From an uncultured Clostridia bacterium (GTDB lineage: Bacteria; Bacillota; Clostridia; Christensenellales; Borkfalkiaceae): a DNA stretch of 41,381 bases. The notes below the pieces were generated by a model. The model was not told where the DNA came from. It did no database searches and saw only the letters and a program-made list of their open reading frames with translations. This document shows positions 1 through 41,381 of this stretch, piece after piece. Within the stretch, counting starts at the first letter, position 1, and the number at the start of each line of letters is the position of its first letter. Location: the NCBI GenBank assembly GCA_944328495.1, contig CALVHR010000018.1:1-41381 (forward strand). Reading direction: 5' to 3'. A program made the translations under genes and the position numbers.

Positions 1-738
1 GACGACGGTTTGACCGTGCGGGCGGTGTTGGGCGAAATTAAGCGGAAGCAAATGCCCTTTTCAACGTCTATCTCGGTAAATACGCTGTACAGTTACATTG
101 AAAAGGGCGTGTTTCTGCGGCTTTCGCTTAAACACCTGCCCATTAAGGACAAGTCCCGGAAAGCGAAACGCGAAGTAAAGCCCGCGAAACTTCCGCGCGG
201 TACGAGCATAGAGAAACGCCCGGCCGCGATAGCGGAACGCAAAGAGTTTGGGCATTGGGAAATGGACTGCGTGATTGGCAAGCGCGAAGCGGGCAAGGTG
301 TTCCTTGTTCTGACGGAACGCCTTACCCGCAGGGAAATTATAATGCTCATGCCGAACAAAAAGGCTGAGAGTGTGGTGCGCTGTCTGAATATGCTTGAAC
401 GGAAGTTCGGCGCGCTGTTCTATTCGATTTTCAAAAGTATCACCGTTGACAACGGCTCGGAGTTCGCGGACTTCAAGGGAATGGAACGCAGCCGCTACGG
501 GAACAAGCAGCGGACAAAGGTTTACTATTGTCACCCGTATTGCTCATGCGAACGCGGAACGAACGAGCGAATGAACCGTGAAATTCGGCGCGTGTTCCCG
601 AAAGGCAAGGACTTGAACGCCGTAACGCCCGACGAGGTGAAACGCGCCGAAGATTGGCTTAACAACTATCCGCGCGGAATTTTGGGCTTTGATACCCCCG
701 AAAACCTGTTCAAAATGCACGTTTCGCGGCTCACATAA
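1..738 (+). CDS. IS30-family transposase, C-terminal part (5' end outside window)
   Basis: This DDE-type recombinase would cut and join the ends of its own insertion sequence. The frame is open to the left edge, so the N-terminal helix-turn-helix region is missing and the true start lies outside; TTG at position 10 is unlikely to be the start. The catalytic core is visible: the first Asp in GHWEMDCVIG, the second in TVDNGSEF, and a Glu in the ERGTNERMNREIRR block, followed by the LNNYPRGILGFDTPENLF tail typical of IS30 members. It stops at TAA 736-738. Nothing in the visible part is frameshifted, so the element may be intact. It lies just upstream of rpsU on the same strand. Confidence 0.92.
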   Translation, partial: DDGLTVRAVLGEIKRKQMPFSTSISVNTLYSYIEKGVFLRLSLKHLPIKDKSRKAKREVKPAKLPRGTSIEKRPAAIAERKEFGHWEMDCVIGKREAGKVFLVLTERLTRREIIMLMPNKKAESVVRCLNMLERKFGALFYSIFKSITVDNGSEFADFKGMERSRYGNKQRTKVYYCHPYCSCERGTNERMNREIRRVFPKGKDLNAVTPDEVKRAEDWLNNYPRGILGFDTPENLFKMHVSRLT

Positions 739-800
739 AAAATTTTCAAAAAAGTTTCAACTTTTTTCGCATTTACTCTTGACATCTACGGTCCTAAAAA
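1..800 (+). mobile_element. IS30-family insertion sequence, right part
   Basis: The transposase is followed by a short AT-rich stretch (739-825) with no gene. An IS right end should lie here; the segment near 772-792 (containing CTCTTGACATCTACGG) is a candidate terminal repeat. The left end is outside the window, so neither the inverted repeat nor a target duplication can be checked, and the right boundary given is approximate. Confidence 0.45.
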
Positions 801-825
801 ACAAAAAAAGTTTTGCGCGTTTTGC

Positions 826-854
826 TTGACTTTCTTTTCGCCATGTATTAAAAT
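826..854 (+). promoter_or_regulatory. rpsU promoter
   Basis: A -35 box TTGACT (826-831) and a -10 box TAAAAT (849-854) are separated by 17 bp, a good housekeeping sigma-factor arrangement. Transcription would begin near 861, leaving a leader of about 37 nt before rpsU. It lies just outside the probable IS end. Confidence 0.7.
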
Positions 855-897
855 ATCAACGTTGACTAAGTGCTTAGGCGAAGGAGGGTTGAAAGGA

Positions 898-1077
898 ATG
901 TCCACGATCCGTGTCGGAGAGAATGAATCGATCGACAGCGCACTGCGCCGTTTTAAGAGAAAATGTTCGCGCGACGGCATCATCGGAGATCTTCGCCGTA
1001 AAGAACATTACGAGAAGCCTTCCGTGCGCAAAAAGAAGAAGTCGGAAGCGGCGCGCAAAAGAAGCGTTAAAAACTGA
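898..1077 (+). CDS. rpsU: 30S ribosomal protein S21
   Basis: Small basic protein of the 30S subunit that acts in translation initiation. The 59-residue product has the usual S21 build: the N-terminal [20 protein letters not shown] segment, the central [14 protein letters not shown] motif, and a Lys/Arg-rich C-terminal tail. The ATG at 898 is chosen because AAGGAGGG (881-888) sits at a normal distance upstream; an in-frame extension to 826 would run through the promoter. It has its own promoter and a strong terminator, so it is probably a single-gene unit. In many Firmicutes rpsU is followed by yqeY; that gene is absent here. Confidence 0.96.
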
Positions 1078-1084
1078 GTACAAA

Positions 1085-1114
1085 AGCCTGTTATTGAGAG
1101 ATAGCAGGCTTTTT
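1085..1114 (+). terminator. Intrinsic terminator of rpsU
   Basis: A 10-bp stem (AGCCTGTTAT 1085-1094 with ATAGCAGGCT 1101-1110, one G-T pair) closes a 6-nt loop and is followed by TTTT. It begins 8 nt after the rpsU stop codon. Confidence 0.85.
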
Positions 1115-1147
1115 GTTTGGGCGGAATTTGTCGAACGCGGAGGAGAT

Positions 1148-1543
1148 ATGGCGAAGTCAGTCGAAAAGAGTTTCAAGAGCATTGCAAAAGAGGCGAAGAG
1201 CCGTTTGAAGAGCGGTTTTTGGGAAAATTGCAAGACAGAACTTACGGACGAACTGGAACGGGCGCGTTCGCTGGGAGTGAGCGAGAGCCGTGCCTGCCGC
1301 TATTTTGCGGGGAAGGTATCCTGCACGATCAAGGGCGGCGGCGACGATGCGTTTTATGAAAAAGTACGCGCGCTTTTGCTTTCGGAAGGGGAGGTATCCG
1401 ACGCGATCGGAAGGTTGACCGATCATGCCGTATATGATAAGCTTTCCTATGAAGAAAAACAGCGCTACACGCTTACGTTGTCCGAGCGGTATCTCAAAGC
1501 ATTGGAGCGTTTTCGCAAGGAGGCGGAATTTCGCAGCGTTTAG
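1148..1543 (+). CDS. Uncharacterised 131-residue protein downstream of rpsU
   Basis: I do not recognise this protein. The ATG at 1148 follows a good ribosome site (GGAGGAGAT, 1139-1147). The product is rich in Lys, Glu and Arg, has no signal peptide or membrane segment, and looks largely helical; it ends with a run of charged helix (SYEEKQRYTLTLSERYLKAL). Three cysteines are scattered without a metal-binding pattern. It begins 34 bp past the rpsU terminator with no clear promoter of its own, so read-through from rpsU may supply it. Its last 50 bases overlap the end of the opposite-strand regulator gene (1494-2495). A cytoplasmic role is likely; function unknown. Confidence 0.7.
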   Translation: MAKSVEKSFKSIAKEAKSRLKSGFWENCKTELTDELERARSLGVSESRACRYFAGKVSCTIKGGGDDAFYEKVRALLLSEGEVSDAIGRLTDHAVYDKLSYEEKQRYTLTLSERYLKALERFRKEAEFRSV

Positions 1544-2495
1544 GTTCGCATTCACAGCGGAGCACGATATCCTGTTCGAAGTTTCCGAACTTTTTCCCGA
1601 ACAGGTTAAAGCCTCCCGCATACTTTGCGTCATCTTTTGTGTATACCGAAAAGGTCAGTCGGTTGGATTTTTCCAGTTGCAGACAGTCCAGCGTGATTGC
1701 GTTTGACAGATTTCCGTTCAGCCAAACACCTTCACGATCAATGGCGATGCGCACGAGCTGACCGTACTGGGTATATTTATTTGCCCACCAGGGCGGGTTC
1801 AGTTTTCCCCGCCTGTCCCCGAAATCGCCGGGGGAAATATAGGTGAGGATTTCCGTTCCGTTGACATCGAACGAGATCTCGCTTTTCCAGTCATTTCTGA
1901 AATAGGGTGATTCCGAACACAGTTCCAGGGAAAATTCGATCCTGCGGACTGTGTTTTCTTTTGCAAAAGCATTGCTGAAAGCGTACGTAAATTTCCCGCC
2001 GTCGGTGCACAGCAATTGTGCGTCAAAGCGGCAGGAATGAAAGGCATCGTTATGTTCGAGCACGATTATATTATCGGAAGTGGCAATGCGCAGATATTTG
2101 GAAAAGCAGGCCTCCACGTATTCTCCGACGCCCGCGCTCTGCGTAAAGATATGGATATCCGATTGTGCCTTGGGCTGTGTCGATATGCCGATCTCCGAAA
2201 AGTTGATGTAGAATATCAGCGTTTTTCCCTTTTTGTTGGGTTGACAGCGACTGAATACGAGCTGTGCTTTTTCCATGAGTTTGAGATGAAAGATCGCGGT
2301 GGAGTTGGTGATTTTGTTAATTTTGGCGATTTCCGTGATCGAGCGCGGCTGTGTAAGCAACTGTTCTAAAATGGTAAGACGCAGGGGATGTGCCAGAGCA
2401 CAGGCAATGCCGAAAATGCGCTCTTTATCGTTTTCGTCCGTAATGCTCGTTTTGACAATGCCGTCATAATTGATTTTCTGTTCGCTGTCAAACAT
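1494..2495 (-). CDS. ArsR-type transcriptional regulator with large C-terminal domain
   Basis: Probable DNA-binding repressor or activator. Residues about 25-95 form an ArsR-like winged helix (LAHPLRLTILEQLLTQPRSI, then EIAKINKITNSTAIFHLKLM and a basic wing). The remaining ~230 residues are unlike classical metal-sensing ArsR proteins, which are about 100 residues; they look beta-rich and carry a KLNPPWWANKYTQYGQ segment that I recall from long ArsR-like regulators of Paenibacillus and related Firmicutes, often beside carbohydrate genes. No ribosome site of note precedes the ATG at 2495. It is divergent from the sialidase-like lipoprotein and shares with it a palindromic promoter region, so it probably controls that gene and itself. 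Its 3' end overlaps the neighbouring gene by 50 bp tail to tail. The effector is unknown. Confidence 0.8.
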   Translation of the reverse strand: MFDSEQKINYDGIVKTSITDENDKERIFGIACALAHPLRLTILEQLLTQPRSITEIAKINKITNSTAIFHLKLMEKAQLVFSRCQPNKKGKTLIFYINFSEIGISTQPKAQSDIHIFTQSAGVGEYVEACFSKYLRIATSDNIIVLEHNDAFHSCRFDAQLLCTDGGKFTYAFSNAFAKENTVRRIEFSLELCSESPYFRNDWKSEISFDVNGTEILTYISPGDFGDRRGKLNPPWWANKYTQYGQLVRIAIDREGVWLNGNLSNAITLDCLQLEKSNRLTFSVYTKDDAKYAGGFNLFGKKFGNFEQDIVLRCECEPKRCEIPPPCENAPML

Positions 2496-2560
2496 ATGTG
2501 TATTTTCGCAGACGATGTTTTTTGCGTTTGTTTCCTTCGCATGTGTCTGCTTGCATATTT

Positions 2561-2651
2561 ATTTTAAATTTGAAGTTGACGATTGTCAACTGAATTTAAA
2601 AAATTTTGCAAATTCAGTAGACTTGATTGTTTTAGATCGGTGTGATAAACT
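2561..2651. promoter_or_regulatory. Divergent promoters with palindromic operator (ArsR-type regulator / lipoprotein)
   Basis: A perfect palindrome AGTTGAC-GATT-GTCAACT (2574-2591) is extended by outer arms TTTAAATT (2563-2570) and AATTTAAA (2593-2600). The minus-strand promoter for the regulator overlaps it: TTGACA (reverse of 2584-2589), 17 bp, TAAAAT (reverse of 2561-2566). The plus-strand promoter lies beside it: TTGATT (2623-2628), 17 bp, TAAACT (2646-2651) with an upstream TG. A protein bound to the palindrome would cover the regulator's -35 box and sit upstream of the lipoprotein promoter. That the ArsR-type protein binds here is inference. Confidence 0.7.
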
Positions 2652-2693
2652 AAATCCGTGAATGCGATCAGGCATGAATAAGGAGGATAATCA

Positions 2694-5492
2694 ATGCTGA
2701 AACGAATGATCGGAATATTGCTGGCGGTTGTAATGGCTGCGTCGCTCATATGTGTGGCGGGATGCGAAGAGGCGGAAAAGAACGGCGGAGGCGGAAATGT
2801 CCAGACCGAAGAGCCGCAGGAAGACGGAAAGGACGAAGATGTGGCAAAAACATATACCGTGACCTATTATGACAGCGACGGTACGACGATTCTGATAAAG
2901 GAAGAACTTGCGGAGGGTGCGATTTTGGAAAACAAAAACCCCGGCGCGGAACGGGCCGGTTATACAAAGATATGGACGGACAAAGACGGAAACGCAATTT
3001 CGTTTGGAGGCAGTGTCGGAGAGGATGTTTCATTATATCTTCGGTATGAACTTGCAGGAGAAGCAAAAGTGTATTCCAAGGAGACGCTTGATCTTATCAA
3101 AGTCCCTGCACCCGTGAATTTTTCTCCTTCGGAGGATTATTACAGGAACTATCAGTATTTTGCCATGACGATGAGCATCGAAGTTACCCCGAAAGGCAGG
3201 CTGTGGAGCTGTTGGATCGGAGGGGAAGACGGCCCGGGCGCTTATCTCATCGCGACGTACAGCGATGACGGCGGAAAAACTTGGGAAGATATTCAGTTTG
3301 TGATCGATCCGCACAGTAAATCGCTTCCGATGATGATGAATACGCACATCGGCGCGTTTTGGTGCGATCCCATGGGCAGGATGTGGTTGTTTTATCAGCA
3401 GTCCTTCGGGATGTGGGACGGGAGCGGGGCAAACTTTTACATCCGCTGTGACGATCCCGATGCGGAGCAGCCCGTTTGGTCCGATCCCGTTTACATCGGG
3501 CCGGGGGCGTCGATCAAGAAACCGATCGTAACGCAGAGCGGAAAGTGGATACTGCCCGTATCGATCTGGGAACGGTGGCACATTACCGCTCCGTTGGAAA
3601 ATTGTTACCGCGAACTGGATAATATCCGAGGTGCAAATGTCTATGCTTCCGACGATCAGGGGGAGAGCTGGGCTTACCGCGGCGGCGTGATTTTTTCGGA
3701 TAGTTATTTTAATGAACATTCGGTCGTTGAACTTTCGGACGGACGGCTGATGATGTATGCCCGCTGTTCATCAAGTATTAAAAAGAGTTATTCTTCGGAC
3801 GGCGGCAGAACGTGGACGGCAGAAGAAGTTGCCTTTAAACATGTCAACAGCATGGCGACTATTCGCACTTTGCCTTCGGGAAATCTTTTGCTCGTAAAAC
3901 ACGGCAAGACCATGTCCGAAGTGACGACAGCCAGAATCAATCTTACGGCATACATATCCGAAGACGGCGGAAATACTTGGAAAGGCGGATTGCTTCTCGA
4001 TGAACGCAATGCTGTATCCTATCCCGACATAGCCGTGGATGCGGAAGGCAACATATACGTGCAGTACGACTATTCGCGCACAGTTGCGGCGCAGATCCTG
4101 TTCGCAAAATTTACAGAAGAAGATGTGCTGGCAGGGAAGCTTGTGTCCGAAGGCTCTTCATTGAAAAATCTGATCAAGGACACGGACGGTATTGCGGGAG
4201 CACCCCAACATGAATGGGGGGAAACTTCTTCGCAATTTTCCGGTGGAAGCGGTACGCAGGAAGACCCGTATCTCGTTTCGTCTGCCGCAGATTTCCGATT
4301 GCTTGCCGAACGTGTGAACGGCGGTGAAACATTTGAAGGAAAGTATTTGTTGCAGACGTGCGATATCAGTTTCGGCGGAGCAAACATACAACCGGTAGGA
4401 TATTATTTGCAGGGCGGATCGCACAAGCACGCATTTAAAGGGACATATGACGGCGGCGGATATGCTCTTTCCGATCTTCGTATCTTTGCGCCATACCTGT
4501 ATTGTCGCGGGTTGTTCGGGTATGTGTTAGGAGGGACGATTCGGGGGATCACGCTTCGCAATGCGGAAATCGAAGGAATGACCAACATCGGTGCCGTTGT
4601 CGGATGGGGAGAAGGCGTTTCCGCGTCCGCACCGCTCCTGATTCAGGATTGCCGTGTCGAATCTACCGTTTCGGTGACCGCTTACGAGCAAGTCGGAGGC
4701 ATTGCGGGGCGCGCGCTGAAATACGTCACGATAGAAAATTGTTATAATGCGGCATCGGTGACCGTGCCGCACTCGCATAACGGGAACAATGTTTTTGCAG
4801 GCGGGATCGTCGGTTATATCGAGAATAACGCAAGCATAGTCCGATGTGCGAATGCAGGTGATGTATATGTAGGTTTTGGCTGTACGGCATATGTCGGCGG
4901 GATCAGCGGAAACGGCAAAAACATAACTTTTCTTGAATGCGTGAACAGCGGCGACATCTATGTGGAATGCAACGTAAAAACGGGCTATGTCGGCGGGATC
5001 AGTGGCTGGACGGCGGACAATATCCGCCTGTCGGGATGTGTCAATCACGGAAAAGTTCGTGCGGAAGGCCTGTCCGATCTGTATGTCGGCGGCATCGTCG
5101 GCTATTTCGGAAAGCCGACATCCTTATCCTGTTTTATGGAAATGTGTTACAGCGACGGATCTATTGAAGTATGCGGAGCCGATTCTGCGGCGGCGCAGAC
5201 GGCGGCGGGCGGTGTGATCGGGTTTGCGGCAGGCGCGTACTCATCCGATACACAGAAACTGTGCAGTATCGAAAATTGTGTCGGGTCGGGTACATTGTCC
5301 GTCAGCGGCTCGGTATTGAGCGGAATGTTGGTCGGGATATGCCAGACACCATGGGTCATTTTGGAAGGAAATGCCGTTTCAAAAGGCGATCCTGCGGGAT
5401 CGGCGGCAGGAACGGATATCTCTGCGGGATGCGTATCGGATGCGGAAAGGGCGGCGTCCTTGTGCGCTGACATCGATGCTTTGTACAAATAA
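2694..5492 (+). CDS. Sialidase-like (BNR-repeat) surface lipoprotein with GLUG repeats
   Basis: Predicted cell-surface lipoprotein, probably a glycan-binding or glycan-cleaving enzyme. Residues 1-24 are a lipoprotein signal peptide with lipobox VAGC (Cys24). Residues ~53-120 resemble an InlB/Listeria-Bacteroides repeat (TYTVTYYDSDGT, then a GYTKIWTDKDG segment). Residues ~130-490 form a sialidase-like beta-propeller with four Asp boxes: SDDGGKTW (~190), SDDQGESW (~319), SSDGGRTW (~367) and SEDGGNTW (~422). The C-terminal half holds about six GLUG-type repeats (VGGIAG, AGGIVG, VGGISG twice, VGGIVG, AGGVIG), as seen in adhesins. AGGAGGAT precedes the ATG. Catalytic residues of GH33 were not confirmed, so exo-sialidase activity is a guess. 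It stands alone between a divergent promoter and a strong terminator. Confidence 0.82.
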   Translation: MLKRMIGILLAVVMAASLICVAGCEEAEKNGGGGNVQTEEPQEDGKDEDVAKTYTVTYYDSDGTTILIKEELAEGAILENKNPGAERAGYTKIWTDKDGNAISFGGSVGEDVSLYLRYELAGEAKVYSKETLDLIKVPAPVNFSPSEDYYRNYQYFAMTMSIEVTPKGRLWSCWIGGEDGPGAYLIATYSDDGGKTWEDIQFVIDPHSKSLPMMMNTHIGAFWCDPMGRMWLFYQQSFGMWDGSGANFYIRCDDPDAEQPVWSDPVYIGPGASIKKPIVTQSGKWILPVSIWERWHITAPLENCYRELDNIRGANVYASDDQGESWAYRGGVIFSDSYFNEHSVVELSDGRLMMYARCSSSIKKSYSSDGGRTWTAEEVAFKHVNSMATIRTLPSGNLLLVKHGKTMSEVTTARINLTAYISEDGGNTWKGGLLLDERNAVSYPDIAVDAEGNIYVQYDYSRTVAAQILFAKFTEEDVLAGKLVSEGSSLKNLIKDTDGIAGAPQHEWGETSSQFSGGSGTQEDPYLVSSAADFRLLAERVNGGETFEGKYLLQTCDISFGGANIQPVGYYLQGGSHKHAFKGTYDGGGYALSDLRIFAPYLYCRGLFGYVLGGTIRGITLRNAEIEGMTNIGAVVGWGEGVSASAPLLIQDCRVESTVSVTAYEQVGGIAGRALKYVTIENCYNAASVTVPHSHNGNNVFAGGIVGYIENNASIVRCANAGDVYVGFGCTAYVGGISGNGKNITFLECVNSGDIYVECNVKTGYVGGISGWTADNIRLSGCVNHGKVRAEGLSDLYVGGIVGYFGKPTSLSCFMEMCYSDGSIEVCGADSAAAQTAAGGVIGFAAGAYSSDTQKLCSIENCVGSGTLSVSGSVLSGMLVGICQTPWVILEGNAVSKGDPAGSAAGTDISAGCVSDAERAASLCADIDALYK

Positions 5493-5502
5493 AGACGATA
5501 TA

Positions 5503-5545
5503 AAAAGACGGCGGCGCGCCGAAATGCGGCGCGCCGCCGTCTTTT
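5503..5545. terminator. Bidirectional terminator between convergent genes
   Basis: A perfect 18-bp stem (AAAAGACGGCGGCGCGCC 5503-5520 with its complement at 5528-5545) surrounds a 7-nt loop. It has T runs on both strands and lies between the convergent lipoprotein gene and the minus-strand dehydrogenase gene. Confidence 0.92.
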
Positions 5546-5561
5546 GCATTTGAAAAGCGGG

Positions 5562-6623
5562 TCAGAGGATCACTTCGTGACCGGTGCGGGCGGATTCGTA
5601 GATCGCGTCCAGAATGCGCATGAGTTCGATCCCGTCGTCCGCGTCGGCAACGAGCCGCCCTTTGCCGCGGATCACCGAAACGAAATTGTCAATTTCCTTT
5701 GCGTATTCCGAACCGTCGAATGCAGTCGGGGAGGGAAAATGTATGTCGGCGAGCCGGCCTTCGTATTCGGTGTGGAAGGAAAGGTCGGGGTTGATTTCAA
5801 TGCCGCCCTTTGTGCCGAACAGTTCTACTTTACCCTGGTCCTGACCGACGTTGAGCGAATAGCTGGTTTCTAAGGCAAGCACGAACCCGTTATCAAAACG
5901 GATCAAAGCGGACGCGAGGTCTTCCACGTCGCAGACGTCGTTTTTTCCGTTGTATCCTGCGGAAACATACCCTTTACTGTCTTTGAGTTCGATGCGATTG
6001 TACAGTTTGGTAAACGTTGCCCCGTACACGGATACAGGTTTCGGGTTCCCCGCGATGTAGCGCGCGAGGTCGATGACGTGCACGCCCAGATCGATGAGCG
6101 GCCCGCCGCCCGAAAGCGATTTGTTTCCGAACCAGCCGCCGGGGTTTCCGTTGCGGCGGATATATGTCGCTTTTCCGTAATAGATCTCGCCGGTTTTTCC
6201 GTCTTCGACAAGTTCGCGGGCAAGTTCTGTGTCCCGCCCGTGGCGGCGCACAAAGCCGATCCCCAGCACTTTTCCCGCCTTTTCGGCGGCCTTTTTCATG
6301 CTTTTCGCCTGTGCTGCGTTCATTGCCATGGGCTTTTCGCAGAATACGTGTTTACCCGCATTCAATGCGTCGATCGTGCATTCGGCATGTGCGTTGTTCC
6401 AAGTGCATACACTCACCGCATCCAGTTCGGGGAGGGCGGCGAGCATTTTTTTGTGATCGGCGTACAGCCGTTCGATGCCGTATTTTTTGCCTTTTTCGGT
6501 CAGCGTTTTTTCATTGATGTCGCAGAATGCGTACAGTTCGCAGTCGGGATTGGCGCGATATCCGTCAATGTGTGCGGAAGATATATTTCCGACGCCGATC
6601 ACGCCGATTTTCAGTTTTTCCAT
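5562..6623 (-). CDS. Gfo/Idh/MocA-family NAD(P)-dependent oxidoreductase
   Basis: Cytoplasmic dehydrogenase of the glucose-fructose oxidoreductase / inositol dehydrogenase family, which oxidises or reduces a sugar or cyclitol. The 353-residue length is normal. The N-terminal Rossmann fold begins KIGVIGVGNISSAHI; the conserved EKP motif is in HVFCEKPMAMN, and the C-terminal alpha/beta domain contains the GGPLIDLGVHVIDLARY segment, with the Asp and His expected at the active site. AGGAGAATAAA precedes the ATG. It begins 4 bp after the isomerase stop, so the two are co-transcribed. The substrate cannot be read from the sequence; pairing with a TIM-barrel isomerase is typical of inositol, rare-sugar or sugar-acid catabolism. 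Confidence 0.92.
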   Translation of the reverse strand: MEKLKIGVIGVGNISSAHIDGYRANPDCELYAFCDINEKTLTEKGKKYGIERLYADHKKMLAALPELDAVSVCTWNNAHAECTIDALNAGKHVFCEKPMAMNAAQAKSMKKAAEKAGKVLGIGFVRRHGRDTELARELVEDGKTGEIYYGKATYIRRNGNPGGWFGNKSLSGGGPLIDLGVHVIDLARYIAGNPKPVSVYGATFTKLYNRIELKDSKGYVSAGYNGKNDVCDVEDLASALIRFDNGFVLALETSYSLNVGQDQGKVELFGTKGGIEINPDLSFHTEYEGRLADIHFPSPTAFDGSEYAKEIDNFVSVIRGKGRLVADADDGIELMRILDAIYESARTGHEVIL

Positions 6624-6627
6624 TGTT

Positions 6628-7467
6628 TTATTCTCCTATGTATTTTTTGAGGAATGTTACGGCTTTGGCGATGTCTTCGGCGGGCGTTTCGCCGCATTCG
6701 CGTTCGATGGTCAAATATCCGTCGTAGCCGATTTCGCGGAGCGCGGCAATATACGCAGCCCAAGGCACATTGCCTTCCCCGAGCGGCATTTCCTTGATAT
6801 GCTCACCCCAGTCGGATGGTTGCAATCCGAAAAAGGAAGGCGCGTACAGCGTGCGCGTGTCCGTCTTTTTGAGCATGATGCCGTCCTTCGCATGGGTGTG
6901 CACAATGTAGTCTTTGAGGATGTGCACTGCGCTCACGGGGTCGTCGCCCGCGCACATGACGAGGTTGGCAGGGTCGAGGTTGACGGCGACGCCGCGGCTG
7001 TCCAATCCGTCGAGAAAATCTTTGAGAAGCTGTGCCCGTTCCGGGCCTGTCTCTACGGCGAAGTGTCCGCCCATCGAATCGGCAAATTTTGCAAGTTCGC
7101 GGCACACTTCGCGCATACTTTCGTATTGCGGGCAGGCTTTCTCTTCGGGTACGACGCCGATGTGCGTCGTCACGATATCGGTACCGAGTTCTTTGGCGAT
7201 GCCCATGATCTTTTTTTCGCGGTCGATGAGCGATTTGTCGCGGGTATAATACATTTCGCACCCGAAATCTCCGCACAAAGCGCTTACTTTCAGCCCTTCG
7301 CCGTCCAATACTTTTTTTACTTCGCGAATCTCGCGGCCGCTCATGTCCGCATGTACCGTTTGGGTATTTGCATACATCTGCACGCCGTCGGCGCCCAGTT
7401 TTGCCGCTTCTTCGACCGCCTCTTTGAATTCTTTTCGGAAACTTTCCAAAATAACGCCGATCTTCAA
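6628..7467 (-). CDS. Sugar phosphate isomerase/epimerase (AP endonuclease 2-type TIM barrel)
   Basis: Probable sugar isomerase or epimerase of the xylose-isomerase-like TIM-barrel superfamily (IolE/IolI-like). I place the start at TTG 7467 (product begins [10 protein letters not shown]) because AAGGAGG (reverse strand, 7475-7481) lies 7 nt upstream; the frame stays open further upstream but would include the promoter. Family features include [11 protein letters not shown] near the N-terminus, [28 protein letters not shown] with a metal-site-like Asp, HTHAKDG, and [14 protein letters not shown] near the C-terminus. The 279-residue length is usual. It is followed 4 bp later by the dehydrogenase gene. 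A metal-dependent isomerase is most likely; the specific substrate is unknown. Confidence 0.85.
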
Positions 7468-7521
7468 AACACAACCTCCTTGCAATTTGTCCCGCAATGT
7501 CGGGAAGATTTTTTCGTTCCT

Positions 7522-7563
7522 ATTATAATATCGCAAGCGGCGGAATGCAATCCCGCCGCTTGC
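7522..7563 (-). promoter_or_regulatory. Promoter of the isomerase-dehydrogenase operon with overlapping inverted repeat
   Basis: On the minus strand a perfect -10 TATAAT (reverse of 7522-7527) is preceded at 17 bp by a weak -35 TTGCAT (reverse of 7545-7550). An 11-bp inverted repeat, GCAAGCGGCGG (7533-7543) and CCGCCGCTTGC (7553-7563), places one arm in the spacer and the -35 in the 9-bp centre. It may be an operator for the adjacent AraC-type regulator. It could instead be a terminator for that gene, but neither side has a T run, so I favour the operator. Confidence 0.5.
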
Positions 7564-7590
7564 AGAAACATTGTCAAAACTTACGAATTT

Positions 7591-8367
7591 TTAAGATTCA
7601 GGTTGCGTTTCCGTTTGATTTTTCAGGGCGCGGTAATAGGTGTTGAGGCTCACGAATCCGCAAAGGCTTGCGGCTTTGGCGAGGGAAATATCGCCGCCGC
7701 GGAGCAGGGCGTTTGTTTCGCGGACGCGCACGCGGCCCAGATATTCGCGGAAGTTCATGTCCGTGTAGCGGTGGAACAGCATGGAAAAATAATTGGGGCT
7801 ATACCCGAAATGCGCGGCGACGGAAACGAGGGAGAGCTCTTCGGCAAAACGCGAATCGATATAGCGCAAAACATCGGCGATGAACAAGCTTTCTTTGTGC
7901 GGCTTTGCGGGCTGCGGCGGGTAAATGCGGGCGAGCATGCCCAGGATAGTATCGGCGAATCCGTGTTTCATGAGCGTATTGTATTCGTTCCATTCTGCGT
8001 ATGCTTTTTGCAGGGCGGCAAACAGGGGAGCGGTCTGCTCTCTTTTTTCCGCCATGAACATGGGGAAGGCGTTGTTCTTGTACACGGCGCGGAAGTTGTT
8101 CATGTACATATCCGAGATCACCATGACGTAATATTCGGGGTCTTTCCCGTTTTTATAGAGGTGGGTGACAAAATTGTCCGCAAAAAAGATATCTCCCCGA
8201 ATGAGGATGCGCTCTTCGCCGTTGCCGCGGACGGTAAATTCGCCTTCCGCCACGAACAGGATCTCGATGCTGTTGTGAAAGTGCGCGGAAGTACGGTTGT
8301 CGTGACCGTGCAAGAGGGTAATGTACCCGAAATCGTCCGCATTTTGTTCATAAAAATCCGGTTTCAT
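7591..8367 (-). CDS. AraC-family transcriptional regulator
   Basis: DNA-binding regulator of sugar genes, 258 residues from ATG 8367 (product begins MKPDFYEQN); an in-frame extension to 8634 would cover both its own and the pcrA promoter. The N-terminal half is a cupin-like sensor (HGHDNRTSAHFHNSIEILFV, then a RGDIFFADNFVTH strand). The C-terminal ~100 residues are the double helix-turn-helix: LSLVSVAAHFGYSPNYFSML and SLAKAASLCGFVSLNTYYRA. The protein ends very soon after the second helix-turn-helix. The ribosome site is weak (GAAGG). It lies directly upstream of the isomerase and dehydrogenase genes in the same direction and probably activates them; effector unknown. Confidence 0.9.
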   Translation of the reverse strand: MKPDFYEQNADDFGYITLLHGHDNRTSAHFHNSIEILFVAEGEFTVRGNGEERILIRGDIFFADNFVTHLYKNGKDPEYYVMVISDMYMNNFRAVYKNNAFPMFMAEKREQTAPLFAALQKAYAEWNEYNTLMKHGFADTILGMLARIYPPQPAKPHKESLFIADVLRYIDSRFAEELSLVSVAAHFGYSPNYFSMLFHRYTDMNFREYLGRVRVRETNALLRGGDISLAKAASLCGFVSLNTYYRALKNQTETQPES

Positions 8368-8400
8368 GCTCTGCCTTCTGCCGTGGAATGTTCTGAAATG

Positions 8401-8429
8401 AGTATACCGCGAAAAAAGAAACTTGTCCA
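8401..8429 (-). promoter_or_regulatory. Promoter of the AraC-type regulator gene
   Basis: Minus-strand -35 TGGACA (reverse of 8424-8429) and -10 TATACT (reverse of 8401-8406) are 17 bp apart, each one mismatch from consensus. Upstream, around 8444-8460, a small AT-rich inverted repeat (ATAAAA-TCGAA-TTTTAT) could be a regulatory site. Confidence 0.7.
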
Positions 8430-8524
8430 TACTTTTTTGAAAAATAAAATCGAATTTTATAAAAACGAATGAATGAGTACCGTTTTTTGCCGAATGCGTT
8501 TTTTGACTGCCGCGGGGCAAAGGC

Positions 8525-8553
8525 TTGAAGTTTGGCTCGGAATGTGATATAAT
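8525..8553 (+). promoter_or_regulatory. pcrA-ligA promoter
   Basis: TTGAAG (8525-8530), 17 bp, perfect TATAAT (8548-8553) with an extended -10 TG at 8545-8546. It should start transcription near 8560, about 54 nt before the pcrA start. Confidence 0.8.
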
Positions 8554-8613
8554 CATAGCACTACGATTTTGCGCGGGGCGGGTGAGTGCCTGTTCTGCGC
8601 GGGAAGGACGCCG

Positions 8614-10932
8614 ATGATCGGGGATATTTTGCAAAAACTCAACGCCGAACAGATCAAACCCGTTACGGACACCGAAGGTGCCGTTCTGGTGCTTGCGGGG
8701 GCGGGCAGCGGCAAGACGCGCGTGCTCACGTCGCGCATCGCCTATTTAGTGGAAGAAAAGGGGGTATATCCTTCTTCCATTCTGGCGATCACTTTTACGA
8801 ACAAAGCGGCGAACGAAATGAAAGAGCGCCTTTCGAAAATGGTGGACGGCGCGGAGAGTATGTGGATCTGTACCATTCACAGCATGTGCGTGCGCATCTT
8901 GCGCCTGTATGCCGATCGTTTGGGTTATAACAAAAACTTTTCCATATACAGTGAAACGGAGCGGGCGGCGGTGATCAAAAAGGCATTTGCCGAATGCGGT
9001 CTGGATGACGATAAATTACTCAAAAACGTCAAATTTCACGTTGCAAACGCGAAGATGCTGGGCAGAACTCCCGAAGAATACGCGCAGGAATATGCGGATC
9101 AGAAGGGGATCGCGGATATTGTGCGCGTGTATAAAGCGTACTGCGATCATCTGAAAAAAAACAATGCGCTCGACTTTGACGATCTGCTCACGGAAACGCT
9201 GCGCCTTTTGGAGACGGACAAGGATGCTCTGGAATACCTTTCGGGGAAATTCCGCTATATCCACGTCGACGAGTTTCAGGACACGAACCGCGTGCAGTAC
9301 GAGATCGTGAAACTTCTTTCGCACGTGCACGGCAATTTGTTCGCGGTGGGCGACGATGATCAGAGCATTTACGGCTGGCGGGGCGCGAAGATCGAAAACA
9401 TCCTGAACTTTGAAAAGGATTTCCCGGGCGCGAAAGTGTATAAACTGGAACGCAATTACCGTTCGACCAAAAAGATCTTACAGCTTGCGAACACCGTCAT
9501 CCGAAACAACGGCAAGAGAAAGGACAAGGTGCTCTGGACGGAGAACGAAGAGGGCGCGGAACCGCAATACTTTCAGGCGGAGAGCGAAAACGACGAGGCA
9601 CTGTATGTTGCGCGCACGATCAGCGATATCATGTCCCGCGGCGACAGCAGTTTTTCGGATTTTGCGGTGCTCATGCGCATCAACGCGTTGACGCGCGCAT
9701 ACGAGCAGGAATTTGCAAAATACAATATACCGTACCGCGTGTTCGGTGGTTTCAAGTTCTATGAAAGAAAGGAAATCAAGGACCTCTTGGGGTATCTTCG
9801 CATCATCAACAATCCCTTCGACAGCGAAGCGGTCCTGCGCGTGATCAACGTGCCCAAGCGCGGCATCGGTCAAAAGACGGTGGAAACGCTGGAACGGTAC
9901 GCCGCGGAGAATGACCTTTCGGTGTATGACGCGGTACTGGATGTGGACGAGCTCGATCTGAACGCGGGGAGCAAACAAAAGGTCAAGGCGTTCGGTGCGC
10001 TTTTGAAAGAGCTGGTCATCAAGGGAACGGAGATGAGCGCGGACGAGCTTATCCGCGACGTCATCAACGACAGCGCGATTCTGACCATGTATGCCGACGA
10101 TTCGGACGAGAGCATCAACAAAAAGGCGAACATCGACGAGTTCGTGAACTCCGTCGACGAGTTCTGCAAACTCAATAAGGGCGCGACGCTTTCAGATTTT
10201 CTCAATCAGGTGACGCTCAGTTCGGATACCGACGACATGAATGACGAAGAATATGTCACGATCGCGACCATCCATTCGGTCAAGGGGCTGGAATTCAAAA
10301 ACGTGTTCGTTGTCGGCATGGAGGAAAATATTTTCCCTGTATCCCGCGCCGCGTACGACGACAACGAACTGGAAGAAGAGCGGCGGCTCATGTACGTCGC
10401 CATCACGCGTGCGCGCGAGCGTTTGTATTTTACCCGTTCGCGCAGCCGCTACCTGTATGGCGAGCGGAGCATGACCCTCCCGTCCCGTTTTATCAAAGAA
10501 GTGTTCCCGGACAAAGATTTCGATTCTCCGCGGGCCGCATATGCTTCGCAGGGGCGATCGTACGGATTTTCATCCCGCTCCTCTTCGTACGGCGGATACG
10601 GTGCGCGCCGCTCGTTTGCGCGTGCAAGCGACCGCGATGACAACGAATTCGGATATCACAGCGACCTTCCGCCCGAACCCGCGCCTGCCGTTTCACGTTC
10701 CTTTTCGGCTTCGGCGGGGTATCGGAGCACGGCGCGCAGTGCACCTGCGCCCGCGGCGAAAGATTATTCCGCGTTCCGTACGGGCGTGCGGGTGCGGCAT
10801 CCCAAGTTCGGGGACGGGTTGATCATTTCCACGCGCGGCGAAGGCTCGGCGCTGATCGCAAACGTCAGCTTTCCGGGTGTCGGCATCAAATCTTTGTCGG
10901 TGCAGATCGCGCCGCTGACCATACTCAAATAG
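8614..10932 (+). CDS. pcrA: ATP-dependent DNA helicase PcrA/UvrD
   Basis: Superfamily 1A 3'-5' DNA helicase for repair, replication restart and removal of RecA filaments. The ATG at 8614 follows GGAAGGA; the product has 772 residues, usual for PcrA. All helicase motifs are readable: Walker A GAGSGKT (29-35), Ia TFTNKAANEMKERL, motif II VDEFQDTN (~218), motif III VGDDDQSIYGWRGA, motif IV LERNYRST, motif V TIHSVKGLEFKNVFVVG and motif VI YVAITRARERL. A low-complexity Ser/Ala/Arg-rich linker precedes the C-terminal Tudor-like domain (VRHPKFGDGLI), which in PcrA contacts RNA polymerase. ligA follows 27 bp later, the usual pcrA-ligA operon. Confidence 0.96.
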   Translation: MIGDILQKLNAEQIKPVTDTEGAVLVLAGAGSGKTRVLTSRIAYLVEEKGVYPSSILAITFTNKAANEMKERLSKMVDGAESMWICTIHSMCVRILRLYADRLGYNKNFSIYSETERAAVIKKAFAECGLDDDKLLKNVKFHVANAKMLGRTPEEYAQEYADQKGIADIVRVYKAYCDHLKKNNALDFDDLLTETLRLLETDKDALEYLSGKFRYIHVDEFQDTNRVQYEIVKLLSHVHGNLFAVGDDDQSIYGWRGAKIENILNFEKDFPGAKVYKLERNYRSTKKILQLANTVIRNNGKRKDKVLWTENEEGAEPQYFQAESENDEALYVARTISDIMSRGDSSFSDFAVLMRINALTRAYEQEFAKYNIPYRVFGGFKFYERKEIKDLLGYLRIINNPFDSEAVLRVINVPKRGIGQKTVETLERYAAENDLSVYDAVLDVDELDLNAGSKQKVKAFGALLKELVIKGTEMSADELIRDVINDSAILTMYADDSDESINKKANIDEFVNSVDEFCKLNKGATLSDFLNQVTLSSDTDDMNDEEYVTIATIHSVKGLEFKNVFVVGMEENIFPVSRAAYDDNELEEERRLMYVAITRARERLYFTRSRSRYLYGERSMTLPSRFIKEVFPDKDFDSPRAAYASQGRSYGFSSRSSSYGGYGARRSFARASDRDDNEFGYHSDLPPEPAPAVSRSFSASAGYRSTARSAPAPAAKDYSAFRTGVRVRHPKFGDGLIISTRGEGSALIANVSFPGVGIKSLSVQIAPLTILK

Positions 10933-10959
10933 GGCATTGCCCGCAAACGGAGGGGAACC

Positions 10960-12912
10960 ATGCAACGCATGCGCGAACTCATCGATCGGCTCAATCGCTG
11001 GGCGTACGAGTATTATGTGCTCGACGCGCCGACGGTCTCCGATGCCGAATACGACAAATATTACGACGAACTCAAAGAACTGGAACGCGAGAGCGGCACG
11101 GTGCTGTTCGATTCGCCCACGCGCCGCGTGGGCGGCGAGCCGATCAAGGCGTTTGCGCGGCACGAACACATCGCGCGGCTGTACAGTCTGGACAAGGCGG
11201 TCACCGAAGACGAGCTGGACGCCTTTTTCGTGCGTGTCGGAAAGGTGTGCGAGGGTGCCGAATACACCGTCGAATATAAATTTGACGGGCTGACTATATG
11301 CCTGACCTACGAGGACGGAAAATTCGTGCGCGCGACGACGCGCGGCAACGGCACGGTGGGCGAAGACGTGACGGCGCAGGTGCTCACCATTCGCAGCTAT
11401 CCGCTCACGATTTCGTATAAGGGCACGCTCGAAGTCAAAGGCGAGGCGGTCATCCGCCTGTCCGTTCTCGAAAACTACAATAAAACGGCGGCGGAACCGC
11501 TGAAAAACGCGCGCAATGCCGCGGCGGGTGCGATCCGCAACCTCGACCCTGCGGTGACGGCGCAGCGGCGCCCCGAGATCCTGTTCTACGACGTCAATTA
11601 TATGTCCGAAGAACAGGTCTTTTCGCAGGAAGAGGCGATCGCTTTTCTGGAAAAAGAGGGGTTCAAGACCTTCCGACATACCCGCCTTTGCAAGACGGTG
11701 CAGGAAGTCAAGGATGCAATTGCGGAAATCGACGTCAGCCGCAAAACGATCGACGTGCTCACGGACGGCGCGGTTGTCAAAGTCAACGACTTTGCCATGC
11801 GCGAAAAACTGGGCTATACCGATAAATTCCCGCGCTGGGCGATCGCATTCAAATTTGAAGCGGAAGAGGCGGTCACGGAAGTCAAAAAGGTGACCTGGCA
11901 GGTGGGGCGCACGGGCAAACTGACGCCTCTTGCGGAAGTGGAGCCTGTCGAGCTTGCGGGCGCGACGGTGCGCAAGGCGACGCTGAACAACCTCGGCGAT
12001 ATCCGCCGCAAAGACGTGCGCGTCGGGAGCAAGGTGCTCATTCGCCGCAGCAACGAGGTCATCCCCGAAATTTTGGGCGCCGTCGAGCACAGCGGCGCGA
12101 GCGTGGAGATCAAGGCGCCGCAAACCTGTCCCTATTGCGGGGCGCCCGTGCGCGAAGAGGGGGCAAACCTCTTCTGCACCAATAAGGATTGCCGCCCGCG
12201 CGTGGCGGCGCAGCTGGCGAATTTTGCGAGCAAGGGCGCGATGGACATCGAAGGCTTTTCGGAAATGACGGCGTACCAGCTCATAGATGAATTGAACGTG
12301 CGGCATTTTTCCGATTTGTATGCGCTCAATGCGCAAAAACTTGCGGGACTGGACGGGTTCGGCGAAAAGAAATCGGCAAACCTTCTTGCGGCTCTTGAAA
12401 AGAGCAAGCGGGTACCGCTGGATCGGTTTATCTTCGCGCTCGGCATCGACGGGATCGGAAAAGTTGCTTCCAAAGATCTTGCGAAGCGTTTTCAGAGCAT
12501 GGAGGCTCTTTCTCGGGCGACGGCGGAAGAGCTCATCGAAATGGAGAACATCGGCGAAAAGACGGCGGAAAACATTGTTGGTTGGTTTAGGGATGAAGAC
12601 AACCGCAAAGAGCTGGAACGCCTGTATACCGCGGGGGTAGAACCGTTCGTAAAAGAGATCAAAGCGGGCGGGCCGTTTTCGGGTGAAAGTATCGTTTTGA
12701 CGGGGACGCTGTCGTCATTTACGCGCACAGAGGCGCAAAAGCGCATTGAAGAGCTGGGCGGCGTGTGTCAAAGTTCGGTCACGTCCAAGACGACTTTGGT
12801 CATCGCGGGCGAGAGCGCGGGGAGCAAGCTGGATAAGGCGAAAAAACTGGGCATCAAAATTATCGGCGAAGAGCAGTTCACAAAGATCCTTGCGCAAGAT
12901 ACGGAAAAATAA
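10960..12912 (+). CDS. ligA: NAD+-dependent DNA ligase LigA
   Basis: Seals nicks in DNA during replication and repair using NAD+. The product has 650 residues, near the usual ~670. Domain Ia (YEYYVLDAPTVSDAEYD) comes first, then the adenylation motif EYKFDG with active-site Lys107, an OB fold, a four-cysteine zinc finger starting CPYCG (~390) and ending FCTNKDC, helix-hairpin-helix repeats, and a C-terminal BRCT domain (~570 onward, IVLTGTLSSFTRTEAQ). GGAGGGG lies 5 nt before the ATG. It is co-transcribed with pcrA. Confidence 0.97.
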   Translation: MQRMRELIDRLNRWAYEYYVLDAPTVSDAEYDKYYDELKELERESGTVLFDSPTRRVGGEPIKAFARHEHIARLYSLDKAVTEDELDAFFVRVGKVCEGAEYTVEYKFDGLTICLTYEDGKFVRATTRGNGTVGEDVTAQVLTIRSYPLTISYKGTLEVKGEAVIRLSVLENYNKTAAEPLKNARNAAAGAIRNLDPAVTAQRRPEILFYDVNYMSEEQVFSQEEAIAFLEKEGFKTFRHTRLCKTVQEVKDAIAEIDVSRKTIDVLTDGAVVKVNDFAMREKLGYTDKFPRWAIAFKFEAEEAVTEVKKVTWQVGRTGKLTPLAEVEPVELAGATVRKATLNNLGDIRRKDVRVGSKVLIRRSNEVIPEILGAVEHSGASVEIKAPQTCPYCGAPVREEGANLFCTNKDCRPRVAAQLANFASKGAMDIEGFSEMTAYQLIDELNVRHFSDLYALNAQKLAGLDGFGEKKSANLLAALEKSKRVPLDRFIFALGIDGIGKVASKDLAKRFQSMEALSRATAEELIEMENIGEKTAENIVGWFRDEDNRKELERLYTAGVEPFVKEIKAGGPFSGESIVLTGTLSSFTRTEAQKRIEELGGVCQSSVTSKTTLVIAGESAGSKLDKAKKLGIKIIGEEQFTKILAQDTEK

Positions 12913-12962
12913 GAGGCTTTGCGGCAATTTGCAGAGGAAATTGCGAGGCGGCGCAAAAAAAC

Positions 12963-12991
12963 TTGAAATTTTCGCGCGCGTGTGTTATAAT
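12963..12991 (+). promoter_or_regulatory. yicC-rpoZ-priA promoter
   Basis: TTGAAA (12963-12968), 17 bp, perfect TATAAT (12986-12991) with TG one base upstream of the -10. It lies 50 bp past the ligA stop. No terminator is evident between ligA and this promoter, so read-through is also possible. Confidence 0.8.
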
Positions 12992-13043
12992 GCACTATAC
13001 GCAAATGCGGGGCGGAAGAATGCCCGTGCAAAAGGGGTGCGCT

Positions 13044-13919
13044 ATGTACAGCATGACCGGGTTCGGCAAGGGAGAATATAAGGAAGGCGGCATTGAGCTG
13101 ACAGTGGAGATCAAGACGGTAAATAACCGCTATCTCGACGTATCCGTGAAGGCGCCTAAGGTATTTGCGGCATATGAAGACCGCATCCGCGCCGCGGTGC
13201 GTGAAAAGCTCACGCGCGGTCATGCCGATCTGTTCGTGTCCTTTACCGACAAGAGGGAGCGCGCGAAAGAGTTGTACATTGACGAGAATGCCGCGCGGAG
13301 CTGGTACGGTGCGGCTGTGCGCCTGCGTGGGATGTTCCCCGCGCTCGCGGACGATTTTACGCTGGCACCGCTGATGAAGAGCCCCGATGTCGTGCGGCAG
13401 GAAGATACGCAGGGCGCGGACGAAGAACTGCTCGCGGCGCTGTTCGGCGCGCTGGGCACGGCTTTGGACAATCTCAATGCGATGCGCCGACGCGAGGGTG
13501 AAAAACTCGGGGCGGATATGCTTTCGCGCATGGATGAGATCGAAAAATTGGTAGAAAAGATCAAAACCCGCGCGCCGCTGGTCGCCGAAAACTTCCGCAA
13601 AAAAATGGCAGACCGCATGAAAGAGGTGCTTGCGGGCGTCGAATTCGACGAGGCGCGGCTTTTGACGGAAGTGGCAGTGTTCGCGGATAAGTGCAACATC
13701 GATGAAGAGCTGACGCGGCTTTTTTCTCACATCTCGCAGTTCCGATCCATTTGTGAAGAGGAGAGAATCGGTCGGAAACTGGACTTTTTGGTGCAGGAAT
13801 TCAATCGCGAGGCAAACACGATCTGCTCCAAGAGCAACGACCTCGACGTTACGAGTGCGGGGCTCGCGCTTAAAAACGAGATCGAAAAGGTGCGCGAACA
13901 GGTCCAGAACGTAGAGTGA
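13044..13919 (+). CDS. yicC: YicC/YloC-family endoribonuclease
   Basis: Member of the YicC family, known as RNA-degrading enzymes (homologue YloC in Bacillus). I choose ATG 13044, giving MYSMTGFGKGEY, the classic N-terminus of the family, after a GGGG-type ribosome site. The 291-residue length fits. The N-terminal VEIKTVNNRYLDVSVK segment and the C-terminal LDFLVQEFNREANTICSKSN block (the DUF1732 part) are diagnostic. It heads the same core cluster as in Bacillus, though remA and gmk, which follow yloC there, are not present. Confidence 0.95.
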   Translation: MYSMTGFGKGEYKEGGIELTVEIKTVNNRYLDVSVKAPKVFAAYEDRIRAAVREKLTRGHADLFVSFTDKRERAKELYIDENAARSWYGAAVRLRGMFPALADDFTLAPLMKSPDVVRQEDTQGADEELLAALFGALGTALDNLNAMRRREGEKLGADMLSRMDEIEKLVEKIKTRAPLVAENFRKKMADRMKEVLAGVEFDEARLLTEVAVFADKCNIDEELTRLFSHISQFRSICEEERIGRKLDFLVQEFNREANTICSKSNDLDVTSAGLALKNEIEKVREQVQNVE

Positions 13920-13977
13920 TTAAAACCGCCCGTGCGGCGGAAGAATACAGAGAAATCAAGTTTGAAGGAGAATATAT

Positions 13978-14199
13978 ATGATCAACGAACCGGTAGTGGA
14001 CAGATTGGTTGAAAAGTTGGGGACGCCCGGGAATCCCGCGTCGCGCTACGCTCTTTGTGTGGTGGTCGCAAAACGTGCCCGCCAGATCATCGATCAGGAG
14101 CAGAGCCAGGGCATTCACGAATTGCCCGGCAATACGAAAGAGATCGCGCTTGCGTGCCAGGAGATTATTTCCGGCAAGCTGACGATGACCAAAGACTGA
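13978..14199 (+). CDS. rpoZ: RNA polymerase omega subunit
   Basis: Small subunit that stabilises the beta-prime subunit of RNA polymerase. The 73-residue product shows the omega pattern: NPASRYALCVVVAKRARQII near the N-terminus and KEIALACQEIISGKL near the C-terminus. AAGGAGAA lies upstream of the ATG. It follows yicC by 58 bp and precedes priA by 115 bp; in Bacillus gmk precedes it and coaBC follows it, and both are missing here. Confidence 0.93.
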   Translation: MINEPVVDRLVEKLGTPGNPASRYALCVVVAKRARQIIDQEQSQGIHELPGNTKEIALACQEIISGKLTMTKD

Positions 14200-14314
14200 C
14201 CGCCTGCGGGCGTGATCGGTTTCAGACAAGGGCGGCAGGGAGACCTGTGCGTCCGGTTTCTGCTCCGGCGTCGTCGGGGCAGTCTGTTTTTTCGGGCCGG
14301 TGACAGGAGAAGAT

Positions 14315-16480
14315 ATGACGGCGGAAGTGATCGTAGACATCGCCCACAGCGAAGTGGACCGCATATTCGAGTATCGCGCCGTCGAGGGTACGGAAGAAGG
14401 CTGCCGCGTGAAGGTGCCTTTCGGCAACCGCATCGTCGACGGTTTTGTCATGCGCCTGAAAGAGGGGAGCGATTTTGACGCTTCCAAGCTCAAAAGCATT
14501 GTCCGCGTCATTGACCGCGCGCTTACGAAGGAATGCCTTGCATTGGTGCATTCGATCAGCGAGCGGTACCATTGTTCCAAAGCGCTCACACTGCGCTTGT
14601 TTTTGCCTTCCGAAATGCGAAAGGGGGCGGTACGCGAGCTTTTCAAGACGTACGCCGTTCTCAAAGACGGGCAGGCGGAGATCCCCGCGCGCGCCAAGGC
14701 GCAGGCGGCGGCTTACGCGTTTGTGTGCGAAAATCCCCGTTTCGGATATACCGAGCTCTGCGAAAAGTTCGGGCGCGGCGCAGTCAACGCGCTCGCGGAG
14801 CGGGGCACGATCGTGCTGGAAAAGGAGCGGGTAAATCGCTCTCCGTACGCAGGCGCTGAGATCAAAGCGCCGGCGCATTCGCTGACACAGGCGCAGAAAA
14901 ATGCCGTTTCGACCATTCTTTCTTCCGAAAAGAGGGTGCATCTTCTGCACGGCGTCACGGGAAGCGGCAAGACGGAAATTTATTTAACGCTCATAGCAAA
15001 GATGCTGGACGAGGGCAAGAGCGCCGTTTTTTTGGTGCCGGAGATCTCGCTCACGCCGCAGATGTCCATGCAGTTGCGAGCGCGTTTTTCCGATCGCGTC
15101 GCGATCCTGCACAGCGGGCTTTCGGCGGGCGAAAAGTTCGACGAGTGGTGGCGGCTTCGCACAGGCGAGGCAAAGATCGCCGTCGGTGCGCGCAGCGCGA
15201 TATTCGCGCCTGTGGAAAACATCGGCGTCATCGTCATCGATGAGGAGCACGACGGCAGTTACGCGAGCGAACAGAACCCTCGTTACAACGCGCAGGAGAT
15301 CGCGCTTTTGCGCGCACAGTACAACGATTGCAAACTCATTTTGGGAAGCGCGACGCCTTCGGTGGAGACATACCGTAAGGCGGCGGAAGGGGAGTATGGG
15401 CTCATCGAACTTCCCGAACGCATCAACAAACGGCCTTTGCCCGAAGTGATCATTGCGGATATGCGCAGGGAAGTGCGCCGCGGAAACAATACGCCCTTTT
15501 CGGCGGCGCTTCGCGACGAGTTGGAAAGCTGCCTTGCCGAGGGCAATCAGGCGATCATATTCTTGAACCGCCGCGGTTTTGCGCAGAGCGTCGTGTGCCG
15601 CGACTGCGGAAACGTTCTTAAATGCGAACAGTGCGACGTATCCTTGACCTATCACAGCGAGGAAGGCTGTCTGAAATGCCACTATTGCGGCGCGAGCTAC
15701 CGTATGCCGACCGCCTGTCCCGCATGCGGCGGCGTGCATTTGAGCTATACCGGCACGGGTACGCAGAAAGTGGTAGGCGAACTCAAAAAACTGTATCCTT
15801 CGGCGCGCATTCTGCGCATGGACGTGGATACGACGAGCGGCAAAGAAGGGCATTACAAGATTTTAAAAAAATTTGCAGACCGCGAGGCGGATATCCTGGT
15901 GGGAACACAGATGATCGCCAAGGGACACGATTTTCCCGCGGTGACGTTGGTGGGGATTCTCGACGCGGATATGAGCCTGCATTTTTCCGATTATCGCAGC
16001 GGCGAGCGGACATTTCAGCTTATCACGCAGGTTGCGGGCAGGAGCGGACGCGCACAGGAGCAAGGGAAAGTTGTATTGCAGACGTATGATCCCGAAAATT
16101 ACATCCTGCGCTTTGCCGTCAATTACGATTACAAGGGCTTTTTTCGTCACGAGATCTCCGTGCGCAAAGCGACGGCGTTTCCGCCCTTTGCGAAGATCGT
16201 GCGCGTGATGGTCACGGGCGAAGAGGATAAAAAGGCGCTCGGATCGCTGAAAGAAGTTTACTTCTCGCTCAAAGAACTGTTCGAAGCGCACCGGGATAAA
16301 TTTTTGTTTTTCAATAAAATGCGTTCCCCCGTCAAGCGTATTCAGAACAAATTCCGCTATCAGGTGCTCATGCGGCTGACGGACGACGCGCTTTTGCCCG
16401 AGATCTACGCGCGCGCGCTTGCGGGAAAAACGCGCGACGTGCTCGTGTACGTCGAAGAAAATCCGGCGAATTTAAGCTAA
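14315..16480 (+). CDS. priA: Primosomal protein N' (replication restart helicase PriA)
   Basis: Superfamily 2 helicase that reloads the replisome at stalled forks. I choose ATG 14315 (MTAEVIVDIAHS) because AGGAGA lies just upstream; an in-frame ATG at 14300 has no such site. The 721 residues include the N-terminal fork-binding domain, Walker A GVTGSGKTEIYL (Lys219), motif II DEEHDGSY (309), a paired zinc-binding region with eight cysteines (CRDCGNVLKCEQC to CPACGG, ~428-472), motif V GTQMIAKGHDFP and motif VI QVAGRSGRA. The structured repeat element begins 6 bp after its stop codon. Confidence 0.97.
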   Translation: MTAEVIVDIAHSEVDRIFEYRAVEGTEEGCRVKVPFGNRIVDGFVMRLKEGSDFDASKLKSIVRVIDRALTKECLALVHSISERYHCSKALTLRLFLPSEMRKGAVRELFKTYAVLKDGQAEIPARAKAQAAAYAFVCENPRFGYTELCEKFGRGAVNALAERGTIVLEKERVNRSPYAGAEIKAPAHSLTQAQKNAVSTILSSEKRVHLLHGVTGSGKTEIYLTLIAKMLDEGKSAVFLVPEISLTPQMSMQLRARFSDRVAILHSGLSAGEKFDEWWRLRTGEAKIAVGARSAIFAPVENIGVIVIDEEHDGSYASEQNPRYNAQEIALLRAQYNDCKLILGSATPSVETYRKAAEGEYGLIELPERINKRPLPEVIIADMRREVRRGNNTPFSAALRDELESCLAEGNQAIIFLNRRGFAQSVVCRDCGNVLKCEQCDVSLTYHSEEGCLKCHYCGASYRMPTACPACGGVHLSYTGTGTQKVVGELKKLYPSARILRMDVDTTSGKEGHYKILKKFADREADILVGTQMIAKGHDFPAVTLVGILDADMSLHFSDYRSGERTFQLITQVAGRSGRAQEQGKVVLQTYDPENYILRFAVNYDYKGFFRHEISVRKATAFPPFAKIVRVMVTGEEDKKALGSLKEVYFSLKELFEAHRDKFLFFNKMRSPVKRIQNKFRYQVLMRLTDDALLPEIYARALAGKTRDVLVYVEENPANLS

Positions 16481-16486
16481 ACAGGC

Positions 16487-16865
16487 TCTCGCATTTCTCG
16501 GCAAGCTGGTGCCTGCGAAATGCCGAGATATTCAGGGGAAACCCGAACGGCTTTCCCCTCAACGCGGCATAGAATAGGGGCACACATAGTATCGAAATGC
16601 CGCGTTTTCACCCTTTCCGTGAGCCTTCGGCAAATCGGGGGAAAAAGCCAAAAGTGTGATTTCGGCTTTTTCAGTTAATATTTAATAATTTTGGCGCGTT
16701 CCAAAATCGCAATTTTGGATAAGCGCACTCAATTTGTCGCATACCTGCGACCTCAAGCGGGTGAATGCGGCGCGCATAATGTGGTGTGCCCTCAAAGGGC
16801 GCGCCGCAGAGGGCAGAGCCCTCAAATCACGACTTTTTCTTTCGTCAGCTCGAAAGAAAAAGTGT
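16487..16865. repeat. Multi-hairpin intergenic repeat, copy A
   Basis: This 379-bp non-coding element fills the 406-bp gap between priA and def and recurs in inverted orientation at 33216-33590 with roughly 85-90% identity by eye. It is a chain of hairpins: a stem near 16487-16528 (TCTCGCATTTC / GAAATGCCGAGA), one with arms AACGCGGCAT / ATGCCGCGTT, one with GAAAAAGCC / GGCTTTTTC, one with CCAAAAT / ATTTTGG, one with GTCGC / GCGAC, one with GCGGCGCGC / GCGCGCCGC, one with GAGGGC / GCCCTC, and a terminal ACTTTTTCTTTCG / CGAAAGAAAAAGT. It starts 6 bp after priA and ends 11 bp before the def ribosome site. I do not recognise a named family. It could be a MITE-like element or a structured RNA. Confidence 0.9.
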
Positions 16866-16886
16866 GAATCGGTTTTGGGAGGTATT

Positions 16887-17345
16887 ATGGCAATCCGCAA
16901 TGTTGTGCAGGAAGGAGACGAAGTCCTGCGTAAAAAATGTTTTGAAGTGACGGCTTTCGATGAAAAGCTTTTCCAGCTCCTCGACGATATGAAAGACACC
17001 GTCCGCAAGGAAGAGGGCGCGGGGCTTGCCGCGCCGCAGGTGGGCGTTTTGCGCCGCGCCGTGGTCGTGGACGTGAGCGAGGGATTTTATGAGCTGATCA
17101 ATCCCGTCATTGTTGAAAGCAAGGGCGAGCAGACGGGCTGGGAGGGATGCCTTTCGGTGCGCGGCAAGCGCGGCGTGGTAACCCGCCCCATGATCGTGAA
17201 AGTGGAGTATTCCGACCGCAAAGGCAAGCGCAAAAAGCTGGTGGCGCGCGGATTTTTTGCGCGCGCGGTGTGTCATGAACTTGACCATCTTGACGGCGTG
17301 CTGTACACCGACCGCGCCGAGCGCGTCGAACGCGTTCGCGATTGA
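16887..17345 (+). CDS. def: Peptide deformylase
   Basis: Metal-dependent enzyme removing the formyl group from new proteins. The ATG at 16887 follows GGGAGG (16877-16882); an in-frame extension upstream would be encoded by the repeat element and is rejected. The 152-residue product has the three deformylase motifs: GAGLAAPQVG, EGCLS with metal ligand Cys88, and HELDH with His130, catalytic Glu131 and His134. fmt follows 11 bp later, the standard def-fmt pair: Fmt adds and Def removes the formyl group. The upstream structured repeat may affect how def is transcribed from the priA side. Confidence 0.96.
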   Translation: MAIRNVVQEGDEVLRKKCFEVTAFDEKLFQLLDDMKDTVRKEEGAGLAAPQVGVLRRAVVVDVSEGFYELINPVIVESKGEQTGWEGCLSVRGKRGVVTRPMIVKVEYSDRKGKRKKLVARGFFARAVCHELDHLDGVLYTDRAERVERVRD

Positions 17346-17356
17346 AGGAGAAGCCC

Positions 17357-18289
17357 ATGAAGATAGCATATGCGGGCGCGCCCGCGTTTTCCGTTTCGCC
17401 GTTGCGGGCGATCCTCGAAGCGGGGTATCCGGTTTCTGCGGTCATCACCCAACCCGACAAACCTGTCGGGAGAAAGGGCGTGCTTACGCCCACGCCTCTC
17501 AAAGCGTTTGCGGCGGAGCGGGGTATTCCCGTATATACCTTTCAAAAGATCCGCGACTGCGCCGACGAGGTGCGCGCGATCGGCGCGGACGTTCTCGTCA
17601 CTTGCGCGTACGGACAGATCCTGACGCAGGAAATTTTGGACGCATTTTCGCAGGGCGTGTATAACATCCATGCCTCGTTGCTTCCGCGTTGGAGGGGGGC
17701 GTCTCCCATTCAGCACGCCATCCTCGCGGGTGATCGGGTGACGGGCGTCACGATCATGCGCACCGATATCGGACTCGATACGGGCGACATGCTCCGTGTC
17801 GGCGAAACTGCGATTTCGGAGGATGACACGGCGGAAACGCTTGCCTTGCGCCTGACCGATCTCGGCGGAAAGCTGATCGTGGAGGCGCTGAAAGATCTGG
17901 AAGCGGGCAGGGCTGTGTTTACAAAGCAGAACGAAGACACGGCGACCTTATGCAAGAAGATCAAAAAGCAAGACTGCGCGCTGGATTTAAAAAAGAGCGC
18001 CGATGAATTGTGCCGCCTGATCCGCGCGATGAATCCCGAGCCCTTGGCATTTACGCGTCTGCACGGCAAACTGGTCAATGTTTTTTTTGCCGAAGCTTTA
18101 AACGATAATGCCGCAGGCGCGATAGGGGAAGTTGTGCGCGCGGATAAGACGGGAATATATGTAAAGGCAGGCGCGGGGATATTGAAGATCGTGCAGATGC
18201 AACTGGAAGGCGGCAAAAAGCTGTCTGCCTGCGACCTTGTGAACGGCAGGAAAGTTGTTGTCGGCGACGTGTTCGGGAGCGAAGCATGA
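17357..18289 (+). CDS. fmt: Methionyl-tRNA formyltransferase
   Basis: Transfers a formyl group from 10-formyl-tetrahydrofolate to initiator Met-tRNA. The ATG at 17357 follows AAGGAGAA and gives MKIAYAGAPAFSV; 310 residues is the usual length. The hallmark is the active-site segment NIHASLLPRWRGASPIQ followed by TGVTIMRTDIGLDTGDML, and the C-terminal tRNA-binding domain is present. Its stop codon overlaps the rsmB start (ATGA), indicating translational coupling. Confidence 0.96.
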   Translation: MKIAYAGAPAFSVSPLRAILEAGYPVSAVITQPDKPVGRKGVLTPTPLKAFAAERGIPVYTFQKIRDCADEVRAIGADVLVTCAYGQILTQEILDAFSQGVYNIHASLLPRWRGASPIQHAILAGDRVTGVTIMRTDIGLDTGDMLRVGETAISEDDTAETLALRLTDLGGKLIVEALKDLEAGRAVFTKQNEDTATLCKKIKKQDCALDLKKSADELCRLIRAMNPEPLAFTRLHGKLVNVFFAEALNDNAAGAIGEVVRADKTGIYVKAGAGILKIVQMQLEGGKKLSACDLVNGRKVVVGDVFGSEA

Positions 18290-19527
18290 CCAATCCGCTC
18301 TACGATCCGTTTGCGGTCCTGCAAAAAGTGTACGGCGGGGGCGCTTTTTTAAAACAGGCGCTCGCGGACACGCCCGTCGAGGAGCTCAACCGAGCGCGCA
18401 CCGTGCGCATCTGTTACGGCGTGCTGGAAAACGATCTGTATCTGGATCATTGCATCCGTACGTTTGCGCCCAAAAATCCGAAACTTCCCGTGCGGATCCT
18501 TTTAAAAGTCGCGCTGTATATGCTTTTATTTTTGGAAAAGCCGAAATATATGGTCACGGACAACGCTGTGGCTCTTTTGAAAAAACTGGGCAAGGGCGGC
18601 GCTTCGGGGTTTGTGAACGCCTTTCTGCGCGCATTCGACGCGCAGAAATTGCAGTTTCCTGCGGACAAGGTTTCGGCGCTTTCTTTGCAATATTCCTATC
18701 CCGTTTTCGCGGTGCGAAAGCTCCTTGCCGAATACGGAAAGGATGCAGAGGAAATTATGAGCCATCGCCCCGCGCGCACGTTTGTGCGCTTTGCAAATGC
18801 CGCGGCGGCGGAAAAATACCTCGCGGCGGGAGAATACGAGCCGACGCCCTTTCAAAATGTGTATGCCTTTGCGCATTTTCGCCGCGACGGCGGATACGAT
18901 GCGGGGGAATATACCTTTCAGTCGGTGGGTTCGGTCGCGATCTGCCATTGCGTCGAACCTGTGGAGTCGATGCTGGACGCATGTGCCGCGCCGGGCGGAA
19001 AGAGCGTGCTTCTTGCGGGAAAATGCGGCAAAGTGACGGCATTCGAACTGCACGAACACCGCGCACAGCTCATACGGGCGTATGCTTTGCGCATGGGCGC
19101 GGGGAATATCGAAGTCGTGTGCCGCGATTCATCCGCGTATGACGAAACGTACAGAGAAAAATTTGACGCCGTGCTTGTGGATGCGCCGTGTTCCGGATAC
19201 GGCGTAGTCGCGGAGAATCCGGATATCAAACTGTTCCGCAAGGAAGAAGACATTGCCGCGCTCGCAAACACCCAGCGCGCGATTCTTTGCGCCTGTGCGG
19301 AATACGTGAAAGAGGGCGGCGCGCTGTACTATTCGACCTGCTCGGTGTTCGGGGAGGAAAACGACGTGACGGCGGGCGCATTTTTAAAAAGCCGTCCCGA
19401 CTTTTCGCCGCAGACACTCGATTGCCCTTTGGGACATATGCGGAAAAAGTACGGATTGCAGTTTTTGCCGCATTTGTCAATGGGAGCGGGTTTTTATGTC
19501 GCAAAATTTATAAGGAGTCGCACATGA
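18286..19527 (+). CDS. rsmB: 16S rRNA (cytosine-967-C5) methyltransferase RsmB
   Basis: Methylates C967 of 16S rRNA using S-adenosylmethionine. The 413-residue protein has an N-terminal NusB-like RNA-binding domain (~1-140), then the methyltransferase fold: SAM motif DACAAPGGK (~226), DAPCSG with Cys302, and YSTCSV with catalytic Cys352. Starts and stops overlap its neighbours by ATGA on both sides, so fmt-rsmB-rlmN are translationally coupled. The NusB part is somewhat divergent but complete. Confidence 0.95.
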   Translation: MTNPLYDPFAVLQKVYGGGAFLKQALADTPVEELNRARTVRICYGVLENDLYLDHCIRTFAPKNPKLPVRILLKVALYMLLFLEKPKYMVTDNAVALLKKLGKGGASGFVNAFLRAFDAQKLQFPADKVSALSLQYSYPVFAVRKLLAEYGKDAEEIMSHRPARTFVRFANAAAAEKYLAAGEYEPTPFQNVYAFAHFRRDGGYDAGEYTFQSVGSVAICHCVEPVESMLDACAAPGGKSVLLAGKCGKVTAFELHEHRAQLIRAYALRMGAGNIEVVCRDSSAYDETYREKFDAVLVDAPCSGYGVVAENPDIKLFRKEEDIAALANTQRAILCACAEYVKEGGALYYSTCSVFGEENDVTAGAFLKSRPDFSPQTLDCPLGHMRKKYGLQFLPHLSMGAGFYVAKFIRSRT

Positions 19528-20594
19528 AAGAGATCTTGCAGGATGCGTCCCGCGAAGAACTGGATGCGTTGTGCGCGGAAATGGGTGAAAAGAAATTTCG
19601 CGCCGATCAGCTGTACCGCGGTCTGATGCAGGGCAAAAAAATTTCGGAGATCCCGGGGCTTTCCAAAGAATTCCGCGCGCGGCTTGCGGAGCGGTTTGAG
19701 GACGAGCCCGTGCGCATCCGCGAGGTGTTCCGCTCTTCGGACGGCACCGAAAAATATCTTTTTGAGCTTGCGGACGGAAACCTCGTCGAAGGGGTGCTCA
19801 TGTCCTATAAATACGGAAAAACGCAGTGCGTTTCCACGCAGGTGGGGTGCCGCATGAACTGTGCGTTCTGCGCTTCGGGACTGAACGGACTCGTGCGCAA
19901 TCTCACGGCGGGGGAGATCCTGTCGCAGATTCTCGTCGTCAATGCGCGGGCGGGCGGAGGCGTGGAAAAGCGTGCCGTGACCAACGTCGTGCTCATGGGG
20001 AGCGGCGAGCCTTTGGACAACTACGATAATACGGTGCGGTTTTTGAAAAATGTGACGGCGGCGGGCGGCATCTGCATCAGTGCGCGCAATATTTCCCTTT
20101 CCACCTGCGGGCTGGTGCCGAAAATGTACGATCTTGCCGAAGAGGGGGTACCCGTCAATCTGACGGTATCCCTGCATTCGCCGACGGATGAGGAACGCGA
20201 GCGCATCATGCCCGTTGCAAAGGCGTACAAGATTGCCGATATTTTAAAGGCGTGCGATCATTATTTTAAAAAGACGGGCAGGCGGTACATCTTTGAATAT
20301 TCCCTCATTGCGGGAGAGAATGCGGACGCGGCGCATGCCGAGCGGCTGATCTCGATTTTGAAAGGCAGGCCCTGTCACGTCAATCTCATCCGTCTCAACG
20401 AAGTGAAGGAAAAAAACTTGCGCGGCATATCGGAGAAGGATGCGTACCGCTTTTTGGGACTTTTGGAAAAGGGCGGACTGTCGGCGACGCTGCGCCGCCA
20501 GATCGGCGCGGATATCGGCGGGGCGTGCGGGCAGTTGCGCGCCGGTTACATCGAAAAGAATGCGGAAGGGACGGGCGAGACCTGCCCCGAATAA
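19524..20594 (+). CDS. rlmN: Dual-specificity 23S rRNA/tRNA adenine-C2 methyltransferase RlmN
   Basis: Radical-SAM enzyme methylating A2503 of 23S rRNA and A37 of some tRNAs. The 356-residue product carries the iron-sulfur motif CRMNCAFC (Cys109, 113, 116), the GSGEPLDNYDN segment, and two further conserved cysteines, in SLSTCGLVPKMY and in GGACGQLRAGY (Cys335), as expected for the methyl-carrying mechanism. AAGGAG precedes the ATG, which overlaps the rsmB stop. In Bacillus prpC, prkC and rsgA lie between rlmN and rpe; here rpe follows directly. Confidence 0.96.
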   Translation: MKEILQDASREELDALCAEMGEKKFRADQLYRGLMQGKKISEIPGLSKEFRARLAERFEDEPVRIREVFRSSDGTEKYLFELADGNLVEGVLMSYKYGKTQCVSTQVGCRMNCAFCASGLNGLVRNLTAGEILSQILVVNARAGGGVEKRAVTNVVLMGSGEPLDNYDNTVRFLKNVTAAGGICISARNISLSTCGLVPKMYDLAEEGVPVNLTVSLHSPTDEERERIMPVAKAYKIADILKACDHYFKKTGRRYIFEYSLIAGENADAAHAERLISILKGRPCHVNLIRLNEVKEKNLRGISEKDAYRFLGLLEKGGLSATLRRQIGADIGGACGQLRAGYIEKNAEGTGETCPE

Positions 20595-20604
20595 GGAGAA
20601 TACC

Positions 20605-21267
20605 ATGGGAAAAAAAGTTCTGATCGCGCCTTCTATTCTGTCTGCGGATTTCGCGGCGATGGGTGAGGCGGTACAAAAATTGGAAACGTGCGGCGCGGAC
20701 CTTCTGCATTGCGACGTGATGGACGGGACGTTCGTTTCGCGCATTACGTTCGGTTCGCAGATGGTCGGGGCCGTGAAAAAGCACACGTCGCTTCCGCTGG
20801 ACGTACATCTGATGGTGGTCAATCCCATCGATAAAGTGAAAGATTTTGCGGAGGCGGGTGCGGATTATATCACCGTGCACGTCGAAGCGTGCGGCGAGCG
20901 GCTGAAAGAGACGCTGGAACATATCCGTTCTTTCGGCGTAAAGTGCGGCGCGGTCATCAGTCCCGACACCCCGTTTTCCGCGGCGGAAAAAGCGATGGAG
21001 CTTTGCGACATGTTCCTTGTGATGAGCGTTTATCCGGGGCTCGGCGGACAGAAATTTATCGAGCGTACTTTGCCCAAGGCGGAAGAGGCGCGTAAATTTT
21101 TGGATGCGCACGGGCTGGATGCGCGGCTGGAAATCGACGGCGGCATCACCGAGGAGAATGCGCGCCGCGTGATCGATGCGGGCGTGGACGTGCTTGTGGC
21201 GGGCAATACCGTATTTAAGGCGGCGGATATGGCAAAGACCATTGCGGCTTTGCGGTGCGGCAGATGA
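20605..21267 (+). CDS. rpe: Ribulose-phosphate 3-epimerase
   Basis: Interconverts ribulose 5-phosphate and xylulose 5-phosphate in the pentose phosphate pathway. The ATG at 20605 follows AAGGAGAA; the 220-residue TIM barrel shows APSILSADF, CDVMDGTFV, LDVHLMVVNP, MSVYPGLGGQKF, LEIDGGI and VAGNTVF, with the two metal-binding His and two Asp positions in these motifs. Its stop overlaps the start of thiN. Confidence 0.96.
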   Translation: MGKKVLIAPSILSADFAAMGEAVQKLETCGADLLHCDVMDGTFVSRITFGSQMVGAVKKHTSLPLDVHLMVVNPIDKVKDFAEAGADYITVHVEACGERLKETLEHIRSFGVKCGAVISPDTPFSAAEKAMELCDMFLVMSVYPGLGGQKFIERTLPKAEEARKFLDAHGLDARLEIDGGITEENARRVIDAGVDVLVAGNTVFKAADMAKTIAALRCGR

Positions 21268-21866
21268 AGGGGATCATTCTGCTCAACGGCGAACCGTATC
21301 GCGGAAAAATCGACGCAGAAGACGCATTTGTGATCTGCTGTGACGGCGCGCTCAAAAGCGCGAATGTCCCCATTGACGTGATTGCGGGCGATTTTGATTC
21401 GCTGGGGTATGTGCCCGAAGGCGGCGTCGTGTACCCTTCCGAAAAGGATTTTACCGACGGCGAGATCGCGCTGGAAATGCTGCTTGCCAAGGGCATACGC
21501 GACATTATTATTTATGGCGGCGGAGGCGGGCGCGAAGATCATCTGTTCGGGAATATGCAGCTTTTGGTCGCGGCGCACAGGCGCGGAGCGTTTGCAATGC
21601 TGCGCACAAATTATACGGATATTTATTGCGCGGAAGGCGAAATTTGCTGGCGAGACAAACGCGGCAAGACCCTTTCGCTCGCACCCGTCGGGGAGAGTGC
21701 GCATATAATGGAGAGTGAGGGGCTGAAATATCCCCTGTGCGATCTCACGCTCGCGGCGGGAAGCTGCCGCGGCATCAGCAACGTGATCGAAAAGGACGCG
21801 GCACGCATCGTTTGCGATGACGGTGTCCTGTTCGTGTTTGAAGTGACGGAGGAAGCAAAATGGTAA
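21264..21866 (+). CDS. thiN: Thiamine pyrophosphokinase
   Basis: Makes thiamine pyrophosphate from thiamine and ATP. The 200-residue protein contains the family motifs VICCDGALKSA, VIAGDFDSLG, EKDFTDGEIALEM and YGGGGGREDHLFGN. The ATG overlaps the rpe stop. Its last seven bases overlap the start of a 25-codon SpoVM-like gene, as thiN lies near spoVM in Bacillus. Confidence 0.93.
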   Translation: MKGIILLNGEPYRGKIDAEDAFVICCDGALKSANVPIDVIAGDFDSLGYVPEGGVVYPSEKDFTDGEIALEMLLAKGIRDIIIYGGGGGREDHLFGNMQLLVAAHRRGAFAMLRTNYTDIYCAEGEICWRDKRGKTLSLAPVGESAHIMESEGLKYPLCDLTLAAGSCRGISNVIEKDAARIVCDDGVLFVFEVTEEAKW

Positions 21867-21937
21867 AGATCATTTGTGTCAGGCCGCCCGCACCCGTGCG
21901 CGCGGTATTGCGCCTTCTGGTTGCGAAGGGGAACTGA
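21860..21937 (+). CDS. spoVM: SpoVM-like sporulation microprotein (candidate)
   Basis: A 25-codon gene overlapping the end of thiN. An ideal ribosome site GGAGG (21848-21852) lies 7 nt before ATG 21860. The product starts MVKIICVRPP and continues into a short amphipathic, basic helix (PVRAVLRLLVAKGN). SpoVM of Bacillus is a 26-residue amphipathic peptide that recognises the curved forespore membrane and recruits SpoIVA for coat assembly; it has a proline near the middle before the helix, as here. Position supports the call: in Bacillus spoVM lies after thiN and before an oppositely oriented rpmB and yloU, exactly the order here. Sequence identity is low, so context carries much of the weight. 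Confidence 0.72.
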   Translation: MVKIICVRPPAPVRAVLRLLVAKGN

Positions 21938-21956
21938 CAGCCTCACAAAAGAAAAA

Positions 21957-21980
21957 ACAGCCGCCTTTCGGGGCGGCTGT
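21957..21980 (-). terminator. Hairpin after spoVM, best as minus-strand terminator
   Basis: A 9-bp stem ACAGCCGCC (21957-21965) / GGCGGCTGT (21972-21980) has a TTTCGG loop. Read on the minus strand it is followed by a T6 run, so it would stop transcription coming from rpmB; on the plus strand the tail (CGGTTTAT) is weaker. Confidence 0.65.
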
Positions 21981-22000
21981 CGGTTTATAAAGTAAAAAGG

Positions 22001-22043
22001 CGCGCCCGCGGCGCCGCTTCAAGCGGCGCCGCGGGCGCGTTTG
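22001..22043. terminator. Long GC-rich hairpin terminator
   Basis: A near-perfect palindrome with 19-nt arms (22001-22019 and 22021-22039) centred on C22020. It is followed by a T-rich stretch on the plus strand and by CCTTTTT on the minus strand, so it can end both the plus-strand cluster and the convergent rpmB transcript. Confidence 0.85.
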
Positions 22044-22113
22044 TATTTTGTTTTATTATTTACTTTCAAAAACTTTGCGCGGTGCGATCGTGCATTCTTT
22101 GCACGCCGCGAAA

Positions 22114-22142
22114 AAAAGGCACTTCCTAAGGAAGAGCCTTTT
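22114..22142 (-). terminator. Terminator of rpmB
   Basis: Minus-strand hairpin: AAAAGGC, a mismatch, CTTCC, loop TTA, GGAAG, a mismatch, GCC, then a run of seven T residues. It lies 23 bp past the rpmB stop codon. Confidence 0.8.
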
Positions 22143-22164
22143 ACCGTTCGTGTTGTTTGTGAAA

Positions 22165-22353
22165 TTACGCGCGCTCTACTTTGTCGCTTTTCAGGCAACG
22201 GGCGCATACATATGCGGATTCCACTTTGCCGTCCTTGACGATTTTCACTTTCTGCACGTTCGCGTTGAACGTCCTTTTCGTCTTGCGGTTGCTGTGGCTC
22301 ACGTTGTTTCCTGCGCTCTGGCCCTTGTTGCATACGCTGCATACTCTCGACAT
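22165..22353 (-). CDS. rpmB: 50S ribosomal protein L28
   Basis: Small 50S subunit protein. The ATG at 22353 follows GGAGGT at 7 nt, giving 62 residues beginning MSRVCSVCNKG. The L28 signature NNVSHSNRKTKRTFNANVQKV is present. Two CxxC pairs (CSVC and CARC) make this the zinc-binding form. It is transcribed opposite to its neighbours, as I recall it also is in Bacillus, and has its own promoter and terminators. Confidence 0.96.
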   Translation of the reverse strand: MSRVCSVCNKGQSAGNNVSHSNRKTKRTFNANVQKVKIVKDGKVESAYVCARCLKSDKVERA

Positions 22354-22423
22354 ATCTATCACCTCCGCGGTTGTAATCGGTGTATCGGGCGAAAAAAGCG
22401 CTCCGCCCTAAACGAGCGTTACT

Positions 22424-22460
22424 ACTATATCAAAATCGATAAAAAAAAGCAATCGATTTT
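22424..22460 (-). promoter_or_regulatory. rpmB promoter with flanking inverted repeat
   Basis: Minus-strand -35 TTGCTT (reverse of 22447-22452), 17 bp, -10 TATAGT (reverse of 22424-22429). A 9-bp inverted repeat AAAATCGAT (22432-22440) / ATCGATTTT (22452-22460) straddles the -35 and the spacer, separated by an A-rich stretch. It may be a protein-binding site; this is not proven. Confidence 0.65.
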
Positions 22461-22522
22461 GCGCGCTTTTGCATAAAATTTCCCGAAAAAGAAAAAAAAC
22501 GGCGTATATATAAAAATTTCTC

Positions 22523-22551
22523 TTGCAAAACGGGGAAAAATAGTATAAAAT
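22523..22551 (+). promoter_or_regulatory. yloU-fakA promoter
   Basis: TTGCAA (22523-22528), 17 bp, TAAAAT (22546-22551). It points at the Asp23/YloU gene and lies about 70 bp upstream of, and divergent from, the rpmB promoter. Confidence 0.65.
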
Positions 22552-22576
22552 ATCTGTGATACGGGAGCATGGTTTT

Positions 22577-22927
22577 ATGTCTGTAAACACGAGCAATGCC
22601 TACGGCAAAATCACAATTTCGGATATGGCGATCGCGAAGGTCGCATCGCAGGCGGCGATGGAATGTTACGGCATCGTCGAAACTGTTTCGCGCCGTTTTA
22701 CCGACAGCGTTTCGGAATTGTTTCACAAACAGCCGCAGGGCAAGGGCGTAAAGGTTACGACCTACGGAGACAGGATCTATATCGACGTGTATGTCATTAT
22801 TAAATTCGGCGTATCGATCAATGCAGTTGCCGAATCGCTCAAAGAGGGCGTGAAATACAGGGTCGAAAAATTCACGGGCATGATTGTCGACACGGTGAAT
22901 GTAAATATCATCGGGGTGCGGCTCTGA
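22577..22927 (+). CDS. Asp23/Gls24 (YloU)-family protein
   Basis: Member of the Asp23/YloU family, cell-envelope-associated proteins of unclear function that usually accompany fakA/yloV. The ATG at 22577 follows GGGAG; the 116-residue product begins MSVNTSNAYGKITISDMAIA and includes GIVETVSRRF, then GKGVKVTTYGDRIYIDVYVI and the C-terminal VDTVNVNIIGVRL strand typical of the family. It begins the unit with fakA, 39 bp downstream. Confidence 0.92.
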   Translation: MSVNTSNAYGKITISDMAIAKVASQAAMECYGIVETVSRRFTDSVSELFHKQPQGKGVKVTTYGDRIYIDVYVIIKFGVSINAVAESLKEGVKYRVEKFTGMIVDTVNVNIIGVRL

Positions 22928-22966
22928 TCGCCCGTTTTTCCCGTTATTGAAGGAGAAAGCATTTCA

Positions 22967-24610
22967 ATGCCAAAAACGATCGGTGGCACCGAGTTCCGGA
23001 AGATGATTATTTCGGGCGCAAAGGTGCTTGAAATAAATAGAACAAAGGTTGACTCGTTCAACGTTTTCCCTGTTCCCGACGGAGATACGGGAACGAATAT
23101 GTCGCTGACCATTCAATCGGCGGTGAAGGAGCTTTCGCTCTGTTCATCCAACCGTTTGCAGGAGCTTTGCGACGCGGTTTCCAAAGGTGCGCTCAAAGGT
23201 GCGCGCGGAAATTCGGGGGTGATTCTTTCGCAGCTTTTCCGCGGCATTTGTGCGGAGATCAAAAACGGCGAAGAGATCACCATCAAAGCATTTGCCAAAG
23301 CGATGGAAAACGGCACCAAGGTCGCGTATTCCGCCGTTTCCAAGCCCAAGGAAGGCACAATGCTCACGGTGGCGCGCCTGATGAGTGAATTTGCTCGTCA
23401 GTCGGCGTCGAAGTATAAAGATTTCGCGGAATTTTTGGCGGACGTCATCAAAAAAGGTGAAGAAGCTCTCGCGCAGACCCCCGAATTATTGCCTGTTTTG
23501 AAGAAAGCAGGGGTTGTGGACTCGGGCGGCATGGGGCTTTTGTGCATTTATCGCGGATTTTTAGGCGTATTGACGGGCGAAGAAGTCGCAGAAGAATACG
23601 TTGCGCCCGAAGCGCAGAAGTCGGACGAGGACGTATTCGGGGATAATTCGGACATCATCAACCTCGATTTGGGCGAGATCGAATTTGCGTATTGCACCGA
23701 ATTTTTTATAATCAATTTAAAGAAACAAACCACGCTTGCGGACATTGATAAGTTGAAAGAAAAGCTGATGAAGATCGGCGACAGCGTTATCTGCATCGGG
23801 GACTTAGAGCTCGTAAAAGTGCACGTGCATACCAATAATCCGGGACAGGCGTTGCAGTATGCGGTGGAGCTGGGCGAACTGGATCGAGTCAAGATCGAAA
23901 ACATGCTCGAACAGAACCGCGCTCTGCGTGCGAAACGCGAGGCAGAAAAGAAAGAAATGGGTATGCTCGCCATCTGTACCGGCGAAGGGATCTCGGAAAT
24001 TTTCAAGGATTTATTGGTCGATCGCGTAATCGAGGGCGGACAGACGATGAATCCGAGTGCGAGCGACATTGCGACCGCAGTGCAAAAGATCAATGCTGAG
24101 CATGTGTTCGTATTCCCGAACAACAAAAATATAATTCTTGCGGCGGAACAGGCGAAGGCGCTTGTCGAAAAGCGCACCATTCACGTGATTCCCACAAAAA
24201 ACATACCGCAGGGATTTGCCGCGGCGCTTGCGTTCAACAGCGAAGCTTCTGCGGAAGAAAATAAAACGGATATGATCCATGCCATCGACAACGTGCGTGC
24301 CGGACAAGTGACGTATGCCGTGCGTTCCACGAATGTCAACGGATTTTCGCTCAAAGAAGGGGATATTATCGGTTTGGATGATAAGAAAATCCTTGCCAAG
24401 GGCAATAACATTGAAGATACGCTGACCGATCTCGTGAAGAAGCTTAAAGACAGTACGCATGAGATCATCACGTTGTATTACGGAAAGGATGTGAAAGAAG
24501 AAGAAGCGGAAGAAGCGGCGGCGAAACTTGCCGAAGCATTTCCGGATTGCGACGTGGATTATCACTTTGGCGGTCAGCCTATCTATTATTACATCGTGTC
24601 GCTGGAATAA
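22967..24610 (+). CDS. fakA: Fatty acid kinase catalytic subunit FakA (YloV, DAK1/DegV-linked family)
   Basis: Phosphorylates fatty acids bound to a FakB (DegV-type) carrier, feeding phospholipid synthesis. The 547-residue length is usual. The nucleotide and metal site reads NVFPVPDGDTGTNMSLT, followed by GARGNSGVILSQLFRG and the DSGGMGLLCIYRG segment of the kinase-like domain; the middle and C-terminal domains of YloV follow (EFAYCTEFFI, KVHVHTNNPGQAL). AGGAGAA precedes the ATG. No fakB is in this window. A terminator follows, separating it from recG. Confidence 0.93.
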   Translation: MPKTIGGTEFRKMIISGAKVLEINRTKVDSFNVFPVPDGDTGTNMSLTIQSAVKELSLCSSNRLQELCDAVSKGALKGARGNSGVILSQLFRGICAEIKNGEEITIKAFAKAMENGTKVAYSAVSKPKEGTMLTVARLMSEFARQSASKYKDFAEFLADVIKKGEEALAQTPELLPVLKKAGVVDSGGMGLLCIYRGFLGVLTGEEVAEEYVAPEAQKSDEDVFGDNSDIINLDLGEIEFAYCTEFFIINLKKQTTLADIDKLKEKLMKIGDSVICIGDLELVKVHVHTNNPGQALQYAVELGELDRVKIENMLEQNRALRAKREAEKKEMGMLAICTGEGISEIFKDLLVDRVIEGGQTMNPSASDIATAVQKINAEHVFVFPNNKNIILAAEQAKALVEKRTIHVIPTKNIPQGFAAALAFNSEASAEENKTDMIHAIDNVRAGQVTYAVRSTNVNGFSLKEGDIIGLDDKKILAKGNNIEDTLTDLVKKLKDSTHEIITLYYGKDVKEEEAEEAAAKLAEAFPDCDVDYHFGGQPIYYYIVSLE

Positions 24611-24626
24611 ACAAAAGCATAAGATG

Positions 24627-24651
24627 CGGCGGGGCCATCCCGCCGTTTTTT
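24627..24651 (+). terminator. Terminator after fakA
   Basis: Stem CGGCGGG (24627-24633) / CCCGCCG (24639-24645), 5-nt loop, then T6. It lies 16 bp past the fakA stop. Confidence 0.82.
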
Positions 24652-24705
24652 GATAGCGGGCGAAAGCCGGCGGCGTTTAAAAACGTAAAAAAAGAGGGGA
24701 GAGGC

Positions 24706-26718
24706 ATGAAACTCACCGATTTAAAGGGGATTTCGGACAAGCGAGCGAAAGATTTAAACAAACTGAATATATTTACGCCCGAAGATCTCGTGCGGTATTT
24801 TCCGCGCTCCTATCTCGATCTTACCCAGCAAGTGCGCTTATCGTCCTGTTATCACAACGATACGGCGCTCATTGCCTGCCGCGTGGCGAGCGAGCCGCAG
24901 GTTTCTTATTACGGTAAGCGCAGTTATGTCAAAGTCTGGTGCGATCAGGACGGCGAACGCTTTTCGGCGGTATGGTTCAACGCGCCGTATGTGCGCGAAC
25001 ATCTGCACGCGGGCGAAGAATATCTTTTTTACGGCCGCATTTCCAACAAGCGCGGAGTGGGCGCGCCTTCGATGGTCAACCCGTCCTTTGAGCCCCGCGA
25101 ACGCAATTTTCGCCTCAAAGGCATCGTGCCGGTCTATGGGCTGAAAGGCACGCTGACGCAAAAATCGGTGCGGGATGCAGTGCGCGAAGCTCTGCGTCGT
25201 GTTTCCGTACAGACGGCGATTCCGTATGAACTGGTACAAAAATACAGAATTTCTCCCCTTGCACAGGCATATTCCGATATCCATGCGCCCGAGTCGCTTG
25301 CGGCAAAAGACAGGGCGGCGGAGCGCATCGCTTTGGAAGAATACTTTGTGCTCATTTCGGCATTCAAGTTTATCAAAGGCGGCAAAGAAGACGCGCGTGC
25401 CTTCCGATACGAGTGTACGGCGCAGGACGTTGCCGCATTTGCCGCGCGCTTTCCCTTTTCGTTTACGCAGGGGCAAAAGAGTGCGGTGAACGAGATCTTT
25501 GAAAATTTGAAATCCCCCAACCGCATGAACCGCTTGTTGCAGGGCGACGTGGGGAGCGGCAAGACGGCGGTCGCGCTGTGCGGCGTTTATATGGCTGTCA
25601 AAAGCGGGCATCAGGCGGCATTTTTGGCGCCTACCGAGGTGCTTGCGGCGCAGAATTTTGCGCTTATTCGAAAATATTTGCCCGAATATCGCGCCGCGTT
25701 TTTGGCGGGGTCTACGCCCGCGAAGGAAAAAACATCCATCAAAAAAGCGCTCGCGGCGGGAGAGATCGACATTGTGTGCGGTACGCATGCGGTGTTGCAA
25801 GCGGACGTGCAGCCAAAAGACCTCGCCTTTTGCGTCTGCGACGAACAGCATCGCTTCGGCGTGGCGCAGAGGAGCGCTTTGGGCGAGAAGAGTGCGGGTG
25901 CGGATATGCTCGTCATGTCCGCGACGCCCATTCCGCGTACGCTTTCGCTGATCTTTTACGGCGATCTCGACATCTCGGTGATCAAAGACAAACCCGTTTC
26001 GCGCGCAGAAGTTTCGACGGCGATCGTGCCTTCCAGAAAGTATGACGATATGCTCGAATACATCGGCGAGGAAGCGAAAAAGGGCAACCAGAGTTATTTT
26101 GTCTGTCCCAAGATCGAGGGGGACGAAGAGGGCTCGCTCATGAGCGTGACCGAACTGTTCGACGAGCTCAAAAACCGCCTTCCGCGCGTGCGGTTTGCGC
26201 TCCTGCACGGCAAGATGAAGGACAAGGAAAAGGCTGAAATCATGCAGGCGTTCAAAACAAAACAGGTCGATTGTCTCGTTTCGACTACTGTCATCGAGGT
26301 CGGGATCGACGTTCCGGACGCGACCATCATGGTCATTTACAACGCTGAACGTTTCGGCCTTTCGCAGTTGCATCAGCTGCGCGGCAGAGTGGGGCGGGGA
26401 AATAAAAAGAGCTATTGCTTTTTGCTCATGGGGACGGATTCCGAAGAAGCGCGTGTGCGGCTTTCCGCAATTAAAAATAATTCGGACGGCTTTGCGATCG
26501 CCGAAAAAGATCTGGAAATGCGCGGCGGAGGCGATTTTATGGGACTGCGCCAGAGCGGACATGTGTTATCGGATATCAAGAACCTTCGCTATCCGCCCGA
26601 AGTTATTTTCACGGCGAAGAGGCTTGCGGACGAGGCGATCGCCTGTGCGGATATTTCCCGGCTTCGCGAACTCGCTTTGAAAAAATATGAGGCGTTGCAA
26701 GATATCGTGCTCAATTGA
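24706..26718 (+). CDS. recG: ATP-dependent DNA helicase RecG
   Basis: Branch-migrating helicase that regresses stalled forks and processes Holliday junctions. I choose ATG 24706 (MKLTDLKGISDKRAKDLNKL) after GAGGGGAGAGG; an upstream in-frame extension would cross the fakA terminator. The 670 residues include the wedge/OB domain, Walker A GDVGSGKTAVAL (Lys286), DEQHRFGVAQR (Asp379), MSATPIPRTL, STTVIEVGIDVPDA and the motif VI segment QLRGRVGRG, then the TRG/RecG tail (GGGDFMGLRQSGH). It starts after a terminator and I see no clear promoter in the 95-bp gap. Confidence 0.96.
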   Translation: MKLTDLKGISDKRAKDLNKLNIFTPEDLVRYFPRSYLDLTQQVRLSSCYHNDTALIACRVASEPQVSYYGKRSYVKVWCDQDGERFSAVWFNAPYVREHLHAGEEYLFYGRISNKRGVGAPSMVNPSFEPRERNFRLKGIVPVYGLKGTLTQKSVRDAVREALRRVSVQTAIPYELVQKYRISPLAQAYSDIHAPESLAAKDRAAERIALEEYFVLISAFKFIKGGKEDARAFRYECTAQDVAAFAARFPFSFTQGQKSAVNEIFENLKSPNRMNRLLQGDVGSGKTAVALCGVYMAVKSGHQAAFLAPTEVLAAQNFALIRKYLPEYRAAFLAGSTPAKEKTSIKKALAAGEIDIVCGTHAVLQADVQPKDLAFCVCDEQHRFGVAQRSALGEKSAGADMLVMSATPIPRTLSLIFYGDLDISVIKDKPVSRAEVSTAIVPSRKYDDMLEYIGEEAKKGNQSYFVCPKIEGDEEGSLMSVTELFDELKNRLPRVRFALLHGKMKDKEKAEIMQAFKTKQVDCLVSTTVIEVGIDVPDATIMVIYNAERFGLSQLHQLRGRVGRGNKKSYCFLLMGTDSEEARVRLSAIKNNSDGFAIAEKDLEMRGGGDFMGLRQSGHVLSDIKNLRYPPEVIFTAKRLADEAIACADISRLRELALKKYEALQDIVLN

Positions 26719-26724
26719 TTTTTG

Positions 26725-26756
26725 CCCGCCGCTTGCCTGGCAAGCGGCGGGTTTTT
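26725..26756 (+). terminator. Terminator of recG
   Basis: A 12-bp perfect stem CCCGCCGCTTGC (26725-26736) / GCAAGCGGCGGG (26740-26751) with a 3-nt loop, followed by T5. It closes the housekeeping block. Confidence 0.92.
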
Positions 26757-26839
26757 CTGTTTTTGAAAGCTTTTCTATTTGTAAAAATAGCAAAGTTGAT
26801 CGAATTTCTCGCGCGTGCGCGTGTATGGCGCGCGTTTTA

Positions 26840-26869
26840 TTGACAGGACATGCGTTCGCATGGTATAAT
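26840..26869 (+). promoter_or_regulatory. Histidine operon promoter with palindromic spacer
   Basis: Both boxes are perfect consensus: TTGACA (26840-26845) and TATAAT (26864-26869), 18 bp apart. The spacer holds the palindrome CATGCG-TT-CGCATG (26849-26862). A repressor bound there would block RNA polymerase, a reasonable control for an otherwise very strong promoter. Transcription would start near 26876, about 94 nt before hisZ. Confidence 0.85.
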
Positions 26870-26909
26870 ATTTCGGAAAAACAAGCAAAAAATTTTTGCA
26901 AAAAGTCTG

Positions 26910-26946
26910 TATTTATGCGCGCAGTGCGGAATAAACCGCATAAATA
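26910..26946 (+). other. Leader hairpin in the histidine operon 5' UTR
   Basis: Perfect 10-bp arms TATTTATGCG (26910-26919) and CGCATAAATA (26937-26946) enclose a 17-nt loop; a second small palindrome (GCAAAAA/TTTTTGC) lies upstream near 26885. The leader is too short for a T-box, I see no run of His codons, and no terminator tail follows the stem. Its role is unknown; it may shape translation of hisZ. Confidence 0.45.
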
Positions 26947-26969
26947 TACAAAATTGGCGAGGGAAGACG

Positions 26970-27953
26970 ATGTCTTATTATAAATTGCCGTCGGGGGTGC
27001 GCGACGTATTGCCCGACGAATGTGAAAAGCTGGACGCCGCGGAAGAGATCCTGCGCGGCAAATTCAAAGGAGCGGGATTCCGCTTTGTGCGTTCGGCGGG
27101 ACTGGAATATTACGACACATACGCCTGCATCAAGAGTACGGTCGCGCAGACCAAGATGTTCAAACTTACGGACAAGGACGGAAATCTGATCGTTCTGCGG
27201 CCGGATATGACCTTGGCGTGCGCGCGCATTGCGGCGACAAAACTGCACGAGGAGCGGGCAAAACTTTGCTATTTCACGCAGGTGTATGACTTATCGGCGG
27301 GCGGGAATTCCGATCGCGAAGTCGCACAAGCGGGCGTGGAAGTATTCGGCGAGAGGGGTGCCCGTGCGGATGCGGAGATCATAGCGTTTGCCGTCGATTG
27401 CCTCAAAGCGGTCGGACTGAAAAAATTTATCGTGGACATCGGGCACGTCGGCTTCTATAAAGGGCTTTTGGAAGAGAGCGGACTGCGCGAAGAAGACGCG
27501 GAAGAGATCCGTGCTTATATTAACGCAAAAGATCAGGTCAATACCGAGCTTGCCTTAAAAAAACTGGGAGCAGGCAAAAAAGCGCAGGCGGCGATTTTGG
27601 CGCTTCCGTCGCTGTTCGGCGGCGCGGAAGTTTTGTCCGAAGCGGAAAAACTTACGGATAACGCCCTTGCGCGCGAGTCGCTCGCGCATTTGCAGGAAGT
27701 ATACGCTTATCTGAAAAAAGCGCGCGTGGACGAGTATGTATCTTTCGACCTCGGAACCGTCAAGAGTCTTTCGTACTATTCGGGCATGGTCTTTACGGGG
27801 CTCGCGGAAGGCGTGGGCGCTTCGGTGCTTTCAGGCGGCAGATACGACGGGCTTTGCGCTCAGTTTGGAAAAGATCTTCCTGCGGTCGGTTTTGCAGTCG
27901 GAATGATGCGCGTTCTGCGCGCGTTGCAGAACAAGGAGGGCGGTATATGCTGA
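26970..27953 (+). CDS. hisZ: ATP phosphoribosyltransferase regulatory subunit HisZ
   Basis: HisRS-like protein that pairs with short-form HisG to form the histidine-sensitive first enzyme of the pathway. ATG 26970 lies after GAGGGAAG; the frame extends upstream through the promoter, which rules out earlier starts. The 327-residue protein is shorter than a histidyl-tRNA synthetase and lacks the anticodon-binding domain. It keeps class-II motifs (LPSGVRDVLPDE, VLRPDMTLACARI, SGGRYDGL). Immediate linkage to a 209-residue HisG supports HisZ over a synthetase. It overlaps hisG by 7 bp. Confidence 0.93.
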   Translation: MSYYKLPSGVRDVLPDECEKLDAAEEILRGKFKGAGFRFVRSAGLEYYDTYACIKSTVAQTKMFKLTDKDGNLIVLRPDMTLACARIAATKLHEERAKLCYFTQVYDLSAGGNSDREVAQAGVEVFGERGARADAEIIAFAVDCLKAVGLKKFIVDIGHVGFYKGLLEESGLREEDAEEIRAYINAKDQVNTELALKKLGAGKKAQAAILALPSLFGGAEVLSEAEKLTDNALARESLAHLQEVYAYLKKARVDEYVSFDLGTVKSLSYYSGMVFTGLAEGVGASVLSGGRYDGLCAQFGKDLPAVGFAVGMMRVLRALQNKEGGIC

Positions 27954-28576
27954 ATGTAGCGCTTGCCAAGGGACGGCTTGCCGAATCTTGCGCGGACATA
28001 TTTATCAAATGCGGCATCCGTGCCGAAGTCTTAAAGGAAGAGACGCGCAAATTAGTGTTGGAAACGCCGGACGGCGCATTCAAATTTTTCTTTGTGAAGC
28101 CTGCGGACGTGCCGACGTACGTTGAATACGGCATTGCCGACATCGGCGTGGTAGGGAAGGATACCCTTCTCGAAGCGGACGCGGACTTGTATGAAATGCT
28201 CGATCTGGGCTTTGAAAAGTGCAGGCTGAGCCTGGCCGGCTTTCCGGATGCGAAGGAAAAATTGCACGGATCGCACCTGCGCGTTGCGACCAAATATGTC
28301 AACCTCGCGAAAAAGTTGTTCTTGACCCGCGGCGAAGATGTAGAGATCATCAAGCTCAACGGTTCCATTGAACTTGCGCCGCTGACGGGGCTTGCGGACG
28401 TCATTTTCGATATCGTTCAGTCGGGCGGGACATTGCGTGCGAACGGATTGGTCGTGTTAGAAGATGTTTTTGATATTTCCGCGCGGCTGATCGCGAACAA
28501 AGTCAGCCTGAAAACCAAAGCGGCGGAGATCTTGCCGCTTCTTTCGGAAATGAAAAAATATATCGGGCAAGCATAA
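27947..28576 (+). CDS. hisG: ATP phosphoribosyltransferase, short form
   Basis: Catalyses the first step of histidine synthesis, joining ATP and PRPP. The 209-residue product is the short form that lacks the C-terminal regulatory domain and needs HisZ. Motifs include LNVALAKGRLAE, GIADIGVVGKDTL, and the PRPP-site region IIKLNGSIELAPLTGLADVI followed by DIVQSGGTLRANGL. AAGGAGGG precedes ATG 27947, which overlaps the hisZ end. Confidence 0.96.
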   Translation: MLNVALAKGRLAESCADIFIKCGIRAEVLKEETRKLVLETPDGAFKFFFVKPADVPTYVEYGIADIGVVGKDTLLEADADLYEMLDLGFEKCRLSLAGFPDAKEKLHGSHLRVATKYVNLAKKLFLTRGEDVEIIKLNGSIELAPLTGLADVIFDIVQSGGTLRANGLVVLEDVFDISARLIANKVSLKTKAAEILPLLSEMKKYIGQA

Positions 28577-28585
28577 GAGGAAAAC

Positions 28586-29857
28586 ATGAAAATTTATAAA
28601 AATCCCGCGGAGGCGGAGAGCATTCTCTCACGCGGTAAATTTGACGATGAAAAGGCTGCGGCTGCGGTGCGCGCGATCGTTGCGGCGGTGCGCGAAAAAA
28701 AGGACGAAGCACTGTTTTCATACAGTGAGCAGTTTGACGGTTCCCGCCTGACGGCGGAAACGGTGTGCGTGAGCGACGCGGAATTCGCCGCGGCGTACGA
28801 ACAGGTGGATGAGGCGTTCATTGCTTCGCTTCGCAAGGCGGCAAAGAACGTCTACGAGTATCATTGCCGTTCGCCGAAGACGCAGGACGTGCGCACGCAA
28901 AACGGCCGTACGACGGGGTATGTGGTGCGCGCGGTGGAGCGCGCGGGCATCTATGTTCCGGGCGGCACGGCGCCCTTGTCCAGTTCGGTGCTGATGGGCG
29001 TTCTGCCCGCAAAGGCGGCGGGAGTAGAGCATATCTACGTCTGTACGCCGGCGAAAAACGGAAAGATCGAACCCGCTATTTTGGTTGCGGCAAAGGAATG
29101 CGGTGCGGAAAAGGTGTTTAAAGTGGGCGGTGCGCAGGCGATCGCGGCGCTCGCGTACGGGACGCAGAGCATTCCGAAAGCGGACGTCATCGCGGGACCC
29201 GGCAATATCTTCGTCACCCTCGCCAAAAAGGAAGTATACGGTGAAGTGGGATTGGACATGCTTGCGGGGCCTTCGGAAATTCTCATCGTTGCGGACAATA
29301 AGCAAAATCCCGAATTTGTGGCGGCGGATGTTCTGTCGCAGGCGGAGCACGACAAACTTGCGCGCGCCCTGCTCATTACCGACGACGCGGCATTTGCCGA
29401 AAAAGTACAGGCGGAAGTGGAACGTCAGCTTGCTCTTTTGCCGCGCAGAGACATTGCGGCATATTCCTGCGAACATGCGGGCGGTATCATTCTGGTGAAG
29501 GACATGGACGAGGCGGTGGATCTCGCCAACAAAATTGCGCCCGAGCATCTCGAACTCGCCGTGGAAAATTGTGACGAACTTTTGCCGAAGATAAAAAATG
29601 CGGGCGCGGTGTTCTTGGGGGCGTGGACGCCCGAGCCCGTCGGCGATTATTTCGCGGGGCCCGACCATACTCTGCCTACGGGCGGCTCGGCGCGCTTTTT
29701 CGAAGTGCTCAACCAGGACGTGTTTTTGCGCAAAATGAGCGTCATCAAATATACGCGCGAGGCGATCGAAGAGGACGGCGAGGACATTGTGCGCCTTGCG
29801 GAAAGCGAACATCTCGGCGCGCATGCGAATGCGGTGCGCGTCCGTTTAAAAAAATAA
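28586..29857 (+). CDS. hisD: Histidinol dehydrogenase
   Basis: NAD-dependent, zinc-containing enzyme for the last two oxidations, histidinol to histidine. The 423-residue product has the hallmarks: RAGIYVPGGTAPLSSSVLM, KVGGAQAIAALAYGTQSIP, the DVIAGPGNIFVTLAKKEVYG signature, LDMLAGPSEILIVAD, QAEHD and IAPEHLEL, then the zinc and product-site region DYFAGPDHTLPTGGSARF. It begins 9 bp after hisG. In many operons hisC follows; here a short gap with a hairpin and then hisB. Confidence 0.97.
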   Translation: MKIYKNPAEAESILSRGKFDDEKAAAAVRAIVAAVREKKDEALFSYSEQFDGSRLTAETVCVSDAEFAAAYEQVDEAFIASLRKAAKNVYEYHCRSPKTQDVRTQNGRTTGYVVRAVERAGIYVPGGTAPLSSSVLMGVLPAKAAGVEHIYVCTPAKNGKIEPAILVAAKECGAEKVFKVGGAQAIAALAYGTQSIPKADVIAGPGNIFVTLAKKEVYGEVGLDMLAGPSEILIVADNKQNPEFVAADVLSQAEHDKLARALLITDDAAFAEKVQAEVERQLALLPRRDIAAYSCEHAGGIILVKDMDEAVDLANKIAPEHLELAVENCDELLPKIKNAGAVFLGAWTPEPVGDYFAGPDHTLPTGGSARFFEVLNQDVFLRKMSVIKYTREAIEEDGEDIVRLAESEHLGAHANAVRVRLKK

Positions 29858-29863
29858 CAATGC

Positions 29864-29887
29864 CGCCCGCGCCGAATGGCGCGGGCG
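29864..29887 (+). other. Intercistronic GC-rich hairpin between hisD and hisB
   Basis: A 10-bp perfect stem CGCCCGCGCC (29864-29873) / GGCGCGGGCG (29878-29887) with a GAAT loop. No T run follows, so it is not an intrinsic terminator. It could protect or cut the operon mRNA, a common role of such stems. Confidence 0.6.
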
Positions 29888-29909
29888 AAAGCACAGGGAG
29901 GAAACAGGA

Positions 29910-30485
29910 ATGCGTACAGCCGAAATTTCCCGCAAAACGCGTGAAACGGATATTTCGCTCAAACTCGATTTGGACGGCAAGGGGCTCAATTCCGTCGATA
30001 CGGGTGTGGGATTTTTGAACCATATGCTCGAACTTTTGAGTGTGCATTCGGGAATGGATTTGCAGATCAAATGCACGGGAGATATTGACGTGGATTTCCA
30101 CCATAGCGTGGAAGACGTCGGAATCTGTCTCGGTCAGGCATTCAAAACGGCGCTCGGCGACAAGAAGGGCATCGCCCGTTTTGCCGACCGCATCGTGCCG
30201 ATGGATGAATGTGCCGCGCTTGTCGCGCTGGACATCAGCGGCAGACCGTATCTCAATTTCGAGCAAAAACTTTCGGGCAAGATCGGCGAATTCGATGCCG
30301 AACTCGTCGAAGAGTTTTTGCGCGCATTTTCGTTCAATGCGGGCGTGAATCTGTATGTGCAGCTTCTCAAAGGCGGCAACATGCATCACGAAGCGGAAGC
30401 TATTTTCAAGGCTTTTGCCAAATGTGTGCAGGATGCGGTGAAGATCGTATCCGACTCCGTCCCGTCCTCCAAAGGGGTGCTGTAA
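29910..30485 (+). CDS. hisB: Imidazoleglycerol-phosphate dehydratase
   Basis: Removes water from imidazole glycerol phosphate to give imidazole acetol phosphate. The 191-residue protein is the single-function form; it lacks the HAD-type histidinol phosphatase domain fused in enterobacteria. Metal-binding motifs are VDFHHSVEDVG and NMHHEAEAIFKAFA, with LDGKGLNSVDTGVGFLNHML at the N-terminus. GGGAGG lies upstream. hisH begins directly after its stop codon. Confidence 0.97.
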   Translation: MRTAEISRKTRETDISLKLDLDGKGLNSVDTGVGFLNHMLELLSVHSGMDLQIKCTGDIDVDFHHSVEDVGICLGQAFKTALGDKKGIARFADRIVPMDECAALVALDISGRPYLNFEQKLSGKIGEFDAELVEEFLRAFSFNAGVNLYVQLLKGGNMHHEAEAIFKAFAKCVQDAVKIVSDSVPSSKGVL

Positions 30486-31073
30486 ATGATCGGCATCGTC
30501 GATTACGGCGCGGGGAACCTGCGTTCGGTGCAAAAGGCTTTGGAGGCGATCGGCGAGCGAGCGGTCGTTTCGGGCGAAACGAGGGCGCTGGACGGTTGCG
30601 ATAAGCTGATTTTGCCGGGTGTCGGTTCTTTCGGCGCGGGCATGGCGGAACTCTGCGCGCGCGGACTGGATACATACGTGAAAGAGCGCGTGCGGGACAC
30701 GAAATTGCTCGGCATATGCCTCGGGATGCAGTTTTTGCTGGAAAAAAGCTTTGAAGACGGCGAGTATGCGGGCCTCGGGCTTGTGAAGGGACAGGTCGTT
30801 CGCTTTTGCGAGGGCAAGATCCCGCAGATCGGCTGGAACGAAGTGCACGACCTCAAAACGCCGCTGTTTGACGGCATTGCAGAGGGTACGCGCTTTTATT
30901 TCGTGCACAGTTACCGCGCCGACTGCGCGGACAGGTTTGCCTGTGCCAAGACCGAATATTTTGTCGAGTATCCGTCGGCGGTGTACAGCGGAAACGCGTA
31001 CGGGGTGCAGTTTCATCCCGAAAAGAGCGGCGAGGCAGGTTTAAGGCTTTTGAAAAATTTTTGCGCAATGTGA
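30486..31073 (+). CDS. hisH: Imidazole glycerol phosphate synthase, glutaminase subunit
   Basis: Class-I glutamine amidotransferase that hands ammonia to HisF. The catalytic triad is visible: Cys78 in GICLGMQFL, His177 and Glu179 in VQFHPEKSG. The oxyanion segment LPGVGSFGAGM and the central HSYRADC block fit the family; 195 residues is usual. The ATG follows the hisB stop without a gap, so translation is probably coupled. Confidence 0.97.
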   Translation: MIGIVDYGAGNLRSVQKALEAIGERAVVSGETRALDGCDKLILPGVGSFGAGMAELCARGLDTYVKERVRDTKLLGICLGMQFLLEKSFEDGEYAGLGLVKGQVVRFCEGKIPQIGWNEVHDLKTPLFDGIAEGTRFYFVHSYRADCADRFACAKTEYFVEYPSAVYSGNAYGVQFHPEKSGEAGLRLLKNFCAM

Positions 31074-31113
31074 GCGCGATGAGGACAATGACAACGCAAA
31101 AGGAGAATTTATC

Positions 31114-31827
31114 ATGATTTTATTTCCTGCGATCGATATTTTGAACGGCAAGGCGGTGCGCCTGTACAAGGGCGACAAAAATCAGGTGACCGAGTACGGC
31201 GATCCCGTCGAGTTTGCGGAAAAATGGGCGGAAGCGGGCGCCGAATGGCTGCATATCGTTGACCTTTCGGGCGCGTTCACGGGCGAGAGCGGCATCGACG
31301 ATATCATCAGCGAAATCAAGAAACATGTAGACGTCAGGATACAGAGCGGCGGCGGGCTGCGCAGGATCGTGGATATCCGCAGACGTTTGGACGCTGGCGC
31401 GGACCGCGCGGTCATCGGCACGATGGCGGCATACCATCCCGACGATTTTGCGCTTGCGACCTACCAATTTCCCGAAAAGATCGTGGCGGGCATCGACGCG
31501 AAGGACGGAATGTTCGCGGTCAAAGGCTGGACGGAAACGACGGATATCTCCGCGATCGAATTCGGGAAAAAATGTAAACATATGCACATTCGTTATGCGC
31601 TGTATACCGATATTTCCAAGGACGGCGCCATGGAAGGCGCAAATGTAGAGGGCACGGCGCAGATGCAGGAAGAAACCGGGCTGTCGATCATTGCTTCGGG
31701 CGGCATTTCTTCGATGCAGGACGTGCTCGCACTGAAAGCAAAAAACATTTACGGTGCGGTGCTCGGCAAAGCGCTCTATGACGGAAAGATCGATCTGAAA
31801 GAAGCGCTTGCGGCGGCGCGCGCATAA
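31114..31827 (+). CDS. hisA: ProFAR isomerase HisA
   Basis: Amadori isomerase of the pathway, an eight-fold TIM barrel of 237 residues. The first catalytic Asp is Asp8 ([14 protein letters not shown]) and the second is Asp128 in GIDAKDG. Two phosphate-binding sites are readable: [11 protein letters not shown] and [24 protein letters not shown] precedes the ATG, 40 bp after hisH. Confidence 0.96.
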
Positions 31828-31837
31828 GGAAATGACA

Positions 31838-32602
31838 ATGCTTGCAAAGAGGATCATACCCTGCCTGGATATTGACAAAGGGCGGGTTGTCAAAGGAGTC
31901 AACTTTGTCAATTTAATCGATGCGGGCGATCCCGTGGAGATCGCCAAGGCGTACGACAAGATCGGCGCGGACGAGATCGTGTTTTTGGATATTACTGCTT
32001 CCAGTGACGGAAGAAAGACTGCCGTCGACATTTTAAGCCGTGCCAGCGAGCAGGTATTTATTCCGCTGACGGTGGGCGGCGGTATTCGTTCAACGGAAGA
32101 TTTCCGTGAACTTTTGGCGGCGGGCGCGGACAAGATCGCCGTCAATTCTGCGGCGATCCGCAATCCGTCCCTCATTACAGACGCAGCGCTCAAATTCGGT
32201 TCGCAATGCGTGGTGCTGGCGGTGGATGCAAAGCGCAACGAGCGTGGAAGCTGGGCCGTTTATCTCAACGGCGGCAGGGTGCGCACCGAACTGGATGCGA
32301 TCGAATGGATCCGCCGCGCAGAAAAATTGGGCGCGGGGGAAGTGCTTCTGACCAGTATGGACAGAGACGGCACAAAAGCGGGTTACGATCTCGAACTTAC
32401 GCGCGCCGCGGCGGATGCGGTAAATATTCCCGTCATAGCGTCGGGCGGCGCGGGAACGATGAAAGATTTTGCCGACGTTCTCACGGACGGAGGCGCAGAT
32501 GCGGCGCTCGCGGCATCGCTGTTCCATTTTTCGCAGATCGACATGAAAGAACTCAAAGAATATCTCGCGGGGCAGGGCATCCCGGTAAGGAAGGTTTATT
32601 AA
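31838..32602 (+). CDS. hisF: Imidazole glycerol phosphate synthase, cyclase subunit
   Basis: Synthase partner of HisH; makes imidazole glycerol phosphate and AICAR. Of two close ATG codons (31832 and 31838) I take 31838: AGGA then lies 7 nt upstream, and the catalytic residues fall at the family numbers Asp11 ([10 protein letters not shown]) and Asp130 (VVLAVDAK). Phosphate-binding loops are [12 protein letters not shown] and [13 protein letters not shown]. The 254-residue length is standard. Confidence 0.97.
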
Positions 32603-32605
32603 GAT

Positions 32606-33205
32606 ATGGAACAACTCAAATTTGACGAAAAGGGACTTGTCTGCGCCATTGCACAGGACTATGAGAGCGGCGAGGTACTGATGCAGGCGTACATGAACGA
32701 AGAAGCGTACAAAAAGACGCTGGAAACGGGTTACGCGCATTATTGGAGCCGTTCCCGCCGAAAATTATGGAAAAAAGGGGAAGAGAGCGGACATCTGCAA
32801 AAGGTGCGCGGAATATTTCTCGATTGCGATAAGGACTGTGTGCTCTTGAAGGTGGAACAGATCGGCGCGGCGTGCCATACGGGTAACTACACCTGTTTTT
32901 ATACCCCTATACAGGATTGCGGGGAAGGGGCGCCGATGCTCGGTGAATTGCAGCGCATTGTCGAGGACCGCAAAGCAAACCCCGAAGAGGGCAGCTATAC
33001 GGCGTATCTTTTTTCCAAGGGTGTGGATAAGATCGCGAAAAAGACAGGCGAAGAGGCTGTGGAATTGGTCATAGCGGCTAAGAATAAAAGCAAGGAAGAG
33101 ATCGTGGGCGAGTGCGCCGATCTTTTCTACCACACGCTTGTTCTTTTATGCGATGCGGGCGTGAAGCTTTCGGACGTATGCACGGAGCTGAAAAACAGAC
33201 ATTGA
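32606..33205 (+). CDS. hisIE: Bifunctional phosphoribosyl-AMP cyclohydrolase / phosphoribosyl-ATP pyrophosphatase
   Basis: Fused enzyme for steps two and three of histidine synthesis. Residues 1-~105 are HisI ([47 protein letters not shown] with zinc-binding Cys and His). Residues ~110-199 are HisE, an all-helical MazG-like domain ([34 protein letters not shown] with metal-binding Glu residues). It begins 3 bp after hisF and ends the operon; copy B of the structured repeat starts 10 bp after its stop. Confidence 0.96.
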
Positions 33206-33215
33206 GAAAGGGTTT

Positions 33216-33590
33216 ACACTTTTTCTTTCGAGCTGACGAAAGAAAAAGTCGTAATTTGAGGGCTCTGCCCTCTGCGGCGCACTTTTAGGGGCACGCCATA
33301 GTATGCGCGCCGCATTCACCCGCTTGAGGTCGCAGGCATGCGACAAATTGGGTGCGCTAATCCAAAATTGCGATTTTGGAACGCGCCAAAATTATTAAAT
33401 AATATCTGAAAAAGCCGAAATCACACTTTTGGCTTTTTCCCCCGATTTGCCGAAGGCTTACGGAAAGGGTGAAGTTGCGGCATTCAAAATATGTGTGCCA
33501 TTAAAAATGCCGCAACGAGGGGAAAGCGGTTCGGGTTTCCCCTAAAAATCTCGGCATTTCGCAGGCATCAGCTTGCCGAGAAATGCGAGA
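33216..33590. repeat. Multi-hairpin intergenic repeat, copy B (inverted)
   Basis: This 375-bp non-coding element is the reverse complement counterpart of 16487-16865 and fills most of the 405-bp gap between hisIE and the aldolase gene. All hairpins are kept. One stem has arms GTTGCGGCAT / ATGCCGCAAC (read in the copy A direction) where copy A has AACGCGGCAT / ATGCCGCGTT: three neighbouring base pairs changed on both sides with pairing preserved. The palindrome ACTTTTTCTTTCG / CGAAAGAAAAAGT (33219-33250 region) lies 13 bp after the hisIE stop. Orientation to flanking genes is opposite to copy A, so it does not need a fixed direction of transcription. Confidence 0.9.
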
Positions 33591-33610
33591 ACAGGATTGG
33601 GAGGTTTTTT

Positions 33611-34591
33611 ATGGAAGTCAAGCGTAAAGGTTCATTGTTATCTTTCCGTCCCGACATCAAGGTGCTGGATGCGACCTTGCGCGACGGCGGGCTGTGCAAT
33701 AATTTTGAATTTTCGGACACGTTCGCAAAGGCTCTGTATGAAATGAACGTCGCCGCGGGTGTCGACTACATGGAAATGGGTTACAAGGCATCCAAGGCGA
33801 TGTTTGACGTCAATAAATTCGGGAAATATAAGTTCTGCGACGAAGAAGACCTGCGCAAGATCGTGGGCGAGAATAAGACGGACATGAAGCTTGCCGTAAT
33901 GGCGGACGTGGGCAGGACGGATTTTGCCAAAGACATCGGCGAAAAGAAAGACAGTGTCATTGATATGGTGCGCGTAGCGAGCTATATCAACGAGATTCCG
34001 CGCGCGATCGAGATGATCGAGTATTGTAAAAAGCGCGGTTATGAGACGTGCGCAAACGTCATGGCAGTATCCAAAGCCAAAGATGAGGAGATCGATGCGG
34101 CACTGCAAATGCTGGGTGAAAGTCCCGTCGACGTGATTTATTTGGTCGATTCGTACGGTTCGCTGTATCCGGAACAAGTAGCAAAACTGACGCTGCGCTA
34201 TCTTGATTTCGGTGCGAAATACGGAAAAACCATCGGCGTGCACGCACATAATAACCAGCAGCTTGCGTTCGGAAATACGATCGAGGCGGCAAGCTGGGGC
34301 GCGTCCTATCTGGATGCGACCGTAAACGGCATCGGAAGGGGTGCAGGCAACTGTTCTTCCGAACTTTTGCTCGGATTTTTGAAAAATCCGAAGTTCCATA
34401 TTGAACCTGTTTTGCGTTTTATTACCGATTATATGTTGCCTTTGCGCGAACAGGGCGTTGTGTGGGGGTACGATGTGCCGTACCTTTTGACGGGCAGATT
34501 GAACATGCACCCTTCTTCGGCGATTTCGTTCATCCGTGCGGGGCGCACCGATTACGAAACGTTCAACGGTGAATTGCTGGAAAAAGACTGA
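33611..34591 (+). CDS. HMGL-like/DRE-TIM aldolase-family protein
   Basis: Member of the DRE-TIM metallolyase superfamily (4-hydroxy-2-oxovalerate aldolase / HMG-CoA lyase-like). ATG 33611 follows GGGAGG; an in-frame extension upstream would be encoded by the repeat and is rejected. The 326-residue product has the signature LDATLRDGG (Asp and Arg of the DRE motif), YLVDSYGSLYPEQV, and the metal-binding HAHNNQQLAFGN, then GIGRGAGNCSSELLLG. The last part of bona fide 4-hydroxy-2-oxovalerate aldolases is not clearly present. The reaction is therefore probably a pyruvate-type aldol cleavage, but the substrate is unknown; neighbours (recO, his operon) give no clue. Confidence 0.82.
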   Translation: MEVKRKGSLLSFRPDIKVLDATLRDGGLCNNFEFSDTFAKALYEMNVAAGVDYMEMGYKASKAMFDVNKFGKYKFCDEEDLRKIVGENKTDMKLAVMADVGRTDFAKDIGEKKDSVIDMVRVASYINEIPRAIEMIEYCKKRGYETCANVMAVSKAKDEEIDAALQMLGESPVDVIYLVDSYGSLYPEQVAKLTLRYLDFGAKYGKTIGVHAHNNQQLAFGNTIEAASWGASYLDATVNGIGRGAGNCSSELLLGFLKNPKFHIEPVLRFITDYMLPLREQGVVWGYDVPYLLTGRLNMHPSSAISFIRAGRTDYETFNGELLEKD

Positions 34592-34665
34592 TCGGGCGAA
34601 AACAGGTAAAATTTTCCTGGCACCGTTTACGGGATTTTTGCACATACTTCTTTTCGGAGGGGAGT

Positions 34666-34773
34666 ATGGCAAGGTTAGTAAAAGACGATAACGCCGCACA
34701 GCTGGCATGGAAACTTTTTGAACAGACGGGCGGGTTGTCCTATTATATGTTATATAAAGAGTTGAAAAAGTAG
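34666..34773 (+). CDS. yqzL: YqzL-like small protein
   Basis: A 35-codon gene directly upstream of recO. GGAGGGGAG (34657-34664) precedes ATG 34666. The product begins MARLVKDDNA and contains AWKLFEQTGGLSYYMLYKEL, matching the YqzL family (tryptophan, FxxTG, then Y-x-LYKEL). In Bacillus yqzL sits between era and recO, so the position fits as well. Function unknown; soluble, no membrane segment. Confidence 0.85.
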   Translation: MARLVKDDNAAQLAWKLFEQTGGLSYYMLYKELKK

Positions 34774-34821
34774 TCCTGCGTATTGAAGGCGGGGCGCGGT
34801 TCTCCGTTTTCGGGGGTAGGC

Positions 34822-35565
34822 ATGGAAATTAAAGTGGATGCAATTGTCCTGCGCACGGCTGCGTACGGCGAAAGCGACAAAATGATCACACTTTTTTCGT
34901 TGCAGCAAGGGAAAGTTGCTGCTGCGATGAAAGGGGTGCGCAAGGCGGGCGCGAAACTTCGTTTTGCGGCCCAGCCTTTCTGTTTTGCCGAATATGTGCT
35001 TGTGAAAAACGGGGAACGCTGCACCGTGACAGGCGCATCGAATATGGACGGATTTTACGCCCTTCGTGAAAATATCGAAAAATTTTACGCGGCAGCTTCG
35101 TTGGTCGGTATTTGCGATGCTGTATTGTTTGACGGCATCGTGAATGAAGAATTGTTTCTGCGTGCGGTCAATGCACTTCGCGAAATGTGCGAGGGGGACG
35201 AAAAAGAAGCACTGATTTCTTTTTTTCTAAAAGCTCTTGAGCTTTCCGGATACATGCTCGATCTGTCGGGATGTGCCGAGTGCGGTGCGGTTCTCGAAGG
35301 CAAAGTGTTTTTCAATGTCGCGGAAGGGAATTTTACTTGTGCGGACTGTGCAAAGGGGGCAGGAGTGAGCGAGTCTACTCTTGCGGTGTTAAAAAAGTGT
35401 GCCGGCGGGGAATTCGATTGCGAAAAAATATCGGACGACGGAAAAAGGCGTGCTTTGAAATTACTGTATGCGTACTTTCGTGCGAAAACCGACACAAACG
35501 TAAAAGCACTGGAAGAATATGCGCAGCTTTTGAACGGGGAAACTACGTGCAAGGTAGACAGTTGA
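34822..35565 (+). CDS. recO: DNA repair protein RecO
   Basis: Recombination mediator that helps RecR load RecA onto SSB-coated DNA. ATG 34822 gives MEIKVDAIVLRTAAYGESDK, the standard RecO N-terminal OB fold; an upstream in-frame TTG at 34783 is less likely. The 247 residues end in a helical domain with a CAEC...CADC four-cysteine zinc site (~152-175). It begins 48 bp after yqzL and is followed by a terminator. era, often linked, is not here. Confidence 0.94.
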   Translation: MEIKVDAIVLRTAAYGESDKMITLFSLQQGKVAAAMKGVRKAGAKLRFAAQPFCFAEYVLVKNGERCTVTGASNMDGFYALRENIEKFYAAASLVGICDAVLFDGIVNEELFLRAVNALREMCEGDEKEALISFFLKALELSGYMLDLSGCAECGAVLEGKVFFNVAEGNFTCADCAKGAGVSESTLAVLKKCAGGEFDCEKISDDGKRRALKLLYAYFRAKTDTNVKALEEYAQLLNGETTCKVDS

Positions 35566-35586
35566 AATACGGTATAAATAAAAGAG

Positions 35587-35621
35587 GGGGCAGTGCTTCG
35601 GAAAAAGCACTGCCCCTTTTT
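35587..35621 (+). terminator. Terminator of recO
   Basis: A 12-bp stem GGGGCAGTGCTT (35587-35598) / AAGCACTGCCCC (35605-35616), 6-nt loop, T5 tail; 21 bp past the stop. Confidence 0.9.
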
Positions 35622-35703
35622 CGACATTCAAAGTTTTGCCAAAATACATACAAAGGCGTATGCACAAGAGTGTGAAACAGAAGTTTGCAAATAAATATTA
35701 TGT

Positions 35704-35709
35704 TATAAT
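35704..35709 (+). promoter_or_regulatory. Extended -10 promoter of the Ig-like lipoprotein gene
   Basis: A perfect TATAAT (35704-35709) with TG one base upstream. No good -35 lies at 16-18 bp, which the extended -10 may compensate. The gene's ribosome site GGAGGT follows at 35730-35735. Confidence 0.5.
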
Positions 35710-35744
35710 ATATTGTAATAAAAAATATGGAGGTAAAAAAATAA

Positions 35745-36689
35745 ATGAAAAGAGCATTGACTTTTTTGGTCGCGCTGATGCTTTGCATCGGGATCGCGTT
35801 TGCATTTATGGCGTGCGCGTCGGACAAAGCGGATGGCGGAAATAATTCCGGTGTCGATGCGGACGGGGGAACGGGCGGCGACGATGCTGGAGAGAACGGC
35901 GACGATGCGGGTGACGGCACGGTGATCGCCGTGGAAGAAGTGGCTTTTGATAAAGAGACGCTGACCGTACAAATGGGGCAAGGCGGAACACTGACCCCGA
36001 TACTGACTCCTGTAAACGCCAACGAAACGCTGATTTGGGAGAGTTCAAATCCTGAGATCGCGACGGTCGAAAACGGGAATATTGTTTGCGTCGGCGTGGG
36101 CAGCTGCACGATCACGGTATCGACGCAGGATAAAAGCAAGAGTGCATCCTGCTCGGTAAAAGTCCTGGGGGTGGAAATGACGGAAGAAGAGTGGACCGCC
36201 GCCATCAATGCTACGATTGCGGCGCTGCAGGTGAACGGTTCTTACCGTTATTATAATACCTGGTCCGAAGATCCGATGGCGTGGTATATGTTTGACGGCG
36301 AAATGATTTATTTTGTTGCGGAGGGAGAAAGAAACGGAACATATTACGCGCAAGAAGACGGGAAAATATATAAATACACGAGTTTGTCACAGCTTGAAAA
36401 TTCAAGCTGGAAGAAGGAGCTGTACACCGAAATGACGTTTGAAGAACTGGTGGAGGATCTTGCCACATCGGTGCGGCTGAAGAATTTTGAGGATTATAAT
36501 GATACGATTTCTTCCTATGATCCCGAAACAGATATCTATTCGGGAGTGGGTGGCGATTTTTGGTTTAAAGACGGTAAAGTGAGTAAGATCGAGCAGTTGG
36601 ATGGAAAGATTGAAATTTATTATGAGAATTTCGGAACGACGAAAGTCGAATTGCCGGAAAAAGCGCAAAATATTGCCGTAAGCGAATAA
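35745..36689 (+). CDS. Lipoprotein with bacterial Ig-like (BIG2) domain
   Basis: Predicted membrane-anchored extracellular protein. Residues 1-25 are a lipoprotein signal peptide with lipobox FMAC. An acidic Gly/Asp-rich linker follows. Residues ~62-142 match the BIG2 fold (FDKETLTVQMGQGGTLTPIL, then WESSNPEIATVENGNIVCVG and a SGSCTITV-like strand reading VGSCTITVSTQ). Residues ~145-314 form a domain I do not recognise, rich in Tyr, Trp and acidic residues (GSYRYYNTWSEDPMAWYMFD), with repeated YYxx motifs; it may be a beta-rich ligand-binding fold. The gene stands alone between a promoter and a terminator. A role in surface binding is inference. Confidence 0.8.
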   Translation: MKRALTFLVALMLCIGIAFAFMACASDKADGGNNSGVDADGGTGGDDAGENGDDAGDGTVIAVEEVAFDKETLTVQMGQGGTLTPILTPVNANETLIWESSNPEIATVENGNIVCVGVGSCTITVSTQDKSKSASCSVKVLGVEMTEEEWTAAINATIAALQVNGSYRYYNTWSEDPMAWYMFDGEMIYFVAEGERNGTYYAQEDGKIYKYTSLSQLENSSWKKELYTEMTFEELVEDLATSVRLKNFEDYNDTISSYDPETDIYSGVGGDFWFKDGKVSKIEQLDGKIEIYYENFGTTKVELPEKAQNIAVSE

Positions 36690-36695
36690 GCGTAT

Positions 36696-36724
36696 AAAAG
36701 GGCGCCTGAAAGGGCGCCTTTTTT
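36696..36724 (+). terminator. Terminator after the Ig-like lipoprotein gene
   Basis: GGCGCC (36701-36706) pairs with GGCGCC (36713-36718); AAAA upstream pairs with the T6 tail across a bulged G. It begins 7 bp after the stop. Confidence 0.75.
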
Positions 36725-36784
36725 CATGGCAAGGGAAAGTTTGCAAAAAACATACAAAAAATTTTGAAAAAACGGGCTTTTCAC

Positions 36785-36813
36785 TTGAAATTTGTGTGGA
36801 TTTATATTAAAAT
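36785..36813 (+). promoter_or_regulatory. ppdK promoter
   Basis: TTGAAA (36785-36790), 17 bp, TAAAAT (36808-36813). The leader to the ppdK start is about 53 nt and carries CAGGAGGAG as ribosome site. Confidence 0.75.
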
Positions 36814-36872
36814 AGATAATGTTGGTATAGGCAAGAAAATAATTTCAATCTTATCAGGAGGAGAAATTTTTT

Positions 36873-39509
36873 ATGGCAAAAAAATATTGCTACCTTTTCT
36901 CGGAAGGGAATGCAAAGATGCGTGAACTTCTCGGCGGCAAGGGGGCGAACCTTGCGGAAATGACCGGGATGGGACTTCCTGTTCCCCAGGGCTTTACGAT
37001 TTCGACGGAAGCTTGCACGCAGTATTATGAAGACGGCAGACAGATCAATCCCGAAATTCAGGCGGAGATCATGGAATACATTTCCAAAATGGAAACGATC
37101 TGCGGCAAAAAATTCGGCGACAAAGAAAATCCGTTGCTCGTATCCGTCCGTTCGGGCGCGCGCGCTTCCATGCCCGGCATGATGGACACCATTCTCAACC
37201 TCGGTCTGAATGAAGAAGTTGTAGATGTTATCGCGAAGAAATCGGGCAATCCCCGTTGGGCTTGGGACTGCTATCGTCGTTTTATCCAGATGTATTCCGA
37301 CGTCGTTATGGAAGTCGGTAAAAAATACTTTGAACAGCTCATCGACCAGATGAAGGAAAAGAAAGGCGTAACGCAGGACGTCGAGCTGACTGCGGAAGAT
37401 CTCAAAGAGCTGGCAAATCAGTTCAAAGCTGAATACAAAGCAAAGATCGGCACAGAATTCCCGACCGATCCGAAGGAGCAGCTGTTCGGCGCGATCAAGG
37501 CAGTGTTCCGTTCTTGGGACAATCCCCGTGCAAACTACTATCGTATGCAGAACGATATCCCTTACAGCTGGGGTACCGCAGTAAACGTGCAGATGATGGC
37601 GTTTGGTAACATGGGCGACACTTCCGGTACGGGTGTTGCGTTCACGCGTAACCCTGCTACGGGAGAAAAGAAGCTCATGGGCGAATTCTTGATGAACGCG
37701 CAGGGCGAAGACGTGGTTGCGGGCGTTCGTACCCCGATGCCCATCGATAAGATGAAAGAGATCATGCCCGAAGTGTACGAGCAGTTCCAGGGCATCTGCC
37801 ACACTCTTGAAAACCATTATAAAGACATGCAGGATATGGAGTTCACGATTGAGGACAAGCACCTCTACATGCTCCAGACTCGTAACGGCAAACGTACGGC
37901 TGCGGCGGCGATCAAGATCGCTTGCGACCTGATCGACGAAGGCATGATCACCGAAGAGCAGGCGCTCATGCAGATCGATCCGAAAACGCTGGACGCGCTC
38001 CTGCACCCGCAGTTTGACGCGAAGGCGCTCAAAGCGGCTAAGCCCGTTGCAAACGCACTTCCGGCATCCCCCGGTGCTGCGACCGGTAAGATCGTGTTCA
38101 CGGCAGAAGATGCAGTTGAACAGGGCAAAAAGGGAGAAAAGGTTATTCTCGTCCGCCTCGAAACTTCCCCCGAAGATATCGAAGGTATGCACTATGCGCA
38201 GGGTATCCTGACGGTGCGCGGCGGTATGACTTCGCATGCGGCAGTTGTTGCGCGCGGCATGGGAACTTGCTGTGTTTCCGGTTGCGGCGACATCAAAATG
38301 GACGAAGAGAACAAGAAGTTCACGCTCAAAGGCAAAACATACAAAGAGGGCGACGTTATCTCGCTCGACGGTTCGACGGGTAACATTTACGGCGAAGGCA
38401 TCCCGACGGTTGCGGCGGATACTTCTTCCGGTTACTTCGGGCGCATCATGGAGTTGTCCGACAAATATAAGGCGATGGCTGTCCGTACGAATGCGGATAC
38501 TCCTGCGGATGCGAAGCAGGCAGCGGCATTCGGCGCGCAGGGTATCGGTCTGTGCCGTACCGAGCATATGTTCTTCGAACCGGACAGGATCGCGGCATTC
38601 CGCGAGATGATCTGTGCGGATACGGTCGAAGAGCGCGAAACCGCTCTTGCGAAGATCGAGCCGATGCAGCAGGGCGACTTTGAAAAATTGTATGAAGCGC
38701 TCGGCGGGTATCCTGTAACCATTCGTTTCTTGGATCCTCCTCTGCATGAGTTCGTTCCGACCACGGAAGAGGATATTGCAGCACTCGCGAAAGCGCAGAA
38801 TAAGACGGTTGCGCAGATCAAACAGATCATTGCGGATCTGCACGAATTCAACCCGATGATGGGTCACCGCGGCTGTCGTTTGACGGTCACGTATCCGGAA
38901 ATCGCGAAGATGCAGACAGCTGCGGTCATCAAGGCTGCCATCAACGTGAAGAAAAAGCACAAAGATTGGAATATCGTTCCTGAGATCATGATCCCTCTGA
39001 CGGGCGAAGTGAAAGAGCTTGCGTTCGTGAAGAAGATCGTGGTAGAAGTTGCCGATAAACTCATCGCGGAAGCGAAGAGCGATCTCAAATACGAAGTCGG
39101 CACGATGATCGAGATCCCGCGCGCGGCTCTTACCGCGGACGAGATGGCGAAAGAAGCGGAATTCTTCTGCTTCGGCACGAACGATCTGACGCAGATGACG
39201 TTCGGCTTCTCGCGTGACGATGCAGGCAAATTCCTGCCCGCGTATTATGAGAACAAGATTTACGAATCCGATCCGTTTGCAAAGCTCGACCAGGTCGGCG
39301 TCGGCAAACTGATGGATATGGCGGTTAAGATGGGTAAAGCAACGAGACCTACGATGCATTTCGGTATCTGCGGCGAACATGGCGGCGATCCTTCTTCCAT
39401 CGAGTTCTGCCATAAGATCGGCTTGAACTACGTATCTTGCTCTCCTTACCGTGTTCCGATCGCGCGTCTTGCGGCTGCAAGGGCAAACATCGCGAATCCG
39501 AGAAAGTAA
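36873..39509 (+). CDS. ppdK: Pyruvate, phosphate dikinase
   Basis: Reversibly converts pyruvate, ATP and phosphate to phosphoenolpyruvate, AMP and pyrophosphate; in anaerobes it often works in the glycolytic direction with pyrophosphate. The 878-residue protein is full length. The N-terminal ATP-grasp domain includes KGANLAEMTGMGLPVPQGFT and VSVRSGARASMPGMMDTILN. The swivelling His domain has GGMTSHAAVVARGMGTC with His455, the same number as the phospho-histidine of the Clostridium symbiosum enzyme. The C-terminal PEP/pyruvate TIM barrel holds GLCRTEHMFF, FFCFGTNDLTQMTFGFSRDD and ICGEHGGDPSS with a catalytic-type Cys833. It is a single-gene unit. Its codons appear more uniform than those of neighbouring lipoproteins, which suggests high expression. 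Confidence 0.97.
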   Translation: MAKKYCYLFSEGNAKMRELLGGKGANLAEMTGMGLPVPQGFTISTEACTQYYEDGRQINPEIQAEIMEYISKMETICGKKFGDKENPLLVSVRSGARASMPGMMDTILNLGLNEEVVDVIAKKSGNPRWAWDCYRRFIQMYSDVVMEVGKKYFEQLIDQMKEKKGVTQDVELTAEDLKELANQFKAEYKAKIGTEFPTDPKEQLFGAIKAVFRSWDNPRANYYRMQNDIPYSWGTAVNVQMMAFGNMGDTSGTGVAFTRNPATGEKKLMGEFLMNAQGEDVVAGVRTPMPIDKMKEIMPEVYEQFQGICHTLENHYKDMQDMEFTIEDKHLYMLQTRNGKRTAAAAIKIACDLIDEGMITEEQALMQIDPKTLDALLHPQFDAKALKAAKPVANALPASPGAATGKIVFTAEDAVEQGKKGEKVILVRLETSPEDIEGMHYAQGILTVRGGMTSHAAVVARGMGTCCVSGCGDIKMDEENKKFTLKGKTYKEGDVISLDGSTGNIYGEGIPTVAADTSSGYFGRIMELSDKYKAMAVRTNADTPADAKQAAAFGAQGIGLCRTEHMFFEPDRIAAFREMICADTVEERETALAKIEPMQQGDFEKLYEALGGYPVTIRFLDPPLHEFVPTTEEDIAALAKAQNKTVAQIKQIIADLHEFNPMMGHRGCRLTVTYPEIAKMQTAAVIKAAINVKKKHKDWNIVPEIMIPLTGEVKELAFVKKIVVEVADKLIAEAKSDLKYEVGTMIEIPRAALTADEMAKEAEFFCFGTNDLTQMTFGFSRDDAGKFLPAYYENKIYESDPFAKLDQVGVGKLMDMAVKMGKATRPTMHFGICGEHGGDPSSIEFCHKIGLNYVSCSPYRVPIARLAAARANIANPRK

Positions 39510-39534
39510 GCAAAAAATATAAATAATATGACAG

Positions 39535-39565
39535 ACGGCAGTCCGAAGCATCGGACTGCCGTTTT
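39535..39565 (+). terminator. Terminator of ppdK
   Basis: A 12-bp perfect stem ACGGCAGTCCGA (39535-39546) / TCGGACTGCCGT (39551-39562) with an AGCA loop and a short T tail. It lies just upstream of the next lipoprotein's ribosome site. Confidence 0.85.
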
Positions 39566-39580
39566 GTAAAAGGGAGGAAT

Positions 39581-40150
39581 ATGAAAAAAATTATTGATTG
39601 CATCGTGCTTATGGCAATGTGCATTCTGAGCGCTGTTTGCCTTGCCGCATGTGCAAGCGATGGCGGCAATCGGGCGGCGCCTTACCCGGATGCGGACACA
39701 ACAGTGCCCGTTACGGACGTCGGCGCAAGCACGGAAGGGGCGACCGACGCGGAGAACGAAACATCGCTTCGTATCGATGAGCTGTATGTATTTGAAGAGC
39801 AAGTGCGTTCGGAGAGTGCGGCAAAGCAGACCTATTATCAGTTTGAAGAAAACGGCCTTGGCAGTTATCATTATTATTATGACAAAGTAGGTCCGATGAA
39901 TGTTGCTTCGTATACGATCAAGTTTCGTTATGAGATCATGAACGATTTTCAACTGGTATGTTTTTTTGATTCCGTCACATATGACGATGCACATACCGGA
40001 AGCAAGTCGGACGTAAGTGAATGGAGCGAGGTGCTCGTTTATTCCGATAATTATCTTTTGGGAGAGGGGAATAGCGGGACTTTGGGATATATTGCCGCTT
40101 CTTATTTGGAAAAGATCCCTAATTTTGGGACAGGCGAAACAAATTCGTAG
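39581..40150 (+). CDS. Small lipoprotein of unknown function
   Basis: Predicted 189-residue lipoprotein. Residues 1-24 are a signal peptide ending in the lipobox LAAC; CASDGG after it resembles the start of the mature Ig-like lipoprotein upstream (CASDKADGG). A Thr/Asp/Glu-rich linker to ~residue 60 precedes a globular domain of ~125 residues rich in Tyr, Phe and acidic residues (YYQFEENGLGSYHYYYDKVG). I do not recognise the fold. GGGAGGA precedes the ATG. No promoter is evident after the ppdK terminator. Confidence 0.72.
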   Translation: MKKIIDCIVLMAMCILSAVCLAACASDGGNRAAPYPDADTTVPVTDVGASTEGATDAENETSLRIDELYVFEEQVRSESAAKQTYYQFEENGLGSYHYYYDKVGPMNVASYTIKFRYEIMNDFQLVCFFDSVTYDDAHTGSKSDVSEWSEVLVYSDNYLLGEGNSGTLGYIAASYLEKIPNFGTGETNS

Positions 40151-40228
40151 ACGGTGAAGTATTTTTTCGTTGCAGGACATATTGTTTTGGGCGCTAAAAA
40201 GGCGAAAACAGTTTTTTGTGAGTTATTT

Positions 40229-40276
40229 AAGCAGATAAAGACGGACCGTTCCCGAAAAAGGAACGGTCCGTCTTTT
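40229..40276. repeat. 48-bp direct repeat / terminator, left copy
   Basis: Identical to 41229-41276 over 48 bp and exactly 1000 bp from it. The core is a hairpin, AAAGACGGACCGTTCC / GGAACGGTCCGTCTTT, with a CGAAAAA loop and T runs on both sides, so it can end transcription both ways. The identity also covers AAGCAGAT outside the stem, which argues for a copied segment rather than two similar terminators. It ends the lipoprotein transcript and the minus-strand SLOG-type gene. Confidence 0.9.
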
Positions 40277-40306
40277 TTGTGCTGCCTTTGGTGTTTTTTG
40301 ATAATT

Positions 40307-40818
40307 TTAGGTTTTGGAATAATCACAAAATATATTTAAGATATGTTTTTTCTTTTGAACTGCGTAATTGTAGGCAATTTTTGTTCCGCTGTTGGGTTGG
40401 TTGCTTGAAAGAGAACGTTTTGACTCTTTTTGTGGGGGAGGTAAATAATCTTTATTGTAGTAGAATACGCAAATATCTGATTTGTTTATCATCTCTTGGT
40501 TTCGTTCTACATAGGAAGCTTTGCCGGCATTTTTGATTTTATCAGGGAAATAAGTTTCTTCATAAAAACAATAAAGGTGATTTTCATAGATTTTATCGAT
40601 ATGAGGATAAGCCGACCGAATGTATATTTTTTTAATGTAAGGATATTTTTGTTGTGCTTCTGAAACAGCTTCATAGCAAAGAGAATCAAACTCGCTTTTA
40701 CTGCCAAATAAAAAAGTGTCTGTACCTTTTTTAATTAATTCAAAAATTAATTTGATCAGATCTTTTTTTACCATTTCCGTGTTTTCTATTTTCCATGTCC
40801 AATAAAACATACTGTCAT
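40307..40818 (-). pseudogene. SLOG-type (DUF1273-like) nucleotide-binding-fold gene, frameshifted near its start
   Basis: Probable member of the Rossmann-like SLOG superfamily, a group implicated in sensing nucleotide-derived ligands. The long frame (40307-40810, 167 codons) reads FLFGSKSEFDSLCYEAVSEA, IRSAYPHI, YEETYFPDKIKNAGKASYVE and SGTKIAYNYAVQKKKHILNI, which I recall from a common Clostridia family. That family begins with a CCFIGHRKIE-like motif. Here CFIGHGK is present but in another frame, starting at ATG 40818 and hitting TAG; joining it to IENTEMVK needs one extra base near 40793. The promoter is placed so that transcription starts at ATG 40818. I therefore call a one-base deletion; a sequencing error or frameshifting are alternatives. 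The codons are AT-rich, unlike the rest of the window. Confidence 0.7.
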
Positions 40819-40824
40819 GATTAA

Positions 40825-40871
40825 ATTATAGCATTATTTTTATAAAATATCAATAAATGCTAAACATAGCA
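40825..40871. promoter_or_regulatory. SLOG-type gene promoter (leaderless) and possible operator
   Basis: Minus-strand -35 TTGATA (reverse of 40848-40853), 17 bp, perfect TATAAT (reverse of 40825-40830), with TG one base before the -10. The expected start site is about the A of ATG 40818, only 6 nt after the -10, so the mRNA would be leaderless. A small inverted repeat TGCTA-AACA-TAGCA (40858-40871) lies behind it, and TAGCA recurs at 40829-40833; these could bind the divergent XRE protein (inference). Confidence 0.6.
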
Positions 40872-40926
40872 GTAAAAATATTTTCTTATTTCTTATACTA
40901 AAGATAATGGTATAGGAGAAAGTGCT

Positions 40927-41166
40927 ATGTTGCTTGCCGATGCGGTTATATTGCGAATTGAACAGTTATGTTTGGAACGTAACATGACAAAGTATGATCT
41001 ATTTAAAGCGAGTGGGGTTCCTCAAACGACATTGACATCTATTAAGAAAAAAAGGAGCGGATCTGTCAAGGTAAGTACTCTTTATGCAATATGCGAGGGG
41101 TTTGGGATTTCATTGGAAGAGTTTTTTCATTCACCGCTTTTTCAAAGAGAAAATATAACCGACTGA
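40927..41166 (+). CDS. XRE-family helix-turn-helix regulator
   Basis: A 79-residue Cro/CI-type DNA-binding protein. AGGAGAAAG precedes ATG 40927. The helix-turn-helix reads MTKYDLFKASGVPQTTLTSI with a recognition helix ending in KKKRSG, followed by VKVSTLYAICEGFGISLEEFF, the standard five-helix XRE layout; no extra effector domain is present. It is divergent from the SLOG-type gene and probably represses itself or that gene. AT-rich codons mark it as part of the acquired cassette. Confidence 0.9.
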   Translation: MLLADAVILRIEQLCLERNMTKYDLFKASGVPQTTLTSIKKKRSGSVKVSTLYAICEGFGISLEEFFHSPLFQRENITD

Positions 41167-41228
41167 TGAGGAAATCGATTTATTAAAGACAATAAATTTA
41201 CAAAAAATCAGGTAAAGGTCTAGTAATC

Positions 41229-41276
41229 AAGCAGATAAAGACGGACCGTTCCCGAAAAAGGAACGGTCCGTCTTTT
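41229..41276. repeat. 48-bp direct repeat / terminator, right copy
   Basis: Identical to 40229-40276, in the same orientation. It lies 63 bp after the XRE gene and works as its terminator (stem followed by CTTTTG). Together the two copies bracket the 952-bp AT-rich segment 40277-41228. Confidence 0.9.
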
Positions 41277-41291
41277 GATTGTCTAAAACAA

Positions 41292-41310
41292 CCACTCGCT
41301 GAGCGAGTGG
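41292..41310. other. Palindrome near the right edge
   Basis: CCACTCGCT-G-AGCGAGTGG, 9-bp arms. No T run follows. Such a stem could be the end hairpin of an IS200/IS605 element, or a simple structural site; after it I see only a 7-codon frame (ATG 41328) and no gene before the window ends. Confidence 0.4.
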
Positions 41311-41381
41311 ATAAAGAGTTTACAACTATGGACAAAAATAAACTCCTGTAATACAATTGAGGCGACTGACAATCGCAACAA

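Follow-up and report, generated by a model that had tools for sequence, protein, structure and literature searches.

What kind of element lies twice, in opposite orientations, as a tight chain of hairpins between the genes of an uncultured Clostridia bacterium? Two such copies are present in the window (the whole stretch of 41,381 nucleotides analysed here), and for them the first-pass annotation had considered a non-autonomous mobile element, a genome-wide structured RNA and a transcription-boundary element. The positions that it gave were confirmed, as the reverse complement of 33216-33590 aligns with 16487-16865 over the full length at 91% identity; the outer hairpins reach ~16867 in copy 1 and ~33213 in copy 2. 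Its chain of hairpins in each copy was also recovered, but in place of about eight stem-loops we counted ten. These form two sets of five that mirror each other, since each copy (~380 bp) is an inverted dimer in which one ~185-nt module is repeated head-to-head around an A+T-rich centre, with the hairpins ordered E-D-C-B-T from head to tail (Table 1). The tight intergenic fit and the opposite orientations were likewise found: copy 1 begins 6 nt past the priA stop codon and ends ~10 nt 5' of the def ribosome site, and copy 2 is the same dimer reversed, between hisIE and an HMGL-like gene, with all neighbouring genes on the plus strand. On the plus strand, the fold energies of copies 1 and 2 have z-scores of -8.45 and -8.35 against shuffled sequences, none of 100 shuffles being as good in either case. 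A half-unit covariance model, built from halves like the window's own four, recognized these four halves in the window (all with E-values of 6.2e-26 or lower) and one weak extra match (E = 0.017).

Table 1. Positions of the two copies, their parts and the neighbouring genes in the window
Feature	Position	Strand	Basis or context
Copy 1, inverted dimer, five-hairpin modules head-to-head	16487..16867		between priA and def
Copy 1, left half unit	16487..16679	-	nhmmer half-unit model; covariance model R1 match 16556-16673 minus
Copy 1, left half hairpins	T 16487-16528, B 16534-16559, C 16561-16606	-	bounds from fold
Copy 1, left half hairpins, approximate	D ~16607-16640, E ~16641-16672	-	bounds from fold
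Copy 1, A+T-rich centre, common to both heads	16673..16692		
Copy 1, right half unit	16693..16867	+	bounds judged by eye
Copy 1, right half hairpins	E+D 16693-16765, C 16766-16808, B 16809-16823, T 16827-16867	+	by eye
Copy 2, same dimer, opposite orientation	33213..33590		between hisIE and HMGL-like gene
Copy 2, half unit, counterpart of copy 1 right half	33213..33393	-	R1 match 33268-33387 minus
Copy 2, half unit, counterpart of copy 1 left half	33401..33590	+	R1 match 33407-33521 plus
priA, 5' neighbour of copy 1	14300..16480	+	Pfam PriA domains
def (peptide deformylase), 3' neighbour of copy 1	16887..17345	+	Pfam PF01327
hisIE, 5' neighbour of copy 2	32606..33205	+	Pfam PRA-CH and PRA-PH
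HMGL-like (aldolase family) gene, 3' neighbour of copy 2	33611..34591	+	Pfam PF00682

The two copies are members of a large, gene-free, intergenic DNA repeat family in Borkfalkia that is apparently undescribed. Based on covariance model searches, the source genome contains 35 modules, and at least 1,341 are present across 40 Borkfalkia genomes (66–96% complete; up to 89 candidates scored per genome), 37 of which were positive. Copy number among these congeners ranges from zero (three genomes) to at least 89, with at most six copies in ten genomes and at least 30 in 17. Likely relatives were found in 25 of the 297 genomes searched in the order Christensenellales, Borkfalkia included. Modules occur singly, as direct tandems and as head-to-head pairs; the 80 junctions within 60 nt comprise 43 tandem, 37 head-to-head and no tail-to-tail arrangements, and the ends are formed by the same terminal hairpin T. 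No model in Rfam matched the window at its gathering score, so that the absence of a named family holds within Rfam; by E-value, four loci gave five matches, all below the gathering score, and the only one overlapping an element was to a miRNA model (E = 0.6). As far as Rfam and the genome searches reach, neither outcome that would have refuted the first-pass annotation (a total of two copies, or membership of a described family) was observed. A comparable repeat is not described in the titles and opening parts of abstracts of the papers listed for Borkfalkia, Christensenellales, REP sequences of gut Clostridia, interspersed palindromes or candidate RNAs; some overlap may exist with the thousands of candidate RNAs predicted in human microbiomes (PMC8040213).

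The copies differ between species at shared sites. The junction of priA and def holds the element in six of 29 genomes and a remnant in one, whereas 21 have a gap of 10–89 nt and one a different gap of 177 nt. The empty-site orthologues by which mobility was to be recognized were thus obtained in part: occupied and unoccupied sites were seen, but none of the empty ones was clean with intergenic flanks that could be aligned. In the closest pair of genomes compared (G032 and G009), unit number differs at shared sites, a terminal-hairpin remnant in one corresponds to a full array in the other, and a monomer is present in one and absent from the other. Since the clearest differences of this pair are internal and clean empty sites are lacking, we infer insertion at fresh sites from the gaps between species. 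The nearest relative of a half lay in its own genome in 70 of 141 cases, against 12.4 expected by label chance, in a set of loci that were unevenly sampled, many having been picked by similarity to the window's copy. Candidate target-site duplications of 20 dimers were 0–5 nt long with no fixed length (mean 2.25, against 1.24 in shuffled sequences; one of 200 shuffles was as high). The many copies, the common terminal hairpin, the occupied and unoccupied sites and the similarity within genomes all speak for the non-autonomous mobile element of the first-pass annotation. We give about even chances to the reading that the family consists of non-autonomous, mosaic interspersed DNA elements of a broadly known kind (BIME-, BOX- or MITE-like) and of new design.

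The arms of the hairpins have changed together: double-changed cells in the stems number 240, against 81 in shuffles. This very strong covariation, together with conserved loops and the z-scores near -8.4, would favour a structured RNA, regulatory or catalytic, present in many copies, and covariation by itself would have classed the repeat as RNA. However, with helix 3 (the outer D pairing) left out, variable pairs include only six G-U (0.8%) and eight A-C (1.1%), whereas the tmRNA of 30 genomes of the same genus, used as control, has 211 G-U (18.0%) and 14 A-C (1.2%). Over all cells outside helix 3, the counts are 11 G-U and 13 A-C of 961, against 447 and 17 of 2,669 in tmRNA. Helix 3 itself is RNA-like, with U-G in 17 of 156 cells, and its inclusion raises the variable G-U pairs to 19, A-C remaining at eight. 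In the C stem, 1,884 of 1,912 pairs are Watson-Crick, with six G-T and 13 A-C, and 76 different stems occur in 239 halves; as these stems were placed where pairing was best, the paired fraction is overestimated, but the ratio of G-T to A-C is unaffected. An earlier wobble control, 126 terminator-like hairpins of the same loci (20 G-T, 12 A-C), discriminated weakly. That set may contain hairpins of the element, and the tmRNA control was used in its place. Misaligned length variants of hairpin B limited RNAalifold on a MAFFT alignment to 16 pairs; the final covariance model was built on E-D-C with a supplied structure.

Strong covariation almost without G-U, helix 3 apart, suggests that pairing is kept at the level of DNA and not of folded RNA. 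To judge from the sequences, the arms seem to have changed together as if the shape of folded DNA mattered and not its letters. Units also lie in either orientation relative to the genes, and a head-to-head dimer places one half antisense. With no preference for wobble pairs outside helix 3, both orientations relative to transcription and no Rfam match, a genome-wide structured RNA is not supported and seems quite unlikely. The ratio of G-U to A-C, set against tmRNA of the same genomes, provides a comparative test for constraint on hairpins at the DNA or the RNA level.

A further reading is that the repeat, like BIMEs, modulates transcription or the stability of mRNA in operons (as an attenuator, or a site for RNase III or RNase E) and is present because the host benefits. 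Many copies begin just past a stop codon, and co-directional ORFs flank 63 of the 100 clusters that could be classified (18 fall in a divergent class, which is uncertain because the context genes are simple longest-ORF calls); effects of this kind are known for BIMEs, ERIC and Correia elements (PMC3049150, in part). However, a simple pattern scan (loop limit 8 nt) revealed no terminator-like site inside either element, the copy-free and copy-poor genomes described above show that the repeat can be missing or scarce, and priA and def adjoin without it in 22 of the 29 genomes. Moreover, such a role would be an effect only, leaving the spread unexplained, and we regard it as very unlikely to account for the family. 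The transcription-boundary element, too, gained nothing from the sequence, given the scan and the frequent placement between co-directional ORFs.

The terminal hairpin T of the right half of copy 1 has a TCAC foot, an extrahelical G, a variable stem and a TCAGC tip. In the family, a 5' extrahelical base is present in 124 of 127 T hairpins; it is always G, and the 9-mer above it occurs in 53 versions. The tip reads TCAGC in 60 cases and GCTGA in one. The tip bias alone is weak evidence, because loop inversions are also rare in the part of PMC8794818 cited here; together with the bulged G, it suggests that a strand-specific shape is under selection. By analogy, the extrahelical G is like that of hairpins read as single-stranded DNA.

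One enzyme that might read such hairpins is a Y1 transposase of IS200/IS605 type (a RAYT or an IS), in which case the element moved would be MITE-like or a REPIN. The bulged and strand-specific hairpins are similar to the ends of REP and IS200/IS605 elements (PMC8266576, in part), and Y1 (PF01797) matches were found in 23 of the 40 Borkfalkia genomes. However, nine of the 17 genomes that have 30 or more copies gave no Y1 match and seven of the ten with at most six did, so that Y1 associates negatively with copy number (Spearman -0.36, p = 0.022; genomes 66–96% complete). No half-unit match was found at 20 Y1 loci (L132-L151). The GTAG/CGTC tetranucleotide at the hairpin foot, which defines RAYT-dependent REP in the cited parts of PMC3733652 and PMC8266576, directly precedes the foot in two of 174 T hairpins. 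RAYT/Y1 was rejected as the mobiliser, and a Y1-moved element is extremely improbable. The integron integrase model TIGR02249 exceeded its cut-off in none of the 40 genomes, a search without a positive control since none of 14 control genomes passed either; sub-threshold matches in 37 of the 40 are as expected of other tyrosine recombinases. Neither RAYT/Y1 nor integron integrase accounts for the family, but another recombinase might. Flanking proteins (216 ORFs, 158 representatives, of which 140 were scanned, trimmed to 330 aa, the 18 dropped being mostly the shortest) included no transposase among the 25 commonest of 162 matching Pfam families. An exact 29-base pattern had no match in viral contigs, a weak test of phage origin because the element's sequence varies.

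A unit that moves as folded DNA could work as follows. The basic unit of ~185 nt runs from the A+T-rich head through E, D, C and B to T, the tail of each unit, and units join head-to-head, as in both copies of the window, or head-to-tail. A candidate recombinase or transposase would recognize the unit as folded single-stranded DNA, probably by shape, bulged base and conserved tip; stems might vary freely because only their complementarity would be read. The element would insert between genes, and its copies would later be remodelled through gain and loss of units. The arms may stay complementary because the DNA hairpin is under selection, because replication switches templates, because whole hairpins are exchanged between copies, or through a mixture of these. 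In its most specific form, the family would comprise mobile non-coding cassettes, diversified across several Christensenellales families, in which a putative recombinase other than a RAYT or integron integrase recognizes the bulged-G T hairpin and the tips while the stems drift under enforced complementarity; we put this forward tentatively, as less likely than not.

Alternatively, the units may be passive DNA repeats, spread once by an extinct element and persisting without a dedicated enzyme, their arms kept complementary by template switching between arms or by whole-hairpin gene conversion, and their number changed by slippage and unequal recombination. The searches for Y1, integrase and flanking transposases, which found no mobilising enzyme, agree with this, as do remnants ending in hairpins and the stem changes in 89 close unit pairs (32 double-only, 11 mixed, five single-only and 41 without change); template switching is documented to make compensatory changes in one event (PMC8794818, in part). 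However, among the 43 pairs with double or mixed changes, the C loop is at least 90% identical in just three and less than 70% identical in 21, so that template switching inside a single hairpin is not the simplest explanation for the majority. The strand-specific tip and bulged G of T, and copy numbers that span zero to at least 89 in congeners, also argue against passive repeats, which we consider rather doubtful. If a recombinase does read the hairpins of a mobile element, it would represent another route, beside RAYT/IS200 and IntI, by which folded single-stranded DNA is exploited. A large interspersed repeat family built from a five-hairpin module would be added to those of gut bacteria.

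Hairpins read by their structure are known from integrons, in which attC sites have extrahelical bases and cassettes, each a unit plus hairpin, form directional tandem arrays. The T hairpin shares the strand-specific form with extrahelical bases, but of the attC core boxes RYYYAAC and GTTRRRY, the first was found in none and the second in one of 174 T hairpins. An integron integrase in the genome is not needed for CALIN. Borkfalkia units differ from integron cassettes in being non-coding, in forming head-to-head dimers and in the absence of an integrase over cut-off.

REP, BIME and REPIN sequences (PMC8266576, in part) are likewise palindromes outside genes, present in many copies and arranged in mosaics in which orientation alternates, matched here by the tandem and head-to-head junctions, and have hairpins with a conserved bulge or loop and strand-specific recognition. 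Their unit is a single hairpin of 20–40 nt, whereas that of Borkfalkia has five different hairpins in ~185 nt, lacks the REP tetranucleotide in all but two T hairpins and is abundant in genomes missing Y1. In Streptococcus, BOX elements (boxA-boxB(n)-boxC) are also composite, modular, foldable and intergenic, with internal modules varying in number, and are presumed non-autonomous. Their ends resemble an IS, whereas the Borkfalkia repeat has no known parent element, and its head-to-head dimers of one module are not mentioned for BOX in the cited part of PMC3049150, a comparison made by description. MITEs share with the repeat a short, gene-free, intergenic form with inverted terminal parts and many copies; here, however, no target-site duplication of constant length was seen in the 20 dimers and no parent transposon was found, and while MITE ends are near-identical terminal repeats, the inverted halves in Borkfalkia are diverged modules.

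The two inverted copies of about 375 bp described in the first-pass annotation were borne out: they are 91% identical to each other over their whole length, and in both the plus strand folds much more stably than shuffled versions. Both are head-to-head dimers of a module of about 185 nt, recognized by aligning one half with the reverse complement of the other, and the four modules of the window form two dimers. In the sense direction, a module consists of an A+T-rich head followed by the hairpins E, D, C, B and T. Hairpin D is small and enclosed by helix 3, an outer pairing of CACYC with GGGTG, C lies immediately 3' of GTGAA and 5' of GAGG, and B exists in short, medium and long forms. The C region can hold a second C-B-T piece or a structured insert of 124–128 nt, the latter defining a subfamily in three congeners (genomes G026, twice, G011 and G034). 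In 80 distinct junctions shorter than 60 nt, with flanking units of more than 120 nt each, direct tandems (43; spacing 11–47 nt) and head-to-head pairs (37; spacing 5–46 nt, 36 of them 5–12 nt) were found, and there were no tail-to-tail junctions. Judged by eye in the 68 free heads shown, a T-like hairpin often, but not always, precedes single units.

Coordinates of elements, repeats and reading frames (L numbers are fetched loci)
Feature	Location	Remarks
Element, copy 1	window 16487-16867	priA-def junction
Element, copy 2	window 33213-33590	after hisIE
Insert-bearing modules	L102:1151-1486; L032:1117-1454; L040:1224-1564; L094:946-1245	
Repeat J, about 150 bp	L253:16900-17560; L255:2165-2400	three copies around L253:16950-17560
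Palindromes of CATTCTGAGCG / CTCGGGATGACA type	L084:1100-1240; L253:2000-2100; L268:12400-13050	
Terminator-like hairpin with T-run, 53 nt	window 40224-40276; 41224-41276	96% identical; starts exactly 1,000 bp apart
Long overlapping ORFs	window 36807-39551 (minus); 36873-39509 (plus)	914 and 878 aa

The genome-wide and related-genome search proposed in the first-pass annotation, by nucleotide comparison and covariance model, revealed many copies. The covariance model R1, which covers E-D-C, gave matches at E ≤ 0.001 in 37 of 40 Borkfalkia genomes, and these 40 contain at least 1,341 halves (a lower bound, as at most 89 candidates were scored per genome), 35 of them in the source genome of the window (2.12 Mb in 56 contigs). 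A 32-base pattern taken from the element has exact matches in 22 stretches, which come from Candidatus Borkfalkia stercoripullorum and from bins of uncultured Clostridia; it is by this sharing of the element that the window is assigned to the genus Candidatus Borkfalkia (order Christensenellales). The nucleotide search matched 32 of 61 genomes, namely the window's own and 31 of 36 congeners, and none of the 24 from other families of the order. Under stricter filters, R1 matched 25 of 297 genomes across the order (E ≤ 0.001; matches in seven of 125 genera, with Borkfalkia accounting for two of these genomes) and four of 391 across the class (E ≤ 0.0001); three of the four also belonged to the order sample, and the fourth, from outside the order, had one weak match. 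The full design, including the head-to-head dimer and the tandem, is visible in another genus of the same family (g26), and three further families (f6, f14 and f24) show only a recognizable core (E loop, GGGTGAA, hairpin, GAGGGG) that makes them probable relatives. Among the distant probable relatives (L200-L207; families f6, f14 and f24, and genus g28), the E loop is kept and the flanking hairpins differ; the GGGTGAA-hairpin-GAGGGG core is retained in all except g28. Rfam gave no match to the element, either in the window or in four loci scanned.

The gene def was found in 38 of 40 genomes searched, and priA lies upstream in 29 of the 30 def loci fetched, the window's own among them. This junction is occupied by the element in six of the 29, holds two terminal hairpins alone, similar to those in G032 and G009, in G021, and has a gap of 10–89 nt in 21 and a different gap of 177 nt in one. 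Half-unit matches were recognized within 13 of 30 fetched hisIE loci. Of the genome pairs compared, G032 and G009 are the closest, with 98.4% in def; they differ at one junction by two abutting terminal hairpins, one truncated, versus a three-unit array in G009, and at another by two units, one truncated, versus three. At a third junction, G032 has a monomer and a repeat flanking it, which are absent from G009. At priA-def both have a dimer, with a different palindrome inserted in the centre of that of G009. One element-less G009 locus is also missing some 2 kb of adjoining sequence, and is thus no clean empty site. The nearest relative of a half lay in the same genome for 70 of 141 halves, versus 12.4 by label chance under uneven sampling. 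Among 128 clusters, 63 lie between co-directional, 19 between convergent and 18 between divergent ORFs, 27 are at locus edges and one is inside an ORF call; most of the Pfam families seen in adjacent genes are typical of housekeeping functions.

A second interspersed repeat, J, adjoins A+T-rich heads and replaces the T-B-C part at one orthologous site, with the same boundary just after a stop codon. Another palindromic family (CATTCTGAGCG / CTCGGGATGACA type) is inserted within or beside hairpin elements. In the window, small ORFs lie between the two terminator-like hairpins, and the long minus-strand ORF had no Pfam match at 1e-5.

In 39 halves, pairing is kept in 92.1% of 1,117 cells, and 240 cells are changed on both sides, versus 81 in shuffles and 16–65 in slid registers. 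In RNA, such paired variation normally passes through G-U. In the variable pairs of a tmRNA control (30 genomes of the genus), G-U constitutes 18.0% and A-C 1.2% (211 to 14); in those of the element these values are 0.8% and 1.1% (6 to 8) without helix 3, and 2.5% and 1.0% (19 to 8) with it, helix 3 being unlike the other helices in having U-G in 17 of 156 cells. The 756 distinct hairpins have 59 G-T and 47 A-C against 7,238 Watson-Crick pairs, and 239 C stems, located by best pairing and perfect over eight pairs in 215, comprise 76 different stems, with G-T to A-C at 6 to 13. We conclude that the pairing, with the possible exception of helix 3, is maintained at the DNA level. Selection for DNA hairpins could keep the arms complementary, as could the transfer of whole hairpins from copy to copy, or template switching, which has been documented to yield compensatory changes in a single step (PMC8794818). 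In 89 otherwise close unit pairs, stem changes were double or mixed in 43, single only in five and absent in 41; because C-loop identity in those 43 reaches 90% in only three and is below 70% in 21, exchange of whole hairpins competes with template switching as an explanation.

Among 127 distinct T hairpins whose foot reads TCAC or TCTC, 124 carry a single unpaired base in the 5' arm, immediately above the foot, and in all of these it is G; 44 of 47 selected by upstream context also have an unpaired base. Above the G there are 53 different 9-mers, with 1,055 of 1,116 pairs Watson-Crick, six G-T and four A-C; TCAGC is present in 60 T hairpins and its complement in one. A tendency towards a T-A or C-G pair over a triloop with a 3' bulge is visible in hairpin E: 174 of 260 show it in a single loop register, and others appear to be shifted by one base.

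No mobilizing enzyme was found by the Y1 transposase and integron integrase searches of 40 genomes: Y1 matches in 23 correlate negatively with element copy number (Spearman -0.36, p 0.022), and integron integrase was above the cut-off in none, the weaker matches in 37 being expected of other tyrosine recombinases. At 174 T hairpins, the attC boxes were recognized in none and one, and REP tags in two. TnpA-REP, IS200/IS605 and IntI enzymes are described as acting on folded single-stranded DNA through strand-specific bulges and loops (PMC8266576), and the bulge and tip of T are strand-specific like the features they read. By this likeness, the element may be read as folded single-stranded DNA through its bulge and loop. 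As far as tested, its five-hairpin module, head-to-head dimers, bulged strand-specific T and covariation lacking a wobble preference are unmatched by the families compared, and its broad kind, a non-autonomous, mosaic, extragenic palindromic repeat, is already known.
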